Below are positions 1 through 64,000 of a stretch of DNA of 64,000 bases, piece by piece; within the stretch, counting starts at the first letter, position 1; every line of letters begins with the position of its first letter. Source of the DNA: Tsukamurella pulmonis. GTDB lineage: Bacteria; Actinomycetota; Actinomycetes; Mycobacteriales; Mycobacteriaceae. The notes under the pieces are model-generated. The model was given only the letters and a program-made list of their open reading frames with translations, had not been told where the DNA came from and did not search any database. Position numbers and translations under genes: made by a program. The DNA lies in contig NZ_FNLF01000002.1 of the NCBI RefSeq assembly GCF_900103175.1, forward strand, positions 682,001-746,000, given 5' to 3'.

Positions 1-1
1 C

Positions 2-505
2 GCTAACGTCGTCGGCGAGCCCGGCGAGGGGTGGCGCGTCGCGATGGGGACGCTCGCCTTCGAGCGCGGCGTCGCCACCCTCGGCCAGCAGATCGGCTTC
101 CGTCGCGAAGTGCAGGCCCTCACCGATCTCGCCCTCGACACCGGCGCCGCCGAGCGTCCCGAGGTCGCCGACGCCCTGCGTCGCGCGTGGACCGAGCTCG
201 ACGTGATGCGCGCGCACGCCCTGCGCACCCTCGGCTCGGCCGAGACCGGCACCGCCGAGGTCGCGAAGCTGCTGTGGGCCAACTGGCACCGTCGGCTCGG
301 CGAGATCGCGATGACGGTCCGCGGCGCCGCCGGACTGCTCGCCGACGGCACCGGATCGGGCGCCTCCGGCAGCGTCGACCTCGACGACTGGCAGCGCCTG
401 TACCTGTTCACCCGAGCCGACACGATCTACGGCGGCTCCAACGAGATCCAGCGCAACATCCTCGCCGAGCGCGTGCTCGGCCTGCCGAGAGAGGCCCGCC
501 CATGA
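2..505 (+). CDS. fadE30: Acyl-CoA dehydrogenase FadE30, C-terminal part (partial)
   Basis: This is the C-terminal end of an acyl-CoA dehydrogenase that begins before the window; 167 residues are visible. It reads through the ANVVGEPGEGWRVAM and TLAFERG segments into the family's last helix, YGGSNEIQRNILAERVLGLP, which helps bind FAD. Its stop overlaps the next start (ATGA). The order acyl-CoA dehydrogenase-SDR-TetR-thiolase matches fadE30-ipdF-kstR2-fadA6 of M. tuberculosis, so FadE30 is the best assignment. FadE30 is thought to dehydrogenate the HIP-CoA propionyl side chain during C/D-ring breakdown. The function rests on gene order as much as on sequence. Confidence 0.85.
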   Translation, partial: ANVVGEPGEGWRVAMGTLAFERGVATLGQQIGFRREVQALTDLALDTGAAERPEVADALRRAWTELDVMRAHALRTLGSAETGTAEVAKLLWANWHRRLGEIAMTVRGAAGLLADGTGSGASGSVDLDDWQRLYLFTRADTIYGGSNEIQRNILAERVLGLPREARP

Positions 506-1290
506 GCGCCATTCCCGCACCCCCGTACCCGCAGGGCCGCAACCTGGTCGAGGACAAGGTCGTCGTCGTCACCGCGGCCGCCGGTACCGGCATCGGTTCC
601 GCGACCGCGCGGCGCTGCCTCGAGGAGGGCGCCCGCGTCGTGATCTCCGACTGGCACGAGCGCCGGTTGGGCGAGAAGCGCGACGAGCTCGCCGCGGAGT
701 TCGGTGACCGGGTGCACGCGATCACCTGCGACGTCACCGTCGAGGAGCAGGTGCAGGCCCTGCTCGACGGTGCCGCGGAGCGGTACGGGCGGATCGACGT
801 GCTGGTCAACAACGCCGGCCTCGGCGGCAGCGTCGCCGTGCAGGACATGACCGACGAGCAGTGGTCCCGCGTGCTGGACGTGACGCTGACCGGCACCTTC
901 CGCGCCACGCGCGCTGCGATCAACCGGTTCATCGCGCAGGGCGGGGGCGGCGTCATCGTCAACAACGCCTCGGTGATCGGCTGGCGGGCGCAGGCCGAGC
1001 AGGCCCACTACGCCGCCGCGAAGGCGGGCGTCATGGCGCTGACCCGGTGCTCGGCCGTCGACGCCGCGCCGCACGGGATCCGGATCAACGCCGTCTCCCC
1101 GAGCATCGCCATGCACGCCTTCCTCGCGAAGGTCACCTCCGACGAACTGCTCGACGAGCTCTCGCGCCGCGAGGTCTTCGGCCGCGCCGCCGAGCCCTGG
1201 GAGGTCGCCAACGTGATCGCCTTCCTGGCTTCCGATTACAGTTCGTACATGACCGGTGAGGTGGTCTCCGTGAGCAGTCAGCATGCCTAA
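502..1290 (+). CDS. ipdF: SDR dehydrogenase IpdF (C/D-ring steroid catabolism)
   Basis: This is a 262-aa short-chain dehydrogenase/reductase. The Rossmann dinucleotide motif TAAAGTGIG is near residue 25, NNAG near 96, and the catalytic YxxxK is seen as YAAAK. In the published pathway IpdF oxidises the 5-hydroxyl of 5-OH-HIC-CoA, before IpdC and EchA20 act on the ring. The start overlaps the fadE30 stop by 4 nt and the end overlaps kstR2 by 8 nt, so translation is probably coupled. The assignment rests on SDR motifs plus the conserved order with kstR2 and fadA6; other SDRs in this window are less closely placed. Confidence 0.85.
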   Translation: MSAIPAPPYPQGRNLVEDKVVVVTAAAGTGIGSATARRCLEEGARVVISDWHERRLGEKRDELAAEFGDRVHAITCDVTVEEQVQALLDGAAERYGRIDVLVNNAGLGGSVAVQDMTDEQWSRVLDVTLTGTFRATRAAINRFIAQGGGGVIVNNASVIGWRAQAEQAHYAAAKAGVMALTRCSAVDAAPHGIRINAVSPSIAMHAFLAKVTSDELLDELSRREVFGRAAEPWEVANVIAFLASDYSSYMTGEVVSVSSQHA

Positions 1291-1888
1291 GCCGGACCCG
1301 TCCGCGCGTCGCGCGGAGGTCCTGGCCCTGAGCGCGAAGCTGTTCGCCGAGAACGGCTATCGCGCGACGACGGTGCGCGACATCGCCGACGCCGCGGGCA
1401 TCCTGTCCGGCAGCCTCTATCACCACTTCGACTCCAAGGAGTCGATGCTCGACGAGATCCTGCGCGAGTTCCTCGAGCGGCTCTTCGGCGAGTACCGCGC
1501 CGTGCTCGCCGGTGCCGATGCGCCGCGGGAGCAGCTGCGCGGCTGCGTCATCGCCTCCTTCGCCGCGATCGACGCGAGCCCCGACGCCGTCGCGATCTAC
1601 CAGGCGGAGGCGCGCGGGCTCGCCCAGCAGGAGCGCTTCGGCTACATCGCCGACTTTCTCCAGGAGTTCCGCTCCATGTGGCGCGGCATCATCACCCGTG
1701 GCATCGAAACCGGTGACTTCCGTGCCGATCTCGATGTCGACGTCACCTATCGCTTCCTCCGTGACACCGTCTGGGTCGCGGTCCGCTGGTACCGCCCGGG
1801 CGGGCAGCTTTCCGTGGACACGGTGGCAGACCAGTACCTCACGATCCTCGAGCACGGGATCGCCAGTCTCGACAAGGAGCAGTCATGA
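1283..1888 (+). CDS. kstR2: TetR-family repressor KstR2
   Basis: This is a 201-aa TetR-family regulator. The N-terminal HTH covers about residues 25-50 (VRDIADAAGILSGSLYHHF, then DSKESML), followed by an all-helical ligand domain containing DTVWVAVRWYRPGG. KstR2 represses the C/D-ring genes and is released by HIP-CoA. It sits between ipdF and fadA6 with overlaps of 8 and 4 nt, exactly as in M. tuberculosis apart from the PPE gene missing here. A KstR2-type operator (AGCAATTGCTTGGT) lies at 7679-7692, upstream of echA20. No operator is visible within this operon because its promoter lies left of the window. Confidence 0.9.
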   Translation: MPKPDPSARRAEVLALSAKLFAENGYRATTVRDIADAAGILSGSLYHHFDSKESMLDEILREFLERLFGEYRAVLAGADAPREQLRGCVIASFAAIDASPDAVAIYQAEARGLAQQERFGYIADFLQEFRSMWRGIITRGIETGDFRADLDVDVTYRFLRDTVWVAVRWYRPGGQLSVDTVADQYLTILEHGIASLDKEQS

Positions 1889-3048
1889 CCGATCTCGCCC
1901 CCGGCGCGTACATCCTCGACGCGGTACGGACCCCCACCGGCAAGCGCGGCGGCTCCCTGGCGGAGGTGCACTCCGCCGATCTCGGTGCGCACGTCCTGCG
2001 CGCGTCCGTCCTGCGCTCGGGCGTCGACCCGGACCTCGTCGACGACGTCATCATGGGGTGCTGCGACACCATCGGCCCGCAGTCGGGCAACATCGCCCGC
2101 ACCTCGTGGCTCGCCGCGGGCCTGCCCGAACAGGTCCCCGGCGTCACCGTCGATCGCCAGTGCGGCTCGAGCCAGCAGTCGGTCCACTTCGCGGCGCAGG
2201 CCGTCCTCTCCGGGACCGCGGACGCGGTGGTCGCCGCCGGCGTGCAGAACATGAGTGCGATCCCGATCAGCGCAGCCATGATCGCCGGGCGCGAGTACGG
2301 CTTCGACGATCCCTTCTCCGGCTCGGTGGGCTGGCGCGAGCGCTACGGCGATGTCGAGGTCTCCCAGTTCGCCAGCGCCGACATGATCGCCTCCAAGTGG
2401 GGCGTCTCCCGCGCCCGCATGGAGGAGTTCGCGCTCGCGAGCCACGAGCGGGCGATCGCGGCCATCGACGAGGGCCGGTTCGAGGCCGAGATCGCCCCGG
2501 TCGAAGGCTTCGCGGTCGACGAGACGCCGCGCCGGGGAACGACTCTGGAGAAGATGGCCGGCCTCGCCCCGCTCGCCGAGGGCTCGGCGATCACTGCCGC
2601 GGTCGCGAGCCAGATCGCCGACGGCGCGGCCGCCGTGATGGTCGCCTCGGGCGAGTTCGCCCAGCGCCACGGGCTGCGGCCGCGGGCGCGGATCCACCAC
2701 ATCTCGGTGCGCGCCGCGGACCCGGTGTGGATGCTCACCGGGCCGATCCCCGCCACGCAGTACGCGCTGCAGAAGACCGGACTCGCGGTGGGCGACATCG
2801 ATCTCTTCGAGTGCAACGAGGCCTTCGCGTCGATCCCGTTGGCCTGGATGGACGAGCTGGGCATCCCGCACGAGAAGGTGAACGTCAACGGCGGTGGCAT
2901 CGCGCTGGGGCATCCGCTCGGCGCCACCGGTGCCAAGCTCATGACCACCCTGCTGCACGAGCTCGAGCGCCGTGGTGGTCGGTACGGGCTGCAGACGATG
3001 TGCGAGGGCGGCGGAACGGCCAACGTGACGATCATCGAGCGCCTCTGA
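1885..3048 (+). CDS. fadA6: Acetyl-CoA acyltransferase (thiolase) FadA6
   Basis: This is a 387-aa thiolase of normal family length. The nucleophilic Cys93 lies in VDRQCGSSQQ. The NEAFAS motif, the active-site His in GGIALGHPLGATG and the second Cys in MCEGGGTA are all present, so it looks fully active. In the C/D-ring pathway FadA6 is proposed to perform late thiolytic cleavage after IpdAB ring opening. It overlaps kstR2 by ATGA and ends the operon; a strong hairpin terminator follows within 60 nt. Confidence 0.88.
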   Translation: MTDLAPGAYILDAVRTPTGKRGGSLAEVHSADLGAHVLRASVLRSGVDPDLVDDVIMGCCDTIGPQSGNIARTSWLAAGLPEQVPGVTVDRQCGSSQQSVHFAAQAVLSGTADAVVAAGVQNMSAIPISAAMIAGREYGFDDPFSGSVGWRERYGDVEVSQFASADMIASKWGVSRARMEEFALASHERAIAAIDEGRFEAEIAPVEGFAVDETPRRGTTLEKMAGLAPLAEGSAITAAVASQIADGAAAVMVASGEFAQRHGLRPRARIHHISVRAADPVWMLTGPIPATQYALQKTGLAVGDIDLFECNEAFASIPLAWMDELGIPHEKVNVNGGGIALGHPLGATGAKLMTTLLHELERRGGRYGLQTMCEGGGTANVTIIERL

Positions 3049-3075
3049 GGGCGGAGACTCTCCCGAGACCAGGCG

Positions 3076-3108
3076 GAAGGCGCACGTCGCGACGCGACGT
3101 GCGCCTTC
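3076..3108 (+). terminator. Rho-independent-type terminator after fadA6
   Basis: A perfect 15-bp stem (GAAGGCGCACGTCGC paired with its complement, loop GAC) begins 27 nt after the fadA6 stop and is followed by a short T-containing stretch. It would end the fadE30-fadA6 transcript. Confidence 0.8.
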
Positions 3109-3459
3109 TGTCGTGTCGGGGTGACGTCGGTTCGTCATCATGAACCCGCACCGACGGGAGGGTTGTGTTGCCGCTGTAGCGATTGCAGCGTAGTTGCATG
3201 GTCTGTTCGCGATCGCACGGGAGTGGGCGCGCGGGAAGTTACCACACGTTCTCATTGCGATGCATGCATTCAAGCAGGTGAAAATGTGTAGATTTCATGT
3301 CGGAGGCGTGTCTGGGGCGTGATGACCGCTGAACCCTGGGCGAGATATGTGTTCTAAGTCGCAAAATCGACCCTGAATTCAGATTTGGCTTGGCAAATTC
3401 TCAGGGACGTGGTTGTCTTTGCGTACTCAATCAGAGACCGTTCGAAGAGGAGTCGAAGA
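3109..3459 (+). promoter_or_regulatory. Intergenic region before the porin gene
   Basis: About 350 nt without a convincing gene. It is clearly richer in A/T than its surroundings, especially 3240-3420, as expected for the promoter of a strongly expressed envelope porin. An AGAGGAG ribosome-binding site at about 3446-3452 precedes the GTG start at 3460. I could not assign -10/-35 elements with confidence. Confidence 0.4.
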
Positions 3460-4152
3460 GTGCGTCGAATCAAGTTCGGCATGGCGGCCGCAGTCGCCGC
3501 AGCGTGCGCCGTCTCGGTGCTGTCCGTGGGCCCGGCCTCCGCGCAGATCACCCCGCAGAACCCGTCCGGCCCCGTCAAGGGCGCCAAGCAGACCATCAAG
3601 TCGGGGGAGGGTGTGAACGCGCAGATCTCGCTCTTCGACCTCAAGGCGAAGCTGTTCCCGCCGCTGGCCGGCGACAACAAGTCGCGCCTGGCCTACGTCG
3701 ACGGCAAGGCCGAGGGCCTGATCACCAAGGCGCCGGGCGAGATCGAGTCGGCGACAGTCGAGGTCGGCTACGTCGTGGCCTGTGGCGTCAAGGACGGCGG
3801 TTTCGAGTCCTGGATCGGAAGCAACCAGACCATCGGCGCGGGCGGTGCGCTCGCGGGCAGCATCCCGGCCGCCGGCGCGGCCATCGTCGGAGTCGGCGGC
3901 TCCCTCGGGCTGACGCAGAACCAGGTCATCAAGACGGCGCCGGGCGCCATCGTCTACCTGCCGGTCGGCACCAAGACGATCTCGAAGCCCAAGCCGGGCG
4001 AGAACTTCGGCATCCGCTTCGGTGAGAAGCGCGTGAGCATCGAGGGTTGCATCGGCAGCGTCGACGCCGTCGCCTACTCGACGCTGACCGTCTCGTCGCG
4101 TGCTTTCGACGACATGAAGACCGTTTACAGCGAGGTCATGCGCTTCGCGTGA
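3460..4152 (+). CDS. MspA-family outer-membrane porin
   Basis: This is a 230-aa secreted protein. A Sec signal peptide (MRRIKFG, a hydrophobic Ala/Val core, PASA^QIT) covers about residues 1-28. The mature part shows the MspA-family pattern of alternating beta-strand residues, with ATVEVGYVVACGV and a C-terminal TLTVSSRAFDDMKTVY strand. Such proteins form octameric goblet-shaped pores through the mycolate outer membrane. Two cysteines (ACGV and EGCIG) could form a disulfide, which MspA itself lacks. The GTG start at 3460 was chosen for its AGAGGAG ribosome-binding site 7 nt upstream. It is monocistronic. Confidence 0.8.
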   Translation: MRRIKFGMAAAVAAACAVSVLSVGPASAQITPQNPSGPVKGAKQTIKSGEGVNAQISLFDLKAKLFPPLAGDNKSRLAYVDGKAEGLITKAPGEIESATVEVGYVVACGVKDGGFESWIGSNQTIGAGGALAGSIPAAGAAIVGVGGSLGLTQNQVIKTAPGAIVYLPVGTKTISKPKPGENFGIRFGEKRVSIEGCIGSVDAVAYSTLTVSSRAFDDMKTVYSEVMRFA

Positions 4153-4164
4153 GCCGCGAATCGA

Positions 4165-5223
4165 TCATGACCTGAGGCCGGAGAGCGCGTCCAAGCGCTC
4201 TTCGGCCTCGCGCGTGATCCGCTCGATGAGCTCCGCCACCGTCGGCAGGTCTTCGATGATCCCGGCGACCTGCCCCGAGGCCAGGACGCCCGCGTCGGTA
4301 TTGCCCTCGACGAGCCCGGCGCGCAACAGCATCGGGGTGTTCGCCGACATCATGAGCTGACTCCAGGTGCGATCGCCGCCCCGCTTGAGCGCCAGGCCCT
4401 CGCTGACGAGCCCCTTCCAGGAGACGCCCGTGAGCGCTTGGAAGCGCAGGGTGTTCACGGCGGCGTGCGCCAACGTCGCCACGCCGTGCGAGCGCTCGAG
4501 CGCGTCGACCAGTGCCGTCCGCAGCACCCGGTGCGGCATCCCGTCGACCTTGGTCGTGACGACGGTGTCGCCGAGGCCGCGCTGCAGGTACTCCGCCTTC
4601 ACCGATTCGGGGACGCGGCTGTCCCGGGTGAGCAGGAATCGGGTTCCCATCGCCACGCCCGAGGCGCCGTACGCCAGCGCTGCGGCGAGCCCGCGGCCGT
4701 CGAAGAAGCCGCCGGCGGCGATCACGGGAATGTCCACCGCGTCGAGCACCGACGGCAGCAGCAGCGTGGTGGCGACGCCACCGGTGTGACCGCCGCCCTC
4801 GCCGCCCTGCACCACCACCGCGTCGGCTCCCCAGGAAGCGACCTTCTCCGCGTGTCGAGCGGCGCCGACGGACGGGATCACCACGAGCCCGGCGTCTTTG
4901 AGCTGCGCGATCATCTCCTTGCGGGGCGCCAGCGCGAACGATGCGACCGCGACCCCCTCACGGATGAGCAGCTCGACCCGCTGCTGCGCGTCCTCGGCGT
5001 CGGCGCGCAGGTTCACCCCGAAGGGCTTGTCGGTGCGCTCCTTGGTCCTGCGGATCGCGTCCTCGAGCTCCGAGTAGGTCATCGTCGCCGACGCGAGGAT
5101 GCCGAGGCCGCCGGCGTTCGCGGTGGCCGAGGTCAGGTGGGCGCCGGAGACCCATCCCATGCCGGTCTGCACCACGGGGTGCTCGACGTCGACCAGTTCG
5201 GTGAAGGGCGTCCGCAGCGTCAT
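4165..5223 (-). CDS. ipdC: FMN-dependent acyl-CoA reductase IpdC
   Basis: This is a 352-aa TIM-barrel flavoprotein of the nitronate monooxygenase/2-nitropropane dioxygenase family. Visible motifs are the N-terminal PVVQTGMGWVSG, VVVQGGEGGGHTGG and PVIAAGGFFDGRG, with AYGASGVAMGTRFLLT for phosphate binding. In M. tuberculosis and Rhodococcus, IpdC with IpdF and EchA20 converts 5-OH-HIC-CoA to the ring-opened COCHEA-CoA. The start overlaps the ipdB stop by ATGA, closing the echA20-ipdA-ipdB-ipdC operon. Confidence 0.88.
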   Translation of the reverse strand: MTLRTPFTELVDVEHPVVQTGMGWVSGAHLTSATANAGGLGILASATMTYSELEDAIRRTKERTDKPFGVNLRADAEDAQQRVELLIREGVAVASFALAPRKEMIAQLKDAGLVVIPSVGAARHAEKVASWGADAVVVQGGEGGGHTGGVATTLLLPSVLDAVDIPVIAAGGFFDGRGLAAALAYGASGVAMGTRFLLTRDSRVPESVKAEYLQRGLGDTVVTTKVDGMPHRVLRTALVDALERSHGVATLAHAAVNTLRFQALTGVSWKGLVSEGLALKRGGDRTWSQLMMSANTPMLLRAGLVEGNTDAGVLASGQVAGIIEDLPTVAELIERITREAEERLDALSGLRS

Positions 5224-5963
5224 GCCGGAACCTCCTTGCTGCGCAGGCCCTTCGGATCCACCACGGTGCGGATGATCTCCAGCTCCTCCGCGGTGGGCAG
5301 GCGGGTCTCGGGGACGTCGGCGCCCGCGAGCGCGAACCCGGTGGCCTCGCGCACCGCGTCCTCGTCGACCCCCGGATGCACGGAGAGCAGCGTCATCGCG
5401 CCGTCCTCGCCGAAGCCGAGCACCGCGAGATCGGTGACCACGCGGTACACGTCGTGATACCGCGCGGCGGAGGGCCCGGCGGCGCGCGCACGGTCGTGTC
5501 CGACGCCGCTGACGACGTCGACGGAGTCGACGAAGACCCGCGTCGAGTGCTTCGGGATCCAGTACGAGGTGCGGTTGTTCACCGTATTGCCCGGTCCGCC
5601 GCGCACGCCCAGCAACTGGCGCGACGGTGCCCTGTGCTCGCCGATCGCCGAGATGTTCTGGTTGCCGTACCGGTCGATCTGGCTGGCGCCCATGATCACG
5701 TGGCGCTGACCGTTCGGCACCACGACGTCGAGCACCTTCTTGAAGGGTTGCCAGCCCTCGATCCCCGCCGACGGGTCCGCCGCATCCGCGATGAGGTACG
5801 CCTCGCCGTCGGAGAGCAGCAGGTCGGGGGAGGAGGTGAGGCGGGCGAGCCGGCCGCCCAGCGACGGGATCAATCCCATCGGGCTGGCGGTGATCTCGCC
5901 GTCGCCGCGGAACAGGTCGGCGATCGCGGTCACGCAGACCTCGGCGCGGGTGATGTCGGTCAT
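5220..5963 (-). CDS. ipdB: CoA-transferase-like ring hydrolase, beta subunit IpdB
   Basis: This is a 247-aa family-I CoA-transferase beta-like subunit. With IpdA it forms the COCHEA-CoA hydrolase that opens the last steroid ring. SQIDRYGNQNISAIG is the conserved core of this subfamily. Genuine CoA transferases carry a catalytic glutamate that IpdAB uses differently; I could not settle that residue by eye. Start and stop overlap its neighbours by 4 nt each, so the two subunits are probably made in equal amounts. Confidence 0.88.
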   Translation of the reverse strand: MTDITRAEVCVTAIADLFRGDGEITASPMGLIPSLGGRLARLTSSPDLLLSDGEAYLIADAADPSAGIEGWQPFKKVLDVVVPNGQRHVIMGASQIDRYGNQNISAIGEHRAPSRQLLGVRGGPGNTVNNRTSYWIPKHSTRVFVDSVDVVSGVGHDRARAAGPSAARYHDVYRVVTDLAVLGFGEDGAMTLLSVHPGVDEDAVREATGFALAGADVPETRLPTAEELEIIRTVVDPKGLRSKEVPA

Positions 5964-6826
5964 TTCGTCTCCTCCGCGGCCCAGGCGGCCACCTGAGCCT
6001 GGTAGTGCGCTTCGTCGCCACTGAGGAAGCGCTCGGTGAACGCGGCCCACGCGACGGGGTCCTTCGCGCTGGCGGCGTAGTGCCGCTGGAACTTCTCATC
6101 CCGGCCGTAGTCGGGAACCGCGGTGGTGAAGTGCGCGCCGTTCGGCGTCTCCACGACACCGGTCACAGCGCCGCGGTTGAGGAGCAGCGACTGGACGGGG
6201 CCGCCCGCCACGAGTTCCTCGGTGGGGACGATCTTCTCGCAGGAGACGTAGCAGCGGTCGGCGGCGAGGGCGAAGTCGTCGTCGAAGTAGGGATCCGGCC
6301 CCAGGTACTGGGCGTTGCCGCGCGCGTCGGCCCGGTTCATGTGCACCAGCGAGGCGTCCAGGCGCAGAGCGGGCACGGCCACCAGTTCCTCGCCGTCCGA
6401 GTAGGGCGAGAAGACGGTGCGCAGATCGGGATTGACGTCCATCACCGAGGAGCCGAGCCCCGCGCGGATCGGCAGGAAGGGCAGGCGCTGCACCGCGGCC
6501 TTGAGGCCCGCGGCGAACATGCCCTCGTCCCACTCGGCGACCTCGATGGCGCCGGATTGCCGGGCGCGTGCGAAGTTCGGATCGATGGGAACGGTGTCGA
6601 GGGTGACGAAGCCGAAGACCAGCTTCCGGATCTTCCCGGCCGCGGCCAGCAGGCCCACGTCGGGCCCGCCGTAGGAGACCACGGTGAGGTCCTTGAGGTC
6701 CGAGCGCAGGATCGCGCGGACCAGGGCCATCGGCTTGCGCCGCGAGCCCCACCCGCCGATGCCCAGCGTCATGCCGTCCTCGAGTTCGGCGACCACCTGC
6801 TCGGCGGTCATGGTCTTGTCGGTCAT
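5960..6826 (-). CDS. ipdA: CoA-transferase-like ring hydrolase, alpha subunit IpdA
   Basis: This is a 288-aa alpha subunit of the IpdAB heterodimer. The N-terminal DGMTLGIGGWGSRRKPMALVRAI is the CoA-transferase alpha signature. Later segments such as HMNRADARGNAQYLGPDPYFDDDFALAADR match the IpdA type. It acts with IpdB on COCHEA-CoA in C/D-ring degradation. It overlaps echA20 (stop) and ipdB (start) by ATGA on both sides. Confidence 0.9.
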   Translation of the reverse strand: MTDKTMTAEQVVAELEDGMTLGIGGWGSRRKPMALVRAILRSDLKDLTVVSYGGPDVGLLAAAGKIRKLVFGFVTLDTVPIDPNFARARQSGAIEVAEWDEGMFAAGLKAAVQRLPFLPIRAGLGSSVMDVNPDLRTVFSPYSDGEELVAVPALRLDASLVHMNRADARGNAQYLGPDPYFDDDFALAADRCYVSCEKIVPTEELVAGGPVQSLLLNRGAVTGVVETPNGAHFTTAVPDYGRDEKFQRHYAASAKDPVAWAAFTERFLSGDEAHYQAQVAAWAAEETK

Positions 6827-7635
6827 GCGTTCTCCTGCTGTGCGTCCTGCGCCTCGGCGGCCTCGTTCACGGTGCGGCCGGTCGAGACGAATTCCCGGCG
6901 GTGCTCGTCCGAGTACCCCGCGAGGTTGAGTTCGAAGGTGAAGCCCTGCTCGAACCGGTAGCTGGTGTGCACGTTCACCGGGTCGATCCCGTTGATCGCC
7001 TCCTTGGCCTTCCGGATCACACGGGTGTCCTTGGCGGCGATGGCCCGGGCCACTTCGACGGCCGCCTCGTCCAGCTCGCCGCGCGGCACCACGCGGTACA
7101 CCGACCCGAAGTGGTGCAGCTGCTGGGCGGTCACGGTGCCGGCGGTGAAGTACAGCGTGCGCATCAGGTGCTGCGGCACGAGGCGGGCCAGATGCGTTGC
7201 GGCGCCCAGCGCCCCGCGATCGACCTCGGGCAGTCCGAACGTGGCGTCGTCGGAGGCCACCACCACGTCCGCGTTGCCGACGAGACCGATGCCGCCGCCC
7301 AGGCAGAAGCCGTTCACCGCCACGATCACGGGGACCGCGCAGTCGTACACGGCGGAGAAGGCCGCGGCGCAGCCCGCGTTCGCGCCGATCAGCGCGCCGT
7401 AGCCGTCACCCGCCGCCTGCGCCGCGTCGATCTCCTTGATGTCGACGCCCGCGTTGAAGCCGCGCCCCTGCGCGCGCACCACGACGACGTGGCACGACGG
7501 GTCGCGGCCGGCCTCGGTGATCGCGGTCGCGAGGTCGAACCAGCCCTGCACAGTGAGGGCGTTGACGGGGGGCGCGTCGACGGTGATCGTGTGGATCCCG
7601 GGCTCGTCGACGGTGGTCTTGATCGGTGAAGGCAC
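6823..7635 (-). CDS. echA20: Crotonase-family ring hydrolase EchA20
   Basis: This is a 270-aa enoyl-CoA hydratase/isomerase superfamily protein. Oxyanion-hole segments are seen in GRGFNAGVDIKEID and VNGFCLGGGIGLVGNAD. EchA20 hydrolytically opens steroid ring D in the C/D-ring pathway rather than hydrating an enoyl-CoA. The GTG start at 7635 gives the usual family length; an upstream extension to 7683 would run over the operator region. It is the first gene of the echA20-ipdA-ipdB-ipdC operon and lies just downstream of KstR-like and KstR2-like sites. Confidence 0.88.
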   Translation of the reverse strand: MPSPIKTTVDEPGIHTITVDAPPVNALTVQGWFDLATAITEAGRDPSCHVVVVRAQGRGFNAGVDIKEIDAAQAAGDGYGALIGANAGCAAAFSAVYDCAVPVIVAVNGFCLGGGIGLVGNADVVVASDDATFGLPEVDRGALGAATHLARLVPQHLMRTLYFTAGTVTAQQLHHFGSVYRVVPRGELDEAAVEVARAIAAKDTRVIRKAKEAINGIDPVNVHTSYRFEQGFTFELNLAGYSDEHRREFVSTGRTVNEAAEAQDAQQENA

Positions 7636-7659
7636 ACCGACTCCTTCGAGGTAGACAGG

Positions 7660-7673
7660 TAGAACGTGATCTA
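7660..7673. promoter_or_regulatory. KstR-like operator
   Basis: TAGAACGTGATCTA matches the KstR consensus TNNAACNNGTTNNA at all but one defined position (GAT for GTT). It lies in the divergent promoter between echA20 and the SDR at 7741, five bases from a KstR2-type site. Confidence 0.5.
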
Positions 7674-7678
7674 AACCT

Positions 7679-7692
7679 AGCAATTGCTTGGT
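7679..7692. promoter_or_regulatory. KstR2 operator
   Basis: AGCAATTGCTTGGT matches the KstR2 consensus AnCAAGnnCTTGnT with one mismatch. It lies between divergent echA20 and the SDR gene and would let KstR2 control both directions. Confidence 0.7.
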
Positions 7693-7740
7693 ACGCTACC
7701 ACCGAAGCCCGGTCGGCCGGAATGGGAAGTGGTGAATCTT

Positions 7741-8538
7741 GTGGCGAACGCACCTGCGGGGCGCGATCTCGGACTCGACGGCGCGGTGGTGCTGGTCACC
7801 GGCGGCGTCCGGGGGATCGGCGCGGGCATCGCCCGCACTTTCCTCCGGCAGGGCGCCACGGTGGTGGTGTGCGCCCGGCGGGAGCCCGAGAGTCCGGTCG
7901 GGATCGACGGTGCCGTCGCCGAGTTCGTCGCCGCCGACGTCCGCGAGCCGGAGCAGGTCGACGGCCTGATCGCGGGCATCGTTGCGCGGCACGGAAGGCT
8001 CGACGTGCTGGTGAACAATGCGGGCGGCGCGCCCTTCTCGGACGCGGCCACCGCCTCGCCCCGATTCCACGAGAAGGTCGTCGGGCTGAACCTGCTGGCC
8101 CCGCTCCTGGTCGCGCAGCGTGCGAACGCCGTGATGCAGGAGGCGGGGGGCGGGTCGATCGTCAACGTCTCGAGCGTCAGCGCCACGCGTCCGTCGCCCG
8201 GGACCGCCGCCTACGGGGCAGCGAAGGCCGGTCTCGATTCCCTTACCGCGAGCCTCGCGGTGGAGTGGGCCCCGGCGGTGCGGGTGAACGCGCTCGACGT
8301 GGGCATGGTGCGCACCGAGGCGGCGGAGCAGCACTACGGCGACGACGCCGGGATCGCGGCGATCGGCGCGACGGTCCCCCTCGGCCGCTTGGCCGATCCC
8401 GAGGAGGTCGGGGCGTGCGCCGCCTTCCTCGCCTCCCCGCTCGCGTCCTACGTCAGCGGCGCGACCCTTCTCGTCCACGGCGGCGGTGAACGCCCCGCCT
8501 TCCTCGCTGCGGCGAACGCGCAGCGCGACACGAACTAG
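7741..8538 (+). CDS. SDR-family oxidoreductase, Rv3549c-like
   Basis: This is a short-chain dehydrogenase of about 265 aa. It has the VTGGVRGIGAG nucleotide-binding motif, NNAGG, NVSSVS and the catalytic YGAAK. The position divergent from echA20 and ahead of a second SDR matches Rv3549c-Rv3548c of M. tuberculosis, which belong to the steroid regulon; the exact substrate is unknown. Three in-frame GTG codons (7729, 7732, 7741) are possible starts. I chose 7741 because the purine-rich GGGAAG at 7724-7729 then lies about 11 nt upstream; 7732 would be very close to it. Confidence 0.75.
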   Translation: MANAPAGRDLGLDGAVVLVTGGVRGIGAGIARTFLRQGATVVVCARREPESPVGIDGAVAEFVAADVREPEQVDGLIAGIVARHGRLDVLVNNAGGAPFSDAATASPRFHEKVVGLNLLAPLLVAQRANAVMQEAGGGSIVNVSSVSATRPSPGTAAYGAAKAGLDSLTASLAVEWAPAVRVNALDVGMVRTEAAEQHYGDDAGIAAIGATVPLGRLADPEEVGACAAFLASPLASYVSGATLLVHGGGERPAFLAAANAQRDTN

Positions 8539-8565
8539 ACCGAACCACGAATCAGGAGAACAACA

Positions 8566-9471
8566 ATGACAGGAATCGTCGACGGTCGCGTCGTCATCGT
8601 CACCGGAGCCGGGCGCGGCATCGGACGCGCCCACGCGCTCGCCTTCGCGGCGGAGGGCGCCGCGGTCGTGGTGAACGACTACGGTGTCGGGCTCGACGGT
8701 GCGGACGCCTCGTCGGGCCCCGCACAGCAGGTGGTGGATGAGATCCGCGCCGCGGGCGGCCGCGCGATCGCGGACGCCTCCGACGTCGCGGACTGGGACG
8801 GCGCGCAGGCGCTGGTTCGCAGCGCGATCGACGAGTTCGGTCGGCTGGACGTGCTGGTCAACAACGCGGGCTTCCTGCGCGACCGGATGCTGGTGAACAT
8901 GTCCGAGACGGAGTGGGACGCCGTGACCCGCGTGCACCTCAAGGGGCACTTCGCGATGCTGCGGCACGCGGCCGCGTACTGGCGCGACGAGTCCAAGGCG
9001 GGCCGGCAGCCGCAGGCGCGGGTGATCAACACCAGTTCCGGCGCCGGCCTGCTCGGCAGCGTCGGGCAGGGCAACTACGCGGCCGCCAAGGCGGGCATCG
9101 CCGAGATGACGATCCAGGCCGCCGCGGAGATGGGCCGGTACGGGATCACGGTGAACGCGATCGCCCCCGCCGCACGCACGCGGATGACGGAGGTGACCTT
9201 CGCCGACGACATGGCGGCGCCGGACGACGGCTTCGATGCGATGGCGCCCGAGAACATCTCGCCGCTCGTGGTGTGGTTGGGCAGTGTCGAGTCCGCGGAC
9301 GTCACCGGTCGCGTCTTCGAGGTCGAGGGCGGCAAGGTCTCCCTCGCGCAGGGTTGGCGGCACGGGCCGCAGCGCGACAAGGGTGCGCGATGGGAGCCCG
9401 CGGAACTGGGCGCGGTGGTGCACGGTCTCGTCGCCGAGGCGCCGGACCCGGAGCCCGTGTACGGAGCCTGA
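8566..9471 (+). CDS. SDR-family oxidoreductase, Rv3548c-like
   Basis: This is a 301-aa SDR of the multifunctional-enzyme type, resembling (3R)-hydroxyacyl-CoA dehydrogenases. Motifs are TGAGRGIGRAHALAFAAEGA with VVNDYGVGLDG (NAD-selecting acidic residue), NNAGFLRDRM and YAAAKAGI. The long C-terminal extension ending PVYGA is typical of the Rv3548c group. It starts 27 nt after the upstream SDR with an AGGAG ribosome-binding site (8552-8556) and probably shares its transcript. A role in steroid side-chain or ring oxidation is inferred from context. Confidence 0.78.
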   Translation: MTGIVDGRVVIVTGAGRGIGRAHALAFAAEGAAVVVNDYGVGLDGADASSGPAQQVVDEIRAAGGRAIADASDVADWDGAQALVRSAIDEFGRLDVLVNNAGFLRDRMLVNMSETEWDAVTRVHLKGHFAMLRHAAAYWRDESKAGRQPQARVINTSSGAGLLGSVGQGNYAAAKAGIAEMTIQAAAEMGRYGITVNAIAPAARTRMTEVTFADDMAAPDDGFDAMAPENISPLVVWLGSVESADVTGRVFEVEGGKVSLAQGWRHGPQRDKGARWEPAELGAVVHGLVAEAPDPEPVYGA

Positions 9472-9486
9472 CCCGGAGACGACGAT

Positions 9487-9522
9487 GCCGGCCGCGCGGG
9501 AGGGGAACTCCGCGCGGCCGGC
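9487..9522. terminator. Bidirectional hairpin terminator
   Basis: A perfect 13-bp GC stem (GCCGGCCGCGCGG and its complement, 10-nt loop) lies between the convergent SDR (8566) and epimerase (9557) genes. There is no clear U-tract. Confidence 0.6.
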
Positions 9523-9556
9523 CGCGTCTCGGCGAGGGGTGGGCCGAGTCGATGGG

Positions 9557-10543
9557 TCAGGGCCGGGCGCTCAGCCGGCCCGACTCCTGGAAGAAGCGCA
9601 CCAGGTCGGTGGCCGTCGTCGCCATCGACCGCGGTGCGTAGCCGAGCTCGTTGCGGGCCTTGGAGATGTCGACCAGCGGTGAGGCGAACAGCGGCCCGAG
9701 CGCCGCCTTCGAGAGCACGTCCGATCCGAGCCGGGCGCCGATCGGCTCGAGCACGGGCATGACCGCGGCGAGGGCGCCGATCGGCACCACCACCCGCGGG
9801 CCGGAGCGGCCGGCGGCCTGTGCCGCGAGCCGCATCGCGTCCACGATCGGGGCGAATTCTCCACCGAGGAGGTAGTTCTCGCCTGTACGCCCCTTCTCCG
9901 CGGCGAGCATCACGCCCGTCGCGACGTCCCGCACGTCGACCAGGTCGAAGCCGGCCTTGGAGACGAAGGCGGGCATCCGGCCGCGGGCGGCGGTGCAGGC
10001 GAGGCGGTTCAGCCGCGAGAGGGCGGCGCCGTGGTCGGCCGGGCCCCACACGCCGGTGGGGTTGCAGATGGTGGCGTCGAGACCGTCGTCGATGACCGTG
10101 CGGAGCTCCTGCTCCCCGGCCCACTTGGACCGGTCGTAGACGGGGATCTCGGGCCGTTCCGAGCGCGGGGCCGTCTCGTCGATGACGTCGACGAGGTCCT
10201 GATCGAAGGCGTGGATCGAGCTCAGGTGCACCATCTTGCGTACGCCCGCATCGAGGGCGGCGCGTGCGACAACCCGGACGCCCCGGGTGTTCAGGCGCCA
10301 CGCGGTCTCGTCCTGCATCCGCAGCGTGATCATGGCGACCAGGTGATAGACCACCTCCACGCCGTCCAGCGCGCTGCGCATCTCGTCGGGCTCGAGCACG
10401 CTCGCCCGCACCCACCGCACCCCGGCCGGGGACTGCGGCGAGGTCGTTCGGTCGATGGCGACCACCTCGTGGCCCTGATCGACCAACTGCTGCAGGAGGT
10501 TCCCGCCGACGAAGCCGGCCGCGCCGGTCACTGCTACACGCAT
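9557..10543 (-). CDS. NAD-dependent epimerase/dehydratase family protein
   Basis: This is a 328-aa extended-SDR protein. The N-terminus, VTGAAGFVGGNLLQQL, binds the dinucleotide. HLSSIHAF carries the catalytic Ser, and YDRSKWAGE holds the YxxxK pair. NPTGVWGP and a substrate-binding C-terminal half follow. The pattern resembles 3-beta-hydroxysteroid dehydrogenase and dihydroflavonol-reductase types, so a steroid substrate is possible but not shown. Its start is 4 nt downstream of the fadA5 stop, so it probably sits in the fadA5 operon under the KstR-like site near 11750. Confidence 0.7.
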   Translation of the reverse strand: MRVAVTGAAGFVGGNLLQQLVDQGHEVVAIDRTTSPQSPAGVRWVRASVLEPDEMRSALDGVEVVYHLVAMITLRMQDETAWRLNTRGVRVVARAALDAGVRKMVHLSSIHAFDQDLVDVIDETAPRSERPEIPVYDRSKWAGEQELRTVIDDGLDATICNPTGVWGPADHGAALSRLNRLACTAARGRMPAFVSKAGFDLVDVRDVATGVMLAAEKGRTGENYLLGGEFAPIVDAMRLAAQAAGRSGPRVVVPIGALAAVMPVLEPIGARLGSDVLSKAALGPLFASPLVDISKARNELGYAPRSMATTATDLVRFFQESGRLSARP

Positions 10544-10547
10544 CGGC

Positions 10548-11720
<1,173 letters not shown>

Positions 11721-11747
11721 TCACATTTCTCGGCTCTCCCGAACAGG

Positions 11748-11761
11748 TAGAGCACGTTCTC
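11748..11761. promoter_or_regulatory. Degenerate KstR operator before fadA5
   Basis: TAGAGCACGTTCTC deviates from TNNAACNNGTTNNA at two defined positions. It lies 40 nt upstream of fadA5 in the fadA5/cyp125 intergenic region. A better copy at 11896 lies nearer cyp125. Confidence 0.45.
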
Positions 11762-11895
11762 GATTGTGGCGCGCAGCTCCGGCTCTGTCGAGCCTCGTGC
11801 GGTGGCGCCGCGGCTGGTTCGTCCCTGTGTAACTGCTGTGGGCGCAGCGTCCTTCGCAATCTAGCTCACGAGCGGAGCGTCTGTGCTTCAATGAG

Positions 11896-11909
11896 TAGAA
11901 CATGTTTCA
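11896..11909. promoter_or_regulatory. KstR operator before cyp125
   Basis: TAGAACATGTTTCA matches every defined position of TNNAACNNGTTNNA. It ends 45 nt upstream of the cyp125 start and could also act on fadA5. The rest of 11709-11954 shows no gene. Confidence 0.75.
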
Positions 11910-11954
11910 GATACGCCTGGCCAGAGACCGGGTGAAGACGCTTGAGGAGGCGGC

Positions 11955-13178
11955 GTGAGCGTGCACTTCCCCGCGGGGTTCGATTTCACCAGCCCCGACC
12001 TGTGGTCGGAGCGACGGCCGGAGACCGAGTTCGCCGAGCTGCGGCGATCGGCCCCGGTGTGGTGGCAGGACATCCTGCCCGGCACCACCGGATTCGATGA
12101 CGGCGGGTTCTGGGTGGTGTCCAAGCTGGAGGACATCAAGGCGATCTCGCGCAACCCGAAACAGTACTCCAACTGGGAGAACGGCGCGATCGTGCGCTTC
12201 GGCCCCGAGATCGAGCGCGAGCAGATCGACATGCAGCGCATGCTGCTGTTGAACATGGATCCGCCGCAGCACACGAAGACGCGGCGCATCATCTCCCGCG
12301 GGTTCACTCCGAAGGCGGTCGCCTCGCTGCACGACGCGCTGGCCGGGCGGGCCGAGCAGATCGTGCACGAGGCCCGCAAGACGGGCGGAGGCGACTTCGT
12401 CGAGCAGGTCGCGTCCGAACTCCCCTTGCAGGCGATCGCCGAGCTGCTCGGTGTGCCCCAGGAGGACCGGCGCAAGCTCTTCGACTGGTCCAACTCGATG
12501 ATGGCCTACGACGATCCGGAGTTCGAGGGCAACTACCTCGACGCGATGACGCAGTTCACGGGCTACTCGTGGAACCTGGCGGAGGAGCGTCGCAAGTGTC
12601 CGATGGATGACATCGTGACCTCTCTGATCCAGGCCGACATCGACGGCGAGTCGCTGGGCAGCGACGAGTTCGCCTTCTTCGTGCTCCTGCTCGCCGTCGC
12701 CGGCAACGAGACCACGCGCAACGCGATCAGCCACGGTATGAAGGCCTTCGTGGACTACCCCGAGCAGTGGGAGATCTATAAGGAGCAGCGGCCGCGCACG
12801 GCCCCCGACGAGATCGTCCGCTGGGCGACACCCGTCTCGGTGTTCCAGCGCACCGCGCTCGAGGACGTCCAGCTCGGCGAGCAGACGATCAAGAAGGGCC
12901 AGCGCGTCGCGCTGTTCTACGCCTCGGCCAACTTCGACGAGGACGCCTTCGAGGATCCCTACACCTTCAACATCCTGCGCGACCCGAACCCGCACGTCGG
13001 CTTCGGCGGCTCGGGCACCCACCACTGCGTGGGCGCCAACCTCGCCCGCCTGGAGATGGACTTGATGTTCAAGGCGATCGCGGACGTGATGCCGAACCTG
13101 CGTGAGCTCGAGCCCCCGCAGCGCCTGCGCTCCGGCTGGCTCAACGGCATCAAGCACTGGAAGGTCGCGTACGAGTAG
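11955..13178 (+). CDS. cyp125: Steroid C26/27-monooxygenase, cytochrome P450 CYP125
   Basis: This is a 407-aa class-I bacterial P450. The I-helix oxygen-activating motif AVAGNETTRN is near residue 250, and the haem-ligand loop GFGGSGTHHCVGANLA is near residue 350 with the axial cysteine in HHCVG. CYP125 hydroxylates and oxidises the terminal methyl of cholesterol or cholestenone, starting side-chain breakdown. The GTG start follows a GAGGAGG ribosome-binding site. A perfect KstR site lies upstream, and fadA5 is divergent as in M. tuberculosis. It needs a ferredoxin partner; one candidate is encoded at 60214. Confidence 0.9.
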   Translation: MSVHFPAGFDFTSPDLWSERRPETEFAELRRSAPVWWQDILPGTTGFDDGGFWVVSKLEDIKAISRNPKQYSNWENGAIVRFGPEIEREQIDMQRMLLLNMDPPQHTKTRRIISRGFTPKAVASLHDALAGRAEQIVHEARKTGGGDFVEQVASELPLQAIAELLGVPQEDRRKLFDWSNSMMAYDDPEFEGNYLDAMTQFTGYSWNLAEERRKCPMDDIVTSLIQADIDGESLGSDEFAFFVLLLAVAGNETTRNAISHGMKAFVDYPEQWEIYKEQRPRTAPDEIVRWATPVSVFQRTALEDVQLGEQTIKKGQRVALFYASANFDEDAFEDPYTFNILRDPNPHVGFGGSGTHHCVGANLARLEMDLMFKAIADVMPNLRELEPPQRLRSGWLNGIKHWKVAYE

Positions 13179-13210
13179 CCGATCGCCCGAGGATTCCGCA
13201 TCCTGCTGCC

Positions 13211-13236
13211 CTCCGAAGCCGAATCAGGCTTCGGAG
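13211..13236 (+). terminator. Terminator after cyp125
   Basis: A 10-bp perfect stem, CTCCGAAGCC/GGCTTCGGAG, with loop GAATCA, begins 33 nt after cyp125 and is followed by a T-rich stretch. Confidence 0.7.
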
Positions 13237-13305
13237 CGCATTTCATTGCGGATCTCCCGGAAAACGGATCGCCCCGGGTGCCGCATGCGGACTACGGTGG
13301 CGCCG

Positions 13306-13383
13306 GTGAGCACACCCGAATCCCATGAGGAAGGGGTCGCCGGTCCCGCCGTCGGCCCCGCGCAGCGCGCCGACGTGCGCTGA
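13306..13383 (+). CDS. Possible leader peptide before the MFS exporter
   Basis: A 25-codon GTG-started frame (VSTPESHEEG...RADVR) ends 59 nt before the MFS start. Chloramphenicol-type exporters of actinobacteria are often controlled by ribosome stalling on such a leader. I see no diagnostic stalling motif, so this may be chance. The rest of 13237-13442 has no gene. Confidence 0.15.
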   Translation: MSTPESHEEGVAGPAVGPAQRADVR

Positions 13384-13442
13384 TCGAGCCGACTGCGGCG
13401 ACCGGAGACGATGCCCCGTTTCCCTCGCCCCAGGAGTTCTTC

Positions 13443-14588
13443 GTGCCTCGGCTCGTCCTGTTCCTCGCCCTCGCCGTCTTCGCGATGGGTACCTCCGAAT
13501 TCATGCTCTCCGGCGTCCTGCCCGCTCTCGCCGACGATCTCGCGGTCACCACGTCCGCCGCGGGCGGCCTCGTCTCCGCCTACGCGCTGGGCATGGTCGT
13601 CGGTGCACCGGCCACCGCCGCCCTCGCGCGACGGTGGCCCCCGCGCGCGGCCCTGCTCGTGTTCCTCGCGGTGTTCGCGGCGGTCCACGCCGTCGGTGCG
13701 CTCACCGCGTCCCTGCCGGTGCTGCTCGTGACCCGGGTACTGGCGGCGGTCGCCAACGCCGGCTTCCTCGCCGTCGCCTTCACGGTGGCGACGGCCGCCG
13801 TGGGCCCCGACCGCCGCGCCCGCGCCCTGTCGGTTCTGCTGGCCGGCACCACGATCGCCATGGTCGCGGGCGTCCCGGCCGGTGCCGTCGTGGGCGCGGC
13901 GGCGGGGTGGCGAACCCTGTTCTGGGCGGTCGCGGTGCTCTGCCTGCCGCCGTTCGTTGCGATCCTCGCCGTGGCGCCGGGGGATCGATCCGAGGCCGCC
14001 GGCGGCCGCCCGTCGTTGCGTGGGGAGATCCGCGCGCTCCGGAACCCGAGGGCGGCAGTGCTGCTCGCTCTGACCGCGCTGGTGAACGCGGGAACCTTCG
14101 GGATGCTGACGTATCTCGCCGTCCCGGTGCAGGAGACGCTCTCACCTTCGTGGATTCCCGGAGTGCTGCTGCTCTTCGGAGTCGGGGCGTGCCTCGGTGT
14201 TGCCCTCGTCGGGCGGATCGCTGACGCACGCCCGTGGGCGCTTCTCGCCACGGCCGCCCCGACTCTGGTGGGCGCGTGGGCGGCGCTCGCGACCGGTGGC
14301 CGGGCACCGCTCGTTCTGCTGACGGCCGTGCCTGCGGCAGGCCTGCTCGCGTTCGCCGTCGGCGGGACCTTGATCGCGCTCGTGATCGACTCGGCCGCAG
14401 GGCGGACGCCCACCATGGCGGGCGCCTACGCCACCGCGGCGCTCAACGTCGGCGCGGTGGCCGGTCCGGTGGGCGCCGGTGCCGCGCTCGAACGCGTCGG
14501 TGGGGGCGCGGGGCCCGCGTGGTTCGCCGCGTCCGCTGTCGCGGTGGCGCTGGTCCTGGGTGGGCTTCTACGTCGGGCGGGACGATAG
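13443..14588 (+). CDS. MFS transporter, DHA1 drug-exporter type (Cmx/AraJ-like)
   Basis: This is a 381-aa integral membrane protein with about 12 hydrophobic segments. Motifs are FAMGTSEFMLSGVLPALADDL in the first helix and the motif-A-like ALARRWPPRAA loop after helix 2. This pattern fits the family of chloramphenicol exporters (Cmx/CmlR) and sugar-efflux AraJ. The substrate cannot be predicted. The GTG start has an AGGAG ribosome-binding site 9 nt upstream. It stands alone between steroid genes, is convergent with ltp3, and has no KstR motif. Confidence 0.75.
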   Translation: MPRLVLFLALAVFAMGTSEFMLSGVLPALADDLAVTTSAAGGLVSAYALGMVVGAPATAALARRWPPRAALLVFLAVFAAVHAVGALTASLPVLLVTRVLAAVANAGFLAVAFTVATAAVGPDRRARALSVLLAGTTIAMVAGVPAGAVVGAAAGWRTLFWAVAVLCLPPFVAILAVAPGDRSEAAGGRPSLRGEIRALRNPRAAVLLALTALVNAGTFGMLTYLAVPVQETLSPSWIPGVLLLFGVGACLGVALVGRIADARPWALLATAAPTLVGAWAALATGGRAPLVLLTAVPAAGLLAFAVGGTLIALVIDSAAGRTPTMAGAYATAALNVGAVAGPVGAGAALERVGGGAGPAWFAASAVAVALVLGGLLRRAGR

Positions 14589-14619
14589 CGATGCGCGGGC
14601 TACTCGCGTTCGGGAGTGG

Positions 14620-15792
14620 CTACTGCGGCTTGTCCGCGCCCACCAGCCACATGGAGAAGTACTGCGAGCCGCCGCCGTAGGCGTGGCCGAGGGCGGTGCG
14701 GGCGCCGTCGACCTGGTAGTCCCCGGCCCGGCCCATGACCTGCTTGGCGGCCTCGGCGAACCGGATCATGCCGGAGGCGCCGATCGGGTTGGACGAGAGC
14801 ACGCCGCCCGACGGATTGACCGGCAGCTCGCCGCCGATCTCGGTGCCGCCGGATTCGGTGAGCTTCCAGCCCTGGCCTTCGGGCACGAAGCCGAGGTTCT
14901 CGAGCCACATCGGCTCGAACCAGGAGAACGGCACGTAGATCTCCGCGGCGTCGACCTGACTCAGCGGATCGGTGATGCCGGCGTCGCGCCAGAGGGCGGC
15001 CGCGGCGTCCTGGCCGGCGCGCGGGCTCACGTGCTCGCGGCCGGCGTAGGCCAGCGGCTCGGTGCGCATGGCGGTCGCGAGGACCCAGCCGACGCGGTTG
15101 CCGGTGGCGGCCTCCGAGGCGGCGGCCGCCTCCTCGTCGCCGAGCACGATGGCGCACGCGCCGTCGGACGACGGGCAGGTCTCGTCGAATCGGATCGGGT
15201 CCCACAGCATCTGCGACGCCTGCACCGATTCGAGGGTGATGTCGGGCTGGTGCAGGTGGGCGAGCGGATTGCGCGCGCCGTTGCGTCGGTCCTTCACGGC
15301 GACCATCGCACCGACGTGCTCGGGGGCGCCCGAGCGCCGGATGTAGGAGCGTACGTGCGGGGCGAAGTAGCCGCCCGCTCCCGCACCGACGGGGACCGTG
15401 AACGGAACCGGGATCGACAGCGCCCACATGGCGTTCGACTCCGACTGCTTCTCCCAGGCGACGGTGAGCACCCGCTTGTGCACACCGGATTTCACCAGGG
15501 CGGCGGCGACGGCGGCGGTCGAACCGCCCACCGAGCCCGCCGTGTGCACGCGCAGCAGCGGCTTGCCGACGGCGCCCAGGGCGTCGGCGAGGAACAGCTC
15601 GGGCATCATGACGCCCTCGAACATGTCCGGCGCCTTGCCGATCACGATCGCGTCGATGTCGGCCATCGTGGTGCCGGCGTCGAGCAGCGCGGCGTCGACG
15701 GCCTCGCGGATCATGCCGGCCATCGAGACGTCCGTGCGCTTGGCGCGGTGACGGGTCTGTCCCGTTCCGAGTACGGCGGTGGGCTTACCCAT
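14620..15792 (-). CDS. ltp3: Thiolase-like aldol-lyase Ltp3
   Basis: This is a 390-aa protein of the SCP2/thiolase-like (lipid-transfer) family. It has LGTGQTRHRAK, RVHTAGSVGGSTA, CPSSDGACAIVLGDEEA and GHAYGGGSQ; there is no classical thiolase Cys nucleophile at the usual CGS site. It is homologous in type and order to Rv3523. In Rhodococcus, Ltp3 and Ltp4 act as aldol-lyases removing C24-branched side chains of phytosterols. It overlaps the ltp4 stop by one base. Together with the DUF35 protein (16868) it probably forms a retro-aldolase complex. Confidence 0.82.
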   Translation of the reverse strand: MGKPTAVLGTGQTRHRAKRTDVSMAGMIREAVDAALLDAGTTMADIDAIVIGKAPDMFEGVMMPELFLADALGAVGKPLLRVHTAGSVGGSTAAVAAALVKSGVHKRVLTVAWEKQSESNAMWALSIPVPFTVPVGAGAGGYFAPHVRSYIRRSGAPEHVGAMVAVKDRRNGARNPLAHLHQPDITLESVQASQMLWDPIRFDETCPSSDGACAIVLGDEEAAAASEAATGNRVGWVLATAMRTEPLAYAGREHVSPRAGQDAAAALWRDAGITDPLSQVDAAEIYVPFSWFEPMWLENLGFVPEGQGWKLTESGGTEIGGELPVNPSGGVLSSNPIGASGMIRFAEAAKQVMGRAGDYQVDGARTALGHAYGGGSQYFSMWLVGADKPQ

Positions 15793-16871
15793 CACTTGGC
15801 CTCCATCACTGCGATCAGGTTCTGCTGCAGGGCGTGCCCGCTCGTGGCGTGGGCGAGGACGCGCTCGGCGTCGCCGTTCCACACGGCGCGCGCCGCCTCA
15901 CCGATCCGCGCCAGGCCGGCGGAGAACATCGGATTACCCACGAGCGCACCGCCGGACGGGTTGATCCGTACATCGTCCCCGAGGCCGATCGCATTGCGCA
16001 GAATCAGCTCCTGGTGCGTGAACGGCGCGTGCAGCTCGGCGAGGCGCACGCCGTCGGCACCCGCGGCGCGGGCAGCGGCCGTCGTCGACGGGGACTGTGT
16101 CAGGTCGCGCGATCCCAAGGCGGGCGAATCGATCCGGTGCTCGAGCCCGGTGATGAACGCCGGGTTCTCACGGATCTCGCGGGCGCGTTCCGCCGAGGCC
16201 AGGACGGCGACCGCGGCGCCGTCGGTGACGGGCGCGATGTCGTGCCGGCGCAGCGGATCCGCCCAGAGCGGTTCGGCCAGTAGCTTGTCGGCGTCGACGG
16301 TGCGCGAGACCTGCGCGCCCGGATTCGCTGTGGCATCGCCCAGGCTGCGTGCGGCGACGGCGGCCATGTCGGCCTCGGTCCACGCGCCCGAGTCGATGCC
16401 GGCGCGGGCCTGCAGCGCGGCGACGGACACCGAATCGGGCCAGAGCGGCGCGACGGTGTACGGGTCGAGCTGCATGGTGAGAGTGCGGCGCAGGACCCCG
16501 GCGGAGGACTTGCCGAAGCCGTAGACGAGCGCGGTGTCGACCTCGCCCGTGCGGATCTTCACCCACGCCTCGTACAGGGCCCAGGCGGCGTCCATCTCCA
16601 CGTGCGACTCGTTGATCGGCGGCACGGCGCCGATGGAGTCGATCGCGGCGATGAACGAGAAGGCCCGCCCGGCAAGGTAGTCCGACGAGCCGGAGCACCA
16701 GAATCCGATGTCGGACTTGGTGAGGCCGGTCTGCGCGAACGCATCGGCGAACAGCGGGATCAGCATCTCCACGCCGTTGGTGGTGGTCTGGGCGGCGCGC
16801 AGCGACGGAGTGGCGGCGTAGCCGACGACGGCGACGGAGCCGTCGGGATCGGTGCAGGTGCGTGTGCTCAC
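15792..16871 (-). CDS. ltp4: Thiolase-like aldol-lyase Ltp4
   Basis: This is a 359-aa partner of Ltp3 in the same thiolase-like family. It has DIGFWCSGSSDYL, DGAAVAVLAS, ELHAPFTHQELI, NPSGGALVGNPMFSAG and HATSGHALQQN, with a conserved His near the C-terminus. The order DUF35-ltp4-ltp3 equals Rv3521-Rv3522-Rv3523. The GTG start overlaps the DUF35 stop (GTGA). The likely role is side-chain retro-aldol cleavage in sterol catabolism. Confidence 0.82.
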   Translation of the reverse strand: MSTRTCTDPDGSVAVVGYAATPSLRAAQTTTNGVEMLIPLFADAFAQTGLTKSDIGFWCSGSSDYLAGRAFSFIAAIDSIGAVPPINESHVEMDAAWALYEAWVKIRTGEVDTALVYGFGKSSAGVLRRTLTMQLDPYTVAPLWPDSVSVAALQARAGIDSGAWTEADMAAVAARSLGDATANPGAQVSRTVDADKLLAEPLWADPLRRHDIAPVTDGAAVAVLASAERAREIRENPAFITGLEHRIDSPALGSRDLTQSPSTTAAARAAGADGVRLAELHAPFTHQELILRNAIGLGDDVRINPSGGALVGNPMFSAGLARIGEAARAVWNGDAERVLAHATSGHALQQNLIAVMEAK

Positions 16872-17830
16872 AGGTGCTTCTCGTAACTGGAGTAGGGGGC
16901 GTCCGGGTCGCCGGTCGGCTCGAAGTGGGAGATGTTGCCGGGGCTCTCGGTCCATTCCTCGCGCGGCTTCCACACGGCGCGCACGCGCATGCCCATGCGC
17001 ACCTCGGAGGGGTCGCAGCCGAGCACGAGATGCAGGAACGGGATGTCGGCACCGTCGATCAGCACGTAGGCGGCGACGTACGGGGGCTTGATCCGCTGGC
17101 CCTGGAAGGGCACGTTGACCACGCAGAAGGTGGTGACGACGCCGGTGTCCGGGAGGTCGACCTCGTCCGTGGTGGGGATGCCGTCGATCGGGCAGGCGTT
17201 GCGGGGCGGGACGTAGACATTGCCGCACTTCCCGCAGCGCTGGCCCAGCAACCGCCCTTCGGCGAGGGCCCGCAGGTACCGCGTCTCGGGTTCGGACGCC
17301 GAGTGCTCGAGCCGCAGTTCCACGGGGGTGGTGAGGATCTCGATCGGCTCGCCGGCAGGCTCCGCGACGTCGGGGACGCCGCCGCCCTCGCCGGGCACGA
17401 AGTGCGTGATGTCGCCGATCGCGCCGGTCGTCTCGGCCGCCCAGCGGGCGTGCACCCGCATCCCGGTCGCCATGTCGGCGCTGCTCGCGACATTGACGGC
17501 GTGCAGCAGCGCCGTGTCGGCACCGTCGAGCCGGATGAGGGCGTAGGCGAACGGCCGGTCGAAGGGCTGCCCGTCGACGGGGTGCTGGTTCCAGCTCCAG
17601 GAGGTCACCGTGCCGGTGTCGGAGACGGGGACCACCTCGGTGAGGGCGGCGGTGGTGTCGGGATCGAACTCGAGCGGGGGCACGTGCACCCGTCCGGCCG
17701 CGTCCCGGGTGCCGACGATGCGGCGCGCGCGGAGGTTCGTCATGAACGCGCCCAGGACCGGCCCGAGCGACCGGGTGTAGTCGAAGGACAGGTGCATCGG
17801 CGCCGAGAGGGTCTGCGGTTCAGCGGTCAC
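16868..17830 (-). CDS. Tandem DUF35 OB-fold protein (aldolase partner, Rv3521-like)
   Basis: This is a 320-aa protein. The C-terminal half is a typical DUF35: a rubredoxin-like zinc ribbon (CGKCGNVYVPPRNACPIDG) followed by an OB-fold ending SHFEPTG. The N-terminal half looks like a second OB-fold without the zinc ribbon (GTVTSWSWNQHP...DGADTALLHAV). DUF35 proteins pair with thiolase-like aldolases such as Ltp2, supplying substrate-binding surface. The GTG start at 17830 lies 9 nt from the perfect KstR palindrome at 17839. Confidence 0.8.
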   Translation of the reverse strand: MTAEPQTLSAPMHLSFDYTRSLGPVLGAFMTNLRARRIVGTRDAAGRVHVPPLEFDPDTTAALTEVVPVSDTGTVTSWSWNQHPVDGQPFDRPFAYALIRLDGADTALLHAVNVASSADMATGMRVHARWAAETTGAIGDITHFVPGEGGGVPDVAEPAGEPIEILTTPVELRLEHSASEPETRYLRALAEGRLLGQRCGKCGNVYVPPRNACPIDGIPTTDEVDLPDTGVVTTFCVVNVPFQGQRIKPPYVAAYVLIDGADIPFLHLVLGCDPSEVRMGMRVRAVWKPREEWTESPGNISHFEPTGDPDAPYSSYEKHL

Positions 17831-17838
17831 CTCACGAG

Positions 17839-17852
17839 TGAAACATGTTCTA
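17839..17852. promoter_or_regulatory. KstR operator, DUF35-ltp4-ltp3 / acyl-CoA ligase divergon
   Basis: TGAAACATGTTCTA matches TNNAACNNGTTNNA fully. It lies in the 129-nt region between the DUF35 operon and the acyl-CoA ligase and probably controls both. Confidence 0.75.
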
Positions 17853-17959
17853 ACTTTTTGGCGCAAGGGTATCCCGGAAACGGCGCGATGCCTTTACCGT
17901 GAAGAAAGTTCGTACCGCGTTCCGCGCCGGTATCCCCGTCACGATCCACGAGGTGTTCC

Positions 17960-19513
17960 ATGGACGATCTGCACCGCGAGCCGCTCGCCGGCGACATCCT
18001 GCTCGGTTCGCTGGGCGCCTACTCCGACCGGACGGCCGTGCACGTCACCGGGCCCGAGGGGGACAGCACGCTCACCTACGCCCAGGTGCGCGACGAGGTG
18101 AGCCGGTACGCCCAGGCCTACGCGTCGTTCGGCCTGGGCGTCGGCAGCCCGGTCGCGATGCTCTCGGGCAATCGGCACGAGGTGCTGATCGCCCAGTCCA
18201 CCAATCTGATCACCGGCGTCCGGTTCGCCGCGCTGCACCCGATGGGCTCGCTCGACGATCACGTCTACGTCATGGAGGACGCGGGAATCGAGACGCTCAT
18301 CTACGACCCGCAGCTCTACGAACAGCGCGCCGCGGACCTGCGGGAACGCGTGCCCGGCCTGAAGACCCTGCTCTCGCTCGGCCCCACGGAGCACGGGGTC
18401 GACCTGACCGCCGTCGCGGCCGGGTTCGAGCCCGGACCGCTCGCCGCGCACACCGCGGACCCGTCGTCGACCGCCAGCCTGGCCTACACCGGCGGTACCA
18501 CGGGCAAGAGCAAGGGCGTCATGCTCAGCTACTCCGGCGGCGCCTCCCTGCTGCGCATCCAGCGCACGGAATGGGAATGGCCGCAGGAGATCCGGTTCCT
18601 GGTGTGCGCGCCGCTCAGCCACGCGGGCGGTGCCTTCTGGAACCCGACGTCGATGTCCGGCGGTTCGATGGTGGTGCTGCCCCGGTTCGAGCCCGAGGCG
18701 GTGCTGGCGGCCATCGAGAAGTACCGCATCACCGCGACGATGCTGGTGCCCACCATGATCTACGCCCTGCTCGATCACCCGAAGTTCGACGACTACGACC
18801 TCTCCAGCCTGGAGACCGTCTTCTACGGCGCCTCCGCGATCTCGCCGACCCGGCTCACCGAGGCCATCGAGCGCATCGGCCCCAAGTTCTTCCAGTTCTA
18901 CGGCCAGGCCGAGTGCCCCATGACCATCTCCGTGCTCCGCCGCGCCGACCACGACCCGTCGAAGCCGGAGCGGCTGGCGAGCTGCGGCAAGCCCGTCCCG
19001 TGGGTGAACGTCGCCCTGCTCGACGACGCCGGGCGCCCTGTCGAACCCGGTGCGCCGGGGGAGATCTGCGTGCGCGGGCCGCTGGTCATGCAGGGCTACC
19101 TGAACAAGCCCGAGCAGACCGCCGAGGCCACCGCGCACGGCTGGCTGCACACCGGCGACGTGGGCCGGTTCGACGACGAGGGCTACCTCTACATCGTCGA
19201 CAGGAAGAAGGACATGGTGGTGACCGGCGGCTTCAACGTCTTCCCCCGCGAGGTCGAGGACGTGATCTCGACGCACCCGTCCGTCGCCTCGGTCGCGGTG
19301 ATCGGCGTGCCCGATGAGAAGTGGGGCGAGGCGGTCAAAGCGGTCGTGGTCCCCCGCGCCGGCGCAAGCGTCGACGTCGAGGAACTGCGCGCGCTGGTCC
19401 GCGATCGGAAGGGGGCCGTCTACACGCCCAAGACCGTCGACCTCGTCGAATCGATCCCCGTGAGCCCCCTCGGCAAGCCCGACAAGAAGGCGCTGCGCGC
19501 CCAGTACGCCTGA
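17960..19513 (+). CDS. AMP-binding acyl-CoA ligase (FadD type)
   Basis: This is a 517-aa adenylate-forming enzyme. The P-loop LAYTGGTTGKSKGVM is near residue 180; A5/A7-type motifs FYGQAE and GWLHTGDVG follow, then DRKKDMVVTGGFNVFP and the catalytic Lys in PLGKPDKKALR. It activates a carboxylic acid to its CoA thioester. Sequence features are unlike FadD19 and FadD17; the closest memory match is the FadD8 group. A KstR site in the divergent promoter suggests a steroid side-chain or related acid substrate. A long hairpin terminator follows. Confidence 0.78.
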   Translation: MDDLHREPLAGDILLGSLGAYSDRTAVHVTGPEGDSTLTYAQVRDEVSRYAQAYASFGLGVGSPVAMLSGNRHEVLIAQSTNLITGVRFAALHPMGSLDDHVYVMEDAGIETLIYDPQLYEQRAADLRERVPGLKTLLSLGPTEHGVDLTAVAAGFEPGPLAAHTADPSSTASLAYTGGTTGKSKGVMLSYSGGASLLRIQRTEWEWPQEIRFLVCAPLSHAGGAFWNPTSMSGGSMVVLPRFEPEAVLAAIEKYRITATMLVPTMIYALLDHPKFDDYDLSSLETVFYGASAISPTRLTEAIERIGPKFFQFYGQAECPMTISVLRRADHDPSKPERLASCGKPVPWVNVALLDDAGRPVEPGAPGEICVRGPLVMQGYLNKPEQTAEATAHGWLHTGDVGRFDDEGYLYIVDRKKDMVVTGGFNVFPREVEDVISTHPSVASVAVIGVPDEKWGEAVKAVVVPRAGASVDVEELRALVRDRKGAVYTPKTVDLVESIPVSPLGKPDKKALRAQYA

Positions 19514-19525
19514 CCACCCGACGCA

Positions 19526-19576
19526 ACAGCAGGAGAGCCCTGATCCTTCAGCCGAGGATCAGGGCTCTCCTGCTGT
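19526..19576. terminator. Strong bidirectional hairpin terminator
   Basis: A perfect 22-bp stem with a 7-nt loop (TCAGCCG) between the convergent acyl-CoA ligase and echA19. Its core AGAGCCCTGATC recurs in the terminator at 60137-60204. Confidence 0.85.
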
Positions 19577-19606
19577 CGAGTCACAGCGGGCGCTCGCGCG
19601 GGAGGC

Positions 19607-20404
19607 TCAGCGGCCCTCGAAGGCGGGGGTGCGCTTCTCGGCGAAGGCGCGCGGGCCCTCCTTGGCATCGCGGGAGAGGAAGACGGGCAGGCCCTCCTTC
19701 GCGTCGATCGCGAAGGCCTCCTCCTCGTGCATGCCCTCGGTCGCGCGCATGGTGCGCAGCATCGCCTGCACGGCCAGCGGGCCGTTCGCGTTGATCAGGT
19801 CGGCCAACTCCAGGGCCTTGTCTAGCGCGGTGCCGTCGGGCACGACGTGGCCGATCAGGCCGTACTCCTTGGCCTCGGCCGCGGTGATGTGCCGACCGGT
19901 GAGCAGTAGATCCGCCGCCACCGTGTAGGGGATCTGCCGCGGCAGCCGGACGGCCGAGCCGCCCATCGGGTAGAGGCTCCACTTGGCCTCGGACACACCG
20001 AACTTCGCGCTCTCGCCCGCGACGCGGATGTCGGTGCCCTGCAGGATCTCCGTGCCACCGGCGATGGCGGCGCCCTCGACCGCGGCGATGAGCGGCTTGC
20101 CGGGGCGGCGGCCCTTGATCAGTCCCGGGATCCGGGCCGGATCGAAGGCGCTGCCCTCCTTCATCGCCTCGCCCGGGTTCGACTTCGCCATGTTCTTCAG
20201 GTCCGCGCCGGCGCAGAAGGCGCCGCCCGCGCCGGTGAGGACGGCGCTGCGGATCTCCGGATCGTCGTCGATCCGGTCCCAGGCGTCGCTGAGGATCTGC
20301 AGCATCTCCCCGGTGAGCGCGTTCTTGCGTTCCGGCCGGTTCATCGTGATGAGCAGGGTGTGACCGCGCTGCTCGACGAGGGCGTGTGGGGCGTTGTCGG
20401 ACAT
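19607..20404 (-). CDS. echA19: Enoyl-CoA hydratase EchA19
   Basis: This is a 265-aa crotonase with both oxyanion-hole segments ([12 protein letters not shown] and [16 protein letters not shown]) and the catalytic Glu region [13 protein letters not shown]. EchA19 hydrates the enoyl-CoA formed on the C26/27 steroid side chain. The assignment follows sequence type, length (263 aa in M. tuberculosis) and a KstR site 74 nt upstream. It is divergent from a flavin oxidoreductase gene at 20523. Confidence 0.8.
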
Positions 20405-20477
20405 GGCGAAAGCTCCTCGGTCCAGGATCCCCGGAGAAATGGGGGTCGGCAATTGCGGCAATCCGCTGCCACCGAAC

Positions 20478-20491
20478 AGTAACAGGTTCTA
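20478..20491. promoter_or_regulatory. KstR operator, echA19 / NMO-like divergon
   Basis: AGTAACAGGTTCTA fits TNNAACNNGTTNNA except for the first base. It lies between divergent echA19 and the flavoprotein at 20523. Confidence 0.6.
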
Positions 20492-20522
20492 GTTTGGAGG
20501 AAAGAAGTCTTCAGGAGGTTTC

Positions 20523-21626
20523 ATGCGCACACCCCTGTGCGAGGACCTGGGCATCGAGTACCCGGTCATCGCCTTCACCCCGTCGGAGCACGTGGCCGCA
20601 GCGGTCTCCCGGGCCGGCGGCCTCGGCGTCCTCGGCTGCGTCCGGTTCAACGACCCCGACGAGCTCGACGCCGTCCTCGACTGGATGGACGCCAACACCG
20701 ACGGCCGGCCCTACGGCGTCGACATCGTGATGCCCAACAAGGTGCCCACCGAGGGCAGCGCGGGCGATCTCACCGAGCTCATCCCCGCCGAGCACCGCGC
20801 CTTCGTGGAGCGCACCCTGCGGGAGCTCGGGGTGCCGGAGCTGCCCGACGGTGCCGCCGGTGCGGGGGTGCTCGGCTGGCTGCACTCGGTGGCCCGATCG
20901 CACGTCGACGTCGCACTCAAGCACCGGATCTCGTTGATCGCCAACGCCCTCGGCTCGCCGCCGAAGGACGTCATCGACGCCGCGCACGAGCACGGCGTCA
21001 AGGTCGCCGCGCTCGCCGGCCGCGCCAAGCACGCCCGCGCCCACGTCGACAACGGCGTCGACATCGTCATCGCGCAGGGCTACGAGGCGGGCGGCCACAC
21101 CGGCGAGATCGGCTCGATGGTGCTGCTCCCGGAGATCGTCGACGAGGTGGGTGAGGACGCGACCGTCGTCGCCGCGGGCGGCATCGGCTCCGGCCGGCAG
21201 ATCGCCGCGGCGCTGACCCTCGGTGCCGAGGGGGTGTGGATGGGCTCGTACTGGCTCACCACCACCGAGTACCTCGAGACGCACACGAAGTCGCAGACCA
21301 TGCAGGAGGCCCTGGTCTCCGCGACGAGCGCCGACACGGTGCGCACCCGGATCTTCTCCGGCAAGCCCGCCCGCCTGCTCAAGACCCGGTGGACGGAGGC
21401 GTGGGAGCAGCCCGGCGCACCGTCGGCGCTGCCCATGCCCCTGCAGAACCTGCTGGTGGGGGAGGCGCACAGCCGGATCCACGCCTCGGGTGACCCCTCG
21501 GTGGTGGCGATGCCCGTCGGCCAGATCGTGGGCAGGATGAACGCGGTGCGGCCCGTCGCCGAGATCATGGCGGAGCTGGTCGGCGAGTTCTCCGATGCCG
21601 TCGACCGCCTGAACCTGGCACGCTGA
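20523..21626 (+). CDS. Nitronate monooxygenase-family flavin oxidoreductase
   Basis: This is a 367-aa FMN TIM-barrel protein related to IpdC but clearly distinct. Motifs are DLGIEYPVIAFT, DIVIAQGYEAGGHTGEIG, VVAAGGIGSGRQIAAAL and LGAEGVWMGSYW. These segments bind FMN and its phosphate. The KstR-like site upstream suggests it reduces or oxidises a steroid intermediate; the substrate is unknown. Strong AGGAGG ribosome-binding site 3 nt before the ATG. The next gene starts 4 nt after its stop. Confidence 0.72.
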   Translation: MRTPLCEDLGIEYPVIAFTPSEHVAAAVSRAGGLGVLGCVRFNDPDELDAVLDWMDANTDGRPYGVDIVMPNKVPTEGSAGDLTELIPAEHRAFVERTLRELGVPELPDGAAGAGVLGWLHSVARSHVDVALKHRISLIANALGSPPKDVIDAAHEHGVKVAALAGRAKHARAHVDNGVDIVIAQGYEAGGHTGEIGSMVLLPEIVDEVGEDATVVAAGGIGSGRQIAAALTLGAEGVWMGSYWLTTTEYLETHTKSQTMQEALVSATSADTVRTRIFSGKPARLLKTRWTEAWEQPGAPSALPMPLQNLLVGEAHSRIHASGDPSVVAMPVGQIVGRMNAVRPVAEIMAELVGEFSDAVDRLNLAR

Positions 21627-21630
21627 TCAC

Positions 21631-22128
21631 ATGGGAACGAATCAGCGCGGCGCGATCCAGATGTCCGAGGCGGAGATCGAGGACTTCCTCGAGCGCAGCC
21701 GGACGGCCACCATCGCCACTCTCGGCGCGAGCGGGGCGCCGCACCTGGTCGCCATGTGGTACGCCGTCATCGACGGTGACCTGTGGATCGAGACCAAGTC
21801 CAAGTCGCAGAAGGTGGTGAACCTGCGCCGCAATCCGGTCATGAGCGCGTCGATCGAGGCCGGGGACTCCTACGACCAGTTGCGCGGCGTGACCATCGAG
21901 GGCGCTGCGGAGATCGTGGAGGACGAGGCGACGGTGCGCGCGGTCTGCGAGCAGGTCTACGAGCGCTATTTCGGCCCGTACACCGAGGATCTCAAGCCGG
22001 CGATCGACGCGATGATGAACAAGCGGGTCGCGGTGCGCCTGCGCGGTGACCGCGTGCGCAGCTGGGATCACCGCAAGCTCGGGATGCCCGCGATGCCCGT
22101 GAGTGGGAGCACGGCGGCGTTCCTGTAG
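21631..22128 (+). CDS. PPOX-class (split-barrel) F420/FMN-dependent oxidoreductase
   Basis: This is a 165-aa split beta-barrel protein of the pyridoxamine-phosphate-oxidase-like fold. Segments ATLGASGAPHLVAMWYAVIDGDLWIETKSKSQK and NLRRNPVMSASIEAGD are the usual cofactor-binding parts. Actinobacterial members commonly use F420 or FMN; which one is used here cannot be told by eye. It follows the flavoprotein at 20523 after 4 nt and is likely co-transcribed. Confidence 0.7.
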   Translation: MGTNQRGAIQMSEAEIEDFLERSRTATIATLGASGAPHLVAMWYAVIDGDLWIETKSKSQKVVNLRRNPVMSASIEAGDSYDQLRGVTIEGAAEIVEDEATVRAVCEQVYERYFGPYTEDLKPAIDAMMNKRVAVRLRGDRVRSWDHRKLGMPAMPVSGSTAAFL

Positions 22129-22136
22129 GCGCGACG

Positions 22137-22817
22137 ATGCTCGAAACGCACTCGGACGACGATGCGGACCTGGTCGAGCTCAGCCCGTGCGTCGGGGGGC
22201 TCGTGCGCACCTGGTCGGCCGACGGTGCCGCCCGCCTCTGGTCCGTGCCCGACGACGCCTGGCTCCGCGAGGTGCAGGCGGCCGGCCGGATCGGCCGCGT
22301 CTCGCGCAAGGAGGGGCGCTATCGCGAGGCGGCGCGCCTGTCGGAGGCCGACGGTGCGCTGCTGGTGCGGCCGCGGGCCCCGCTGCGGGGCGCCGACGGG
22401 GCCCTGACCATGCAGGAGCAGTCGGTCGCGCTGGCCGCGCAGAAGCGGCCCTCGCGGTCGACCTTCGAGGACTTCCGGGAGGTGCTCGTGCGCGCGGTCG
22501 AGCACTGCGCCGCCACCGACGAGTACCTCGTCGTGGAGCGGGGCGCGCACGATGCCGGCCGCGAACCCTTCTGCCTCTTCGTCGTTCTGCCCGCCGACGG
22601 TGCGCCGGGCGGCGTCGTCACCGTCGTCGAGACCGCGCCGCCGCCGGGCGATTCCGAGCTGTGGGCCCCGTTCATCGACGAGTGGGAGCGGACGGCGACG
22701 ATCAGCGCACCGTCGAGCCCCGAGACGGTGGCGACGGCCCCGACGGTGATGATCGAGGCGATCAGCCGGTGGGACCTCGACCCGTGGGATCTCGCCTTCA
22801 CCTTCGGGCGGCGCTGA
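22137..22817 (+). CDS. Conserved protein of unknown function, Rv3519-like
   Basis: This is a 226-aa soluble protein without a recognisable catalytic motif. It has several aromatic/acidic segments (SRWDLDPWDLAFTFGRR at the end). Its position next to the F420-dependent LLM enzyme (22821) fits Rv3519 beside Rv3520c in M. tuberculosis; length is similar (about 236 aa there). It probably belongs to the operon starting at 20523. Function unknown. Confidence 0.6.
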   Translation: MLETHSDDDADLVELSPCVGGLVRTWSADGAARLWSVPDDAWLREVQAAGRIGRVSRKEGRYREAARLSEADGALLVRPRAPLRGADGALTMQEQSVALAAQKRPSRSTFEDFREVLVRAVEHCAATDEYLVVERGAHDAGREPFCLFVVLPADGAPGGVVTVVETAPPPGDSELWAPFIDEWERTATISAPSSPETVATAPTVMIEAISRWDLDPWDLAFTFGRR

Positions 22818-22820
22818 CGC

Positions 22821-23840
22821 TCAGCCCCGCGCCGCCTCCATCAGGGCGCGCAGGGTGCTCTCGTCCCGGACGCCGCTGAACAGCACCGTCGTGACCGGGG
22901 AGTCGCGCCAGAGCTGCATCCGTTCGGCGATCCGGTCGATCGGCCCGAGCAGGGCGATGGAGTCGGCGAGCTCGTCGGGGACGGCGGCGATGGCGCCCGC
23001 GCGGTCGCCGGCGAGGAACTTCTCCTGGACCGCGACGGCGGCGTCCGCGAAGCCGAGCCGACCGATGAGGTCGAGGTGGAAGTTGGTCGACTTGTGGCCC
23101 ATGCCGCCGATGTAGAAGGCGAGCGGGATCTTGGCCCGGGTCAGAGCCGCGTCGAGATCGTCGGAGACGATCACCGAGACCGTGGCGGCGATCTCGAAGC
23201 CGGCGGAGCGACCCGCGAGGAATTCGCCGAAGACCGTCTCCACCTGTTGCGGATCGACGAAGAGTGGCAGCCAGCCGTCGGCGATCTCGGTCGAGAGCGC
23301 CACGTTCTTCGGGCCCTCCGCGCCGAGGAAGACCGGGATCCGCGGTCGCACCGGCAGGGCGATGGACTTGAGCGGCTTGCCCAGGCCGGTACCGCCGGGC
23401 AGGGGGAGCGGGTAGTGCGGTCCGGCGCTGGTGACCGGCTCCTCCCGGGCGATCACCTGCCGCACGATGTCCACGTACTCGCGGGTGCGGGCGAGCGGCT
23501 TGGGGAACGGATTGCCGTACCAGCCCTCGGCGACCTGGGGGCCGGAGGCGCCGAGGCCGAGCACCATGCGACCGCCGGAGAGGCCGTCGATGGTGAGGGC
23601 GTGCATCGCGGTCGCGGTGGGGGTGCGCGCGGGGATCTGCGCCACGGCGGTGCCCAGCTTGATCCGCTTCGTCCGCGCCCCGTACCAGGCCAGGGTCGAG
23701 AAGGCGTCCGAGCCGTAGGCCTCGGCGGTGAAGACGTAGTCGTAGCCGAGTTCGTCCGCGGCGACCACCGCGGCGGTGTGGTCCTCCGGCCCACGGGTCC
23801 AGTAGCCGAGGTTGATGCCCAGATTGAGATGGTTGACCAT
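22821..23840 (-). CDS. LLM-class F420-dependent oxidoreductase, Rv3520c-like
   Basis: This is a 339-aa luciferase-like TIM-barrel enzyme. Motifs are YDYVFTAEAYGSDAF, LGTAVAQIPARTP, GGRMVLGLGASGPQVAEGWYG and PVFLGAEGPKNV. These features and the actinobacterial setting suggest F420H2 as cofactor. It is divergent from the aldehyde dehydrogenase, and both flank a perfect KstR palindrome at 23851, so it probably works on a sterol intermediate. Reaction unknown. Confidence 0.75.
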   Translation of the reverse strand: MVNHLNLGINLGYWTRGPEDHTAAVVAADELGYDYVFTAEAYGSDAFSTLAWYGARTKRIKLGTAVAQIPARTPTATAMHALTIDGLSGGRMVLGLGASGPQVAEGWYGNPFPKPLARTREYVDIVRQVIAREEPVTSAGPHYPLPLPGGTGLGKPLKSIALPVRPRIPVFLGAEGPKNVALSTEIADGWLPLFVDPQQVETVFGEFLAGRSAGFEIAATVSVIVSDDLDAALTRAKIPLAFYIGGMGHKSTNFHLDLIGRLGFADAAVAVQEKFLAGDRAGAIAAVPDELADSIALLGPIDRIAERMQLWRDSPVTTVLFSGVRDESTLRALMEAARG

Positions 23841-23850
23841 TCCCCGAATC

Positions 23851-23864
23851 TAGAACAAGTTCTA
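23851..23864. promoter_or_regulatory. KstR operator, LLM / aldehyde dehydrogenase divergon
   Basis: TAGAACAAGTTCTA is a perfect palindrome and a full KstR consensus match. It lies in the 45-nt gap between two divergent genes, so both promoters must overlap it. Confidence 0.85.
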
Positions 23865-23885
23865 GGGTTTGGGTTACAGTTCGGT

Positions 23886-25466
23886 ATGGCTTCGCCCACG
23901 CAGATCGACAGCACCCTGCCCGCGCGCGTCACCGACGAGCTGATCGAGCGCCTCACCGCGCAGGTGGTGGCCGACGGCAGTCGCGAACCGTTCACCATGA
24001 CCGAGGTGTTCACGGGAGCGGCCATCGGCTCACTCCCGCAGTCGACCCCCGGCGACGTGATCGCGGCCTTCGCCACCGCGCGCGAGGCGCAGCGGCACTG
24101 GGCGCAGCGTCCGCTCGAGGAGCGGCTCGCGGTCTTCCGGCGCCTGCACGAGCTGATCCTGGAGAACAACGAGCTGCTGGTCGACCTCATCCAGAGCGGC
24201 ACCGGCAAGAACCGCCGCATGGCCTTCGAGGAGTCCTGCGACGTGCCGATGGTGATCAGCCACTACCTCAAGGCCGCACCGGGACTGCTCCGCTCGCGGC
24301 GCCGCGGCGGCCCGATCCCGGTGCTCAGCAACTCCGTCGAGCTGCACCGCCCCAAGGGTGTCATCGGTGTCATCGCCCCGTGGAACTTCCCGTTCGCGAT
24401 GGCCCTCTCGGATGCGATCCCCGCTCTCATCGCGGGCAACGGCGTGGTGCTCAAGCCGGACAACAAGACCGCCCTCGCGGCGCTCTACGGCGTCGAGCTG
24501 TTGCGCCGCGCCGGCGCGCCGGAGGGGCTCTTCCAGGTGGTCTGCGGGCAGGGACCGGACGTGGGCCCCGCCCTCATCGACGAGTCCGACTTCGTCATGT
24601 TCACGGGATCGAGTGCCACGGGCACCACCGTGGGGGAGCGGGCCGGGCGCAACCTGATCGGCTGCAGCCTCGAACTCGGCGGCAAGAACCCGATGATCGT
24701 GCTCGACGACGTGGACCTCGACGAGGCGATCACGTCGGCGATCTTCGCCGTCTTCGCCAACGCGGGCCAGGCGTGCATGCACATCGAGCGGATGTACGTG
24801 CACGAGCGCATCTTCGACGAGTTCTCCCGCCGGTTCGTCGCCGCCGCGGGCGCGCTCAAGCTGGGCGCCACCTACGACTACGAACCCGACATGGGCTCGC
24901 TCGCCTCGCCCGATCAGCTGCGCCGCGTCTCGGCGCACGTCGAGGACGCGCGCGCCAAGGGCGCCACCGTGCTGTGCGGCGGTCGCGAGCGCACGGACGT
25001 CGGCCCCGCCTTCTACGCGCCGACGGTGCTCACCGGTGTCACCCCGGACATGCAGCTCGCGACGGCCGAGACCTTCGGCCCCGTCGTCGCCCTGTTCCGG
25101 TACGCGGACGACGAGGAGGCCATCCGCCTCGCCAACGACACCCACTACGGGCTCAACGCCAGTGTGTGGGGCAAGGACCTGCGCCGGGCCGCGCGGATCG
25201 GCGCACAGCTCGAGGCGGGGAACGTCAACATCAACGACGGCTTCGCGGCGTCCTTCGCCAGTAAGGGCACCCCGTCCGGCGGGTGGAAGGCCTCCGGCGT
25301 GGGTGTGCGGCACGGCGATGCGGGGCTGCTCAAGTACACGGACACCACCAACCTGGCGACGATGAAGAAGCAGGTCTACGGGGCTCGGCCGGGGCAGAGC
25401 TACGACCAGTACGCGCAGCAGACGCTCCAGGTGCTGCGCTGGATGCGCAAGCTGCGCATCCGCTGA
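23886..25466 (+). CDS. NAD(P)-dependent aldehyde dehydrogenase (GabD2-like)
   Basis: This is a 526-aa ALDH-superfamily enzyme. Motifs are IAPWNFPFAMALSDAIPALIAGN (cofactor), FTGSSATGTTVGERA, general-base Glu in LELGGKNP, nucleophilic Cys in NAGQACMHIERMY and ETFGPVVALFRY. It resembles succinate-semialdehyde dehydrogenase GabD2. The perfect KstR site directly upstream suggests it oxidises an aldehyde from sterol catabolism, for example one released by CYP125 or an aldolase. The ATG start lies 21 nt after the operator. Confidence 0.75.
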   Translation: MASPTQIDSTLPARVTDELIERLTAQVVADGSREPFTMTEVFTGAAIGSLPQSTPGDVIAAFATAREAQRHWAQRPLEERLAVFRRLHELILENNELLVDLIQSGTGKNRRMAFEESCDVPMVISHYLKAAPGLLRSRRRGGPIPVLSNSVELHRPKGVIGVIAPWNFPFAMALSDAIPALIAGNGVVLKPDNKTALAALYGVELLRRAGAPEGLFQVVCGQGPDVGPALIDESDFVMFTGSSATGTTVGERAGRNLIGCSLELGGKNPMIVLDDVDLDEAITSAIFAVFANAGQACMHIERMYVHERIFDEFSRRFVAAAGALKLGATYDYEPDMGSLASPDQLRRVSAHVEDARAKGATVLCGGRERTDVGPAFYAPTVLTGVTPDMQLATAETFGPVVALFRYADDEEAIRLANDTHYGLNASVWGKDLRRAARIGAQLEAGNVNINDGFAASFASKGTPSGGWKASGVGVRHGDAGLLKYTDTTNLATMKKQVYGARPGQSYDQYAQQTLQVLRWMRKLRIR

Positions 25467-25506
25467 TCGCGTCGCCACCGGGGCGATCCGAAGGCACCAC
25501 CGCGAC

Positions 25507-25512
25507 TACGCT
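25507..25512 (+). promoter_or_regulatory. -10 element of a probable leaderless promoter
   Basis: TACGCT stands 6 nt before the GTG at 25519, with no Shine-Dalgarno sequence between. This is the usual arrangement for leaderless actinobacterial mRNAs. Confidence 0.5.
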
Positions 25513-25518
25513 GGCCGG

Positions 25519-28500
25519 GTGCACGACGGCAGCGCCACCGACCACGCGGCGATGATCGGCGTCCTCGGACCGGTCGTCGCCGGCGGTCGCGCCGTGCCGG
25601 GCGTCCGTGCCCGGCGGCTCCTCGTCGCGCTCGTCCTCGCGGACGGACGCCCGGTCAGTGCCGACCGTCTCGTCGACGACGTCTGGGGTGACGCGCCGCC
25701 CAAGGCGCCGCACGCCGCGCTGCACACCCAGATCTCCCGCGTCCGTGCGCTCATCCGGCCCGCCGCGCTCGACGCGGTCGCGGGCGGCTACCGGCTCACG
25801 GCGGACACCGATCTCGCGCGCGCCGAGGCGGCGCTGCGGCGACCGGGCGACGAGGGGCGCGCCCTCGCGCTGTGGCGGGGCGCTCCCGGTGAGGATCTCG
25901 ACGACGGTGGCCCCGCGCACGAGCTCGCGCGCCGGGCGGGCGCCGCGTTCGATCGACTCGAGGCGCGGTCGGCCACCGCGGCGTTGGCAGCGGGTGAGAT
26001 CGACACGGCGCGCGCGATCGCCGAGCGCCGCATCGCCGCCGATCCTCTCGATGAACCCGCCCGGATCCTGCTGATGCGGGCCCTCGCCCGCGACGGCCGG
26101 ACGGCCGAGGCCCTCGCGGCCTACGCCGAGTTGCGCCGCGTCTCCATCACCGAACTGGGCACCGAGCCCGGCGAGGAGGCGGCTCGGCTGCACCGCGAAC
26201 TCCTGACGGACGGCGCCCCCGCGTCGTCGGCACCGTCGCGCGCCGCCGCGGTGGGCCTGCCCGCCGAGGTCACACCGCTGATCGGCCGCGACGCGGAGCG
26301 CGCCGAGCTGGTGCGGCTCCTGGGGGAGTCCCGGGTGGTCACCGTCCTCGGGCCGGGTGGAGTCGGCAAGACCCGCATCGCCGAAGCGGTCGGCCTCGCC
26401 GTGGCGGAGGCGGGCACCCCGGTCTATTACGTGCCGCTCGCCGCCGTCCGCTCCGCCGACGGTGTGCTGCCGGCGGTCTCGCGCGTACTCGGTCTCGCGG
26501 AGGCGGACCTGGGCGCGGACGGGATGCCGCGCAGGGCGATCCGCGATCTCGGCGCCCGGGTGGTGGAGGCGTTGGGACGCCGGCGCTGCCTCGTCGTGCT
26601 GGACAACTGCGAGCAGGTCGTCGACGCCTGTGCGGAGGTGGTGGGGGACCTCGTCGCGGGTGCTCCCGGCGTCACCGTGCTCGCGACCAGCCGTGCGCCG
26701 TTGCGGATCCGGGCGGAGCGGGTGCACCCGCTGCCCGTGCTGGCGACCGCCGGATCCACCTCCGCCGCGGTCGAACTGTTCGCCCAGCGCGCCCGCGCCG
26801 TCCGGCCCGACGTGCCCCTGCCCGGCGGCGCCGTCGCGGAACTGTGCCGACGCCTGGACGGGCTGCCGCTGGCGATCGAGCTCGCCGCGGCCCGGGTGCG
26901 CACGTTGAGCGTGGAGGAGATCACCGACCGACTGGAGCAGCGGTTCGCGCTGCTGCGCTCCGCCGACCGCTCGGCGCCGGACCGGCACCGCACTCTGCAT
27001 GCCGTGATCGAATGGAGTTGGGAGCTCCTCGAATCCGACGCTCAGCGGACGCTGCGGCGCCTGTGCCGCTTCCCCGCGGGCTTCGACACCGCCGCTGCCG
27101 CCGCGGTCACCGGACTGGACCCGATCGCGCTCGACGATGCGCTGGAATCCCTCGTCAACCAGTCCCTGCTCCACGTCACGGAGAGCGGCGGTCGCACCCG
27201 CTACCGGATGCTGGAGACGGTGCGCGAGTTCGGCGAGGAGCGGCTCGCCGAGGCACCGCGATCGATCGACGGGACCGGCGAGGGCACCGGCGTGGATCGG
27301 GCGATGGCGTCGTGGGCGGCGGCGCTGTCGGCGCAGATGTGGCGCGAGTACCGATCCGTCGGTGGGCACGGGGTGATCGGTCGGCTCGCGGACGATCTCG
27401 AGAACCTTGCTTTCGTGCTCCGCGGTGCCGTCAGCGCGCTGACGGCCGGCGATCGCGACGCGATGTGGACGGTGATCCGCGTCTTCCCCTTGCTCGCGGG
27501 GCTGTGGTCGATGCGCAGCCTGCACGCGCAGGTGCAGGAGCTGGGCATCCGGATCGTGCACGCCCTGCCCGATCCGCGCCCGGCGCTCGTGGCCGGCCTC
27601 GGCGACGAGGATCGCGAGCTGTGGCAGGCGACGGTGCTCGCCGCGTGCGCGGCGCCCGGGGCCGACCCGAAGGCGCGGCACGTGGTGCGGGGCCGCACCA
27701 TGATCCGTCGCCTGCACCGCCCCGAGCGGACGCTGCTCGACCCGGCCGAGTACTTCAGCGCCCTCTTCCTGCAGCGCTCCGTCTTCGGCCTGCTGCGGCT
27801 CGTGCTCGCCGGGGTGGACGCGCCCGTCGACGACGTGCGCCTGCACGCCCTCGCCGCTCGGATGAACCTGCGGGAGAACCGCGGCGATCTCGTGGGCGCT
27901 CTGGAGGACTCGGCGGCCATCGGCGCGCTCGGCGGCGCGGGCGACGCGTGGACGGAGGCGATGCTGGCGATGAGCACCGCGAGCATCCTCGGCCAGCAGG
28001 CACGGTGGGAGGAGGCGCAGCGCCGCTACCGGACGGCCGCCGAGAAGCTGACCTCGATCGGCGCCGAGGAGGACGCGAGGCAGGCGACCGCGTACCTCGT
28101 GGCGAGCCTGAGCTCGCTCGGCCGCCTCGACGAGGCGCAGGCCCTGCACCGCACGCTGCAGGGCGACTGGGAACCCGTCGATCCGGACCCGGACGGCGGA
28201 CCCGAGGCGGTCGCCGCGATGATGATCGGCACCGCCGAGCTGGCGCGGCTGCGGGGCGTGCCCGACGCCGCGCTCTACCGGCGGGCCGGCGAACTGCTGG
28301 TGCGACGGATCCCCAACGGCAGCAGGGATCCCGGTGGCGAGATGCTGGTGGCGATCGCTCTGCTCGGTGTCGTGGCGTGCGGGGAGCCGGAGTCGGGGCG
28401 CGAGCTGGTGGCGGCGCTGACCGCGGGGGACGAGGCGATGTTCGGGGTCACCGGATACTGGGATCTGCCGCAGGCGGCGACCATGGCGCTGGCCGTCGGC

Positions 28501-28746
28501 GCGTACCTGGTGGCGACGGACCCGGGCTCCGCCGAGGCGGCGATCTTCGTGGCCCTGGCGCGCAGACTCGGTGCGCGCCAGGACTACCCGGTGATGCACG
28601 AGACCGTGCGCCGTCTCGCTGATCCGCCGGAGGGTGCTCCGGCGGGCCAGTGGCGCGCCCGGGGCGAGGAGGTGGCCGGGCTCCCGCGCTCCCGCGCGGT
28701 CCGCCTCCTGCGCGAGAGCACCGCCGCGCTGCGCCGGAGGGCGTAG
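25519..28746 (+). CDS. SARP/AfsR-like transcriptional regulator (BTAD + NTPase + repeat domains)
   Basis: This is a 1075-aa multi-domain regulator. A winged-helix/OmpR-type DNA-binding region (GVLGPVVAGGRAVPGVRARRLLVALVL, DDVWGDAPPKAPHAALHTQISRVR) is followed by a bacterial transcription-activation domain to about residue 235. Next is an NB-ARC-like NTPase with Walker A VLGPGGVGKTRIAEAV near 280 and Walker B RCLVVLDNCEQVVDAC near 360. The C-terminal half is helical and TPR-like. Targets are unknown. The GTG start is supported by a leaderless -10; ATG 25552 is an alternative. Confidence 0.8.
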   Translation: MHDGSATDHAAMIGVLGPVVAGGRAVPGVRARRLLVALVLADGRPVSADRLVDDVWGDAPPKAPHAALHTQISRVRALIRPAALDAVAGGYRLTADTDLARAEAALRRPGDEGRALALWRGAPGEDLDDGGPAHELARRAGAAFDRLEARSATAALAAGEIDTARAIAERRIAADPLDEPARILLMRALARDGRTAEALAAYAELRRVSITELGTEPGEEAARLHRELLTDGAPASSAPSRAAAVGLPAEVTPLIGRDAERAELVRLLGESRVVTVLGPGGVGKTRIAEAVGLAVAEAGTPVYYVPLAAVRSADGVLPAVSRVLGLAEADLGADGMPRRAIRDLGARVVEALGRRRCLVVLDNCEQVVDACAEVVGDLVAGAPGVTVLATSRAPLRIRAERVHPLPVLATAGSTSAAVELFAQRARAVRPDVPLPGGAVAELCRRLDGLPLAIELAAARVRTLSVEEITDRLEQRFALLRSADRSAPDRHRTLHAVIEWSWELLESDAQRTLRRLCRFPAGFDTAAAAAVTGLDPIALDDALESLVNQSLLHVTESGGRTRYRMLETVREFGEERLAEAPRSIDGTGEGTGVDRAMASWAAALSAQMWREYRSVGGHGVIGRLADDLENLAFVLRGAVSALTAGDRDAMWTVIRVFPLLAGLWSMRSLHAQVQELGIRIVHALPDPRPALVAGLGDEDRELWQATVLAACAAPGADPKARHVVRGRTMIRRLHRPERTLLDPAEYFSALFLQRSVFGLLRLVLAGVDAPVDDVRLHALAARMNLRENRGDLVGALEDSAAIGALGGAGDAWTEAMLAMSTASILGQQARWEEAQRRYRTAAEKLTSIGAEEDARQATAYLVASLSSLGRLDEAQALHRTLQGDWEPVDPDPDGGPEAVAAMMIGTAELARLRGVPDAALYRRAGELLVRRIPNGSRDPGGEMLVAIALLGVVACGEPESGRELVAALTAGDEAMFGVTGYWDLPQAATMALAVGAYLVATDPGSAEAAIFVALARRLGARQDYPVMHETVRRLADPPEGAPAGQWRARGEEVAGLPRSRAVRLLRESTAALRRRA

Positions 28747-28773
28747 CGCGGCGGTGCCGGGGACGGAGCGCCG

Positions 28774-29595
28774 TCAGCGGGCGTTGCGGATGTAGGCCCG
28801 CACGGCGAGGGGCGCGAAGATCGCGATGATCACCAGCGCGCCGGCCAGGCTCCACACCACGTGCACGCCCGCGTGACCGGAGTTGCACAGCTCGCGGATC
28901 GCGGAGACCAGGTGGCTGATCGGGTTCACGTTCACGAAGGCCTGCAACCAGCCCGGCATCGTCTCGACCGGGACGAAGGCGTTGGACAGGAAGGTCAGCG
29001 GGAACATGATCATCATCGACACCCCCTGCACCGAGGTGGCCTTGCTCATCAGGCAGCCCATGAGCGCGAAGATCCACGACACGGCGAAGCTGCAGAACAG
29101 GATCAGCGCGGTGGAGGCGAGGACGCCCACCGGGTCCGGGCGCCAGCCCATCGCGATTCCCACGACGAACGTGATGATCGTGGCGATGAGGTAGCGCACG
29201 ACGTCCGCGAGCAGGGCACCGGCGAGCGGGCTGATCCGGGCGATCGGCAGCGCCCGGAACCGGTCGAAGACGCCCTTGTTCATGTCCTCGCGCAGTTGGG
29301 TGCCCGTGACGATCGATGCGACGATCACGGTCTGCACGAGGATGCCGGGGATGATGACCGGCAGATAGCTGTGCACGTCGCCGCTGATCGCGCCGCCGAA
29401 GATGTAGGCGAACATGAGCGTGAACACGACGGGCTGGAGTACCACGTCGAAGAGCTGCTCCGGGTTGTGCCGGATCTTGAGCACACCGCGCCAGCCCATG
29501 GTGAAGGACTGCCGGACGGTGTCGGCGAGGCCGATGTGGTTCGGGGCCGCGCGGTCGGGTGTGCGGCCCGGGGCGCGGGTCAGGGTGGTGGTCAT
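28774..29595 (-). CDS. ABC-2 type transporter permease (DrrB-like)
   Basis: This is a 273-aa membrane protein with about six hydrophobic segments, including FDVVLQPVVFTLMFAYIFGGAI, YLPVIIPGILVQTVI and MMIMFPLTFLSNAFVPVETMP. The last carries the ABC-2 signature region. It would form the membrane half of an exporter with the ATPase encoded just upstream; the two genes overlap by 4 nt. The daunorubicin-resistance type suggests export of a lipid or drug-like compound. Convergent with the SARP gene. Confidence 0.85.
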   Translation of the reverse strand: MTTTLTRAPGRTPDRAAPNHIGLADTVRQSFTMGWRGVLKIRHNPEQLFDVVLQPVVFTLMFAYIFGGAISGDVHSYLPVIIPGILVQTVIVASIVTGTQLREDMNKGVFDRFRALPIARISPLAGALLADVVRYLIATIITFVVGIAMGWRPDPVGVLASTALILFCSFAVSWIFALMGCLMSKATSVQGVSMMIMFPLTFLSNAFVPVETMPGWLQAFVNVNPISHLVSAIRELCNSGHAGVHVVWSLAGALVIIAIFAPLAVRAYIRNAR

Positions 29596-30617
29596 GACGC
29601 CTCCTGGGCGGGATCGGTGGCGGCCGCGCCGTTCTCCGGGTGGCCGGTGAGGGTGAGGAAGACCTCGTCGAGGCTGGGCTTGGAGACCGTGATCTCCTCG
29701 ATGGCGACGCCCTGCTCACGCAGCGCGATGAGCAGGTCCGGCACGAGGTCGGGACGCCGCAGCGGAGCGGTGACGCGGGCCGCCTCCGGGCTGAGCGCCG
29801 CCGGCTCGTCCAGTACGGCGTCGACGGTGCGCGCGACGGCGGGTGCATCGGCGCGGTCGGCCGGGGTGAGCTGCAGCGTGGAGGAGCCGACGGAGGCCTT
29901 GAGCTCGTCGGCGGTGCCGTCGGCGATGACGAGGCCGTGGTCGATCACCGCGATCCGGTCGGCCAGCTGATCGGCCTCGTCGAGGTACTGCGTGGTGAGC
30001 AGCACCGTCGAGCCCTGGGCGACGAGATCGCGGATGGTGTCCCACATCTGCGAGCGGGTGCGCGGATCGAGGCCCGTCGTCGGCTCGTCGAGGAACAGCA
30101 GCGGCGGGGTGTCGATCAGGCTGGCGGCCAGGTCGAGCCGCCGCCGCATGCCGCCCGAGAACTCCTTGAGCGGCCGGTTGGCCGCATCCTCCAGCCCGAA
30201 GGCGTGCAGCAGCTCCTCGGCGCGATCGCGCGAGGCCGGGCGGCTCTTGCCCAGCAGCCGGCCGAAGAGCACGAGGTTCTGCCGCGCGGTGAGATCCTCG
30301 TCGACCGAGGCGTACTGCCCCGTCACGCCGATGAGCGAGCGCACCGTGGTGGACTCCGCCACCACGTCGTGCCCGAAGACGCGGGCACTGCCGGCGTCGG
30401 GGCGCAGCAGCGTGGCGAGCATGCTGATGGTGGTGGTCTTGCCCGCGCCGTTGGGGCCGAGCACGCCGTAGACGGTGCCGGTGGGCACCTGCAGGTCGAC
30501 GCCGTTGACCGCGCGGGTCGCACCGAAGTGCTTGACCAGGCCGCGGGCGTCGATCGCGAGGTCGGTGGGGGAGGACGGGCTCGCGCCGGTCCTCATCTGT
30601 GTGATCGTCATGGGCAT
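29592..30617 (-). CDS. ABC transporter ATP-binding protein (DrrA-like)
   Basis: This is a 341-aa ATPase. Walker A GVLGPNGAGKTTTISML is near residue 50, Q-loop GQYASVD, ABC signature FSGGMRRRLDLAASL, Walker B LLFLDEPTTGLDPRTR and H-loop region LLTTQYLDEADQL. The C-terminal extension ending KPSLDEVFLTLTGH is typical of DrrA-type drug exporters. ATG codons at 30617 and 30611 are both possible starts. It is divergent from ligB. Confidence 0.88.
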   Translation of the reverse strand: MPMTITQMRTGASPSSPTDLAIDARGLVKHFGATRAVNGVDLQVPTGTVYGVLGPNGAGKTTTISMLATLLRPDAGSARVFGHDVVAESTTVRSLIGVTGQYASVDEDLTARQNLVLFGRLLGKSRPASRDRAEELLHAFGLEDAANRPLKEFSGGMRRRLDLAASLIDTPPLLFLDEPTTGLDPRTRSQMWDTIRDLVAQGSTVLLTTQYLDEADQLADRIAVIDHGLVIADGTADELKASVGSSTLQLTPADRADAPAVARTVDAVLDEPAALSPEAARVTAPLRRPDLVPDLLIALREQGVAIEEITVSKPSLDEVFLTLTGHPENGAAATDPAQEAS

Positions 30618-30719
30618 GACGATGCATCGCCCCGCTGTCGTGGGACTGTCGTCGCGCTGACGCGGACTGTCGTCGCCGGTCGGCCGGTATCTGTCAGGGG
30701 TGTGCGCCACAATGACGGG

Positions 30720-31388
30720 GTGCTGTTCGCCGAGGTCGTCGCCGTGTCCACCGAGGTAGCGGGCACGCGCTCGCGTACCGCGAAGATCACGGCGTTGGCC
30801 GCGGTCATCCGCGCCGCCGGGCCCGCCGACGTGCGTCCGGTCGTCGCCTGGCTCTCGGGCGAGCTCCTGCAGGGGCGACTGGGTACCGGCTGGCGCACGC
30901 TCGCGCGCACCGCCCCGGCGCTCACGCCCGCGGCGGAACCGGAGTTGACGATCGAGGAGGTCATCACCGCGCTCGATGAGTTGGCCGGCACCTCCGGCGC
31001 GGGCTCCGTCGCCCGGCGGGACGCCGTCCTCACCGCGCTGTTCGGGCGCGCGACAGCGGCGGAGCAGCGCTTCCTCGTCGGGCTCATCACGGGCGAGGTC
31101 CGGCAGGGCGCGCTCGCGGGGGTTGTCACCGACGCGGTGGCCCGCGCCGCAGAGGTCCCGCTGGAGACGGTGCGTCGCGCGGCGATGCTCTCCGGCTCGC
31201 TGCCGGACACCGCCGCGGCCGCCCTGCGCGGCGGCGCCGACGAGCTCGCGGGCTTCGGCCTCGAGGTGCTGCGGGGCGTCTCCCCGATGCTGGCCTCCCC
31301 GGCGGAGGACGTCGCTTCCGCGCTGGCCGACCTGGGGCCGGACGTGAGCGTCGAGTACAAGCTCGACGGTGCCACCTGCGGTTTGTGA
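30720..31388 (+). pseudogene. ligB: ATP-dependent DNA ligase LigB, N-terminal fragment (interrupted by element)
   Basis: This is the first 218 residues of a LigB-type ATP-dependent DNA ligase plus four element-encoded residues (TCGL) before a TGA. It contains the N-terminal DNA-binding domain and ends with VEYKLDGA, whose lysine forms the ligase-AMP intermediate (motif I). The rest of the adenylation domain, motifs III-VI and the OB-fold lie after the inserted element at 46807-47670. Joining the two across the GGTGCC core gives KLDGARIQVHR in frame, a protein of about 505 aa (507 in M. tuberculosis Rv3062). Alone this fragment cannot ligate DNA. Confidence 0.92.
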
Positions 31389-31399
31389 CTCATGTAGTC
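31368..31399. other. Attachment site attL of the element
   Basis: Core GGTGCC (31368-31373) is preceded by ligB coding sequence and followed by element DNA. The arm TGACTCATGTAGTC (31386-31399) is the exact inverted copy of the arm in attR. Confidence 0.8.
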
Positions 31400-31461
31400 G
31401 GGGCGGGGCTGACCTGCGAGTATGTCAGAGTTTGCGTCGGCCGTGACGTGCCGTCGCGAGG

Positions 31462-31914
31462 CTACTGCACGTAGAAACCTTGCTCGCGCAGGCGGCGTTT
31501 CCGGAGGGCACGCGCGGAGAGCTCCCGGCGCAACGTGGCGGCGTCGCGGGGGTCCCCGTCCCGTCGGCTCTGGGCCGTTTTCAGCGCGTGGTGCCGGTCG
31601 CATAGCAACTGGAGGTTCGAGGGCCGGTTGTCGCCGCCGTCGGCGATCTCCGTGATGTGGTCGACCTGGTGCGCCGGTGCGCCGCACTCGCGGCACACGT
31701 GCCAGTCGCGCTCGCGGATGTGGTCCTTCTCGGCCGTCGTGAGCGGCTTGATCCGGCGGCGTCGGGCGCGCTGGTTGGCGTCGAGGTTCTCCACCACGGG
31801 GTGCTGCTCGCACCGGTAGTCACGGCCTCGGTGCTCGACGGCGCGCCGGGGGCACCCCTGCGCCATGTTCTCGGGGTTGCGCCAACTACAGGTCTTTGGT
31901 GCCCGGCCGGTCAC
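31462..31914 (-). CDS. HNH endonuclease
   Basis: This is a 150-aa protein with a complete zinc-supported HNH fold: Cys74-x2-Cys77, then VDH (Asp85-His86), Asn100 and Cys105-x2-His108-His109. Phage proteins of this kind often lie next to terminase genes and are needed for cos cleavage and packaging in several HNH-dependent phages. The GTG start at 31914 overlaps the previous stop (GTGA). It is the last gene of the leftward late-like operon that starts with the small terminase, which favours a packaging role over a homing endonuclease. Confidence 0.85.
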   Translation of the reverse strand: MTGRAPKTCSWRNPENMAQGCPRRAVEHRGRDYRCEQHPVVENLDANQRARRRRIKPLTTAEKDHIRERDWHVCRECGAPAHQVDHITEIADGGDNRPSNLQLLCDRHHALKTAQSRRDGDPRDAATLRRELSARALRKRRLREQGFYVQ

Positions 31915-32195
31915 TGGGCCACCGCCTCGGATCGGTCGACGAGCCACGCGCTGAGCCGAGCAACGGCCTCGTCGTGGTCGAGCTGCTCGTCCCAACGCAC
32001 GAGGGCGGTGAGGCCGTTGGCGGGGTCGCCGTCGGCGTCGATCGCGTTGCCGTGCTCGTCGGCGAGGAACACCTCGGTGTGCTGGGCGGTGTAGAAGTCG
32101 GCGCACAGCACCGCGTAGTGCTGGCCGTCGTCGGCCCGGTAGAGCTTGGTCACCGGGCACCACCAATCGAGATCCGCGACGTGCTGCATCGTCAT
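31911..32195 (-). CDS. Small phage-type protein of unknown function
   Basis: This is a 94-aa acidic protein (WWCPVTKLYRADDGQHYAVLCADFY...). No known domain was recognised. It overlaps the tail gene by ATGA and the HNH gene by GTGA, so it is firmly part of that operon. Aromatic-rich N-terminal strands suggest a compact alpha/beta fold; nothing more can be said. Confidence 0.65.
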   Translation of the reverse strand: MTMQHVADLDWWCPVTKLYRADDGQHYAVLCADFYTAQHTEVFLADEHGNAIDADGDPANGLTALVRWDEQLDHDEAVARLSAWLVDRSEAVAQ

Positions 32196-34204
32196 GCTCC
32201 TGTCTTCGTGAGGATGAACCCGACACCGGCCGCGCCGGTACCGCCTGCGCCGTGCGGGGCTAGGTAGGCGCCGCCTTCGCCGCCACCGGCACCACCACCG
32301 CCGGGGAATCCGCCGTTACCGCCCTTGCCGCCGCCGGGGTTGCCGACGTTCCCGCCACCGCCGCGACCACCGCCACCGCCGGAGCCGCCGCACTTGGTCT
32401 TGGTGGTCGTGGGGACGTTCTGGCCGTTCTGCCCGGCGCCGCCTGTGCCGGTGCCGGGGTTGCCGCCGGTGGCGAGGGCTGTGCTCGTGCCTGCGGTCGG
32501 CGGTGTCGAGTTGTCTTGGTTGGCGCCGTCGCCGCCGTCGCCGGGTGCGGACGTGGTGTAGGCGTATCCGATGTCGCCCGGCTGCGCGATGCCGTTGCGG
32601 CCCGGAGCCGCGACGACGAGGCTGCCGAACGAGGACGGCGTCCCGTTGCTCGCGCCGATCGTGATGGTCACGGACGAGGGGACGTCGGCGGGGTCGAGGC
32701 GCTCGGCGAGGAACCCGCCGCCGCGACCGCCCTTGCGGGTGCCGTTGCCGGGCTGCCCGTTCTCGCCCGCGCCGATCATGACGGGGATGCACTCGGTGAG
32801 GTTCGCGGGCTTGTTCCAGGTTGTCGTGCTCGTGACGGTCTGAACGGTGTAGCCGTTCTCGATGGCGACCTTGATCGCGGCGATGGTGTCCTGTGCCTGC
32901 TGCGCGTTGCTGCCGCTCGGTGTGCCGGTGCCGCGCCACCCGTTCACGAGGCCCTGCACGACGTTGGTGATGTCGCCGAGAGCGTTGTTCGCCGAGCTCT
33001 GCGCCGTGACCGCCTTCGTGTCGGCCGTGATCGCGGTCGCGTTGGCGGTGTCGGCGGTCTGGCGAAGGCCCGCGACGTCGTCGAAGAGGTCCGCGAGGCC
33101 CGCGCCGACGACGGGGATACCCCGGATCGCCTGCACGATCTTCTCCAGGATCTGCTGCGCGAAGTTGCGCACGCCGTCGAGCGCGCCCTTCAGGCCGTCG
33201 TCGAGCGTGGGGAAGATCCCGGACCCGACGGTGCCGCCGGAGAGGATCGTCTTCAACTGCCCGGCCCAGGACTGGAGGTCGGCGATCGTGGTGCCGACCT
33301 TGCCAGTGAGCCGGTCGAAGAAGTCGCCGATCTTCGCGACCACGGCGGCGATCCCGCTGCCGAGGTCGCCAAGCGCGGAGACCAGGCCCGCGACCATGCG
33401 CTGGGGCAGGTTGCCGTACTTCGTGACGCTCAGGTCATCCCAGTTGATCGTGCCGCCGGTGACCGTGGCGGCCACCTCGACCTGCACGCGGATCTTCGTC
33501 GCCCCGGCCGGGACGGTGTACGTGCCGAGCAGACCGGTCCACGCCTGCGCGCCGGACGGGCTGTCGATCTGGGCGATGACCTTCTCCTCGACGACCGACT
33601 CGGTGTCGTCGTAGGCCACGGCCGAGAGCTTGAACGCGCCGGTGCCCCCACCGGTGAGCATCGACCAGGTGACGAAGCCGCCGATGTCGAACTTCTGCTC
33701 CGGCGCGCAGAGCACGACGTTCGAGAGCAGCACGCGGCGCGTGCCGTTGCCGGTCGTCTGCGCCGACCCGGCCGACGTGCGGCCGATGGTGGGGTTGAAG
33801 GTCCAACCCTCGGTCTCTTCGATCGGCATGGTGCCGTCGAAACCGCCGTTCTCCAGCAGGTTCGGGCTGGCCTCGCCGATGTGCGAGAGCGGGATGAGGG
33901 GCAGGCGCCACGGCTCGATGATGCCGGTCGCGAACCGGCGGATCGTCCCCACCACGGTCTGGATCGCGTTGAGGGCCGGATCGGTGCCGACGTACTCGCC
34001 CGCGATGGCCGCGCGCAGGTCGTCGAAGTCGAACATCTCCTGCCAGTGCTCCAGGTCGAACCCGAACATCGCGGCGATCTGACCGGCGATCTTCAGGACC
34101 TCGTCGGGCGAGCTGATGTCCCGCTTCAGTGCGAGCTGGCCGCCCGCGTCGAGTAGCTCCCCCGGCGTGCGCGGGTTGGCGGCGTGGACGTCGAACGGAG
34201 CCAT
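32192..34204 (-). CDS. Phage minor-tail/tail-tip protein with glycine-rich C-terminus
   Basis: This is a 670-aa structural-type protein. Residues 1-100 resemble the N-terminal region of actinophage minor tail proteins. About 110-260 look like a carbohydrate-binding jelly roll (NLLENGGFDG... GWTFNPTIGR ... INWDDLSVTKYG). A helical, Ala/Thr-rich linker (about 260-430) follows, and the last 130 residues are Gly-rich repeats ending GTGAAGVGFILTKTG. Such proteins sit at the tail tip of phages infecting mycolate-containing hosts and contact the cell envelope. No tape measure or tail-tube gene is present, so the protein must be used with another phage's virion or be a relic. Confidence 0.75.
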   Translation of the reverse strand: MAPFDVHAANPRTPGELLDAGGQLALKRDISSPDEVLKIAGQIAAMFGFDLEHWQEMFDFDDLRAAIAGEYVGTDPALNAIQTVVGTIRRFATGIIEPWRLPLIPLSHIGEASPNLLENGGFDGTMPIEETEGWTFNPTIGRTSAGSAQTTGNGTRRVLLSNVVLCAPEQKFDIGGFVTWSMLTGGGTGAFKLSAVAYDDTESVVEEKVIAQIDSPSGAQAWTGLLGTYTVPAGATKIRVQVEVAATVTGGTINWDDLSVTKYGNLPQRMVAGLVSALGDLGSGIAAVVAKIGDFFDRLTGKVGTTIADLQSWAGQLKTILSGGTVGSGIFPTLDDGLKGALDGVRNFAQQILEKIVQAIRGIPVVGAGLADLFDDVAGLRQTADTANATAITADTKAVTAQSSANNALGDITNVVQGLVNGWRGTGTPSGSNAQQAQDTIAAIKVAIENGYTVQTVTSTTTWNKPANLTECIPVMIGAGENGQPGNGTRKGGRGGGFLAERLDPADVPSSVTITIGASNGTPSSFGSLVVAAPGRNGIAQPGDIGYAYTTSAPGDGGDGANQDNSTPPTAGTSTALATGGNPGTGTGGAGQNGQNVPTTTKTKCGGSGGGGGRGGGGNVGNPGGGKGGNGGFPGGGGAGGGEGGAYLAPHGAGGTGAAGVGFILTKTGA

Positions 34205-34298
34205 GTGCGGGGATGCCTAACTACGCGATGGACCTCCCCGGTCCCGGGCGGGTGCCCGGCGCTTGCGTCCATGATCCCACGCCCGGTCAAAACTCCGC

Positions 34299-34631
34299 TC
34301 AGGCATGGAACCCGAAACCCCTTGTGGTGCTTCGCTTGGCGTCATTCCTGACGTCTCCCCGCGTGGGGCCGGACCCGATGAACGGCGGCGGGTTACGGCG
34401 TGTCCGCGTGGTCCGGTCGCGCAGGTGATCGCCGCGCACGATCACGAGCGGGCGGGGCGCGTCCTCGTCGTCGTCCATGCCGAGATCCGTCTCAACGGGC
34501 ATCGAATCGGAGCCGAGCTCGTACGTCGGCCCGTCGTCGAGGTGGTCGGCGTCGGGGTCCTCCCCGGAATCCCCGACGCCGACCGTGACCGCGAGGACCT
34601 CGCGGCCAAGAATCTCCAGGCCGAACCTCAT
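34299..34631 (-). CDS. Small phage-type hypothetical protein
   Basis: This is a 110-aa protein (MRFGLEILGREVLAVTVGVGD...), with an acidic middle and basic C-terminus. It overlaps the upstream gene by ATGA. Short proteins of this style often precede minor tail genes in actinophages. Function unknown. The 94-nt gap to the tail gene has no other gene. Confidence 0.6.
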   Translation of the reverse strand: MRFGLEILGREVLAVTVGVGDSGEDPDADHLDDGPTYELGSDSMPVETDLGMDDDEDAPRPLVIVRGDHLRDRTTRTRRNPPPFIGSGPTRGDVRNDAKRSTTRGFGFHA

Positions 34632-35665
34632 ACGGCCACCCCGCCTCGCGCGGCCGTCATCGCGGCGCGGATCGCCGCCGTGGCGGCCTCCGCGTCGTGG
34701 CGCCGTTGCTCCCGGCGTAGACGGGCGTCTCGTAGCTCGATCTCGTCCAGCTCGTCGGCGATCCGTGCGCGGGTGGCCTCGTCTACGCGGAGGGCTTCCT
34801 CTGCGCGGGCCGCCTCCCGGGCGGCGCGGAGCTCCGGCGTGGGGTCCGGGTCGCAGAACCCCCACCCGCTGGCGAAGTCGACACGCGCCCACCAACCGCT
34901 GGTGGGCCACGGCTCCGCGCGGCGGGAGGCGTGGCCGGTGCCGCACGGCTGCCGTATGAACTCGGCCTCGTCGAGCAACTCCGGTGGCACGGGGTCAGCG
35001 GCGCTCATCCGGTAGTGCGCGCGATAGCAGTCCTCCCGGAGGCACCGGATGCACTCGACGCCGCCGGGCACCGTGTCGCCGTCGACTACGCGGGTCGTGA
35101 CGTGCACCGTGCGCGCCGTGAGCTCGTGGCCGCGTCGGCACGCCGCCGGAACGCGCACGAGCGGGTCAACAATCGGGAACGGCCCCGCCGCGACGTGCGC
35201 GTGGTCGCGAGCCTGTGCCATGAGTGCCTCCTGTTCGTCCTGCCGGTTCTGCTCTGCCAGCTCGCCCCGCTCGCGCTCCTGCTGGGGGCGGATCTTCGCG
35301 GCCTCGCGGGTCGCGCGCTTCGCTGCCCGCGCGGTTGCGCTCTCGGCCGTCTGGGCCTTGCGCTCACGGGCGCGCACTGCGGCGATCTCCGCGCGCGACT
35401 TGATGCCCTGCGCCCGCCGGGCGGCCCGGTCCTTCTCCCGCTGGGTGGCCCGCCGTGCGTCGATGTAGGTGGCCCACTCGTCCGGGGTCATCGACTCCCG
35501 TTTGCGTTCGACGGCGCGGCGCTGCGCCTCCGCTGCGCAGGCGCGGCACCGGTACTGCCGGAACGAACCGTCCGCGTTGCGGTTGATCCGCGTGTTCAGC
35601 TCGGTGAACTCGTGGCCGTGCTTGCAGTGCGTCGGCCGCTCCCGCGTGGTGCCGAGCGTGGTCAT
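34628..35665 (-). CDS. Protein with two zinc-binding CxxGH...CxxC modules and a basic coiled coil
   Basis: This is a 345-aa protein. The first module (CKHGH... CRACAAEAQRR) is at about residues 13-45, and a related second module (CRRGHEL... CIRCLRE) is near 205-240. Between them lies a long Arg/Glu/Ala-rich helix. The C-x2-G-H-x(20)-C-x2-C pattern is seen in DNA-binding or HNH-associated phage proteins. No complete HNH motif is visible, so a nucleic-acid-binding role is inferred only. It overlaps both neighbours by 4 nt. Confidence 0.65.
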   Translation of the reverse strand: MTTLGTTRERPTHCKHGHEFTELNTRINRNADGSFRQYRCRACAAEAQRRAVERKRESMTPDEWATYIDARRATQREKDRAARRAQGIKSRAEIAAVRARERKAQTAESATARAAKRATREAAKIRPQQERERGELAEQNRQDEQEALMAQARDHAHVAAGPFPIVDPLVRVPAACRRGHELTARTVHVTTRVVDGDTVPGGVECIRCLREDCYRAHYRMSAADPVPPELLDEAEFIRQPCGTGHASRRAEPWPTSGWWARVDFASGWGFCDPDPTPELRAAREAARAEEALRVDEATRARIADELDEIELRDARLRREQRRHDAEAATAAIRAAMTAARGGVAV

Positions 35666-35994
35666 GCGGCGACGGCGCGCGGGACGTAGCTGAAGAACCG
35701 CCGGTGCGGCCAGAGGCGCCGCTCGATCTCGGCACGGTGCTCGACCCGGCGTAGCGCGGCATGGGGCCACACGAACTCGCTCGGCGCGAACGGCCGGAAC
35801 CCGTCGCTGTCCTCGCCCGCGAAGGGATTGAGCACCCCACCGCGCTCCAGGTCATCCGGGCTCAACCCCAACGTCTCCAGGACCGACTCCAGCTCGTCCT
35901 CGAAGGCGGGGAGCGGGGCCGCCGGTGCGGTGCGGGTGGCCCGCTCGGGGCGGGGCGGCGCCTCGTGCTGCGCGCGCTTGATCCGACGCCCCAT
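35662..35994 (-). CDS. Small phage-type protein after the small terminase
   Basis: This is a 110-aa protein with a basic start (MGRRIKRAQHEAPPRPERA), an acidic centre (DELESVLETLGLSPDDLERGG) and a Trp/Arg-rich end (ERRLWPHRRFFSYVP). It overlaps the small-terminase stop in a TAATG junction. The location suggests a packaging or morphogenesis helper; there is no recognisable domain. Confidence 0.6.
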   Translation of the reverse strand: MGRRIKRAQHEAPPRPERATRTAPAAPLPAFEDELESVLETLGLSPDDLERGGVLNPFAGEDSDGFRPFAPSEFVWPHAALRRVEHRAEIERRLWPHRRFFSYVPRAVAA

Positions 35995-36503
35995 TACGTG
36001 TTCCTCATCCGTCGACCGCCCGCGCTGCTGTGCTTCGGTGCGGGGCGCGGCATGGCGACGACGTTGCCGCCGTCCGTGCCGGTGGCGCGGGGCTTGTACT
36101 CGCCCCTGAAACCCTTCGGAGTGCCCGGCTTGGGTCCCGTGGTGCTGGTCGCGGGCTCGATCCCGCTCGTGGCGGCGAGGCGCCGATCCAGGGTCGCGAT
36201 GATCTTCCCGAAGTCCTGCACGAGCCCCCGGTGTAGTGCGACGGCCGGGTTGGCCCTCGTGTCGCCGGTGACGGCCGACTTGACCAGCGGGCCGTTGCGC
36301 TCGATGTCCTTCTCCAGGATCAGGATCTCGTCGGCGATGACGGCAAGGCGGTCGATGAACGCGCGGTCGGCGTCGTCCAGCTCGAACCCGTCCTCGCCCC
36401 GCTCGTCGAGCTCGTCGTTGAGCCGCTCGACCTCCGCGTCGTAGTGCGCGCGGAGCTGTGCGCTCGTGACCTTCGCGGGCATCTTGCGCCGGGCGGCTGC
36501 CAT
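35994..36503 (-). CDS. Phage terminase small subunit, P27-like
   Basis: This is a 169-aa protein. The central helix block (residues 45-115) follows the P27 small-terminase pattern: FIDRLAVIADEILILEKDIERNGPLV, TGDTRANPAV, then FGKIIATLDRRLAAT. Small terminases recognise the DNA packaging site. No large terminase is encoded nearby, which is typical of satellites that redirect a helper's packaging motor. The ATG has a GGGAGA ribosome-binding site. It is the first gene of the leftward operon to 31462. The family call is by pattern and moderately certain. Confidence 0.62.
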   Translation of the reverse strand: MAAARRKMPAKVTSAQLRAHYDAEVERLNDELDERGEDGFELDDADRAFIDRLAVIADEILILEKDIERNGPLVKSAVTGDTRANPAVALHRGLVQDFGKIIATLDRRLAATSGIEPATSTTGPKPGTPKGFRGEYKPRATGTDGGNVVAMPRPAPKHSSAGGRRMRNT

Positions 36504-36544
36504 GTCGTCTCCCGTGGTCGTGCCCGCGTGGGGCGAAATGAGTG

Positions 36545-36606
36545 ATCGGCGAGCCCGGGGGACCGAATCCTGGGGAGGTCATCGAAGACACCCCGGGCTC
36601 GCCGAT
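36545..36606. repeat. 16-bp inverted repeat upstream of the small terminase
   Basis: ATCGGCGAGCCCGGGG (36545-36560) and its exact complement (36591-36606) are separated by 30 nt. No gene converges here, so it is not an ordinary terminator. It could be an operator, attenuator or packaging (cos/pac) site. Confidence 0.5.
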
Positions 36607-36664
36607 GCATTCAGTAGAGCACGGGGTGTCAAATGTTCAGACGACGAATCAGACTGTGATGCAA

Positions 36665-36678
36665 GGGTTTACGTCAAC
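36665..36678. promoter_or_regulatory. Candidate element operator, copy 1
   Basis: GGGTTTACGTCAAC lies between the divergent small terminase and zinc-ribbon genes. A 12/14 match occurs at 38175-38188, and a shorter one (ATTCACGTCAAC) at 39144-39155. The 300-nt region 36504-36804 holds this and the 16-bp inverted repeat, and no gene. Confidence 0.35.
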
Positions 36679-36804
36679 ACAAACGTTCCGGTCGACGTCA
36701 ATTCTGACGAGGCCGGCGGCGTAGCTGCCTGCCGGTTCCCGCTGGTCGAACGGGTTAGGTCGAAACGGACACGGCGAGGCTTGTCCGGCACTACGTTCGG
36801 CCTC

Positions 36805-36996
36805 ATGAGCGAGATCACTGAGACCGTCGTCGGCGAGTGCACGGAGTGCGGCGGGCCCCTCGTCAAGCGCGTGACGAAGATCGGCAAGGGGTACGGCAGC
36901 GACGGTTTCAGCCGGATCAAGCGTGCGATCTACTGCCGCAAGGGCTGTATCGACCGGACGATGACGCCGGAGGACATTGAACGCTACGGCGCGTAG
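36805..36996 (+). CDS. Small zinc-ribbon protein
   Basis: This is a 63-aa protein with Cys12-x2-Cys15 and Cys44-x3-Cys48, a zinc-ribbon pattern, and a basic middle (KRVTKIGKGYGSDGFSRIKR). One of the few rightward genes in the element. Its last 13 nt overlap the end of the PIN gene. Function unknown; phage genomes carry many such small putative regulators. Confidence 0.55.
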   Translation: MSEITETVVGECTECGGPLVKRVTKIGKGYGSDGFSRIKRAIYCRKGCIDRTMTPEDIERYGA

Positions 36997-37874
36997 CCGG
37001 GACGTGGTTCGATCTGCTCCGGCGGGACGGTGCGGCCGATGCCGAACACGCGCCAATGATTGCCGTCATACCCCGGGAGCGCCGGTAGGTCCGGGCACAG
37101 TTGCATCGTCGCGTAGATAGTGTCCTCCGGTAGGACGATGTCGCCGGTCGAGCGGAGAACTACCCCCGAATCGGGCGGTAGCTTGATGTAGGCGACCTCG
37201 GGCGATGCATAGTGCGGTCGGGTGGTGAAGCCGCGATTGAGGACGTTATCCCGGACCCACGCGAGGTCCCGGCGGAATGCCTTCAGCGTCTCGGGGACGA
37301 CGACGTAGGGCAACAGCTCGTGCGCATTGGGTTGCTCCAGCACCGTGACGAAGGACGAGTAGGCCGCGAAGATCCCCCTGTTGCCCTCGGTCTCGATCTG
37401 GGCGAACGATTGCTCGCCTGAACCTTCTAGGAATCCCTCGCCCCACTCGTGGTGGAAATCGAGCGCGGCCAGAGCGTCGACCGGCTTGCGCACATCGAGG
37501 CCGGGGTACTCGATCGCCAAGACAGCCTTGTCCCCGCTCACGAGGATCGCCGCCTGTGCGTCTTGGAACAGGGCCACGAGGAAGTTGTCGTCCGGGTCGG
37601 TGCACACGTGCGGGGTCTCGTTCTCGGGCCGATCCTCCACCATGTCGGCGAGAAGCGTGAGGGCGTCGACGAAGACGCGGACGTCGTCGAGGGTGAGCCA
37701 CCGGCGGAACTTCTCCCGCGCGAGGCGTGTCTCCAGCTCGTCAAGCAGGTGCGGCGACACCACGAGCCGGATGCGGCCCTGTCGGGCGAGTTCCACAAGC
37801 TGCGCGCACGTCCCGCTGGGGCTGATAGCTGCGCTGATGTAGGTGTTCGTGTCCAGCACGAATGTGATCGCCAA
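36984..37874 (-). CDS. PIN-domain toxin-like ribonuclease with C-terminal extension
   Basis: This is a 296-aa protein. Residues 1-140 form a PIN domain: FVLDTNTYISAAIS with the first catalytic Asp (residue 8), SPHLLDELE, TDPDDNFLVALFQDAQAAILVSGDKAVL with the later acidic residues. About 150 extra C-terminal residues of unknown fold make it twice the usual VapC-like length. PIN domains cut RNA with bound Mg or Mn. The TTG start lies 12 nt after the stop of a small upstream gene, the usual arrangement for toxin-antitoxin pairs. Confidence 0.72.
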   Translation of the reverse strand: MAITFVLDTNTYISAAISPSGTCAQLVELARQGRIRLVVSPHLLDELETRLAREKFRRWLTLDDVRVFVDALTLLADMVEDRPENETPHVCTDPDDNFLVALFQDAQAAILVSGDKAVLAIEYPGLDVRKPVDALAALDFHHEWGEGFLEGSGEQSFAQIETEGNRGIFAAYSSFVTVLEQPNAHELLPYVVVPETLKAFRRDLAWVRDNVLNRGFTTRPHYASPEVAYIKLPPDSGVVLRSTGDIVLPEDTIYATMQLCPDLPALPGYDGNHWRVFGIGRTVPPEQIEPRPGYAP

Positions 37875-37886
37875 CGGAGGGAAGGC

Positions 37887-38111
37887 CTATCGGGTCGGGG
37901 CGTAGGCGCCGTGGCGCCGCTCGTCCCGGATCGCCTTGGTCTCGGCGGCGGCGAGGGCGAAGGCCTCGTCCTCGGAGACCTCGCCACGCTCTCGGACCTT
38001 CGCGGCCACGTCGGCCAGTGCGGCCCCCGCGAGGTCGGTCTCGGTGCCGCGATCTCCGTAGCGCGCAGACAACCGCTTCAGCGCTGCGGCGCGTCGATCT
38101 TGCGTGCTCAT
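37887..38111 (-). CDS. Probable antitoxin paired with the PIN protein
   Basis: This is a 74-aa charged, helical protein (QDRRAAALKRLSARYGDRG... DEAFALAAAETKAIRDERR) encoded directly upstream of the PIN gene with a 12-nt gap. A good ribosome-binding site precedes it. Size, charge and position fit an antitoxin that blocks the PIN active site. No known antitoxin family was recognised, so this is an inference from context. Confidence 0.5.
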   Translation of the reverse strand: MSTQDRRAAALKRLSARYGDRGTETDLAGAALADVAAKVRERGEVSEDEAFALAAAETKAIRDERRHGAYAPTR

Positions 38112-38174
38112 GCGGTCCCCTTCCCGGTGCTGCGGTGTCCATCGAGTCTACCCGCTGCGGAGGGGGTAATGTAG

Positions 38175-38188
38175 GGGTTGGCGTCAAC
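38175..38188. promoter_or_regulatory. Candidate element operator, copy 2
   Basis: GGGTTGGCGTCAAC, a near-palindrome, lies 64 nt upstream of the antitoxin gene and closely matches 36665-36678. Confidence 0.35.
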
Positions 38189-38257
38189 CCCGATTGCGCC
38201 TGTGCCGCTCTGGCTTTCCGTCCCGCCTCGTCCATCGAAGGGCCTCCGTTGCTCCCC

Positions 38258-38632
38258 GTGCTCGTGTCGCTGCTCCCCGCGTGGGTCGGCGCCGTGCTGT
38301 GCGCGCTCGCGTGGGCCGTCGGGCGGCCTGTGTGCCCCGCTGGCGGGTCGGGCGGTGCCCGGCGGGGTGCGGGCGCCGTCGAGCGGTCTCGACGGCTCTG
38401 GGAGGGCGTGGGCGCGATCCCCGCGAGGCGGCCCGCTGGTGCCCGCGAAGGGCGGATCTGGAATCGACTGCGCGGGAACGGTTCTCGTGCTCTGTCCCGC
38501 GTCTGGGCGACCGTGGATGGCGTGCGCCGTCGACCGCTCCGGGTTCGCCCGCGTCCGGCGATGACGGTAAAGCCGCAGGTCAGAGGCATATTTGGCTCCA
38601 GGCTTGCTATATCGAATGATTTAGTTAGGTGA
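38258..38632 (+). CDS. Doubtful small membrane protein
   Basis: A 124-codon GTG frame begins with a hydrophobic stretch (VLVSLLPAWVGAVLCALAWAVG) followed by an Arg-rich tail. It is the only frame with any structure in 38190-38830. No good ribosome-binding site and no homologue recognised; it may be chance in GC-rich DNA. Confidence 0.18.
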   Translation: MLVSLLPAWVGAVLCALAWAVGRPVCPAGGSGGARRGAGAVERSRRLWEGVGAIPARRPAGAREGRIWNRLRGNGSRALSRVWATVDGVRRRPLRVRPRPAMTVKPQVRGIFGSRLAISNDLVR

Positions 38633-38837
38633 ACGAACCAATCCTGACAGCACGCTGGGGGCTCCCTCGTGGCCGTGGGGGAGGGGCCCCACCCCCCGGG
38701 TGTCGGCTCGTCCGTCGTCCTCCGTGCTGGCGTCCGCACTGCCACGCCCTCACGTCCACGCTGAGCGATCGGCACGCCTTCGTCGCCTCCGTGTCCGTCT
38801 GGCAGCCCTTGATGGCTCACGGTGGCGATTACGGGGG

Positions 38838-39079
38838 TGACTTAGATGTGACTTAGAAGTGACCTAGATGGGAAACGTGCTCTGAGCTGGAATGACCTAG
38901 ATGACTTAGGTGACTTAGGTGGAAAGCTTCCCATATAGAGATATTCCCTCTTTTCGTCTCCCCTTATGCCCCTCGCGTGTATAGCGGAGACTTTCCGTCT
39001 AAGTCACCTCAGTCTCGTAAGTCATCGCAGCTCAGGCCGTGTTTTGCATCTAGGTCATGTCTAAGTCACATCTAGGTCA
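38838..39079. other. Iteron-type replication origin of the element
   Basis: Two mirror-image arrays of the 11-bp unit TGACYTAGRTG flank an A/T-rich centre. Left, direct: 38838, 38849, 38860 (contiguous), then 38893, 38902, 38911. Right, inverted: 38996 and 39014 (imperfect), then 39047, 39058, 39069 (contiguous). Outer and inner array midpoints both centre on about 38958. GGAAAG (38921-38926) and CTTTCC (38991-38996) add a further dyad. This resembles SaPI-type origins bound by the element's own Rep. The likely initiator is the primase/helicase at 40033. Confidence 0.72.
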
Positions 39080-39143
39080 GGGCTCCGGGTTAGGGACCCC
39101 TATGTGTGTGTTCACGCTAAGCCCTATTGCTATTCCACACACC

Positions 39144-39155
39144 ATTCACGTCAAC
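39144..39155. promoter_or_regulatory. Candidate element operator, copy 3
   Basis: ATTCACGTCAAC resembles the other two copies at 10 of 12 positions. It lies 65 nt beyond the iteron array, in the gene-free stretch 39080-39251. Confidence 0.25.
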
Positions 39156-39251
39156 ACTGACATGTATCCGGCTACACCCGTACTGCACATAGTCCGGTCC
39201 TGTAGGTGGACCCCTACCTGTGCTGTGCCCCTCTATGTCCTGGTGCACAAG

Positions 39252-39281
39252 CAGACCCCTACCTGTCGCGGTAGGGGTCTG
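39252..39281 (-). terminator. Terminator after the zinc-finger gene
   Basis: A perfect 12-bp stem (CAGACCCCTACC and complement, loop TGTCGC) lies 17 nt beyond the stop of the leftward gene at 39298. It also insulates the origin region. Confidence 0.7.
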
Positions 39282-39297
39282 TGTGGGGGAGTTGGAT

Positions 39298-39843
39298 TTA
39301 CTCGGCTGCTCGGCCCCGGAGTAGGGCCATGATCTCCATGAGCCGGGGGAGCGTCACGTCTTCCATTTGCTGTGCGAGTCCCCGGGCTCGCTCGGGGCTG
39401 ATGCTTGCGGGCAGTGCGCCGGAGATAGGGGCCTCGAACTCGGGGCCGGATTCCTGGATCACTCGGAACCCCATCGCGAGACTCTCCAGGAATCCGGCGA
39501 GGGTATCGGCGCCGTCGTCGGCCGTTTCGCGATCTATCGCCGCCGTGCGCTTGCGCTTCTGGGCGGCTGTAGCGGTCGGCATGTCCTCGGCCCAGGCGAG
39601 GCGGTCGGCCTGTCGGACGTAGCTCTCCTCGTGGGCACTCCAGAATCGGTCGTGCATCCACTCGTCCCCGGCAGGGACAGGAGCGGGCGCCGTAACGTTA
39701 CGGCTGTCCGTGACGTGATGAGTAGTCGCAACGTTACGGTTGCGGTATGCCTTCTGTCTGCACGCCGTCGAGCAATAGCGGGCGTCGGCCCGGCCGTAGA
39801 ACTCCGTGCCGCACTGTGTGCATGTGCGCTGTGTCGCTGCCAT
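39298..39843 (-). CDS. Zinc-finger protein with an operator array (putative element regulator)
   Basis: This is a 181-aa protein. The N-terminus has CTQCGTEFYGRADARYCSTACRQKAYR, a treble-clef-type zinc finger (C-x2-C-x10-YC-x3-C) seen in DNA-binding phage proteins. The remainder is helical and acidic, ending LPRLMEIMALLRGRA. The ATG at 39843 was chosen over the upstream ATG at 39915, which would run through the operator repeats. Copies of CGTAACGTTACG lie just before and inside its 5' end, suggesting autoregulation. Function inferred. Confidence 0.55.
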   Translation of the reverse strand: MAATQRTCTQCGTEFYGRADARYCSTACRQKAYRNRNVATTHHVTDSRNVTAPAPVPAGDEWMHDRFWSAHEESYVRQADRLAWAEDMPTATAAQKRKRTAAIDRETADDGADTLAGFLESLAMGFRVIQESGPEFEAPISGALPASISPERARGLAQQMEDVTLPRLMEIMALLRGRAAE

Positions 39844-39932
39844 AGCTGTAACGATACAGATAAACGTAACGTTACGCAAATATGTCTCGTTACAAATATC
39901 TGCGCCGTCGCACACGTACTCGTGACGTTGCG
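39691..39932. repeat. Cluster of CGTAACGTTACG palindromes
   Basis: Exact copies are at 39691-39702 and 39865-39876. One-mismatch CGCAACGTTACG is at 39727-39738, and weaker forms are near 39848-39857 and 39921-39932. The cluster spans the start and promoter of the zinc-finger gene and looks like a multi-site operator. The gene-free part 39844-40032 holds these sites and a terminator. Confidence 0.6.
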
Positions 39933-39964
39933 AGTATCCGTAGCGTGACAGGTCTGGATACAGG

Positions 39965-39995
39965 GCAGCCCCACACCTGAGAGGTGTGGGGCTGC
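39965..39995 (-). terminator. Terminator after the primase gene
   Basis: A perfect 14-bp stem (GCAGCCCCACACCT and complement, loop GAG), 38 nt beyond the primase stop. No U-tract. Confidence 0.65.
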
Positions 39996-40032
39996 GGGCC
40001 GACGGCGATCGTGAGGCCGGTCGTAGTTTGGA

Positions 40033-42657
40033 CTACTCGCTCTCCGTGCTGGCGCGCAGCACAATCGGAGTCTCGTAGACGGTGATGGTCTTCCGCTCCG
40101 TCGTCCCGTCGGGCTTGCGAACGGTCACCTTGCGGGACATCTGTTTGCCGTACAGGGCGCGCATGCGGCCCTTGAAATCGTCTCGCTCGATCTCGCGCAG
40201 CTCGCGGGGCCAGACGCTCCGCTGGCCGTCGAAATACGCCCACGCGAAGTCGGCCGTGACCCGCTTGGACATGGGTGCGCTCGTGTCGACCTCGAACGTG
40301 CTCGTGGCCCATCGGCGGAACGCGTTGAGCTGGCCCATAGCCTCATCTCGGAACACGTCCACGACGTCCGGGACGTCCTCGTCCAGCCCCTCGCGGAGGT
40401 AGTCGCCGAGCCCCTCCACAAGCCACGCGAACAGAGCCACAAGAGCCTCCGGCACCGACTTCAGCTCGTCCTTGTCGGTCCCCTTCGGCACCGTCTGCTC
40501 GAACGGGAGCACGAGCAAGCGCCGGTCTAGGGCCTCGTCGGCGTCCTCAATCGTCGGCATGGAGTTGGTCGCGATGATCGGCAGGAACATCGGGGTAGCG
40601 GTCACCATGTGATTCGAGTACAGCGCGCGCGCCGTGACGGAGTCATTGCCCGCCATGCGCTTCAGCACGTCGGCGTGCAGCCGGTTCCGGTTGCCGACCT
40701 CGGACGCGAAGATCGCGCGCCTCGGGAACACGGCGAGCAGCTCCGGGCTGGGCCCGCCGTCCCGCTTGGCCCGGAACAGCGCGTTCGGCTCGAAGGTCGT
40801 GGCGTAGTCGCCGAACACGGCCTGCACGCCCTCGATCAACGTGCTCTTGCCGGTGGATGTCCCGCCCTTCAGGAAGACGATGCGCCGTCGGGGGTTGCCG
40901 CCGACGAGCGCGTATCCGAGCACCTTGCGCACGTACCGCCGGATCGCCGGATCGGGGAGGAACGTGTCGAGATACTCGGTGAACAGTGGGTGCGTGGCGC
41001 CGGGCTCGTACGGAACGGCGGTGCTCGACAGGATCATGTCCTCGGGCGTGCCCTTGCGGAGCACCACGGCCCCGCTGGTCCAGTCCAGGACGCCGTTCGC
41101 CACTCCGAGAGTCCGCTTCTCGCGGTCGAACTGCTCCGGGTTGATCTCGTCCGGGTGGTCCGTGTGCGCGCTCTCCAGCCCCGCGCGTCGGTTCTTCAGG
41201 TCGCCCGACTTCACGCCGTATGTATGGACGGAACAGGCCTGCTTGCGGAGGCTCTCGGCCCGCTCGGTACGGCCCTCGTTCTCCTCGTCCTGGGCGTCCT
41301 TCTCCAGCAAGGCGGCCGTGTGCTTGTAACTCTCGATCGTCGCGACCGACCAGAACCGGCGCTGCACCGCGCGGGGGTCCAGGCGGGTCAATGCCCCGCG
41401 CTGGGTGTCCCAGTAGCACCAGTCATTACCGCCGAGCACCGGCCGGAGGTTCGACCCGACGGCCGCGTTGAACACGAGCCCTCGCCCCATGTCGCTGAGG
41501 TCGTACTCCCGGGTGTCGATCGGCGAGATTCGGGAGGCGACGATCTCCAGCATGCGTTCTTGGAACACCGCGAGGTCCACCTCGAAGCTCTGGGCGTCGA
41601 GGCCGATAGGGGAGAGCTGCCGGAGGCCGTTGTCGACCTCGGCGCGCAGCTTCGCGATGGCGCCGGTGAGCGTCCGGCTCCACTCGCTCTCTGCCGTCGC
41701 GAGGTCGCGCCGGGCCTCCCCGTCCTTCGCGCCGAGCACCTCACTGAAGAACGCGTTGTGGGCCAGCTCGACGGCCGCCTTCAGGCCGTGGTGGCCCTCG
41801 GCCGCGAGGAAGATGATGTGGTTCAGCGGCTCAACGATCGCCTGGTGCGCGCCGACGTCGACCGAGTCGGCGAGACCCTCGGCAGCGCGACGGAGCACGG
41901 ACGTCATCGGCTCCCGATAGCCGGGGATGTTCTCGGCCAGCCAGGCCAGCGCGGCCGTGTCGTCGGCGAAATCGACCACGTCGAGCTGCACCCGCTCGGT
42001 GGTGTCGCGTAGGCCGTCGAGCCACCGCTCAGGCAGCCACGGGAGCGCCTCTAGCTTGGGCTCGGCGCATGGCTTCAGGTCGGGCCCGTACCACTGATAG
42101 ACCCTCGGCGGGTCGACGTCGTGCCCCTTGTCCCAACTCACAACGCTGGGCGCGACGACGGCGTATCGGTGCCCCGGCTGGATCACGTCGACGTCGGGGA
42201 GGCGGTCTTTCAGGCGGGTCCCCGCTGGCACGCGGTAGAGGTGAATCCCGCTCGCCGTCTCGGGGGCGCGTGAGGTGGACATGTAGGTGTCGGGCAGCGG
42301 CCCCCACTGCGCCACGAGCTCGCGCATCGTCTCGCACCCGCGCTTTGTCTGGTGCTCGTCCTCGTAGTCGTCGACATCGAGGCCGATGACGCCGTCCGAG
42401 AGTAGGAGACCGATATTGCCTCGGTGACCCTCGGGAAAGACGTAGGAAGCACGGGTGCGCAGGTTCTTCCAGCCAGTGACGTCCTTCGGCGGCGGGGACT
42501 TTCGGCCGCTCGGCAGGTGGATCTTTCGGCCGATGCTGGTACGATCGGAGACGTTCCTCGACTGGACATGCTCGTCAAGGCCCCCGCCTCGCGCGGGGGC
42601 TTTGTCGTTGGCGGGTGTCCCGGCCGGAGAAGTCTTGGGGTGCGGCTGAATAGCCAT
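40033..42657 (-). CDS. Bifunctional primase-polymerase / D5-like SF3 helicase (replication initiator)
   Basis: This is an 874-aa replication protein. The N-terminal 200 residues look like a Prim-Pol domain (GWKNLRTRASYVFPEGHRGNIGLLLSDG, IGLDVDDY with the metal-binding Asp pair). The C-terminal 350 residues form a P4/D5-type SF3 helicase with Walker A GGTSTGKST near residue 600, an acidic Walker-B-like segment (AIFASEVGNRNRLH), sensor FLPIIATNS and DEALDRRLLVLPF. It can plausibly melt the iteron origin at 38838-39079 and start element replication. The gene is single and flanked by terminators. Confidence 0.85.
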   Translation of the reverse strand: MAIQPHPKTSPAGTPANDKAPARGGGLDEHVQSRNVSDRTSIGRKIHLPSGRKSPPPKDVTGWKNLRTRASYVFPEGHRGNIGLLLSDGVIGLDVDDYEDEHQTKRGCETMRELVAQWGPLPDTYMSTSRAPETASGIHLYRVPAGTRLKDRLPDVDVIQPGHRYAVVAPSVVSWDKGHDVDPPRVYQWYGPDLKPCAEPKLEALPWLPERWLDGLRDTTERVQLDVVDFADDTAALAWLAENIPGYREPMTSVLRRAAEGLADSVDVGAHQAIVEPLNHIIFLAAEGHHGLKAAVELAHNAFFSEVLGAKDGEARRDLATAESEWSRTLTGAIAKLRAEVDNGLRQLSPIGLDAQSFEVDLAVFQERMLEIVASRISPIDTREYDLSDMGRGLVFNAAVGSNLRPVLGGNDWCYWDTQRGALTRLDPRAVQRRFWSVATIESYKHTAALLEKDAQDEENEGRTERAESLRKQACSVHTYGVKSGDLKNRRAGLESAHTDHPDEINPEQFDREKRTLGVANGVLDWTSGAVVLRKGTPEDMILSSTAVPYEPGATHPLFTEYLDTFLPDPAIRRYVRKVLGYALVGGNPRRRIVFLKGGTSTGKSTLIEGVQAVFGDYATTFEPNALFRAKRDGGPSPELLAVFPRRAIFASEVGNRNRLHADVLKRMAGNDSVTARALYSNHMVTATPMFLPIIATNSMPTIEDADEALDRRLLVLPFEQTVPKGTDKDELKSVPEALVALFAWLVEGLGDYLREGLDEDVPDVVDVFRDEAMGQLNAFRRWATSTFEVDTSAPMSKRVTADFAWAYFDGQRSVWPRELREIERDDFKGRMRALYGKQMSRKVTVRKPDGTTERKTITVYETPIVLRASTESE
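42577..42603. other. Terminator-like hairpin inside the primase 5' end
   Basis: An 11-bp stem (AAGGCCCCCGC / GCGGGGGCTTT, one G-U, loop CTCGC) lies 54 nt into the primase frame on the minus strand. It could attenuate primase transcription, or stop rightward transcription. Confidence 0.5.
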
Positions 42658-42717
42658 CGTGAATCCGTTCCTGTTCGACTGTGACTATTTGGTGGGCCGA
42701 CGGATGATCTCCAAGAC

Positions 42718-42752
42718 GTGGGCCGCATCGGGTGCTAACCGATGCGGCCCAC
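42718..42752 (-). terminator. Terminator after the small-gene operon
   Basis: A perfect 14-bp stem (GTGGGCCGCATCGG and complement, loop GTGCTAA) lies 26 nt past the stop at 42779 and before the primase gene. Confidence 0.7.
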
Positions 42753-42778
42753 GATACACCTGTGCAGAGTGAAAGTGC

Positions 42779-42985
42779 CTATGCTACTTGGGCTTTGGAA
42801 GACTTGACGCCAACCGGAACGTCCTGCTCGGGCGTCACGAAGGCGAGCGCGACGTCCTCGGCCACCTCGCCGACGATGCGCTTGCACGTGCGACTCCAGT
42901 GCGCCACGCCGTCGGTGCGGGTCTCGACCCACACGCGCCCGCCGACGGGCTCGAAACATCTGCCGCATGTCGCCGTGGTGATCAC
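42779..42985 (-). CDS. Small zinc-binding protein of the element
   Basis: This is a 68-aa protein starting with GTG, which overlaps the upstream stop (GTGA). It has Cys7-x2-Cys10 near the start (TATCGRCFEPV) and one later Cys, so a partial zinc site is possible. Function unknown. Confidence 0.5.
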   Translation of the reverse strand: MITTATCGRCFEPVGGRVWVETRTDGVAHWSRTCKRIVGEVAEDVALAFVTPEQDVPVGVKSSKAQVA

Positions 42986-43290
42986 TTGGCGCCCCCGCCG
43001 AACTCGCGCCGCCACTCGGCCTCGATGGCGTTCGGCTGATCGTGCAGCGGGTCACGCGGCGCACCGTTGCGGCTGCCGTGCTCCTGGCCCTCGTACTCCA
43101 CGGTGCCCGCGTCGATCGCGGCCCGGATGCGCGCCCGGCGCTGGGTCGCGAGCTGCTCGCGCTTGAAGTTCTCGGCCGTGCGCGTGCCGTCGACATGCTG
43201 GCCGAAACCGCGCCGATAGCCGTGGGACTGCTGGCGCTGCGCCTCGGTCTGCTCGCCGTTGAGATACTTGCCGAAACCGTTGTTGCTCAT
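42982..43290 (-). CDS. Small basic protein of unknown function
   Basis: This is a 102-aa hydrophilic, Arg/Gln/Gly-rich protein (MSNNGFGKYLNGEQTEAQRQQ...). No domain recognised. It lies 24 nt after the 43315 gene and overlaps the next gene, within the leftward early-type operon. Confidence 0.5.
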   Translation of the reverse strand: MSNNGFGKYLNGEQTEAQRQQSHGYRRGFGQHVDGTRTAENFKREQLATQRRARIRAAIDAGTVEYEGQEHGSRNGAPRDPLHDQPNAIEAEWRREFGGGAK

Positions 43291-43314
43291 GTGTTTCTCC
43301 GTTCTTTGAGTGGT

Positions 43315-44202
43315 CTACCGGCCGACGAGCAGGTCGGTGGTGGCGTCGTTCGCGTTGAGCTTTTCGAGCAGCTCGTCCACGCGGGCCCACGTGGACGCGA
43401 ACGAGACCTCCCCACCCTGCGCGAGGCGGTCGGGAGAGCCGCCGCGCACGAAGCCGAAGCCGGACGTTGTCGCCCGCCGGATGTAGTGCAGATCCTTCGC
43501 GATGCTCACCATCCGCTCGCGCAGGCCATCGCGCAGGCCCCACGCGATGACGGCCGACTGCCCGCGCCGGATCGCCACGTCCGCGCTGTCGACGCCTTCC
43601 AGCTCCCGCGCAACCTGGGCGGCGTCGGCGACGAGGGCCGCGAGGTCCTGGTGCGCAGCGGCCTCCAACTCCTTCTTCCGCGCCTTGATCTCCGAGCTGA
43701 GGCGGGCCGCCGTCATCGACCCCGCGAGGTACGCGCCATCCCGTGAGGCCTCGATGAGTCGGCCGGTGCCCGCGACCTCGGCGAGCTGCTCCGCAAGGTC
43801 CTCGGGAATGGCCTCGCGCTTGCGGCCCGCGTCGAGGGCGGCCTCCAGGATCGCGGTGCTGGTTTTGCCCGCCTCGCGCGGCTGAAGGCGGCTCGTGACG
43901 CGGCTACAGGAGCCAAGCTCGCGACGGAGGATCGGGCCCCAAATCGCCTCAGCGCTGCCGGTGAGCGCGTTCGTGAGCAGTGTGGGCCGGGCCTGCGGCT
44001 GCATGGCCTGCGCAGCCTGCGCGCTGAGGGTTGTCTCCCGCGCGATCTTCGCGGTGCGGTCCTCCAGGTTCTTCCGGTCGATCTTGTCATTGGTCTCACG
44101 GCTCGACGGGCTCGCGAAATGCTCGGGCATGAGGGTGGGCTCGTAGGTGAAACCGGGCGTCGTGTCGGTCGTGGTGATGCTGGGCGTGCTCTTGGTGGTC
44201 AT
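43315..44202 (-). CDS. Helical protein of unknown function
   Basis: This is a 295-aa protein dominated by Ala/Glu/Arg-rich helices. Likely coiled coils are at about residues 40-70 and 160-215 (ARLSSEIKARKKELEAAAHQDLAALV). The N-terminal 35 residues are Thr/Pro-rich and probably disordered. No enzymatic motif is visible. Position upstream of the replication gene suggests a DNA-metabolism or regulatory accessory role, which is only a guess. Confidence 0.55.
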   Translation of the reverse strand: MTTKSTPSITTTDTTPGFTYEPTLMPEHFASPSSRETNDKIDRKNLEDRTAKIARETTLSAQAAQAMQPQARPTLLTNALTGSAEAIWGPILRRELGSCSRVTSRLQPREAGKTSTAILEAALDAGRKREAIPEDLAEQLAEVAGTGRLIEASRDGAYLAGSMTAARLSSEIKARKKELEAAAHQDLAALVADAAQVARELEGVDSADVAIRRGQSAVIAWGLRDGLRERMVSIAKDLHYIRRATTSGFGFVRGGSPDRLAQGGEVSFASTWARVDELLEKLNANDATTDLLVGR

Positions 44203-44230
44203 GTGATTCTCCTAGGTAATGAAGTGGTGG

Positions 44231-44410
44231 TCAGCGGTGCAGCTGAATGGGTGAGTGCTCCAGTCGATGCAGCTCGGAGCGGGTGATGCGGCCCGCGTCG
44301 AGTAACAGGCGCTCGTCGGCGACGTCCGGCATGAAACCGGCGGCATACGTCTGGCGCACGCGGCGCTCGGCCGCGTCGAGCTGGTCGGTGGTGATGGTGC
44401 TGTGTTGCAT
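44231..44410 (-). CDS. Very small element protein
   Basis: This is a 59-aa frame, MQHSTITTDQLDAAERRVR... ending HSPIQLHR. It has an ATG start and codon use like its neighbours. It fits exactly between the genes at 43315 and 44514. Function unknown. The 103 nt upstream (44411-44513) contain no other gene. Confidence 0.4.
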   Translation of the reverse strand: MQHSTITTDQLDAAERRVRQTYAAGFMPDVADERLLLDAGRITRSELHRLEHSPIQLHR

Positions 44411-44513
44411 TTAGGACTCCTAAGTGGGGTCCTCCCCGGACCCTCGCCGGTGGCGACGAGGGGTGGAACAGGTGTGCAGGGTGGGCGGCACAGCAACCGC
44501 AGGTAGGTGGGTG

Positions 44514-44792
44514 TCAGGGTGTCGGTGCGGAATCCGGCTCGGCGAGCTCGTCGCGCCACAGCGTGACTGCGTCCGCGACCCGTGCGAGCAACGCGAATTT
44601 CACGACCTCCGACCTCACGCCCGGCGGCGGATCGTCCTCACGGACGACGATGACCAGGGCTAGTAGGTTGACCGCGAGCGATTGCGCAGCCTCGGTGTCC
44701 AGCGTCATCACCTGGTCGCCGAACTCGACCTCGATGAGGCCGACCGGGGTGATGCGGACGACGGGCACGATCTCGATGTCGCCGTGGCTCAC
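44514..44792 (-). CDS. Small element protein
   Basis: This is a 92-aa protein (GTG start overlapping the previous stop), with a beta-rich beginning (IEIVPVVRITPVGLIEVEFGDQVMTL) and a helical end. No family recognised. Confidence 0.45.
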   Translation of the reverse strand: MSHGDIEIVPVVRITPVGLIEVEFGDQVMTLDTEAAQSLAVNLLALVIVVREDDPPPGVRSEVVKFALLARVADAVTLWRDELAEPDSAPTP

Positions 44793-44932
44793 GCGGCGGC
44801 CTGCCGCGAGGTGGGGTGGCACACCGGCCGCGAGGCGAAGGCGGCCCGGATCATGGCGCGCTGCTCCGGCTTCAGCGGGGGCGCACCCTGGGCGGCCTTC
44901 GCACCGGCGGCGCGGATCTCGTCGCGGGTCAT
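44789..44932 (-). CDS. Very small element protein
   Basis: This is a 47-aa basic protein (MTRDEIRAAGAKAAQ...). It is linked by ATGA to the HTH gene upstream and by GTGA to the next gene, which strongly supports that it is translated. Function unknown. Confidence 0.42.
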   Translation of the reverse strand: MTRDEIRAAGAKAAQGAPPLKPEQRAMIRAAFASRPVCHPTSRQAAA

Positions 44933-45150
44933 GAGGGACCGCCGACTTTCAGGGATACGACCCAATCGTCGATGTCCTCCGGCGCGAAGTAGTGGCGGCC
45001 CGCGATCTCCAGGTGGGGCAACTCGCCCTCGTGGGTGGCCCGCTTGATCGCACGAAGGCCGACGGGCATACCGAGCGTGTCGCGCAGGTAGGCGTGGACG
45101 TTGCTGAATCCGCGCAGGTGGCGGGGCCCGGTGGCGGGCGGTGAGGGCAT
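44929..45150 (-). CDS. AlpA/excisionase-like small HTH protein
   Basis: This is a 73-aa protein with a MerR/AlpA-type winged helix: a DNA-binding helix region (GMPVGLRAIKRATHEGELPHLEIAGRHYFAPEDIDDWV), with the typical RxYF wing followed by an acidic D-x-W helix. Proteins of this type act as excisionases or as AlpA-like activators in satellites and prophages. It is the first gene of the leftward small-gene operon and next to the integrase gene. Confidence 0.62.
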   Translation of the reverse strand: MPSPPATGPRHLRGFSNVHAYLRDTLGMPVGLRAIKRATHEGELPHLEIAGRHYFAPEDIDDWVVSLKVGGPS

Positions 45151-45369
45151 AGCGGTCTCCTGTGGAAGAAGACCACCGCTTAGCCGGGGCGCGTGGCCCG
45201 CAGACTCTCGTACTTGCCGCTCAGCGTGTGCCGCACGGTATCCGATGGTGTCGGCTCGTTACCGACAAGAAGAACTGTATCGGATCGTTCTGCTCCGTGC
45301 CAGTGTGTGCGGCAAACTCCCAGTTCGGCGTGTGGCTCGGAATCTGTTGTGCTATGCCAGAATTGACGA
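45151..45369. promoter_or_regulatory. Promoter region of the small-gene operon
   Basis: A 219-nt gap between the integrase stop and the HTH gene. It contains nested dyads: TGTCGG/CCGACA (about 45250-45266) inside ATCCGAT/ATCGGAT (about 45240-45286). These may be operators for the leftward early promoter. No gene seen. Confidence 0.4.
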
Positions 45370-46760
45370 TCAAAGCCACTCGATGTCGACGCACTCGGGC
45401 TTGAATGTGCGGCGCACGCCCTTCATGGTCATCTTGTGAACCGTCACCCGCGCAAGGGATTTGATGAGTCGGGCGCGCGTATCCACGTGCAGACCGTTCG
45501 GGCCGTCCCACGCCGCGCGGATGTCGTCGGCGCGGAGCAACTCCGCAAGCTCCGGGTCGGCCGTCGCCGCGTCCAACTGCGCGTCGATCGTGTCGAGCTG
45601 GGCCCGGAGATCGGCCGTGATCTCGGTGAGTTGCGCGCCGGTGATCGCGCCGGAAGAGAACAAGCTCGCCGCCTCCCGGAGGCGCGCGTCGAGGGCCTCC
45701 CGTTGCCCGCTGAGAGCCCGCGTGTCGACCTCTGGGGCCGCGAGCAACTCCCGGGCGTCCGGCTGGCCCAGGCGGGCGCACACGGCCGCACTGACGTACT
45801 CGTCGAGGTCGACGGCGACCACGGACGCGCACCCCGCCGTGCGGGCAGCGGGACGGTAGACCGGCGTGGGATTGGTCCCGCTGCTCTTGGTGCACACCAT
45901 CGGGTCGCCGGTGAACGCGTCGATGTAGACGCCCGCGCCTTGCCAGCGGCGCTGATTCCCGGGGCTCACCCGGCGCGCGGGGTTGGCGAGCACGGCCCGC
46001 ACGGCGAGCAGCTCGTCCACGGTCACGATTGCGGGCCACTGCGCATCCGCGACCGGCTCGCCCTCCCGCTCGACCTTTCCCGCGTTGCGCCACCGGGAGA
46101 GCACGTTCCTCACGCCCGGGAGCGACCACTCGCGCCCACTGGAGGTGCGGATCTCGGCCGCGTTGAGCTCACGCCGGACGGCGCTGATCGTCTTCCCGGC
46201 CGTCACGTCGGCGATGGCCTGCCGGATGATCGCGGCCTCCCGCTCCCGGATCGTCATTCCGTCGCGCTCGTATCCGAACGGGCGCATCCCGCCCCGGTAC
46301 CCGCCCGCTGCGGCCGTCTGTGCCTTCTGGGCCTTGATCCGGGCCGTGGTGTGCTCGACCTCCTGCTGTGCCACGGCGCCGAGAATGCGCGCCGTCATCC
46401 GGCCCGACGGTGAGGCGAGATCCACGGGGCCGGACTGGACGGTGGCCACCTGCGCGCCGGTGCGCTCGACGATGTCGAGGAAGGGCTCCAGCTCAGTATT
46501 GCGCCGGTGTAGGCGGTCGGAGTGCCACGCGATGACCGCCGACGCTTCGCCGGACTCCAGCGCGGCCAGAGTGCGCTGGTACCCCGGCCGCTTCTTGCCC
46601 GAGTACGCCGAGATGTCGTTGTCAGATTCGACGCGCAGGACGGTCCAGCCGAGCCGCTCCGCGAGGGCGCGGCAATCCTCGGCCTGGCGCTCGACGCCGA
46701 GCCCCGCGCCTGCGCGGTCCTTACTGATGCGGGCGTAGATGATGGCGTTCGTGCTGCTCA
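45370..46760 (-). CDS. Large serine recombinase (integrase) of the element
   Basis: This is a 463-aa integrase. The resolvase catalytic domain (1-150) has the nucleophile Ser13 in IIYARISKDRAG, with SAYSGKKRPGYQ, AWHSDRLHRR and MTARILGAVAQQEVEHTTARIKA. A recombinase domain follows (GYRGGMRPFGYERDG... ISAVRRELNAAEIRTSSGREWSLPGVRNVLS), then a coiled-coil motif near 350-400. The zinc-ribbon region lacks the usual first CxxC pair (GVYIDAFTGDPMVC). ATG 46760 was chosen; an upstream frame would run into attR. Confidence 0.88.
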
Positions 46761-46770
46761 TGGCACCAAA

Positions 46771-46806
46771 GACTACATGAGTCATGACCAACTATTTGCT
46801 GGTGCC
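46771..46806. other. Attachment site attR of the element
   Basis: GACTACATGAGTCA (46771-46784) is the exact inverted copy of the attL arm. Core GGTGCC (46801-46806) joins the element to the rest of ligB. Confidence 0.8.
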
Positions 46807-47670
46807 CGCATCCAGGTCCACCGTCTGGGCGAGGAGGTGCGCGTCTACACCCGCACGCTCCGCGACATCACCGACGCGGTACCCGAGATCGTCGCGCTGG
46901 CACGGGAGTTGCCGTGCCGGTCCGTCGTGCTCGACGGCGAGTCGCTCGCCCTCACCGACGCCGGCCGGCCCAGACCCTTCCAGGAGACGATGAGCCGGTT
47001 CGGGTCCTCGGAATCCGGGGAGACGGTGCTGCGCCCGTACTTCTTCGACTGCCTGCACCTCGACGGCCGCGACCTGCTCGACGAGCCGCTGTCGGTCCGC
47101 CTCGACGCGCTGCAGGCGGTGGCGGGAGGGCTGCGGATCCCCGCACTGACCCGGCCCACTGCGGACGAGGCCGCGGCCCAGTACGCCGCGGCGCTCACCG
47201 CCGGCCACGAGGGCGTGATGGTCAAGTCGCTCGATTCGCCCTACGCCGCGGGCCGACGGGGCCGCGCCTGGCAGAAGGTCAAGCAGAGCCACACGCTCGA
47301 CCTGATCGTCCTCGGCGCGGAGTGGGGGTACGGGCGCCGCACGGGGATGCTCTCGAACCTGCACCTCGGCGCGCGGGATCCGGACGGCGGCGCGCCGATC
47401 ATGGTGGGCAAGACGTTCAAGGGCCTCACGGACGCGTTGCTGCGATGGCAGACGGAGGAGTTCCCGCGGCACGAGATCTCGCGCGACGAGCACACCGTCC
47501 ACCTACGCCCCGAGATCGTGGTCGAGATCGAGCTCGACGGGGTGCAGGTCTCGCGCCGCTATCCCGGCGGCGTCGCGCTGCGCTTCGCCCGCGTGCTGCG
47601 CTACCGCCCGGACAAGACCGCGGCCGAGGCCGACACGATCGATGCGGTGCGGGCGCTACTGCCCGGGTAG
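46777..47670 (+). pseudogene. ligB: ATP-dependent DNA ligase LigB, C-terminal fragment
   Basis: From 46807 the frame reads RIQVHRLGEEVRVYTRTL..., continuing the adenylation domain from just after the catalytic KLDGA. Motif III-like FFDCLHLDG, motif IV HEGVMVKS, motif V WQKVKQSHTLD and the C-terminal OB-fold (VGKTFKGLTDALLRW... YPGGVALRFARVLRYR) are intact. An in-frame ATG at 46777, provided by the element's attR arm, would give a 297-aa product with a ten-residue foreign start (MSHDQLFAGA). Without the lysine it cannot self-adenylate. It overlaps the end of fadD17 by 15 nt, convergently. Confidence 0.9.
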
Positions 47671-49242
47671 CGGTGCGGTGGCGTCGATCCCGTCGGCCAC
47701 GAGGGCGCGCCGGAGCACCTTGAACGACGGGGTGCGCGGCAGCTCGTCGACGATGCGCCAGCGGTGCGGGTGCTGCCGCGGTCCCAGGTCGGGCTGCGCG
47801 CGGAGGAATGCAGTGAAGTCCTCGGGCGTGAGTTCCGCGCCGGGCGTGAGGACGAGCGCCGCCGCCACCTGATCGCCGACGCGGTCCGGCAGGCCGTACA
47901 CGGCGGCCTCCGCGATCGCGGGATGGCGCAGCAGAGCATGCTCGATCGGTGCGACACCGAGGTTCTCGCCGCCCACTCGCATCCAGTCACCGGTGCGGCC
48001 GGCGAAGTGGACGTAGCCGGCGCCGTCGACGTAGGCGAGGTCACCGGTGCGATAGACGCCGCCGTCCGCGCGCGCGGCGTCCGCGGCGGGATCGTTGTAG
48101 TAGCCGGAGAAACCGCCGGTGCCCGCGGTGTTCACCAGTTCGCCGATCGCCTCCTCGGGATTGAGGAGCGTCCCGTCCGGGGCGGTCTCGGCACGCGGGC
48201 ATTCGGTCGTGGTGCCGGGCCTCCACACGGCGACCCCGTCGGGGAGCGGCCCGAGCGCGTCGGGCGGGGTGTCCGGGGTGCGGGCGATGGCGACCCCGTT
48301 CTCCGACGAGCCGTAGCCGTCCTGCACGTGGCACCCGAACCGCCGGGCGAACGCCGCGATGTCGTCGGCGCGGCCCTCGTTGCCGTACAGGACCCGCAGC
48401 GGGTTGTCGGCGTCGTCGTCGCGCTCCGCGGTGGCGAGGATGTACGACAGGGGCGTGCCCACGTAATTCGCGTACGTGGCGCCGTACCGTCGCACGTCGG
48501 CGAGGAAGTTCGAGGCCGAGAAGCGTTCGGCGAGGGCGATGGTGGCGCCGGCGGCCAGGGCCACGGCCCAGCCCGCGAGCAGCGCGTTGGAGTGGAACAG
48601 CGGCATCGCGACGTACGCGGTGTCGTCGCCGCTGAGGCCGAAACGCTGCGCCAGCATGATCCCCGCGCCGGTGAATTTGCCGTGCGTGGTCCGCACCGCC
48701 TTCGGCTCGCCGCTGGTGCCGGAGGTGAAGACCAGTGCGAGCAGGCTGTCCGGGGTGACCTCAGGGTCGGGGATCGGTGCACCGGCGTGCGCGTCGAGCA
48801 GGGCGGCCCACTGCGGACCGTCGAGATCGAGGACCGGGACGCCGGGGTCGAGGCCGTCGAGGAGCTCCTTGTGCCGGCCCTGGGTCAGGACCGCACCGCA
48901 ATCGGCGAGCGCGATGTCGCGGGCGAGGGCGTCCCCGCGACGAGTGGGGTTGAGCCCCACCACGACCGCATCCGACAGCGCCGCAGCGCCGAGCAGCAGC
49001 GAGAACTCGGGGACGTTGTCGGCGAGCACCCCGACGTGCCGGCGCGCAGCTCCATCGCCGGTGCCTCCGCCGGCATCGGGCAGGAGCTCGCGCAGGACGG
49101 ACGCCCGCACCGCCGAGGCGGCGACGTGCTCCGCCCAGGTCCACGACCGATCCCCGGCCCGCAGGCCCGCGCCGGGGTCGTCGGCGCGGGCCCGGAGCAG
49201 GTCGGCGACCGTCGGAAGGGAGTGCGAGCGTGCGCCGCTCAT
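47656..49242 (-). CDS. fadD17: Steroid/fatty acyl-CoA ligase FadD17
   Basis: This is a 528-aa adenylate-forming enzyme. P-loop ALVFTSGTSGEPKAV; DVRRYGATYANYVGTPLSY, LYGNEG and DGYGSSENGVAIART; then VYRTGDLAYVDGAGY and the lysine near PRTPSFKVLRRAL. The segment DVRRYGATYANYVG closely matches FadD17 of M. tuberculosis. FadD17 activates steroid side-chain carboxylates. It starts 1 nt after the GMC gene in the KstR-controlled fadE26-fadE27-GMC-fadD17 operon. Confidence 0.85.
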   Translation of the reverse strand: MSGARSHSLPTVADLLRARADDPGAGLRAGDRSWTWAEHVAASAVRASVLRELLPDAGGGTGDGAARRHVGVLADNVPEFSLLLGAAALSDAVVVGLNPTRRGDALARDIALADCGAVLTQGRHKELLDGLDPGVPVLDLDGPQWAALLDAHAGAPIPDPEVTPDSLLALVFTSGTSGEPKAVRTTHGKFTGAGIMLAQRFGLSGDDTAYVAMPLFHSNALLAGWAVALAAGATIALAERFSASNFLADVRRYGATYANYVGTPLSYILATAERDDDADNPLRVLYGNEGRADDIAAFARRFGCHVQDGYGSSENGVAIARTPDTPPDALGPLPDGVAVWRPGTTTECPRAETAPDGTLLNPEEAIGELVNTAGTGGFSGYYNDPAADAARADGGVYRTGDLAYVDGAGYVHFAGRTGDWMRVGGENLGVAPIEHALLRHPAIAEAAVYGLPDRVGDQVAAALVLTPGAELTPEDFTAFLRAQPDLGPRQHPHRWRIVDELPRTPSFKVLRRALVADGIDATAPLPGQ

Positions 49243-49243
49243 C

Positions 49244-50887
49244 TCAGGCGCCGAGGAACCGCGCGCACATCTCGCCGATCATGTACGACGGCGCATTCGT
49301 GTTGCCGCCGGTGATGGACGGCATGATCGAGGCGTCGGCGACGCGCAGGCCCTCGACGCCGATGACCTTGAGCTGCGGATCGACGACGGCGCGCTCGTCG
49401 ACGCCCATCCGGCAGGTGCCCACCGGGTGGTACACCGAGTGCACGCGGTTCGGGAGCTCGCGGCGCAGGGCCGTCTCGTCCATGAACGAGGCGCCGGGCG
49501 TGAACTCCTCGCTCACCTTGCCGCGCACGGCGGGATGCTGCATCACCTCGCGGATCATGCCGATGCCCTCCATGAGCACCTCGGTGTCCTGCGGGTCGCT
49601 GAGGTACCCCGGATCGATCGAGGGCTGCTCCAGGGGGTTCGCGGAGTTCAGGCGCAACTCGCCGCGGCTCTGCGGGTAGATCAGCGTGGGCAGGATGGTC
49701 AGGCCCGGCCGGGGATCGACCATGTGCAGCTTGTCGGCGTCCTGGTTCGGCACGGGGTAGTTCCACGGCAGGCAGTGGATCTGCAGGTCCGGGATGTCCT
49801 TGGCGTAGGAGGTGCGGACGAAGGCCGCCGCGTCGAAGACGGTGCGCGCCATCCACGTGGTGCCGGGCTCACGGACCTCGGCCGCCAGGCCCTTGGCGAA
49901 GTACGCCGGGGTGCCCTTGTTCACCGCATCCTTCATCAGGAAGGTCATCGGGACGAACAGGTGATCGTGCAGGTTCTGGCCGACGGGCAGATCGGCGGCG
50001 ACGTCGATCCCCTTCTCCCGCAGGTGCGCCGCGGGGCCGACCCCCGAAAGCATGAGGATCTGCGGGGTGCCGATGACGCCGGCGGAGACGATGACCTCCT
50101 GCTTGGCGCGGATGGTGGTGACGGAGTTCCCGTCGAGCACCTCCACGCCCGTGGCTCGTCCGTTCTCGATCACGACCCGCTTGACGTGTGCGTTCACGTG
50201 CACCCGCAGATTGGGTCGGGCCTTGCGGAGATACCCCTGCGCGGAGCTGTAGCGGGTGCCACCCGCGGCGCTCTGCTGGAAGACACTGACACCCTCCTGG
50301 GAGGCGCCGTTGTAGTCCTCGATGATCGGCGTGTTCAGCGTGCCCGAGAGGGCCTGCATGTACGAGTTCGTGGCCGCGGTCAGGTCCCGCTGGCGAGTGA
50401 CCTCGATCGGGCCGCCGGCGCCGCGGAGCTCGCTGCCGCCGCCCTCCCAGTTCTCGAGCCGCTTGAACGCGGGGAGCACGCCCTCGTAGTCCCAGCCGGT
50501 GGCGCCCTCGGCGGCCCACGAGTCGTAGTTGGCGCGGTTGCCGCGGACGAACAGCATGCCGTTGATCGAGCTGGACCCGCCGAGGATCTTGCCGCGCGTC
50601 ATGGGGATCGTGCGGTCGTTGGCGAACTTCTGCGGCACGGAGTGCTGCTTCCACGCCACCCGCGACTTCATCTGCGGCACCGTGTGCACCATCGTGATCA
50701 TGCCGGGCACCTGCGTCATGCGCGTGTTGTCGGCCTTGCCGGCCTCGAGCAGCGCGACCGTGGCGCCGGTGTCGGCGAGCCGGCCCGCCACCACGGAACC
50801 CGCACTGCCCGAGCCGATCACGATGTAGTCGACCGCCTCGTTCGGGCTCAGCGGAGTGGTGGCGGTCTTGGACAACTTGCGGATCAT
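49244..50887 (-). CDS. GMC-family flavin oxidoreductase
   Basis: This is a 547-aa GMC (glucose-methanol-choline) oxidoreductase. FAD-binding VDYIVIGSGSAGSVVAGRLADTG near residue 20; GMC signatures TRGKILGGSSSINGMLFVRG and SAGVIGTPQILMLSGVGP; active-site His in HPVGTCRMG and an Asn/His in GGNTNAPSYMIGE. Such enzymes oxidise alcohols to aldehydes or ketones. It overlaps fadE27 by ATGA and abuts fadD17, so it belongs to the steroid side-chain operon; M. tuberculosis has no gene at this position. It might oxidise a sterol side-chain hydroxyl. Substrate unproven. Confidence 0.85.
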   Translation of the reverse strand: MIRKLSKTATTPLSPNEAVDYIVIGSGSAGSVVAGRLADTGATVALLEAGKADNTRMTQVPGMITMVHTVPQMKSRVAWKQHSVPQKFANDRTIPMTRGKILGGSSSINGMLFVRGNRANYDSWAAEGATGWDYEGVLPAFKRLENWEGGGSELRGAGGPIEVTRQRDLTAATNSYMQALSGTLNTPIIEDYNGASQEGVSVFQQSAAGGTRYSSAQGYLRKARPNLRVHVNAHVKRVVIENGRATGVEVLDGNSVTTIRAKQEVIVSAGVIGTPQILMLSGVGPAAHLREKGIDVAADLPVGQNLHDHLFVPMTFLMKDAVNKGTPAYFAKGLAAEVREPGTTWMARTVFDAAAFVRTSYAKDIPDLQIHCLPWNYPVPNQDADKLHMVDPRPGLTILPTLIYPQSRGELRLNSANPLEQPSIDPGYLSDPQDTEVLMEGIGMIREVMQHPAVRGKVSEEFTPGASFMDETALRRELPNRVHSVYHPVGTCRMGVDERAVVDPQLKVIGVEGLRVADASIMPSITGGNTNAPSYMIGEMCARFLGA

Positions 50888-51966
50888 GCGGGGTTCCTTC
50901 CGGCGAGGGTCGCGCCGAGGGCGCGGAGATGGGCCGTCGCGCCGCCGAGCGCGAACTCCGCGCGCTTGGCCGCCACGAAGTAGCGATGGGTGGGGTGATC
51001 GGTGTCGATGCCGACGCCGCCGTGCACGTGGACCGCGGTGTGCGCCACGCGGTGTCCGGCGTCGGCGGCCCAGAACTTGGCGGTGGCGATCTCCGCGGCC
51101 GCGTCGAGCCCCTCGGACTCGCGCCAGGCCGCCTCGAGCAGAGTGAGGCGCACTGCTTCGACGTCGATGTAGGCGTCGGCGAGGCGTTGTCGCACGGCCT
51201 GGAAACTGCCGATCTGCTTGCCGAACTGCTCACGGGTGCGGGCGTACTCGGCGGTCAGTTCGAGCGCGCGCTCGGTGATGCCCGCCTGCAGGGCGCACCA
51301 GCCGATGGTGGCGAGTCGTCGCGCGCGGGCCGCGGCCGCGTCGCCGCCCAGTCGTGCGGTGGCCGGCAGGGTCACCGCCTCCGCCTCGACGAGCGCGGCG
51401 TCGCTCCCGTTGCCGACCTGCTGGCCGGTGACGGTGATCCCGGCGGTTCCGCGCGGCACGAGGAAGAGGGCGGCACCGTCGGCGGTGACGGCCTCGAGGA
51501 CGAGCAGATCGGCGAAGGCGGCGGACGAGACGGCGGTCTGCGCACCGTCGAGGCGCCAGCCGTCCGCGACGGAGCGAGCGGTGAAGCCCGACAGGTCATC
51601 ACCGAAGGCGACGGTGGCCGTCGCGGTGCCGCGGACCAGGGGCACGAGCCACTGCTCGAGCTGGGCGGGGGTGCCGGATTCGGCGAGCAGCTCACCCGCG
51701 ACCAGGATCGAGTCCAGGTACGGAGCGGGTGCCGCGACCCGGCCGAGCTCGCCCAGAACGGCGGTGTGCGCCAACAGCCCCAGGCCTCCGCCGCCGACCG
51801 CGGACGGCAGCGCCGCATCGAGGACTCCGGAGCGCGTGAGGGTGGCCCACAGGTCGGGATCGAGCCCGGAGTCGGTGGGCCGCGGGGTCTTCTCGGACCA
51901 CGCCTCGACGATGCGTCGCGTCAGGCCCGCCAGGTCGGTCCGGGCCTCGGGGACGGTGAAATCCAT
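50884..51966 (-). CDS. fadE27: Acyl-CoA dehydrogenase FadE27 (ChsE5)
   Basis: This is a 360-aa acyl-CoA dehydrogenase-like subunit. The C-terminal helix bundle (EYARTREQFGKQIGSFQAVRQRLAD, VHVHGGVGIDTDHPTHRYF) is clear, while the region that normally holds the catalytic Glu is altered. FadE26 and FadE27 form the heterotetramer ChsE4-ChsE5, which dehydrogenates the C27 steroid-CoA side chain; one subunit supplies the base and the other completes the FAD site. It lies 16 nt after fadE26. Confidence 0.85.
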   Translation of the reverse strand: MDFTVPEARTDLAGLTRRIVEAWSEKTPRPTDSGLDPDLWATLTRSGVLDAALPSAVGGGGLGLLAHTAVLGELGRVAAPAPYLDSILVAGELLAESGTPAQLEQWLVPLVRGTATATVAFGDDLSGFTARSVADGWRLDGAQTAVSSAAFADLLVLEAVTADGAALFLVPRGTAGITVTGQQVGNGSDAALVEAEAVTLPATARLGGDAAAARARRLATIGWCALQAGITERALELTAEYARTREQFGKQIGSFQAVRQRLADAYIDVEAVRLTLLEAAWRESEGLDAAAEIATAKFWAADAGHRVAHTAVHVHGGVGIDTDHPTHRYFVAAKRAEFALGGATAHLRALGATLAGRNPA

Positions 51967-51982
51967 GTCGTCTCTCCTGTCC

Positions 51983-53164
51983 CTAGCGGCTGACCGGTAG
52001 CCGGAGACCGGCCCCCGCGATCAGGTCGCGCTGGATCTCGTTGGTGCCGCCGCCGAAGGTGAGGATCAGCGAGCTGCGGTGCAGGCGTTCGATGCGGCCG
52101 CGCAGCAGCGCGCCGGGCGAGCCCGCGCGTACGACGGCCGCGGTGCCGAGCACCTCCATCAGCAGGCGGTAGCCCTCGGTGGCGTACTCGGTACCGAAGA
52201 CCTTCGTGGCGGAGGCGTCGGCCGGACCGAGCTCGCTGTGGTCCGCGGCCCACGCGATCTTCCAGTTCCGTAGTTTGAGGTACTGCGCATGGGCGTAGAC
52301 CCGGGCGAGGTGCGTGCGCACCCACTCCGCGTCGATGACGCGGGAGCCGTCGGCGAGCTTGGTGTTCTGCGCCCAGTGCCGCACTTGTCGCTCCGAATCG
52401 AGCAGCGGTGCGGCGGAGGTCAGTGCGACGCGCTCGTGGTTGAGCTGATTGGTGATGAGCTTCCAGCCGCCGTGCAGATCACCCACCACCGACGTCGTGG
52501 GGACGCGCACGTCCTGGTAGTAGGTGGCGGAGGTGCCCGGCCCGGCGACGGTGTGCACCTTGGTCCAGGAGAATCCCTGGGAGTCTGTGGGCACCACCAG
52601 GATCGACACGCCGCGGTGTCGCTGGGCCTCGGGATCCGTGCGCGCCGCCAGCCAGATGTAGTCCGCGTACTCGATGAGCGAGGTCCACATCTTCTGGCCG
52701 TTGATGACGAAGTCGTCGCCGTCGCGGACGGCGCGGGTGCGCAGCGCCGCCAGGTCGGTGCCGGCTTCCGGCTCGGAGTAGCCGATGGAGAAGTGCGTCT
52801 CGCCGGCGGCGATGCCGGGCAGCAACTCGGCCTTCTGCTCCGCGGTGCCGCCGGCCATGATCGCGGGGCCCACCGTGTTCACCGTGAGGAACGGGACGGG
52901 CACGCCGGCGACGGCGGCCTCGTCGGTGAAGATCAGCTGGTCGAGCATGGGGCGGGCCTGCCCGCCGTACTCCTGCGGCCAGCCGATGGCCAGCCACCCG
53001 TCCTTGCCGAGCGTGCGGGTGATCTCCTTGTAGACCTCGCCGTCGCCGTACTCGCCACCGGGGCCCAGAAGCGCCTCGCGCCGTTCGGGCGTCATCAGCT
53101 GGGCGAAGTAGGCCCGCAGCTCGGCGCGCAGCTCCTGCTGTTCCGGCGCATAGTCGATCCGCAT
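51983..53164 (-). CDS. fadE26: Acyl-CoA dehydrogenase FadE26 (ChsE4)
   Basis: This is a 393-aa acyl-CoA dehydrogenase. FAD/substrate motifs FSIGYSEPEAGTDLAAL and INGQKMWTSLIEYADYIWLAAR, and the C-terminal FGGGTNEIQRDLIA. It pairs with FadE27 in side-chain beta-oxidation. The start at 53164 follows a perfect KstR palindrome at 53175-53188. It is the first gene of the operon to fadD17 and is divergent from an SDR. Confidence 0.88.
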   Translation of the reverse strand: MRIDYAPEQQELRAELRAYFAQLMTPERREALLGPGGEYGDGEVYKEITRTLGKDGWLAIGWPQEYGGQARPMLDQLIFTDEAAVAGVPVPFLTVNTVGPAIMAGGTAEQKAELLPGIAAGETHFSIGYSEPEAGTDLAALRTRAVRDGDDFVINGQKMWTSLIEYADYIWLAARTDPEAQRHRGVSILVVPTDSQGFSWTKVHTVAGPGTSATYYQDVRVPTTSVVGDLHGGWKLITNQLNHERVALTSAAPLLDSERQVRHWAQNTKLADGSRVIDAEWVRTHLARVYAHAQYLKLRNWKIAWAADHSELGPADASATKVFGTEYATEGYRLLMEVLGTAAVVRAGSPGALLRGRIERLHRSSLILTFGGGTNEIQRDLIAGAGLRLPVSR

Positions 53165-53174
53165 GGCGCCACTG

Positions 53175-53188
53175 TAGAACAAGTTCTA
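53175..53188. promoter_or_regulatory. KstR operator before fadE26
   Basis: TAGAACAAGTTCTA is a perfect palindrome identical to the site at 23851. It ends 11 nt from the fadE26 start and probably also serves the divergent SDR. Confidence 0.85.
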
Positions 53189-53253
53189 GAAAAGCGGAAC
53201 GAAACCGCGGTCTCGGCAGTATTTTCCTTAGGTGGAGGAGCGCGTGCTCCGCG

Positions 53254-53267
53254 GTGAACAGGTTCTC
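53254..53267. promoter_or_regulatory. Weak second KstR half-match
   Basis: The core GAACAGGTTC fits AACNNGTT but both outer bases fail. It sits 19 nt before the ATG at 53286 and favours that start over the GTG at 53232. Confidence 0.3.
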
Positions 53268-53285
53268 GAAATCGAAGGGTTGCAG

Positions 53286-54176
53286 ATGACGCAGGCAGAC
53301 GTGGCGAGCCTCGAAGGCAAGGTGGCGATCGTGACCGGCGCCGGAGCCGGCCTCGGCCGTGCGGAGGCGTTGGCACTCGCCCGCGGGGGTGCCGCCGTCG
53401 TCGTGGGCGACGTCGCGCCCGCGGCCGAGGAGGTGGTCGAGCAGATCCGGGCCGACGGCGGTCGCGCCGCGCTGGTGCTCGGCGATTCGGGCGATCGTGA
53501 GACCGCGGACGCGCTGATGGCAGCGGCCGAGGGGCTCGGTGGCGTGCACATCGTGGTCAACAACGCGGGCTTCTGCCGGGACAAGATGATCTTCTCGATG
53601 ACCGACGACGAGTTCGATTCGGTGGTCCGGGTGCACCTGCGCGGGCACTTCCTGCTCTCGCGCAACGCGTCGGCCTACTGGCGCGATGCCGCCAAGGCGT
53701 CGGGCGGTGAGGTCTACGGCCGCGTCATCAACACCTCGTCGGAGGCCTTCCTGTTCGGTTCCGTCGGGCAGCCGAACTACGCCGCCGCCAAGGCGGGCAT
53801 CGCAGCGCTGACCATCGCCACCGCCCGCGGCCTGGGCCGGTACGGCGTGCGGGCCAACGCGATCTGTCCCCGGGCCCGTACCGCCATGACCGAGGGCGTC
53901 TTCGGCGACGCCCCGGACGGCACCGTCGATCCGCTGTCGGTCGACCACGTCGCGCGGTTCGTGCGCTTCCTCGCCGGACCCGAGGCCGCGAAGGTCAACG
54001 GCCAGGTCTTCGTGGTGCACGGGGGAATGGTCGCCCTGATGGCGCCGCCCAGCCTGGAGGCCCGCTTCGACGCGGACGGCGGGCAGTGGGACGAGGTCGG
54101 GCTCGCCGCAGCGGTGGGCGGCTACTTCGCGGACCGCGACGACCGGATGTTCGTCGCCGCACAACTGGAGGGCTGA
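53286..54176 (+). CDS. SDR-family oxidoreductase, Rv3502c-like
   Basis: This is a 296-aa SDR with VTGAGAGLGRAEALALARGG, NNAGFCRDKM, and YAAAKAGI. It resembles the 8566 SDR (same MFE-type subfamily, LRGHFLLSRNASAYWRD against LKGHFAMLRHAAAYWRD), so the two look like paralogues. The position beside fadE26-fadE27-fadD17 matches Rv3502c. It probably oxidises a 3-hydroxyacyl steroid-CoA. An upstream GTG at 53232 would lengthen it by 18 residues. Confidence 0.75.
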   Translation: MTQADVASLEGKVAIVTGAGAGLGRAEALALARGGAAVVVGDVAPAAEEVVEQIRADGGRAALVLGDSGDRETADALMAAAEGLGGVHIVVNNAGFCRDKMIFSMTDDEFDSVVRVHLRGHFLLSRNASAYWRDAAKASGGEVYGRVINTSSEAFLFGSVGQPNYAAAKAGIAALTIATARGLGRYGVRANAICPRARTAMTEGVFGDAPDGTVDPLSVDHVARFVRFLAGPEAAKVNGQVFVVHGGMVALMAPPSLEARFDADGGQWDEVGLAAAVGGYFADRDDRMFVAAQLEG

Positions 54177-54178
54177 TC

Positions 54179-54952
54179 ATGACGAGCACGACGGGAAGAC
54201 TGAGCGGCAAGCGGGCGCTCATCACCGGAGCCGCCCGCGGGCAGGGCGCCGCCGTGGCGCGGCGATTCGTCGCAGAGGGCGCGCGCGTGCTGCTCGGCGA
54301 CGTGCTGGACGAGCAGGGCGAGGCGCTGGCCGCCGAGCTCGGCGACGCGGCCGTCTACCGCCACCTCGACGTGACGAGCGAGGACGACTGGGCGGCCGCC
54401 GTGGCGCAGGTGCAGGCCCGCTTCGGTGGCCTCGATGTGTTGGTCAACAACGCGGGCGTGCTGTTCTTCTCGGCGCTCGAACAGACCGCTCTCGCCGATT
54501 ACGAACGGGTGATCCGCATCAACCAGTTCGGCTGTTTCCTCGGGATGCGCGCCGCCGTGGAGCCGATGAAGGCCGCCGGGGGCGGCTCGATCGTCAACAC
54601 CTCCTCGGTCGAGGGGCTGGGCGGCATGCCGTACCTGACCGCTTACACGGCGAGTAAGTTCGCCATCCGCGGCATGACGAAGGCCGCTGCGATGGAGCTG
54701 GGGCAGTACGGCATCAGGGTGAACTCGGTGCATCCGGGCATGATCGACACCGCGATGGTGGCGGACGCGCTGGGCGGCAACGAGCCGCCGACGGACTGGC
54801 TCAAACAGCGACTTCCCATCGGGCGCCAGGGCAGCGCCGACGAGATCGCCGCGCTGGTGCTGTTCGTCGCCTCCGACGAGGCCAGCTACAGCACCGGCGC
54901 GGAGTTCGTGGCCGACGGCGGCGCCACCGCCACGCACGCGCTGAAGCTCTAG
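54179..54952 (+). CDS. SDR-family oxidoreductase (3-alpha/20-beta-HSD-like)
   Basis: This is a 257-aa classical SDR: TGAARGQGAAVARRFVAEGA, NNAGV, NTSSVEG, and the catalytic YTASK. The GQG glycine motif and WLKQRLPIGR segment resemble 3-alpha,20-beta-hydroxysteroid dehydrogenases. It follows the previous SDR after 2 nt and is followed directly by an NTF2-like gene, so the three form an operon. A steroid substrate is probable but unproven. Confidence 0.72.
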   Translation: MTSTTGRLSGKRALITGAARGQGAAVARRFVAEGARVLLGDVLDEQGEALAAELGDAAVYRHLDVTSEDDWAAAVAQVQARFGGLDVLVNNAGVLFFSALEQTALADYERVIRINQFGCFLGMRAAVEPMKAAGGGSIVNTSSVEGLGGMPYLTAYTASKFAIRGMTKAAAMELGQYGIRVNSVHPGMIDTAMVADALGGNEPPTDWLKQRLPIGRQGSADEIAALVLFVASDEASYSTGAEFVADGGATATHALKL

Positions 54953-55639
54953 ATGCCCGGCACCGAAGCGATCCGGCGGGTGGTGGAGGCATCGCCCGCC
55001 GCCGTCGCCGCGCACGACAAAGGGGCCTGGACCGCGCTGTTCGCGCCGGGTGGAGCCGTTCACGACCCCGTCGGCCCGCCGCCGCAGACGGACCCGGCGG
55101 CGATCGCACGCTTCTACGACATGTTCATCGCGCCCAACCGCATCGCCTTCGAGGTGGAACACGACCTCATCGTCCCGGGTGACGACGAGGGGCTCATGAT
55201 CCGCGATCTCACGGTGCACACCACCATGAGCACCGGTGTCACCCTGCACATTCCGATGCATCTGCGCTACACCGTGGTCGATGGACCGGACGGCGCCGCC
55301 ATCACCGGCCTGTACGCCCACTGGGAGCTGCGCGGGATGATCACCGCCCTTCTGCTCTCCGGTCCGCGTGGGCTGGCCGCCGGAACCCTGTTGGGTCCGC
55401 GGCTGTTCCGCACTCTGGGTGCCCGCACCGCCCTCGGCTTCCTCGGTGGAATGCGCGGCGTCGGCGGCAAGGGCCGGCGGCGGGTCGCCGAGCTGCTGCA
55501 CCTGCGCGGGCTGCAGGTGGGCAAGGTGCTCGCGTCGGGACCGATGGTCACGGCCACCGTGTACGACGGTGCGCGCCGCGGCCTCGCCGTCGTCGACTTC
55601 AGCGTCCCCGGGGACCCGGACCCGGTCCTGCACTTCTAA
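54953..55639 (+). CDS. NTF2-like / SnoaL-like (ketosteroid-isomerase fold) protein
   Basis: This is a 228-aa protein. Residues 1-120 look like an NTF2/SnoaL cone fold (ASPAAVAAHDKGAWTALFAPGGAVHDPVGP at the start). A C-terminal part with hydrophobic, glycine-rich helices (LLLSGPRGLAAGTLLGPRLFRTLG) is unusual for the family. It could be a steroid isomerase or binding protein. The ATG directly follows the SDR stop (TAGATG). Its last 41 nt overlap the convergent TetR gene. Confidence 0.58.
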   Translation: MPGTEAIRRVVEASPAAVAAHDKGAWTALFAPGGAVHDPVGPPPQTDPAAIARFYDMFIAPNRIAFEVEHDLIVPGDDEGLMIRDLTVHTTMSTGVTLHIPMHLRYTVVDGPDGAAITGLYAHWELRGMITALLLSGPRGLAAGTLLGPRLFRTLGARTALGFLGGMRGVGGKGRRRVAELLHLRGLQVGKVLASGPMVTATVYDGARRGLAVVDFSVPGDPDPVLHF

Positions 55640-56285
55640 CGGCTCCGCCCAGGATCGGTCGCAGCGCGAGGGGTGGGCCAGGGGGCAGCGGTGCACCGTC
55701 GGACACGGCGAAGGCACGGAGGAGGTGCGCCGCCAGCCTCGGCGATGCCTCTGGCGGGACCCCGCCGTCGGCGACGAGCCCGGCGTTGGAGAGGAACGCG
55801 AGAACCAGGTCGGCGCCGGTGACGTCGGGACGCACGACGCCAGCGCTGCGGCACCGGCCGACGAGTGCGTCCAGCGCACGTTCCGCGTCGTCGACCGTTG
55901 CGGAACCGGCGGCATGGGGATTCCGGTCGAGGAACGCCCGGGTGAATCCGCGATCGCTGGCCTGCAACGCGAAGACCGTGTGCACCAGGGCGCTCAGGCC
56001 GTGCCAGGGGTCGGGATCGGCGAGGGCGTCGTCGAGCGCACGCGTGCAAGCGCCGAACTGCTCCTGGAAGGCCTCGGCCACGAGATGCTCGCGCGAGGGG
56101 AAGCGGCGGTGCAGCGTCGCGACGCCGACCCCGGCCCGGCGGGCGACCGCACTGAGCGGAGCATCGACCCCGCGGGCCGTGAAGACCTCCTGGGCCGCGC
56201 GCACGATCCGCTCCCGGTTACGCCGCGCGTCGGTCCGCAACGCGGGCTGCGTGCCGGCCGCTAGGTGAGACGGATCGGCGTCCAT
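55599..56285 (-). CDS. TetR-family transcriptional regulator
   Basis: This is a 228-aa TetR protein. HTH at about residues 20-62: RERIVRAAQEVFTARGVDAPLSAVARRAGVGVATLHRRFPSREHL. The C-terminal ligand domain ends in a Pro/Gly-rich tail. It is divergent from the MDR oxidoreductase at 56344 (58-nt gap) and likely represses it and itself. The ligand is unknown. Confidence 0.82.
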   Translation of the reverse strand: MDADPSHLAAGTQPALRTDARRNRERIVRAAQEVFTARGVDAPLSAVARRAGVGVATLHRRFPSREHLVAEAFQEQFGACTRALDDALADPDPWHGLSALVHTVFALQASDRGFTRAFLDRNPHAAGSATVDDAERALDALVGRCRSAGVVRPDVTGADLVLAFLSNAGLVADGGVPPEASPRLAAHLLRAFAVSDGAPLPPGPPLALRPILGGAVRSAGPGPGPRGR

Positions 56286-56343
56286 GCCTCTCACTTTATC
56301 CGCAGGAGGAAGCCGCGACGGGTGGCCGGCTGTTCCCCCGGGT

Positions 56344-57345
56344 ATGACACACGACGAATCCACGATGCGCGCGGCCCTGTTCGATCGGTACGGCCCACCC
56401 GACGTGCTCTACGCGGGTACCGTGCCGTTACCCGCGATCGGCCCCGATGACGTGCTGGTGCGTGTCCGGGCGGTGTCGGTGAACGGTGGCGAGCTCCTGC
56501 TCCGCTCCGGGGCCGTGCCGCGCTGGCTGCTGCGCGGCCCGTTCCCCCGGCGGACCGGACTCGACTTCGTCGGGGACGTCGCCGCGATCGGGGTGAGGGC
56601 GTCCGGGTACGCCGTCGGAGACCGAGTCTGGGGCCTGCTCAGCGAGAAACCCGACGCAACGGGGCAGGCGCTGCGGAGCCTCGCGGAGTACGTCGCCGTC
56701 CGACCCGCGCAGATCGCCGCCGCACCGGCATCGCTGACGCCGATCGAGGCTGCGACGCTCCCCGTCGGCGGGCTCACGGCGCTGCTCGCGCTGCGGCGCG
56801 AGGCCGGGCTGCGGTCGGGTGAGAGCGTGTTGGTGCGCGGTGCGGCGGGCGGCGTGGGCAGTGCCGCCGTCCAGGTCGCCAGAGCGCTCGGCGCGGGGCC
56901 GGTCACGGGGCTGGCCGCGGCCGGCGCGGCCGACTTCGTGACCGGTCTCGGCGCGGATCGCGTTGTCGACTACCGCCGGGCCGAGCACGCGGACCTCGGC
57001 CGATTCGACGTCGTGATCGACACCGTCGGTACCGACCTGCGTGCGTTCCGGCGCCTGCTCACCTCCACCGGACGCATGGTCACGGTCCGGTTCGACACGG
57101 AGAACCCGGTGCGGAGTCTGGCGACGATCGCGACCTCCGTGGTGCACGGTTCGCGGCGCATCCGGTTCTTCCGCGGTGGCCCCGATTCCGCCCTGCTCGC
57201 CGAGGTCGCGCGGATGGCCGAGGCCGGCGCACTGCGGCCGGTCCTCGATGAGACGTACCGGCTCGCCGATGTCGCGGGCGCGCATCGCCGGCTCGAGGCC
57301 GGGGGCGTCCGCGGCAAGGTGGTCGTCGACGTGGACCGGGACTAG
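56344..57345 (+). CDS. Zinc-independent MDR/quinone-oxidoreductase-like protein
   Basis: This is a 333-aa medium-chain dehydrogenase/reductase. GLDFVGDVAAIG, NADPH motif VRGAAGGVGSAAVQVARALG, and VIDTVGTDLRAFRRLLTSTGRMVTV. No zinc-binding cysteines are visible, as in quinone oxidoreductases. It is divergent from the TetR gene, which probably controls it, and overlaps the IclR stop by 4 nt at its end. Substrate unknown. Confidence 0.78.
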   Translation: MTHDESTMRAALFDRYGPPDVLYAGTVPLPAIGPDDVLVRVRAVSVNGGELLLRSGAVPRWLLRGPFPRRTGLDFVGDVAAIGVRASGYAVGDRVWGLLSEKPDATGQALRSLAEYVAVRPAQIAAAPASLTPIEAATLPVGGLTALLALRREAGLRSGESVLVRGAAGGVGSAAVQVARALGAGPVTGLAAAGAADFVTGLGADRVVDYRRAEHADLGRFDVVIDTVGTDLRAFRRLLTSTGRMVTVRFDTENPVRSLATIATSVVHGSRRIRFFRGGPDSALLAEVARMAEAGALRPVLDETYRLADVAGAHRRLEAGGVRGKVVVDVDRD

Positions 57346-58097
57346 TCGCGCGAGCCGGCGACGCGGGAGAGGGTGAGGGCGGCGGCGCGCACGGCGGGGC
57401 CCACGCGCTCCGGCCGCATCCGCGTACTCCAGCCGGCCACGGAGATCGCGGCGACGGGGGTGCCGTCGGCGTAGAGGATCGGGCAGGCCACGCAGACGGT
57501 GCCGTGGCCGGACTCCTCGCGCTCGTAGGCCACGCCCTCGTCGCGGATGCGCTGCAGCTGCCGGCGCAGGAGCGACGGCGATTCGATGGTCCGCGTGCTC
57601 AGGCGCGGCAGTCCGGTCGCGAGCACCGCGGCGAGCGCGGCCTCGTCGGCGAAGGCGAGGATCGCCTTGCCGACTCCGGTGGCGTGCGCGGGCATCCGGC
57701 CGCCCACGCGGGAAGGCAGATTCGGCGCGTCGGGGCCGGGGAGGACCTCGAAGTAGACGACCTCTGTGCCCTCGAGACGGGCCAGGTGGACGGTGTTGCG
57801 CGTGGCCGAGCGGAGGTCGGCGAGCACGGGCCGAGCGGCGTCGACGAGGTCGCGGTGCCCCGTGGCGAGTTGGCCGATCTCGAACAGGCGCAGGCCGAGC
57901 CGGAGGTCGGTGCCGGAGCGCTCCAACAGTCCGGCCGCCACGAGATGTCCGGTGAGGCGGTGCACCGTCGACTTGGGCAGTCCCGTGCGCCGCGCCAGCT
58001 CGGAGACGCCGAGCCCGCCGTCGCCGGGGCGGTACGCCGATAGCAACGCGGAGATCCGGTCGACGGTGGCGCCGTCGTTCCGCTCAGCGGGACACAT
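57342..58097 (-). CDS. IclR-family transcriptional regulator
   Basis: This is a 251-aa IclR regulator. Winged HTH at about 10-65 ([32 protein letters not shown]). Effector domain with [20 protein letters not shown]-like and GVGKAILAF segments and [15 protein letters not shown]. It is divergent from hsaG-hsaF with only 39 nt between, so it probably controls them. In M. tuberculosis these genes answer to KstR instead. Confidence 0.82.
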
Positions 58098-58136
58098 GCC
58101 TTGAGTATGAGGGCCGCGGGGACGCATCGTCGGGAT

Positions 58137-59045
58137 ATGACGGAGAAAGTGACCGCGGCCATCGTCGGCCCGGGCAACATCGGAACGGACCTGCTGGCCA
58201 AACTGCGGCGCAGCGAGCACGTGGACGTGCGCTACATGGTGGGCGTGGACCCGGAATCGGACGGTCTCAAGCGTGCCGCCGAGCTCGGGCTCGAGACGTC
58301 GGCGGAGGGGGTGGACTGGCTGCTCTCGCGACCGGAACCGCCGCAGTTGGTGTTCGAGGCGACGTCGGCGAAGGCGCACCGCGCCAACGCTCCGCGCTAC
58401 GCGGAGGCGGGCATCGTCGCCGTCGACCTGACGCCCGCCGCGGTCGGTCCCCTGGCGTGCCCGGTGGTCAATCTGGAGTCGCAGCTGGACGCACCCAACG
58501 TCAACATGATCACCTGCGGCGGCCAGGCGACGATCCCGATCGTGCACGCCGTCAGCCGCGTGACGCCGGTGAGCTATGCGGAGATCGTCGCGTCGGTGTC
58601 CTCGCGCTCCGCCGGCCCCGGCACCCGCGCCAACATCGACGAGTTCACCGAGACCACCGCCCGTGCGATCGAGGAGGTCGGCGGCGCGGCCAAGGGCAAG
58701 GCGATCATCATCATCAACCCGGTCGAGCCGCCGATGATCATGCGCGACACCGTGTTCTGCGCCATCGACCCCGACGCCGACCGTGCGGCGATCACCGCCT
58801 CGATCGAGAAGATGGTGGAGGACGTTCAGGTCTACGTTCCGGGCTACACGCTCAAGGCTCCGCCGCAGTACGACGAGCCCCGGCCCGGCTGGGAGGGCAA
58901 GGCCCGCGTCGCGGTCTTCCTCGAGGTCGCGGGCAACGGCGACTACCTGCCCACCTACGCGGGCAACCTCGACATCATGACCGCCGCGGCCGCGCGCGCG
59001 GGCGAGCTGCTGGCGCAGCGCATTCTGGCAGGAGTGAAGGCATGA
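58137..59045 (+). CDS. hsaG: Acetaldehyde/propionaldehyde dehydrogenase (acylating) HsaG
   Basis: This is a 302-aa acylating aldehyde dehydrogenase. NAD motif [14 protein letters not shown], catalytic Cys in [13 protein letters not shown], and [16 protein letters not shown]. With HsaF it forms a complex that channels propanal (or acetaldehyde) into the CoA thioester at the end of A/B-ring degradation. It overlaps hsaF by ATGA. MhpF/BphJ-type homologues from aromatic pathways look alike; the steroid setting favours HsaG. Confidence 0.83.
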
Positions 59046-60091
59046 CCGGCATCAACGGCGAGCTCTGGAACGATCCGAACCGCGACGTGCGCATCGTCGA
59101 CACGTCGCTGCGCGACGGCAGCCACGCGATGGCGCACCAGTTCACCGAGCAGAACGTGCGGGACACCGTGCGCGCCCTCGACGACGCGGGCATCTCGCTC
59201 ATCGAGGTGACCCACGGCGACGGCCTCGGCGGCAGCACGTTCAACTACGGCTTCTCGCTGGTCGACGAGCGCAAGCTCATCGCCGCCGCCGTCGACGAGG
59301 CGCAGCAGGCGAAGATCGCCGTGCTCATGCTCCCGGGACTCGGCACCGTCGAGGACATCCGCGTGGCGGCCGACCTCGGCGCCGGTGCGCTGCGCATCGC
59401 GACGCACTGCACCGAGGCGGACGTCTCGATCCAGCACTTCGGCGCCGCTCGGGAACTGGGCCTCGAGACCGTCGGCTTCCTCATGCTCTCGCACATGTCC
59501 ACGCCGGAGGCGCTGGCGAAGCAGGCGCGGATCATGGCCGACGCCGGCTGCCAGTGCGTGTACGTCGTCGACTCCGCCGGCGCGCTGATCCTTGAGGACG
59601 CCGGCGACCGCGTCGCCGCGTTGGTCGCGGAGCTGGGGGAGGACGCGCAGGTGGGATACCACGGGCACCAGAACCTCAGCTTCGGCGTCGCCAACTCCGT
59701 GCTCGCGTACCGGGCGGGCGCGAAGCAGATCGACGGCTCGCTGCTGGCCCTCGGCGCCGGCGCGGGCAATTCACCGACCGAGGTCCTCTCGGCCGCCTTC
59801 GAGAAGCTGGGCGTGCGCACCGGCACCGACAAGGACGCGCTCATGGCCGCGGCGGAGGACGTGGTGAAGCCCTACATCACCCGGCTGCCGGTCATGGACC
59901 GCAGTTCGATCGTCCAGGGCGCGGCGGGTGTGTACTCCAGCTTCCTGCTGCATGCGGAGCGGGCCGCGGAGCGCTACGGCGTCCCCGCGTACGAGATCCT
60001 CTACGAGTGCGGTCGCCGCGGCTACGTCGGCGGCCAGGAGGACATGATCATCGCCATCGCGGTGGAGATGTCCGCGGCCCAGAAGGTCTGA
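59042..60091 (+). CDS. hsaF: 4-Hydroxy-2-oxovalerate/hexanoate aldolase HsaF
   Basis: This is a 349-aa DRE-TIM aldolase. [20 protein letters not shown] carries the metal-binding Asp and catalytic Arg; YVVDSAGAL and [16 protein letters not shown] carry the metal-binding histidines. It cleaves 4-hydroxy-2-oxohexanoate to pyruvate and propanal, passed to HsaG. A very long hairpin terminator follows 45 nt downstream. Confidence 0.85.
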
Positions 60092-60136
60092 CCGCGGGCC
60101 CGGCGTCGCCCGCGCGGCACCGTCGGGCCTCCCCCT

Positions 60137-60204
60137 CCTGACTTAACAGCAGTAGAGCCCTGATCTTCCGGCGAAGATCAGGGCTCCACTGCTGTTAAGT
60201 CAGG
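60137..60204. terminator. Long bidirectional hairpin terminator
   Basis: A 31-bp stem with a single mismatch (60137-60167 against 60174-60204) lies between convergent hsaF and the ferredoxin gene. It shares ACAGCAGnAGAGCCCTGATC with the terminator at 19526. Confidence 0.85.
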
Positions 60205-60213
60205 AAAGGGGGC

Positions 60214-60402
60214 TCAGTATTCGATGCGGATGGCCTGCGTGGGGCACTGGCTGGCCGCGTACTCGATGTCCTCGCGGTCGGCGTCGGTGAGGCCCTCGTC
60301 GGTGGCCTCGGCGAAGCCTTCGTCGTTGACCTCGAAGACGTCGGGGCGGATGCCCTCGCAGACGCCGAATCCGGTGCACGCATCGCCGATGATGATCTTC
60401 AT
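60214..60402 (-). CDS. Small ferredoxin, [3Fe-4S] type (FdxD-like)
   Basis: This is a 62-aa ferredoxin. Cysteines at 9, 15 and 53 (DACTGFGVCEG and SQCPTQAI) fit a single-cluster ferredoxin in which the usual second cysteine is replaced, here by Phe12. Such proteins pass electrons to P450s such as CYP125. It follows hsaE by 21 nt and is probably co-transcribed under the KstR site at 61220. Confidence 0.82.
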   Translation of the reverse strand: MKIIIGDACTGFGVCEGIRPDVFEVNDEGFAEATDEGLTDADREDIEYAASQCPTQAIRIEY

Positions 60403-60423
60403 GTTCTTCTCCGTTCGGGTCTT

Positions 60424-61209
60424 TCAGGGGGCGAGTACGGCCGTCACGGAGCCCAGCGGGCCCATGTCGGCGACGACGGTGTCTCCGGCGCGCACCGGCT
60501 CGGCGCGCGTCATCGAGCCGGGTAGTACGACGTGGCCGGGCTCGAGGGTGGTGCCCAGCGGGCCGACGGTGTTCGCGAGCCAGACGAGCGCGTTGATCGG
60601 CGAGCCGAGGACGGCGCCGCCCGCGCCGGTGCCCACCTGCTCGCCGCTGATCCGGAAGGTGCACCCGACGGTGCGCAGGTCGATGTCGGTCAGCCGGGTG
60701 GGCCGGCTGCCCAGGACCACGCCGCCCGAAGAGGCGTTGTCTGCCACGGTGTCGACGATGGAGATGTTCCAGTCCTTGATCCGCGAGTCCACCACCTCGA
60801 GGGCGGGCACCACGAAGTCCACGGCGCGGATCGCGTCCGCCACCGTGACACCGGGGCCGCGCAGTTCTCGGCCGAGGACGAAGGCGATCTCCGGCTCGAT
60901 CCGCGGCTGCATCCACGACGAGGTGTCGATCGGCATCTGCTCCAAGTGGAACATCGACGCCGTGAGGTGACCGAAATCAGGTTCGTAGACGTTCATCTGG
61001 CGCTGCATCGCGAGCGAGGCGAGCCCCACCTTGTGGCCCTTGACCGCGTCGCCCGCGGCCTCCCAGCGGCGCACCTGCTCCTGCTGGATGCGGTACGCGT
61101 CGGTGACCGTGGCATCGGGGAACATGCCGATGATCGGGTCGATCGGCGCGCATGCGGCGTACGCGCCGAGCAGCGCGTCGGCGGCGGCGGAGACAGCGGA
61201 ATCGTCCAT
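60424..61209 (-). CDS. hsaE: 2-Hydroxypentadienoate/hexadienoate hydratase HsaE
   Basis: This is a 261-aa hydratase of the MhpD/fumarylacetoacetase-like family. GHKVGLASLAMQRQMNV, the metal-binding RIEPEIAFVLGRELRGP, and ALEVVDSRIKDW. It hydrates 2-hydroxyhexa-2,4-dienoate to the substrate of HsaF. Length equals Rv3536c. A KstR palindrome lies 11 nt before its start. Unlike M. tuberculosis it is not in one operon with hsaF and hsaG. Confidence 0.85.
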   Translation of the reverse strand: MDDSAVSAAADALLGAYAACAPIDPIIGMFPDATVTDAYRIQQEQVRRWEAAGDAVKGHKVGLASLAMQRQMNVYEPDFGHLTASMFHLEQMPIDTSSWMQPRIEPEIAFVLGRELRGPGVTVADAIRAVDFVVPALEVVDSRIKDWNISIVDTVADNASSGGVVLGSRPTRLTDIDLRTVGCTFRISGEQVGTGAGGAVLGSPINALVWLANTVGPLGTTLEPGHVVLPGSMTRAEPVRAGDTVVADMGPLGSVTAVLAP

Positions 61210-61219
61210 GATCGAATAC

Positions 61220-61233
61220 TAGAACAGGTTCCA
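61220..61233. promoter_or_regulatory. KstR operator before hsaE
   Basis: TAGAACAGGTTCCA matches TNNAACNNGTTNNA fully. It lies in the 44-nt gap between fadE34 and hsaE. Confidence 0.75.
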
Positions 61234-61253
61234 GTCCAGCGGTGCGGAACGCC

Positions 61254-63344
61254 TCAGGAGCGGGGCAGGCCGAGCAGTTGCTCGGCGGCGACGTTCCGCA
61301 GGATCTGCGACGTGCCGCCCGCGATGGACAGGCACCGGGTCAGCAGGAACTCGTAGCGCGCGTCCGCGGGGTCCTCCGGGCCGGCGACCGCACCGTCGGG
61401 GCCCAGGCGTCGCAGGCAGGCCTCCGCCACGGCCTGGCGGTGCTGCACGCCGACCAGCTTGCGGACGCTGGACCCCGCTCCCGGATCCTGCCCGCCGACG
61501 CTGGCGATGACGGCGCGCAGGTCGAGCAGGGTGCAGGACGCCGCCTCGGTCACGAGTTCGCCGAGCGCCGCGAGATCGGGTGCCGGACCGGGATCGGCGA
61601 GCAGGGACTCGAGCCGCGCGCCCAGCCCCGAGCCGCTCATCGCCACCCGCTCGTTGGCGAGCGTGGTGCGGGCGAGGCGCCAGCCGCCGTTCACCGCGCC
61701 CACGACGCAGTCGTCCGGCACGAAGACGTCCTCGAGGAAGACCTCGTTGAACCGCACGTCGCCGGTGATCTCGCGCAGCGGGCGGACGTCGATGCCGTCC
61801 GAGAGCATGTCGACCAGGAAGTAGGTGATGCCCTTGTGCTTCGGTGCGTCGGGATCGGTGCGCGCCAGGCAGATCGCCCAGTCGGCCTCGTGTGCGAGCG
61901 AGGTCCACACCTTCTGCCCGGTCAGCGACCATCCGCCCTCGACACGCGTCGCCCTCGTCCGCAGTGAGGCGAGGTCGGATCCGGCCTCGGGCTCGCTGAA
62001 CAGCTGACACCAGGTGATCTCGCCCAGCAGGGTCGGCCACACGAACCGCTCCGCCTGCTCGGACGTGCCGTGTTCGAGAATCGTGGGCGCGGCCCACGCG
62101 CCGATCACCAGTGTCGGCCGCTCCACGCCCGCCGCCTCCAGGGCCTCGTCGAGCACCAGCTGTTCCGCCGGTCCCGCGCCGCGGCCGTAGGGCGGATCCC
62201 AGTGCGGCACCAGCAGTCCCGATTCGGCGAGGGTGCGTCGCTGCTCGTCCGCCGTCATCGCGGCGATCCGCTCGGCCTCCGCCGCGGCCCTTGCGTGATC
62301 GCCCTCCACCTCGTAGTCGAGTCCGCGGCGGACGCCGGAGATCGCGAGTTCTGCTGCGCGCGTGCGCCATCCGGTCGTATCGCCGAGCAGGGATCGCAGC
62401 GCCGTCGCGCGGCGCAGGTACAGGTGCGCGTCGTGCTCGAAGGTGAAGCCGATGCCCCCCAGCACCTGGATCGCGTCCTTGGCGTTCTGCACCGCGGCGT
62501 CGAGCGCCCCCGCGGCCGCGACGGCCGCGGCGAGGTGGTGCTCGGTTCCGGCCCCGACGGAGCGGGCGGCGTCCCAGGCCAGGGCCGCGGACTGCTCGGC
62601 GCGGCAGAGCATGTCGGCGGCGATCTGCTTGATCGCCTGGAACGCGCCGATCGGCTTGCCGAACTGCACCCGGACCTTGGCGTACTCCGCCGCGGTGCGG
62701 AGCGACCAGGCGGCGATGCCGGCGGCCTCCGCGGCGGCGAAGGCGGCGAGCGCGGCCCGGGCGTCGTCGCCGGTCAGCGCGGGGATCGCGGTGGCCTCCT
62801 CGAACGCCGGGTCTTCGAGGTGGATCCGGGCCAGTGGCCGGGAGGTGTCGAGTCCTGGCAGCGGCTCGACGGTGACGCCGGCGGTCCCGGGCGGAAGCAG
62901 ATGCCAGGTGCCGCCGGGGGACTCGATCAGCAGATGGGAGTCCGGCGTCGCGTCCGGTGCGAGGGAGCCGTCACCGTCGACGACGAGCGCGGCGCGGGCC
63001 TCACCCGCCGCGAGCGCGGCCCGCACGTCGCCGAGGCGGTCCGTGCCGCGCAGGTGATGCTCGAGCAGTACGCCCACGGTGACGGTGCCCGTGACCGGTC
63101 CCGGGGCGAGCACCGCGGTTGCGGCCTCGACGGCGACGGCGGCGTCCTCGGCGGTGCCGCCGAATCCGCCCAGGTCCTCTCCGAGCGTGATGCCGAAGAC
63201 GCCGATGTCGGCCAGGCCGCGCCAGGCCTTCTCCAGGGCGCCCGCGTCGCCGGAGCGGACCGCGTCGACGGGGTGGGCGCGCTCGGCCCAGTCACGGATC
63301 GACTCGGCGAGGGCGTGCTGGACATCGGTGATCGCGAGGGCCAC
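61254..63344 (-). CDS. fadE34: Fused double acyl-CoA dehydrogenase FadE34 (ChsE3)
   Basis: This is a 696-aa fusion of two acyl-CoA dehydrogenase units. The N-terminal one (1-340) contains EYAKVRVQFGKPIGAFQAIKQIAADML and QVLGGIGFTFEHDAHLYLRR; the C-terminal one (350-696) has LFSEPEAGSDLASLRTRA, LTGQKVWTSLAHEADWAICLAR and AGGTSQILRNVAAEQLLG. This covalent version of the FadE heterotetramer is characteristic of FadE34/ChsE3, which dehydrogenates the C24 steroid-CoA. The GTG start at 63344 gives near-family length (711 aa in M. tuberculosis). Confidence 0.85.
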   Translation of the reverse strand: MALAITDVQHALAESIRDWAERAHPVDAVRSGDAGALEKAWRGLADIGVFGITLGEDLGGFGGTAEDAAVAVEAATAVLAPGPVTGTVTVGVLLEHHLRGTDRLGDVRAALAAGEARAALVVDGDGSLAPDATPDSHLLIESPGGTWHLLPPGTAGVTVEPLPGLDTSRPLARIHLEDPAFEEATAIPALTGDDARAALAAFAAAEAAGIAAWSLRTAAEYAKVRVQFGKPIGAFQAIKQIAADMLCRAEQSAALAWDAARSVGAGTEHHLAAAVAAAGALDAAVQNAKDAIQVLGGIGFTFEHDAHLYLRRATALRSLLGDTTGWRTRAAELAISGVRRGLDYEVEGDHARAAAEAERIAAMTADEQRRTLAESGLLVPHWDPPYGRGAGPAEQLVLDEALEAAGVERPTLVIGAWAAPTILEHGTSEQAERFVWPTLLGEITWCQLFSEPEAGSDLASLRTRATRVEGGWSLTGQKVWTSLAHEADWAICLARTDPDAPKHKGITYFLVDMLSDGIDVRPLREITGDVRFNEVFLEDVFVPDDCVVGAVNGGWRLARTTLANERVAMSGSGLGARLESLLADPGPAPDLAALGELVTEAASCTLLDLRAVIASVGGQDPGAGSSVRKLVGVQHRQAVAEACLRRLGPDGAVAGPEDPADARYEFLLTRCLSIAGGTSQILRNVAAEQLLGLPRS

Positions 63345-63363
63345 GGTTCTCCTTCGGCCCGCG

Positions 63364-64000
63364 TCAGCGGGGCTGCGCGGGTGTGCTGGACGGTGCGGTG
63401 CGGCGGGACGGCGCGGCGGGCGTCGTGCTCGATGACGCCGGGCGGGTGGGATCGGCCGTGGGCTTCGCCGACGACGGGGTCGCGGGCCCGCCCTCGGATC
63501 CGGCCAGGCGCAGCGTGACTGCGCCGGAACGACCGCGCACCGAGCCCAGCGCCGTGTCGAGGAGTTGGCCGGCGTTGATCGTCGAGAGCGGCGCGGCCAT
63601 AGCGCGGACCGAGGGGAGCAGGAGCTCGGAGAGGTACTGCACGCTCGGCGCGGCACCGTCCTCGAAGCCCTGGATCACCTTGAACAGCTCCAACATGCCG
63701 TCCTGGATCACGTTGGGGTAGTCGCCCTCGCTGATGTAGGACACCGAGTGGGGCGCCATCTCGCCGTAGCCCTTGCCGAAGGTGCGCAACGGCTGCTCGA
63801 GGCTGAGCAGCAGGGCGCCGACCTCGGTCGCGCGCGGGGTGATCGAGTTGAACGACTGCAGCAGGTCCCGGATGTCGGGCAGCTGGCGCAGGATCGACGT
63901 GGCGGAGAGAACCGCACCGGAATCGATGGTGGGCACCGTCTGCTCGTTGTCCGGCAGGGCCTCGTCGGCGCGGGCCAGCAGGCGCTGCACGGTGCCCGGA
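63364..64000 (-). CDS. MCE-family protein, C-terminal part (partial)
   Basis: The visible 212 residues are the C-terminal part of an MCE-type protein that continues beyond the window. Helical segments (LPDIRDLLQSFNSITPRATEVGALLLSLEQPLRTFGKGYGE) and the conserved region ending TALGSV fit the long helical domain after the MCE domain. The last 50 residues are Ser/Thr/Pro/Ala-rich. MCE complexes import lipids; Mce4 imports cholesterol. Which operon this belongs to cannot be told. It ends 19 nt before fadE34 starts. Confidence 0.6.
   Translation of the reverse strand, partial: PGTVQRLLARADEALPDNEQTVPTIDSGAVLSATSILRQLPDIRDLLQSFNSITPRATEVGALLLSLEQPLRTFGKGYGEMAPHSVSYISEGDYPNVIQDGMLELFKVIQGFEDGAAPSVQYLSELLLPSVRAMAAPLSTINAGQLLDTALGSVRGRSGAVTLRLAGSEGGPATPSSAKPTADPTRPASSSTTPAAPSRRTAPSSTPAQPR

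What the first reader, a model, noticed from the sequence alone, without database searches (positions are those of the whole stretch)
31368..46806. A 15.4-kb serine-integrase element with satellite-like gene content
Seen: integrase, AlpA-like HTH, primase/helicase, iteron origin, small terminase, tail-tip protein and HNH nuclease, with no recognisable large terminase, portal, capsid, tape measure or lysis gene in 15.4 kb. Known: PICI satellites carry integrase, AlpA, primase/Rep and TerS and borrow a helper's virion. Inference: this is an actinobacterial phage satellite, unusual in using a large serine integrase and carrying tail-type genes. Main alternative: a prophage that lost its structural block.
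Basis: partly seen in the sequence, partly recalled or inferred. Interest (0 to 1): 0.9.

Follow-up and report, generated by a model that had tools for sequence, protein, structure and literature searches.

The report
Phage satellite with its own receptor-binding fibre
A 15.4-kb parasite of bacterial viruses sits in the chromosome of a Tsukamurella bacterium; it appears to borrow another virus's shell while copying that virus's packaging signal and bringing its own host-recognition fibre, which would let the parasite influence which cells the stolen shell enters.

Summary
The element runs from 31368 to 46806 (GGTGCC at both ends) and splits an ATP-dependent DNA ligase gene that is uninterrupted in 13 of 16 genus genomes. 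A co-linear copy occupies the same site in T. tyrosinosolvens (18 of 20 genes; TerS dN/dS 0.05, integrase 0.07), so this is a maintained compact element rather than a fresh deletion remnant. It has integrase, AlpA-like protein, primase-helicase, iterons, TerS and HNH; no large terminase, portal, capsid, tape measure or lysis gene was found. New here: a site at 38646-38695 resembles the cos of Zierdtviridae phages (3 mismatches in 30 consensus positions; best background 6, though profile scans were weak), and HNH, primase and fibre dock also have that phage group as top phage relatives. Gene 18 is a central-fibre protein (PDB 8zdo, E 5e-29) with conserved docking half (87%) and variable tip (48%). 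Best reading: a PICI-like satellite packaged through a helper-mimicking cos, bringing its own receptor-binding fibre. Of 38 other places with related TerS in Mycobacteriales, 8 had a capsid gene and 5 a tape-measure gene without a detected large terminase, so carrying one virion-tailoring gene may be common. Packaging and host-range function are inferred.

The parts
31368..46806 (.). whole element with both GGTGCC repeats; splits an ATP-dependent DNA ligase gene
31368..31373 (.). attL core repeat GGTGCC
46801..46806 (.). attR core repeat GGTGCC
45370..46785 (-). gene 1: large serine integrase, 471 aa
   Evidence: 97.5% identical in T. tyrosinosolvens
44929..45150 (-). gene 2: AlpA/excisionase-like HTH protein, 73 aa
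   Evidence: (sub-threshold)
43315..44202 (-). gene 6: 295-aa protein of unknown function
40033..42657 (-). gene 9: prim-pol / D5-type helicase, 874 aa
38838..39079 (.). iteron origin: inverted arms of CTAAGTCAC/TCTAGGTCA repeats around an AT-richer core
38646..38695 (-). cos-like site resembling Zierdtviridae genome ends; inferred cut next to 38649
   Evidence: weak by profile scans
37887..38111 (-). gene 11: 74-aa protein, 96% identical in T. tyrosinosolvens
36984..37874 (-). gene 12: PIN-domain protein (TIGR00305), possible cargo
   Evidence: no PADLOC hit
35994..36503 (-). gene 14: small terminase subunit (TerS), 169 aa
35662..35994 (-). gene 15: 110-aa basic protein whose start overlaps the TerS stop
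34628..35665 (-). gene 16: 345-aa protein, weak HNH-endonuclease PHROG matches
34299..34631 (-). gene 17: 110-aa protein of unknown function
32192..34204 (-). gene 18: central-fibre (receptor-binding) minor tail protein, 670 aa
31911..32195 (-). gene 19: DUF7572 minor tail protein, 94 aa; same gene pair order as Giles gp25-gp26
31462..31914 (-). gene 20: HNH endonuclease of the kind encoded beside TerL in Sukkupi

Best explanation
It is an integrated phage satellite that works like a PICI. The serine integrase places it in a ligase gene, and the AlpA-like protein probably directs excision (inferred). After entry of a helper, the primase-helicase replicates it from its iterons (inferred from anatomy). 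It has no large terminase or shell: its own TerS and HNH, with the helper's TerL, would cut the satellite's helper-mimicking cos and load its DNA into helper heads. It adds its own central-fibre protein and a small tail partner, whose conserved N-half docks on the helper's tail tip and whose variable C-half contacts the host, so that particles leaving a satellite-carrying cell carry the satellite's choice of receptor. Shown: anatomy, conservation, empty sites, cos resemblance, fibre homology and domain pattern. Inferred: induction, packaging, incorporation of the fibre, effect on host range, helper identity (a Zierdtviridae-like siphophage of Tsukamurella).
For: Co-linear copy at the same ligase site in T. 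tyrosinosolvens, 18 of 20 genes; ligase uninterrupted in 13 of 16 genus genomes, occupied in 2, no close orthologue in 1. Purifying selection: TerS dN/dS 0.046, integrase 0.072. Replication module exchanged as a unit: primase 44.5% identical over 551 aligned codons and iterons CTAAGTCAC versus GGTATCACC. cos: the 30-position consensus, identical in six Zierdtviridae genome ends, occurs with 3 mismatches in the window, 4 in T. tyrosinosolvens, 5 in a third Tsukamurella satellite (G001); best elsewhere 6 in 172 other loci (1.52 Mb, some overlapping) and 6 in 30 random windows. A gapped pattern hit 1 place in the window (0 in 100 shuffles) and 5 of 301 family genomes, 3 of them the Tsukamurella satellites, reversed-pattern control 1. 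The top-listed phage relatives of HNH, fibre N-half and primase are Gordonia phages of the Zierdtviridae (taxonomy seen for Fury, Sukkupi, Flapper, Kabluna, NadineRae, Outis). Fibre: 8zdo central fibre, E 4.6e-29; aa 1-400 84-92% identical between the copies in three blocks, aa 401-670 48% over the 189 codons that align; its C-half is nearest to other phages than its N-half. No phage-type TerL detected in the own genome with phrog_2 or Sukkupi TerL.
Against: No experiment. TerS is weak by Pfam and PHROG and has no match in 50,697 phage records at E 0.01, so it is not the helper group's TerS. Not all genes are tightly constrained: genes 4, 6 and 7 have dN/dS about 0.5, the primase 0.82, the fibre 0.43. 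A profile search with the phage cos (nhmmer) did not report the window site at all and scored the T. tyrosinosolvens site at only E 3.4 and the G001 site, its best hit, at E 0.52 in 1.1 Mb. Gapless position-weight scans were unconvincing: the window site ranked third in the window with the 68-base matrix, and first with the 54-base matrix but within the range of three random windows. The gapped pattern was relaxed at three positions to take in the satellites, and the block spacing was widened after a narrower scan missed the site. No Tsukamurella phage of the Zierdtviridae group was found; I compared only the first 50 kb of TIN2 and TPA2 and the 16 genus genomes. Both copies sit at one orthologous site, so horizontal movement rests on mosaicism only.
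Confidence: 0.7

Rival explanations
1. A defective prophage: a full siphophage that lost its TerL-capsid-tail block and is decaying.
For: Primase, HNH and fibre are phage-like; in Sukkupi the HNH sits directly before TerL, so a deletion after the HNH is conceivable.
Against: The same junctions and gene order in a second species; no stop codon inside the aligned parts of the 17 genes compared; purifying selection on integrase and TerS; module exchange since divergence. The TerS family occurs in many stretches where no TerL was detected, and relatives of genes 15-16 follow TerS in another genus (G158). In Sukkupi the homologues of genes 18 and 20 are far apart, which a single deletion would have to bring together.
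Confidence: 0.1
2. A satellite whose fibre serves interference: gene 18 product enters helper tails as a poisoned part and lowers helper infectivity, protecting the host or favouring the satellite, without giving a new receptor.
For: Tail-targeting defences exist on PICIs and prophages (Tai, PMC11364771, passages; PMC10884400, search listing with start of abstract only). Satellites carrying helper-protein homologues that redirect assembly exist (Ccm, PMC8569155, passages).
Against: The C-half resembles the tips of phage minor tail proteins and differs strongly between the two copies, and the DUF7572 partner gene is kept at 98% identity over 84 of 94 codons; a simple blocker would not need a variable tip.
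Confidence: 0.2
3. A satellite in which genes 18-19 are passenger genes at its end, with no role in particles.
For: Genes 18, 19 and 20 lie together at the end of the element, where cargo is common (recalled); the fibre's overall dN/dS is 0.43.
Against: In Sukkupi the homologues of genes 18 and 20 are far apart (gp45 and gp25), so they were probably not taken as one block. The fibre dock (aa 1-400) is 84-92% identical between the copies, gene 19 98%, gene 20 89%, with dN/dS 0.22 and 0.33 for genes 19 and 20.
Confidence: 0.1

Closest known systems
Mycobacterium candidate PICIs, including phiRv1/phiRv2 (PMC10654092, passages seen)
   Same: Integrated small elements of mycobacteria with serine or tyrosine integrase and replication genes; one of the four drawn has a serine integrase.
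   Different: They were defined there by having a major capsid gene; this element has none and carries a central fibre and HNH instead.
Classical PICIs / cos-type SaPIs such as SaPIbov5 (PMC8569155, passages seen)
   Same: Integrated satellite, cos-type packaging, a gene taken from the helper's virion set.
   Different: SaPIbov5 carries a capsid homologue (Ccm); here it is a tail central fibre. Regulation differs and is untested.
MiniFlayer / MulchRoom satellites of Streptomyces phages (PMC10690885, passages seen)
   Same: Actinobacterial satellites; MiniFlayer has a tail-fibre protein.
   Different: They encode capsid and packaging genes; the MiniFlayer fibre attaches to the helper's neck, whereas gene 18 is a homologue of siphophage central fibres.
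cf-PICIs (as described in PMC10690885, passages seen; the cf-PICI paper itself was not held)
   Same: Combine own and helper virion parts.
   Different: They make own heads and steal tails; this element makes no head and brings a tail-tip part, the converse division.
PLE of Vibrio cholerae (PMC6002521, search listing with start of abstract only)
   Same: Satellite with a large serine recombinase.
   Different: Otherwise not compared; a fibre gene in PLE was not looked for.
Douge gp20 central fibre, PDB 8zdo (PMC13033339, passages seen)
   Same: Homologous over gene 18 residues 94-360; described there as suggested receptor-binding protein and first contact with the host.
   Different: A phage's own fibre, not a satellite's.

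Membership tests
PICI | integrase with att sites at a defined locus | tested here: met
PICI | AlpA or Stl-type regulator beside the integrase (recalled definition) | tested here: inconclusive
   AlpA-like HTH beside int, sub-threshold; no divergent Stl-type repressor identified
PICI | primase/rep gene with iteron origin | tested here: met
PICI | TerS or other packaging gene, no TerL | tested here: met
   TerS call itself is weak by curated libraries
PICI | helper-induced excision, replication and packaging | not testable with these tools
   needs infection experiments
cf-PICI | own major capsid, portal, connectors and TerL | tested here: not met
Mycobacterium candidate PICI as defined in PMC10654092 | integrase plus major capsid gene | tested here: not met
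   no capsid gene found
Siphophage central-fibre proteins (gene 18) | sequence homology to a solved central fibre | tested here: met
   residues 94-360
Defective prophage | deletion scar or decaying genes relative to a full prophage | tested here: not met
   16 genus genomes searched by primase, fibre and TerL

The most novel reading that the evidence does not exclude
Mycobacteriales harbour a broad class of TerS-carrying satellites that each bring one gene to re-equip a helper's virion: a capsid protein, a tape-measure protein, or, here, a central receptor-binding fibre. In the tail-gene forms the satellite, not the helper, sets how the stolen particle recognises or penetrates its next host.
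Probability: 0.4. Interest if true: 0.9.

Novelty: new variant of a known kind. Interest (0 to 1): 0.78.

Why it matters
The satellites compared here reshape or replace heads, or attach to a helper; one that brings its own receptor-binding fibre, and relatives that bring a tape measure, would mean satellites also redesign the entry end of the particle. That would bear on how satellites move between host species, and the cos match makes the helper group nameable and the idea testable with ordinary gene removals.

Tried and rejected
Rejected: plasmid or conjugative element (no such genes recognised among the predicted proteins; the T. tyrosinosolvens 'plasmid 4' copy looks like a chromosomal stretch, see noticed). 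Resident helper: own genome has no phage-type TerL by the two searches made (phrog_2 best E 6.7e-5; Sukkupi TerL none); other TerL families were not searched there. Defence cargo: ten element proteins against PADLOC, no hit.

Led nowhere: integrase, TerS-profile and fibre scans of viral contigs and the TerS scan of genome contigs confirmed nothing; TerS against phages and PDB, no match; the single-sequence TerS fold was poor (pLDDT 63.6, pTM 0.37) and was not searched. The phage-cos profile HMM and gapless matrices gave weak or no support; a first block scan missed the site because I set the spacing too narrow, and a strict regular expression in the same script did not even match the phages; the wider scan found it. 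Of the 8 viral contigs cos matches, two are phages of the group by length and sequence; I take the other 6 for chance, four of them after reading their genes, two (L157, L161) from the matched sequence alone.

Literature: ten searches (nine on satellites and their tails; one on fibres) listed no paper whose title or start of abstract told of satellites carrying a central fibre or tape measure; the library lacks most subscription papers and bioRxiv, and the cf-PICI paper is not held.
Full report
What is there. On the minus strand, in order from the right end: integrase (45370-46785), AlpA-like HTH (44929-45150), small genes, a 295-aa protein, two small genes, primase-helicase (40033-42657), a zinc-finger-like protein, the iteron origin (38838-39079), a cos-like site (38646-38695), a 74-aa gene, a PIN protein, TerS (35994-36503), genes 15-17, the 670-aa fibre (32192-34204), a DUF7572 protein and an HNH endonuclease ending near the left end. 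The element splits an ATP-dependent DNA ligase gene right at its KLDG motif. In 16 genus genomes the ligase is occupied in 2 (G000, G015), open over the site in 13, and without a close orthologue in 1. G015 is practically the same strain as T. tyrosinosolvens NCTC13231 (99.995% over 20 kb), so the element was seen in two species, not three; it also places the window in Tsukamurella.

Is it alive? The T. tyrosinosolvens copy has 18 of 20 genes in the same order (annotation). By my own Nei-Gojobori script on 17 genes TerS is 98.8% identical (dS 0.18, dN/dS 0.046) and integrase 97.5% (dS 0.32, dN/dS 0.072); four flanking genes have dS 0.24-0.48; genes 4, 6 and 7 are looser (dN/dS about 0.5). No stop fell inside the aligned parts; a few alignments are partial (gene 3, gene 16, fibre tip). 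The primase is 44.5% identical over 551 aligned codons, and the iterons next to it change with it (CTAAGTCAC/TCTAGGTCA against GGTATCACC), while sequence on either side is conserved. That is module exchange in a maintained element, not decay.

Packaging. Zierdtviridae genome ends from six phages (Sukkupi, Fury, Flapper, Kabluna, NadineRae, Outis; four genera in the taxonomy lines) share three blocks, GGGGGT, CCCCTCCCCC and CGCCGCGTACTGTC. The element has GGGGGT...CCCCTCCCCC...CCCAGCGTGCTGTC at 38646-38695. Allowing the same spacings everywhere, the total mismatches are 0 in the six phages, 3 in the window, 4 in T. tyrosinosolvens, 5 in a third Tsukamurella satellite and 2 in a remnant in another genus; the best site in 172 other loci (1.52 Mb, some overlapping) has 6, as has the best of 30 random windows. 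A gapped pattern gives 1 hit in the window with none in 100 shuffles, hits in 5 of 155 loci, which are three satellites, 8 contigs in viral contigs, two of which have the lengths of GRU1 and GTE8 and the full phage cos, and 5 of 301 family genomes with 1 reversed-pattern control. Against this: the pattern was relaxed at three positions and the spacing widened after seeing the satellites, and profile-HMM and gapless matrix scans did not single the window site out convincingly. The satellite cos lies upstream of the TerS-HNH genes in the same orientation as in the phages, where gp1 follows the cos (annotated as TerS in Outis) and in Sukkupi the HNH precedes TerL. Four element lengths make 61.7 kb, close to the 64-69 kb of these phages; that is only a numerical remark.

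TerS. Curated libraries see it weakly. A profile of six relatives finds members in 37 of 397 Mycobacteriales genomes, 39 places. In 5 of the 38 other places a TerL lies in the same stretch, in L181 about 100 bases after TerS, which supports the assignment. My gene caller recovered the TerS ORF in 36 of the 38 stretches (not L131, L169). In 12 of 24 loci inspected by eye the next gene overlaps the TerS stop by 1 or 4 bases and begins with a basic M-x-[RK]-[RK] segment, as gene 15 does.

The fibre. Gene 18 residues 94-360 match the central fibre of mycobacteriophage Douge (8zdo, E 4.6e-29); the Douge paper suggests it is a receptor-binding protein and shows it making first contact with the cell (PMC13033339, passages). 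Residues 5 to about 400 are 54-57% identical to minor tail proteins of Sukkupi and Fury, encoded fourth after the tape measure in both. Tsukamurella phage TIN2 has a more distant relative (38.5%), and two Tsukamurella prophage regions (G002:C65, G013:C189) share genes 18-19 but no other element gene. Between the two satellites residues 1-400 are 84-92% identical by block and residues 401-670 48% over 189 aligned codons; the C-part is nearest to Mycobacterium abscessus prophages and Gordonia phage EMoore. Conserved dock and swapped tip is the usual pattern of receptor-binding proteins (general knowledge). Genes 18-19 lie in the same order as Giles gp25-gp26, of which gp26 is the matched one.

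Wider class. All 38 other TerS places were read in stretches of at most 20 kb and compared with a limited set of reference proteins, some taken from these same stretches: TerL in 5 of 38 (L143, L172, L173, L174, L181; in L172 only a fragment at the contig end), capsid without TerL in 8 (L124, L128, L129, L140, L141, L164, L167, L176), tape measure without TerL in 5 (L127, L130, L136, L142, L171), none of these in 20. Some stretches are cut by contig ends (L171 begins 1 kb before TerS), so absences are soft. Tape-measure identity rests on PHROGs. In L130, of 11 ORFs scanned, one is the tape measure, one integrase, one excisionase-like, seven unmatched, and one next to the tape measure has a partial match to a PHROG named terminase large subunit (310 aa, E 1.8e-10 over residues 1-140), which I do not take for a working TerL. 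No relative of the fibre was found in these 38.

Literature. Mycobacterial candidate PICIs, one with a serine integrase, are described and were defined by a capsid gene (PMC10654092, passages). A survey of actinobacterial prophages supposes that many small elements are satellites and says experiments lag (PMC10023795, passages). Satellites with a fibre (MiniFlayer) or a helper-capsid homologue (SaPIbov5 Ccm) exist (passages). I saw no report of central-fibre or tape-measure satellites in the searches named under Tried and rejected.

Verdict. A real, maintained, PICI-like satellite; new variant of a known kind. Satellite nature about 0.9; cos packaging by a Zierdtviridae-like helper about 0.75; fibre built into particles and setting entry about 0.55.

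Noticed in passing
L127:5488-9135, L130:6457-9270, L136:6799-9660, L142:3545-7777, L171:3670-7293: Tape-measure genes near TerS with no TerL detected in the stretch by reference comparison, two with related serine integrases (L127, L142): possible tape-measure-carrying satellites in other Mycobacteriales.
   Followed up: partly
L015:3329-10778 (G001): A smaller Tsukamurella satellite, about 7.5 kb, beside tRNA-Ala: tyrosine-type integrase by eye, HTH, primase/helicase, TerS and a cos sharing CCCGCCGCGTACTG with the phages.
   Followed up: partly
L197:18280-18350 (G021): A near-perfect Zierdtviridae cos beside what looks like a truncated tyrosine integrase near tRNA-Thr, apparently a remnant of a phage or satellite.
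   Followed up: partly
L033 (NZ_LR134446.1, T. tyrosinosolvens 'plasmid 4'): The record labelled plasmid carries the chromosomal ligase neighbourhood and is 99.995% identical over 20 kb to a 4.9-Mb contig of G015; it looks like a mislabelled chromosome piece.
   Followed up: partly
35662-35994: Small basic protein translationally coupled to TerS in many TerS loci; an adaptor or packaging partner is conceivable.
   Followed up: partly
39691-39932: Four copies of the palindrome CGTAACGTTACG or variants in and upstream of gene 10; possible operator or second replication site.
   Followed up: no
upstream of 36503: A 48-aa gene directly before TerS in T. tyrosinosolvens, with a similar one before TerS in L017, is missing in the window (by eye).
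   Followed up: no
31356-31388: Insertion falls at the KLDG motif of the ligase, so the host ligase should be inactive while the element is resident.
   Followed up: no
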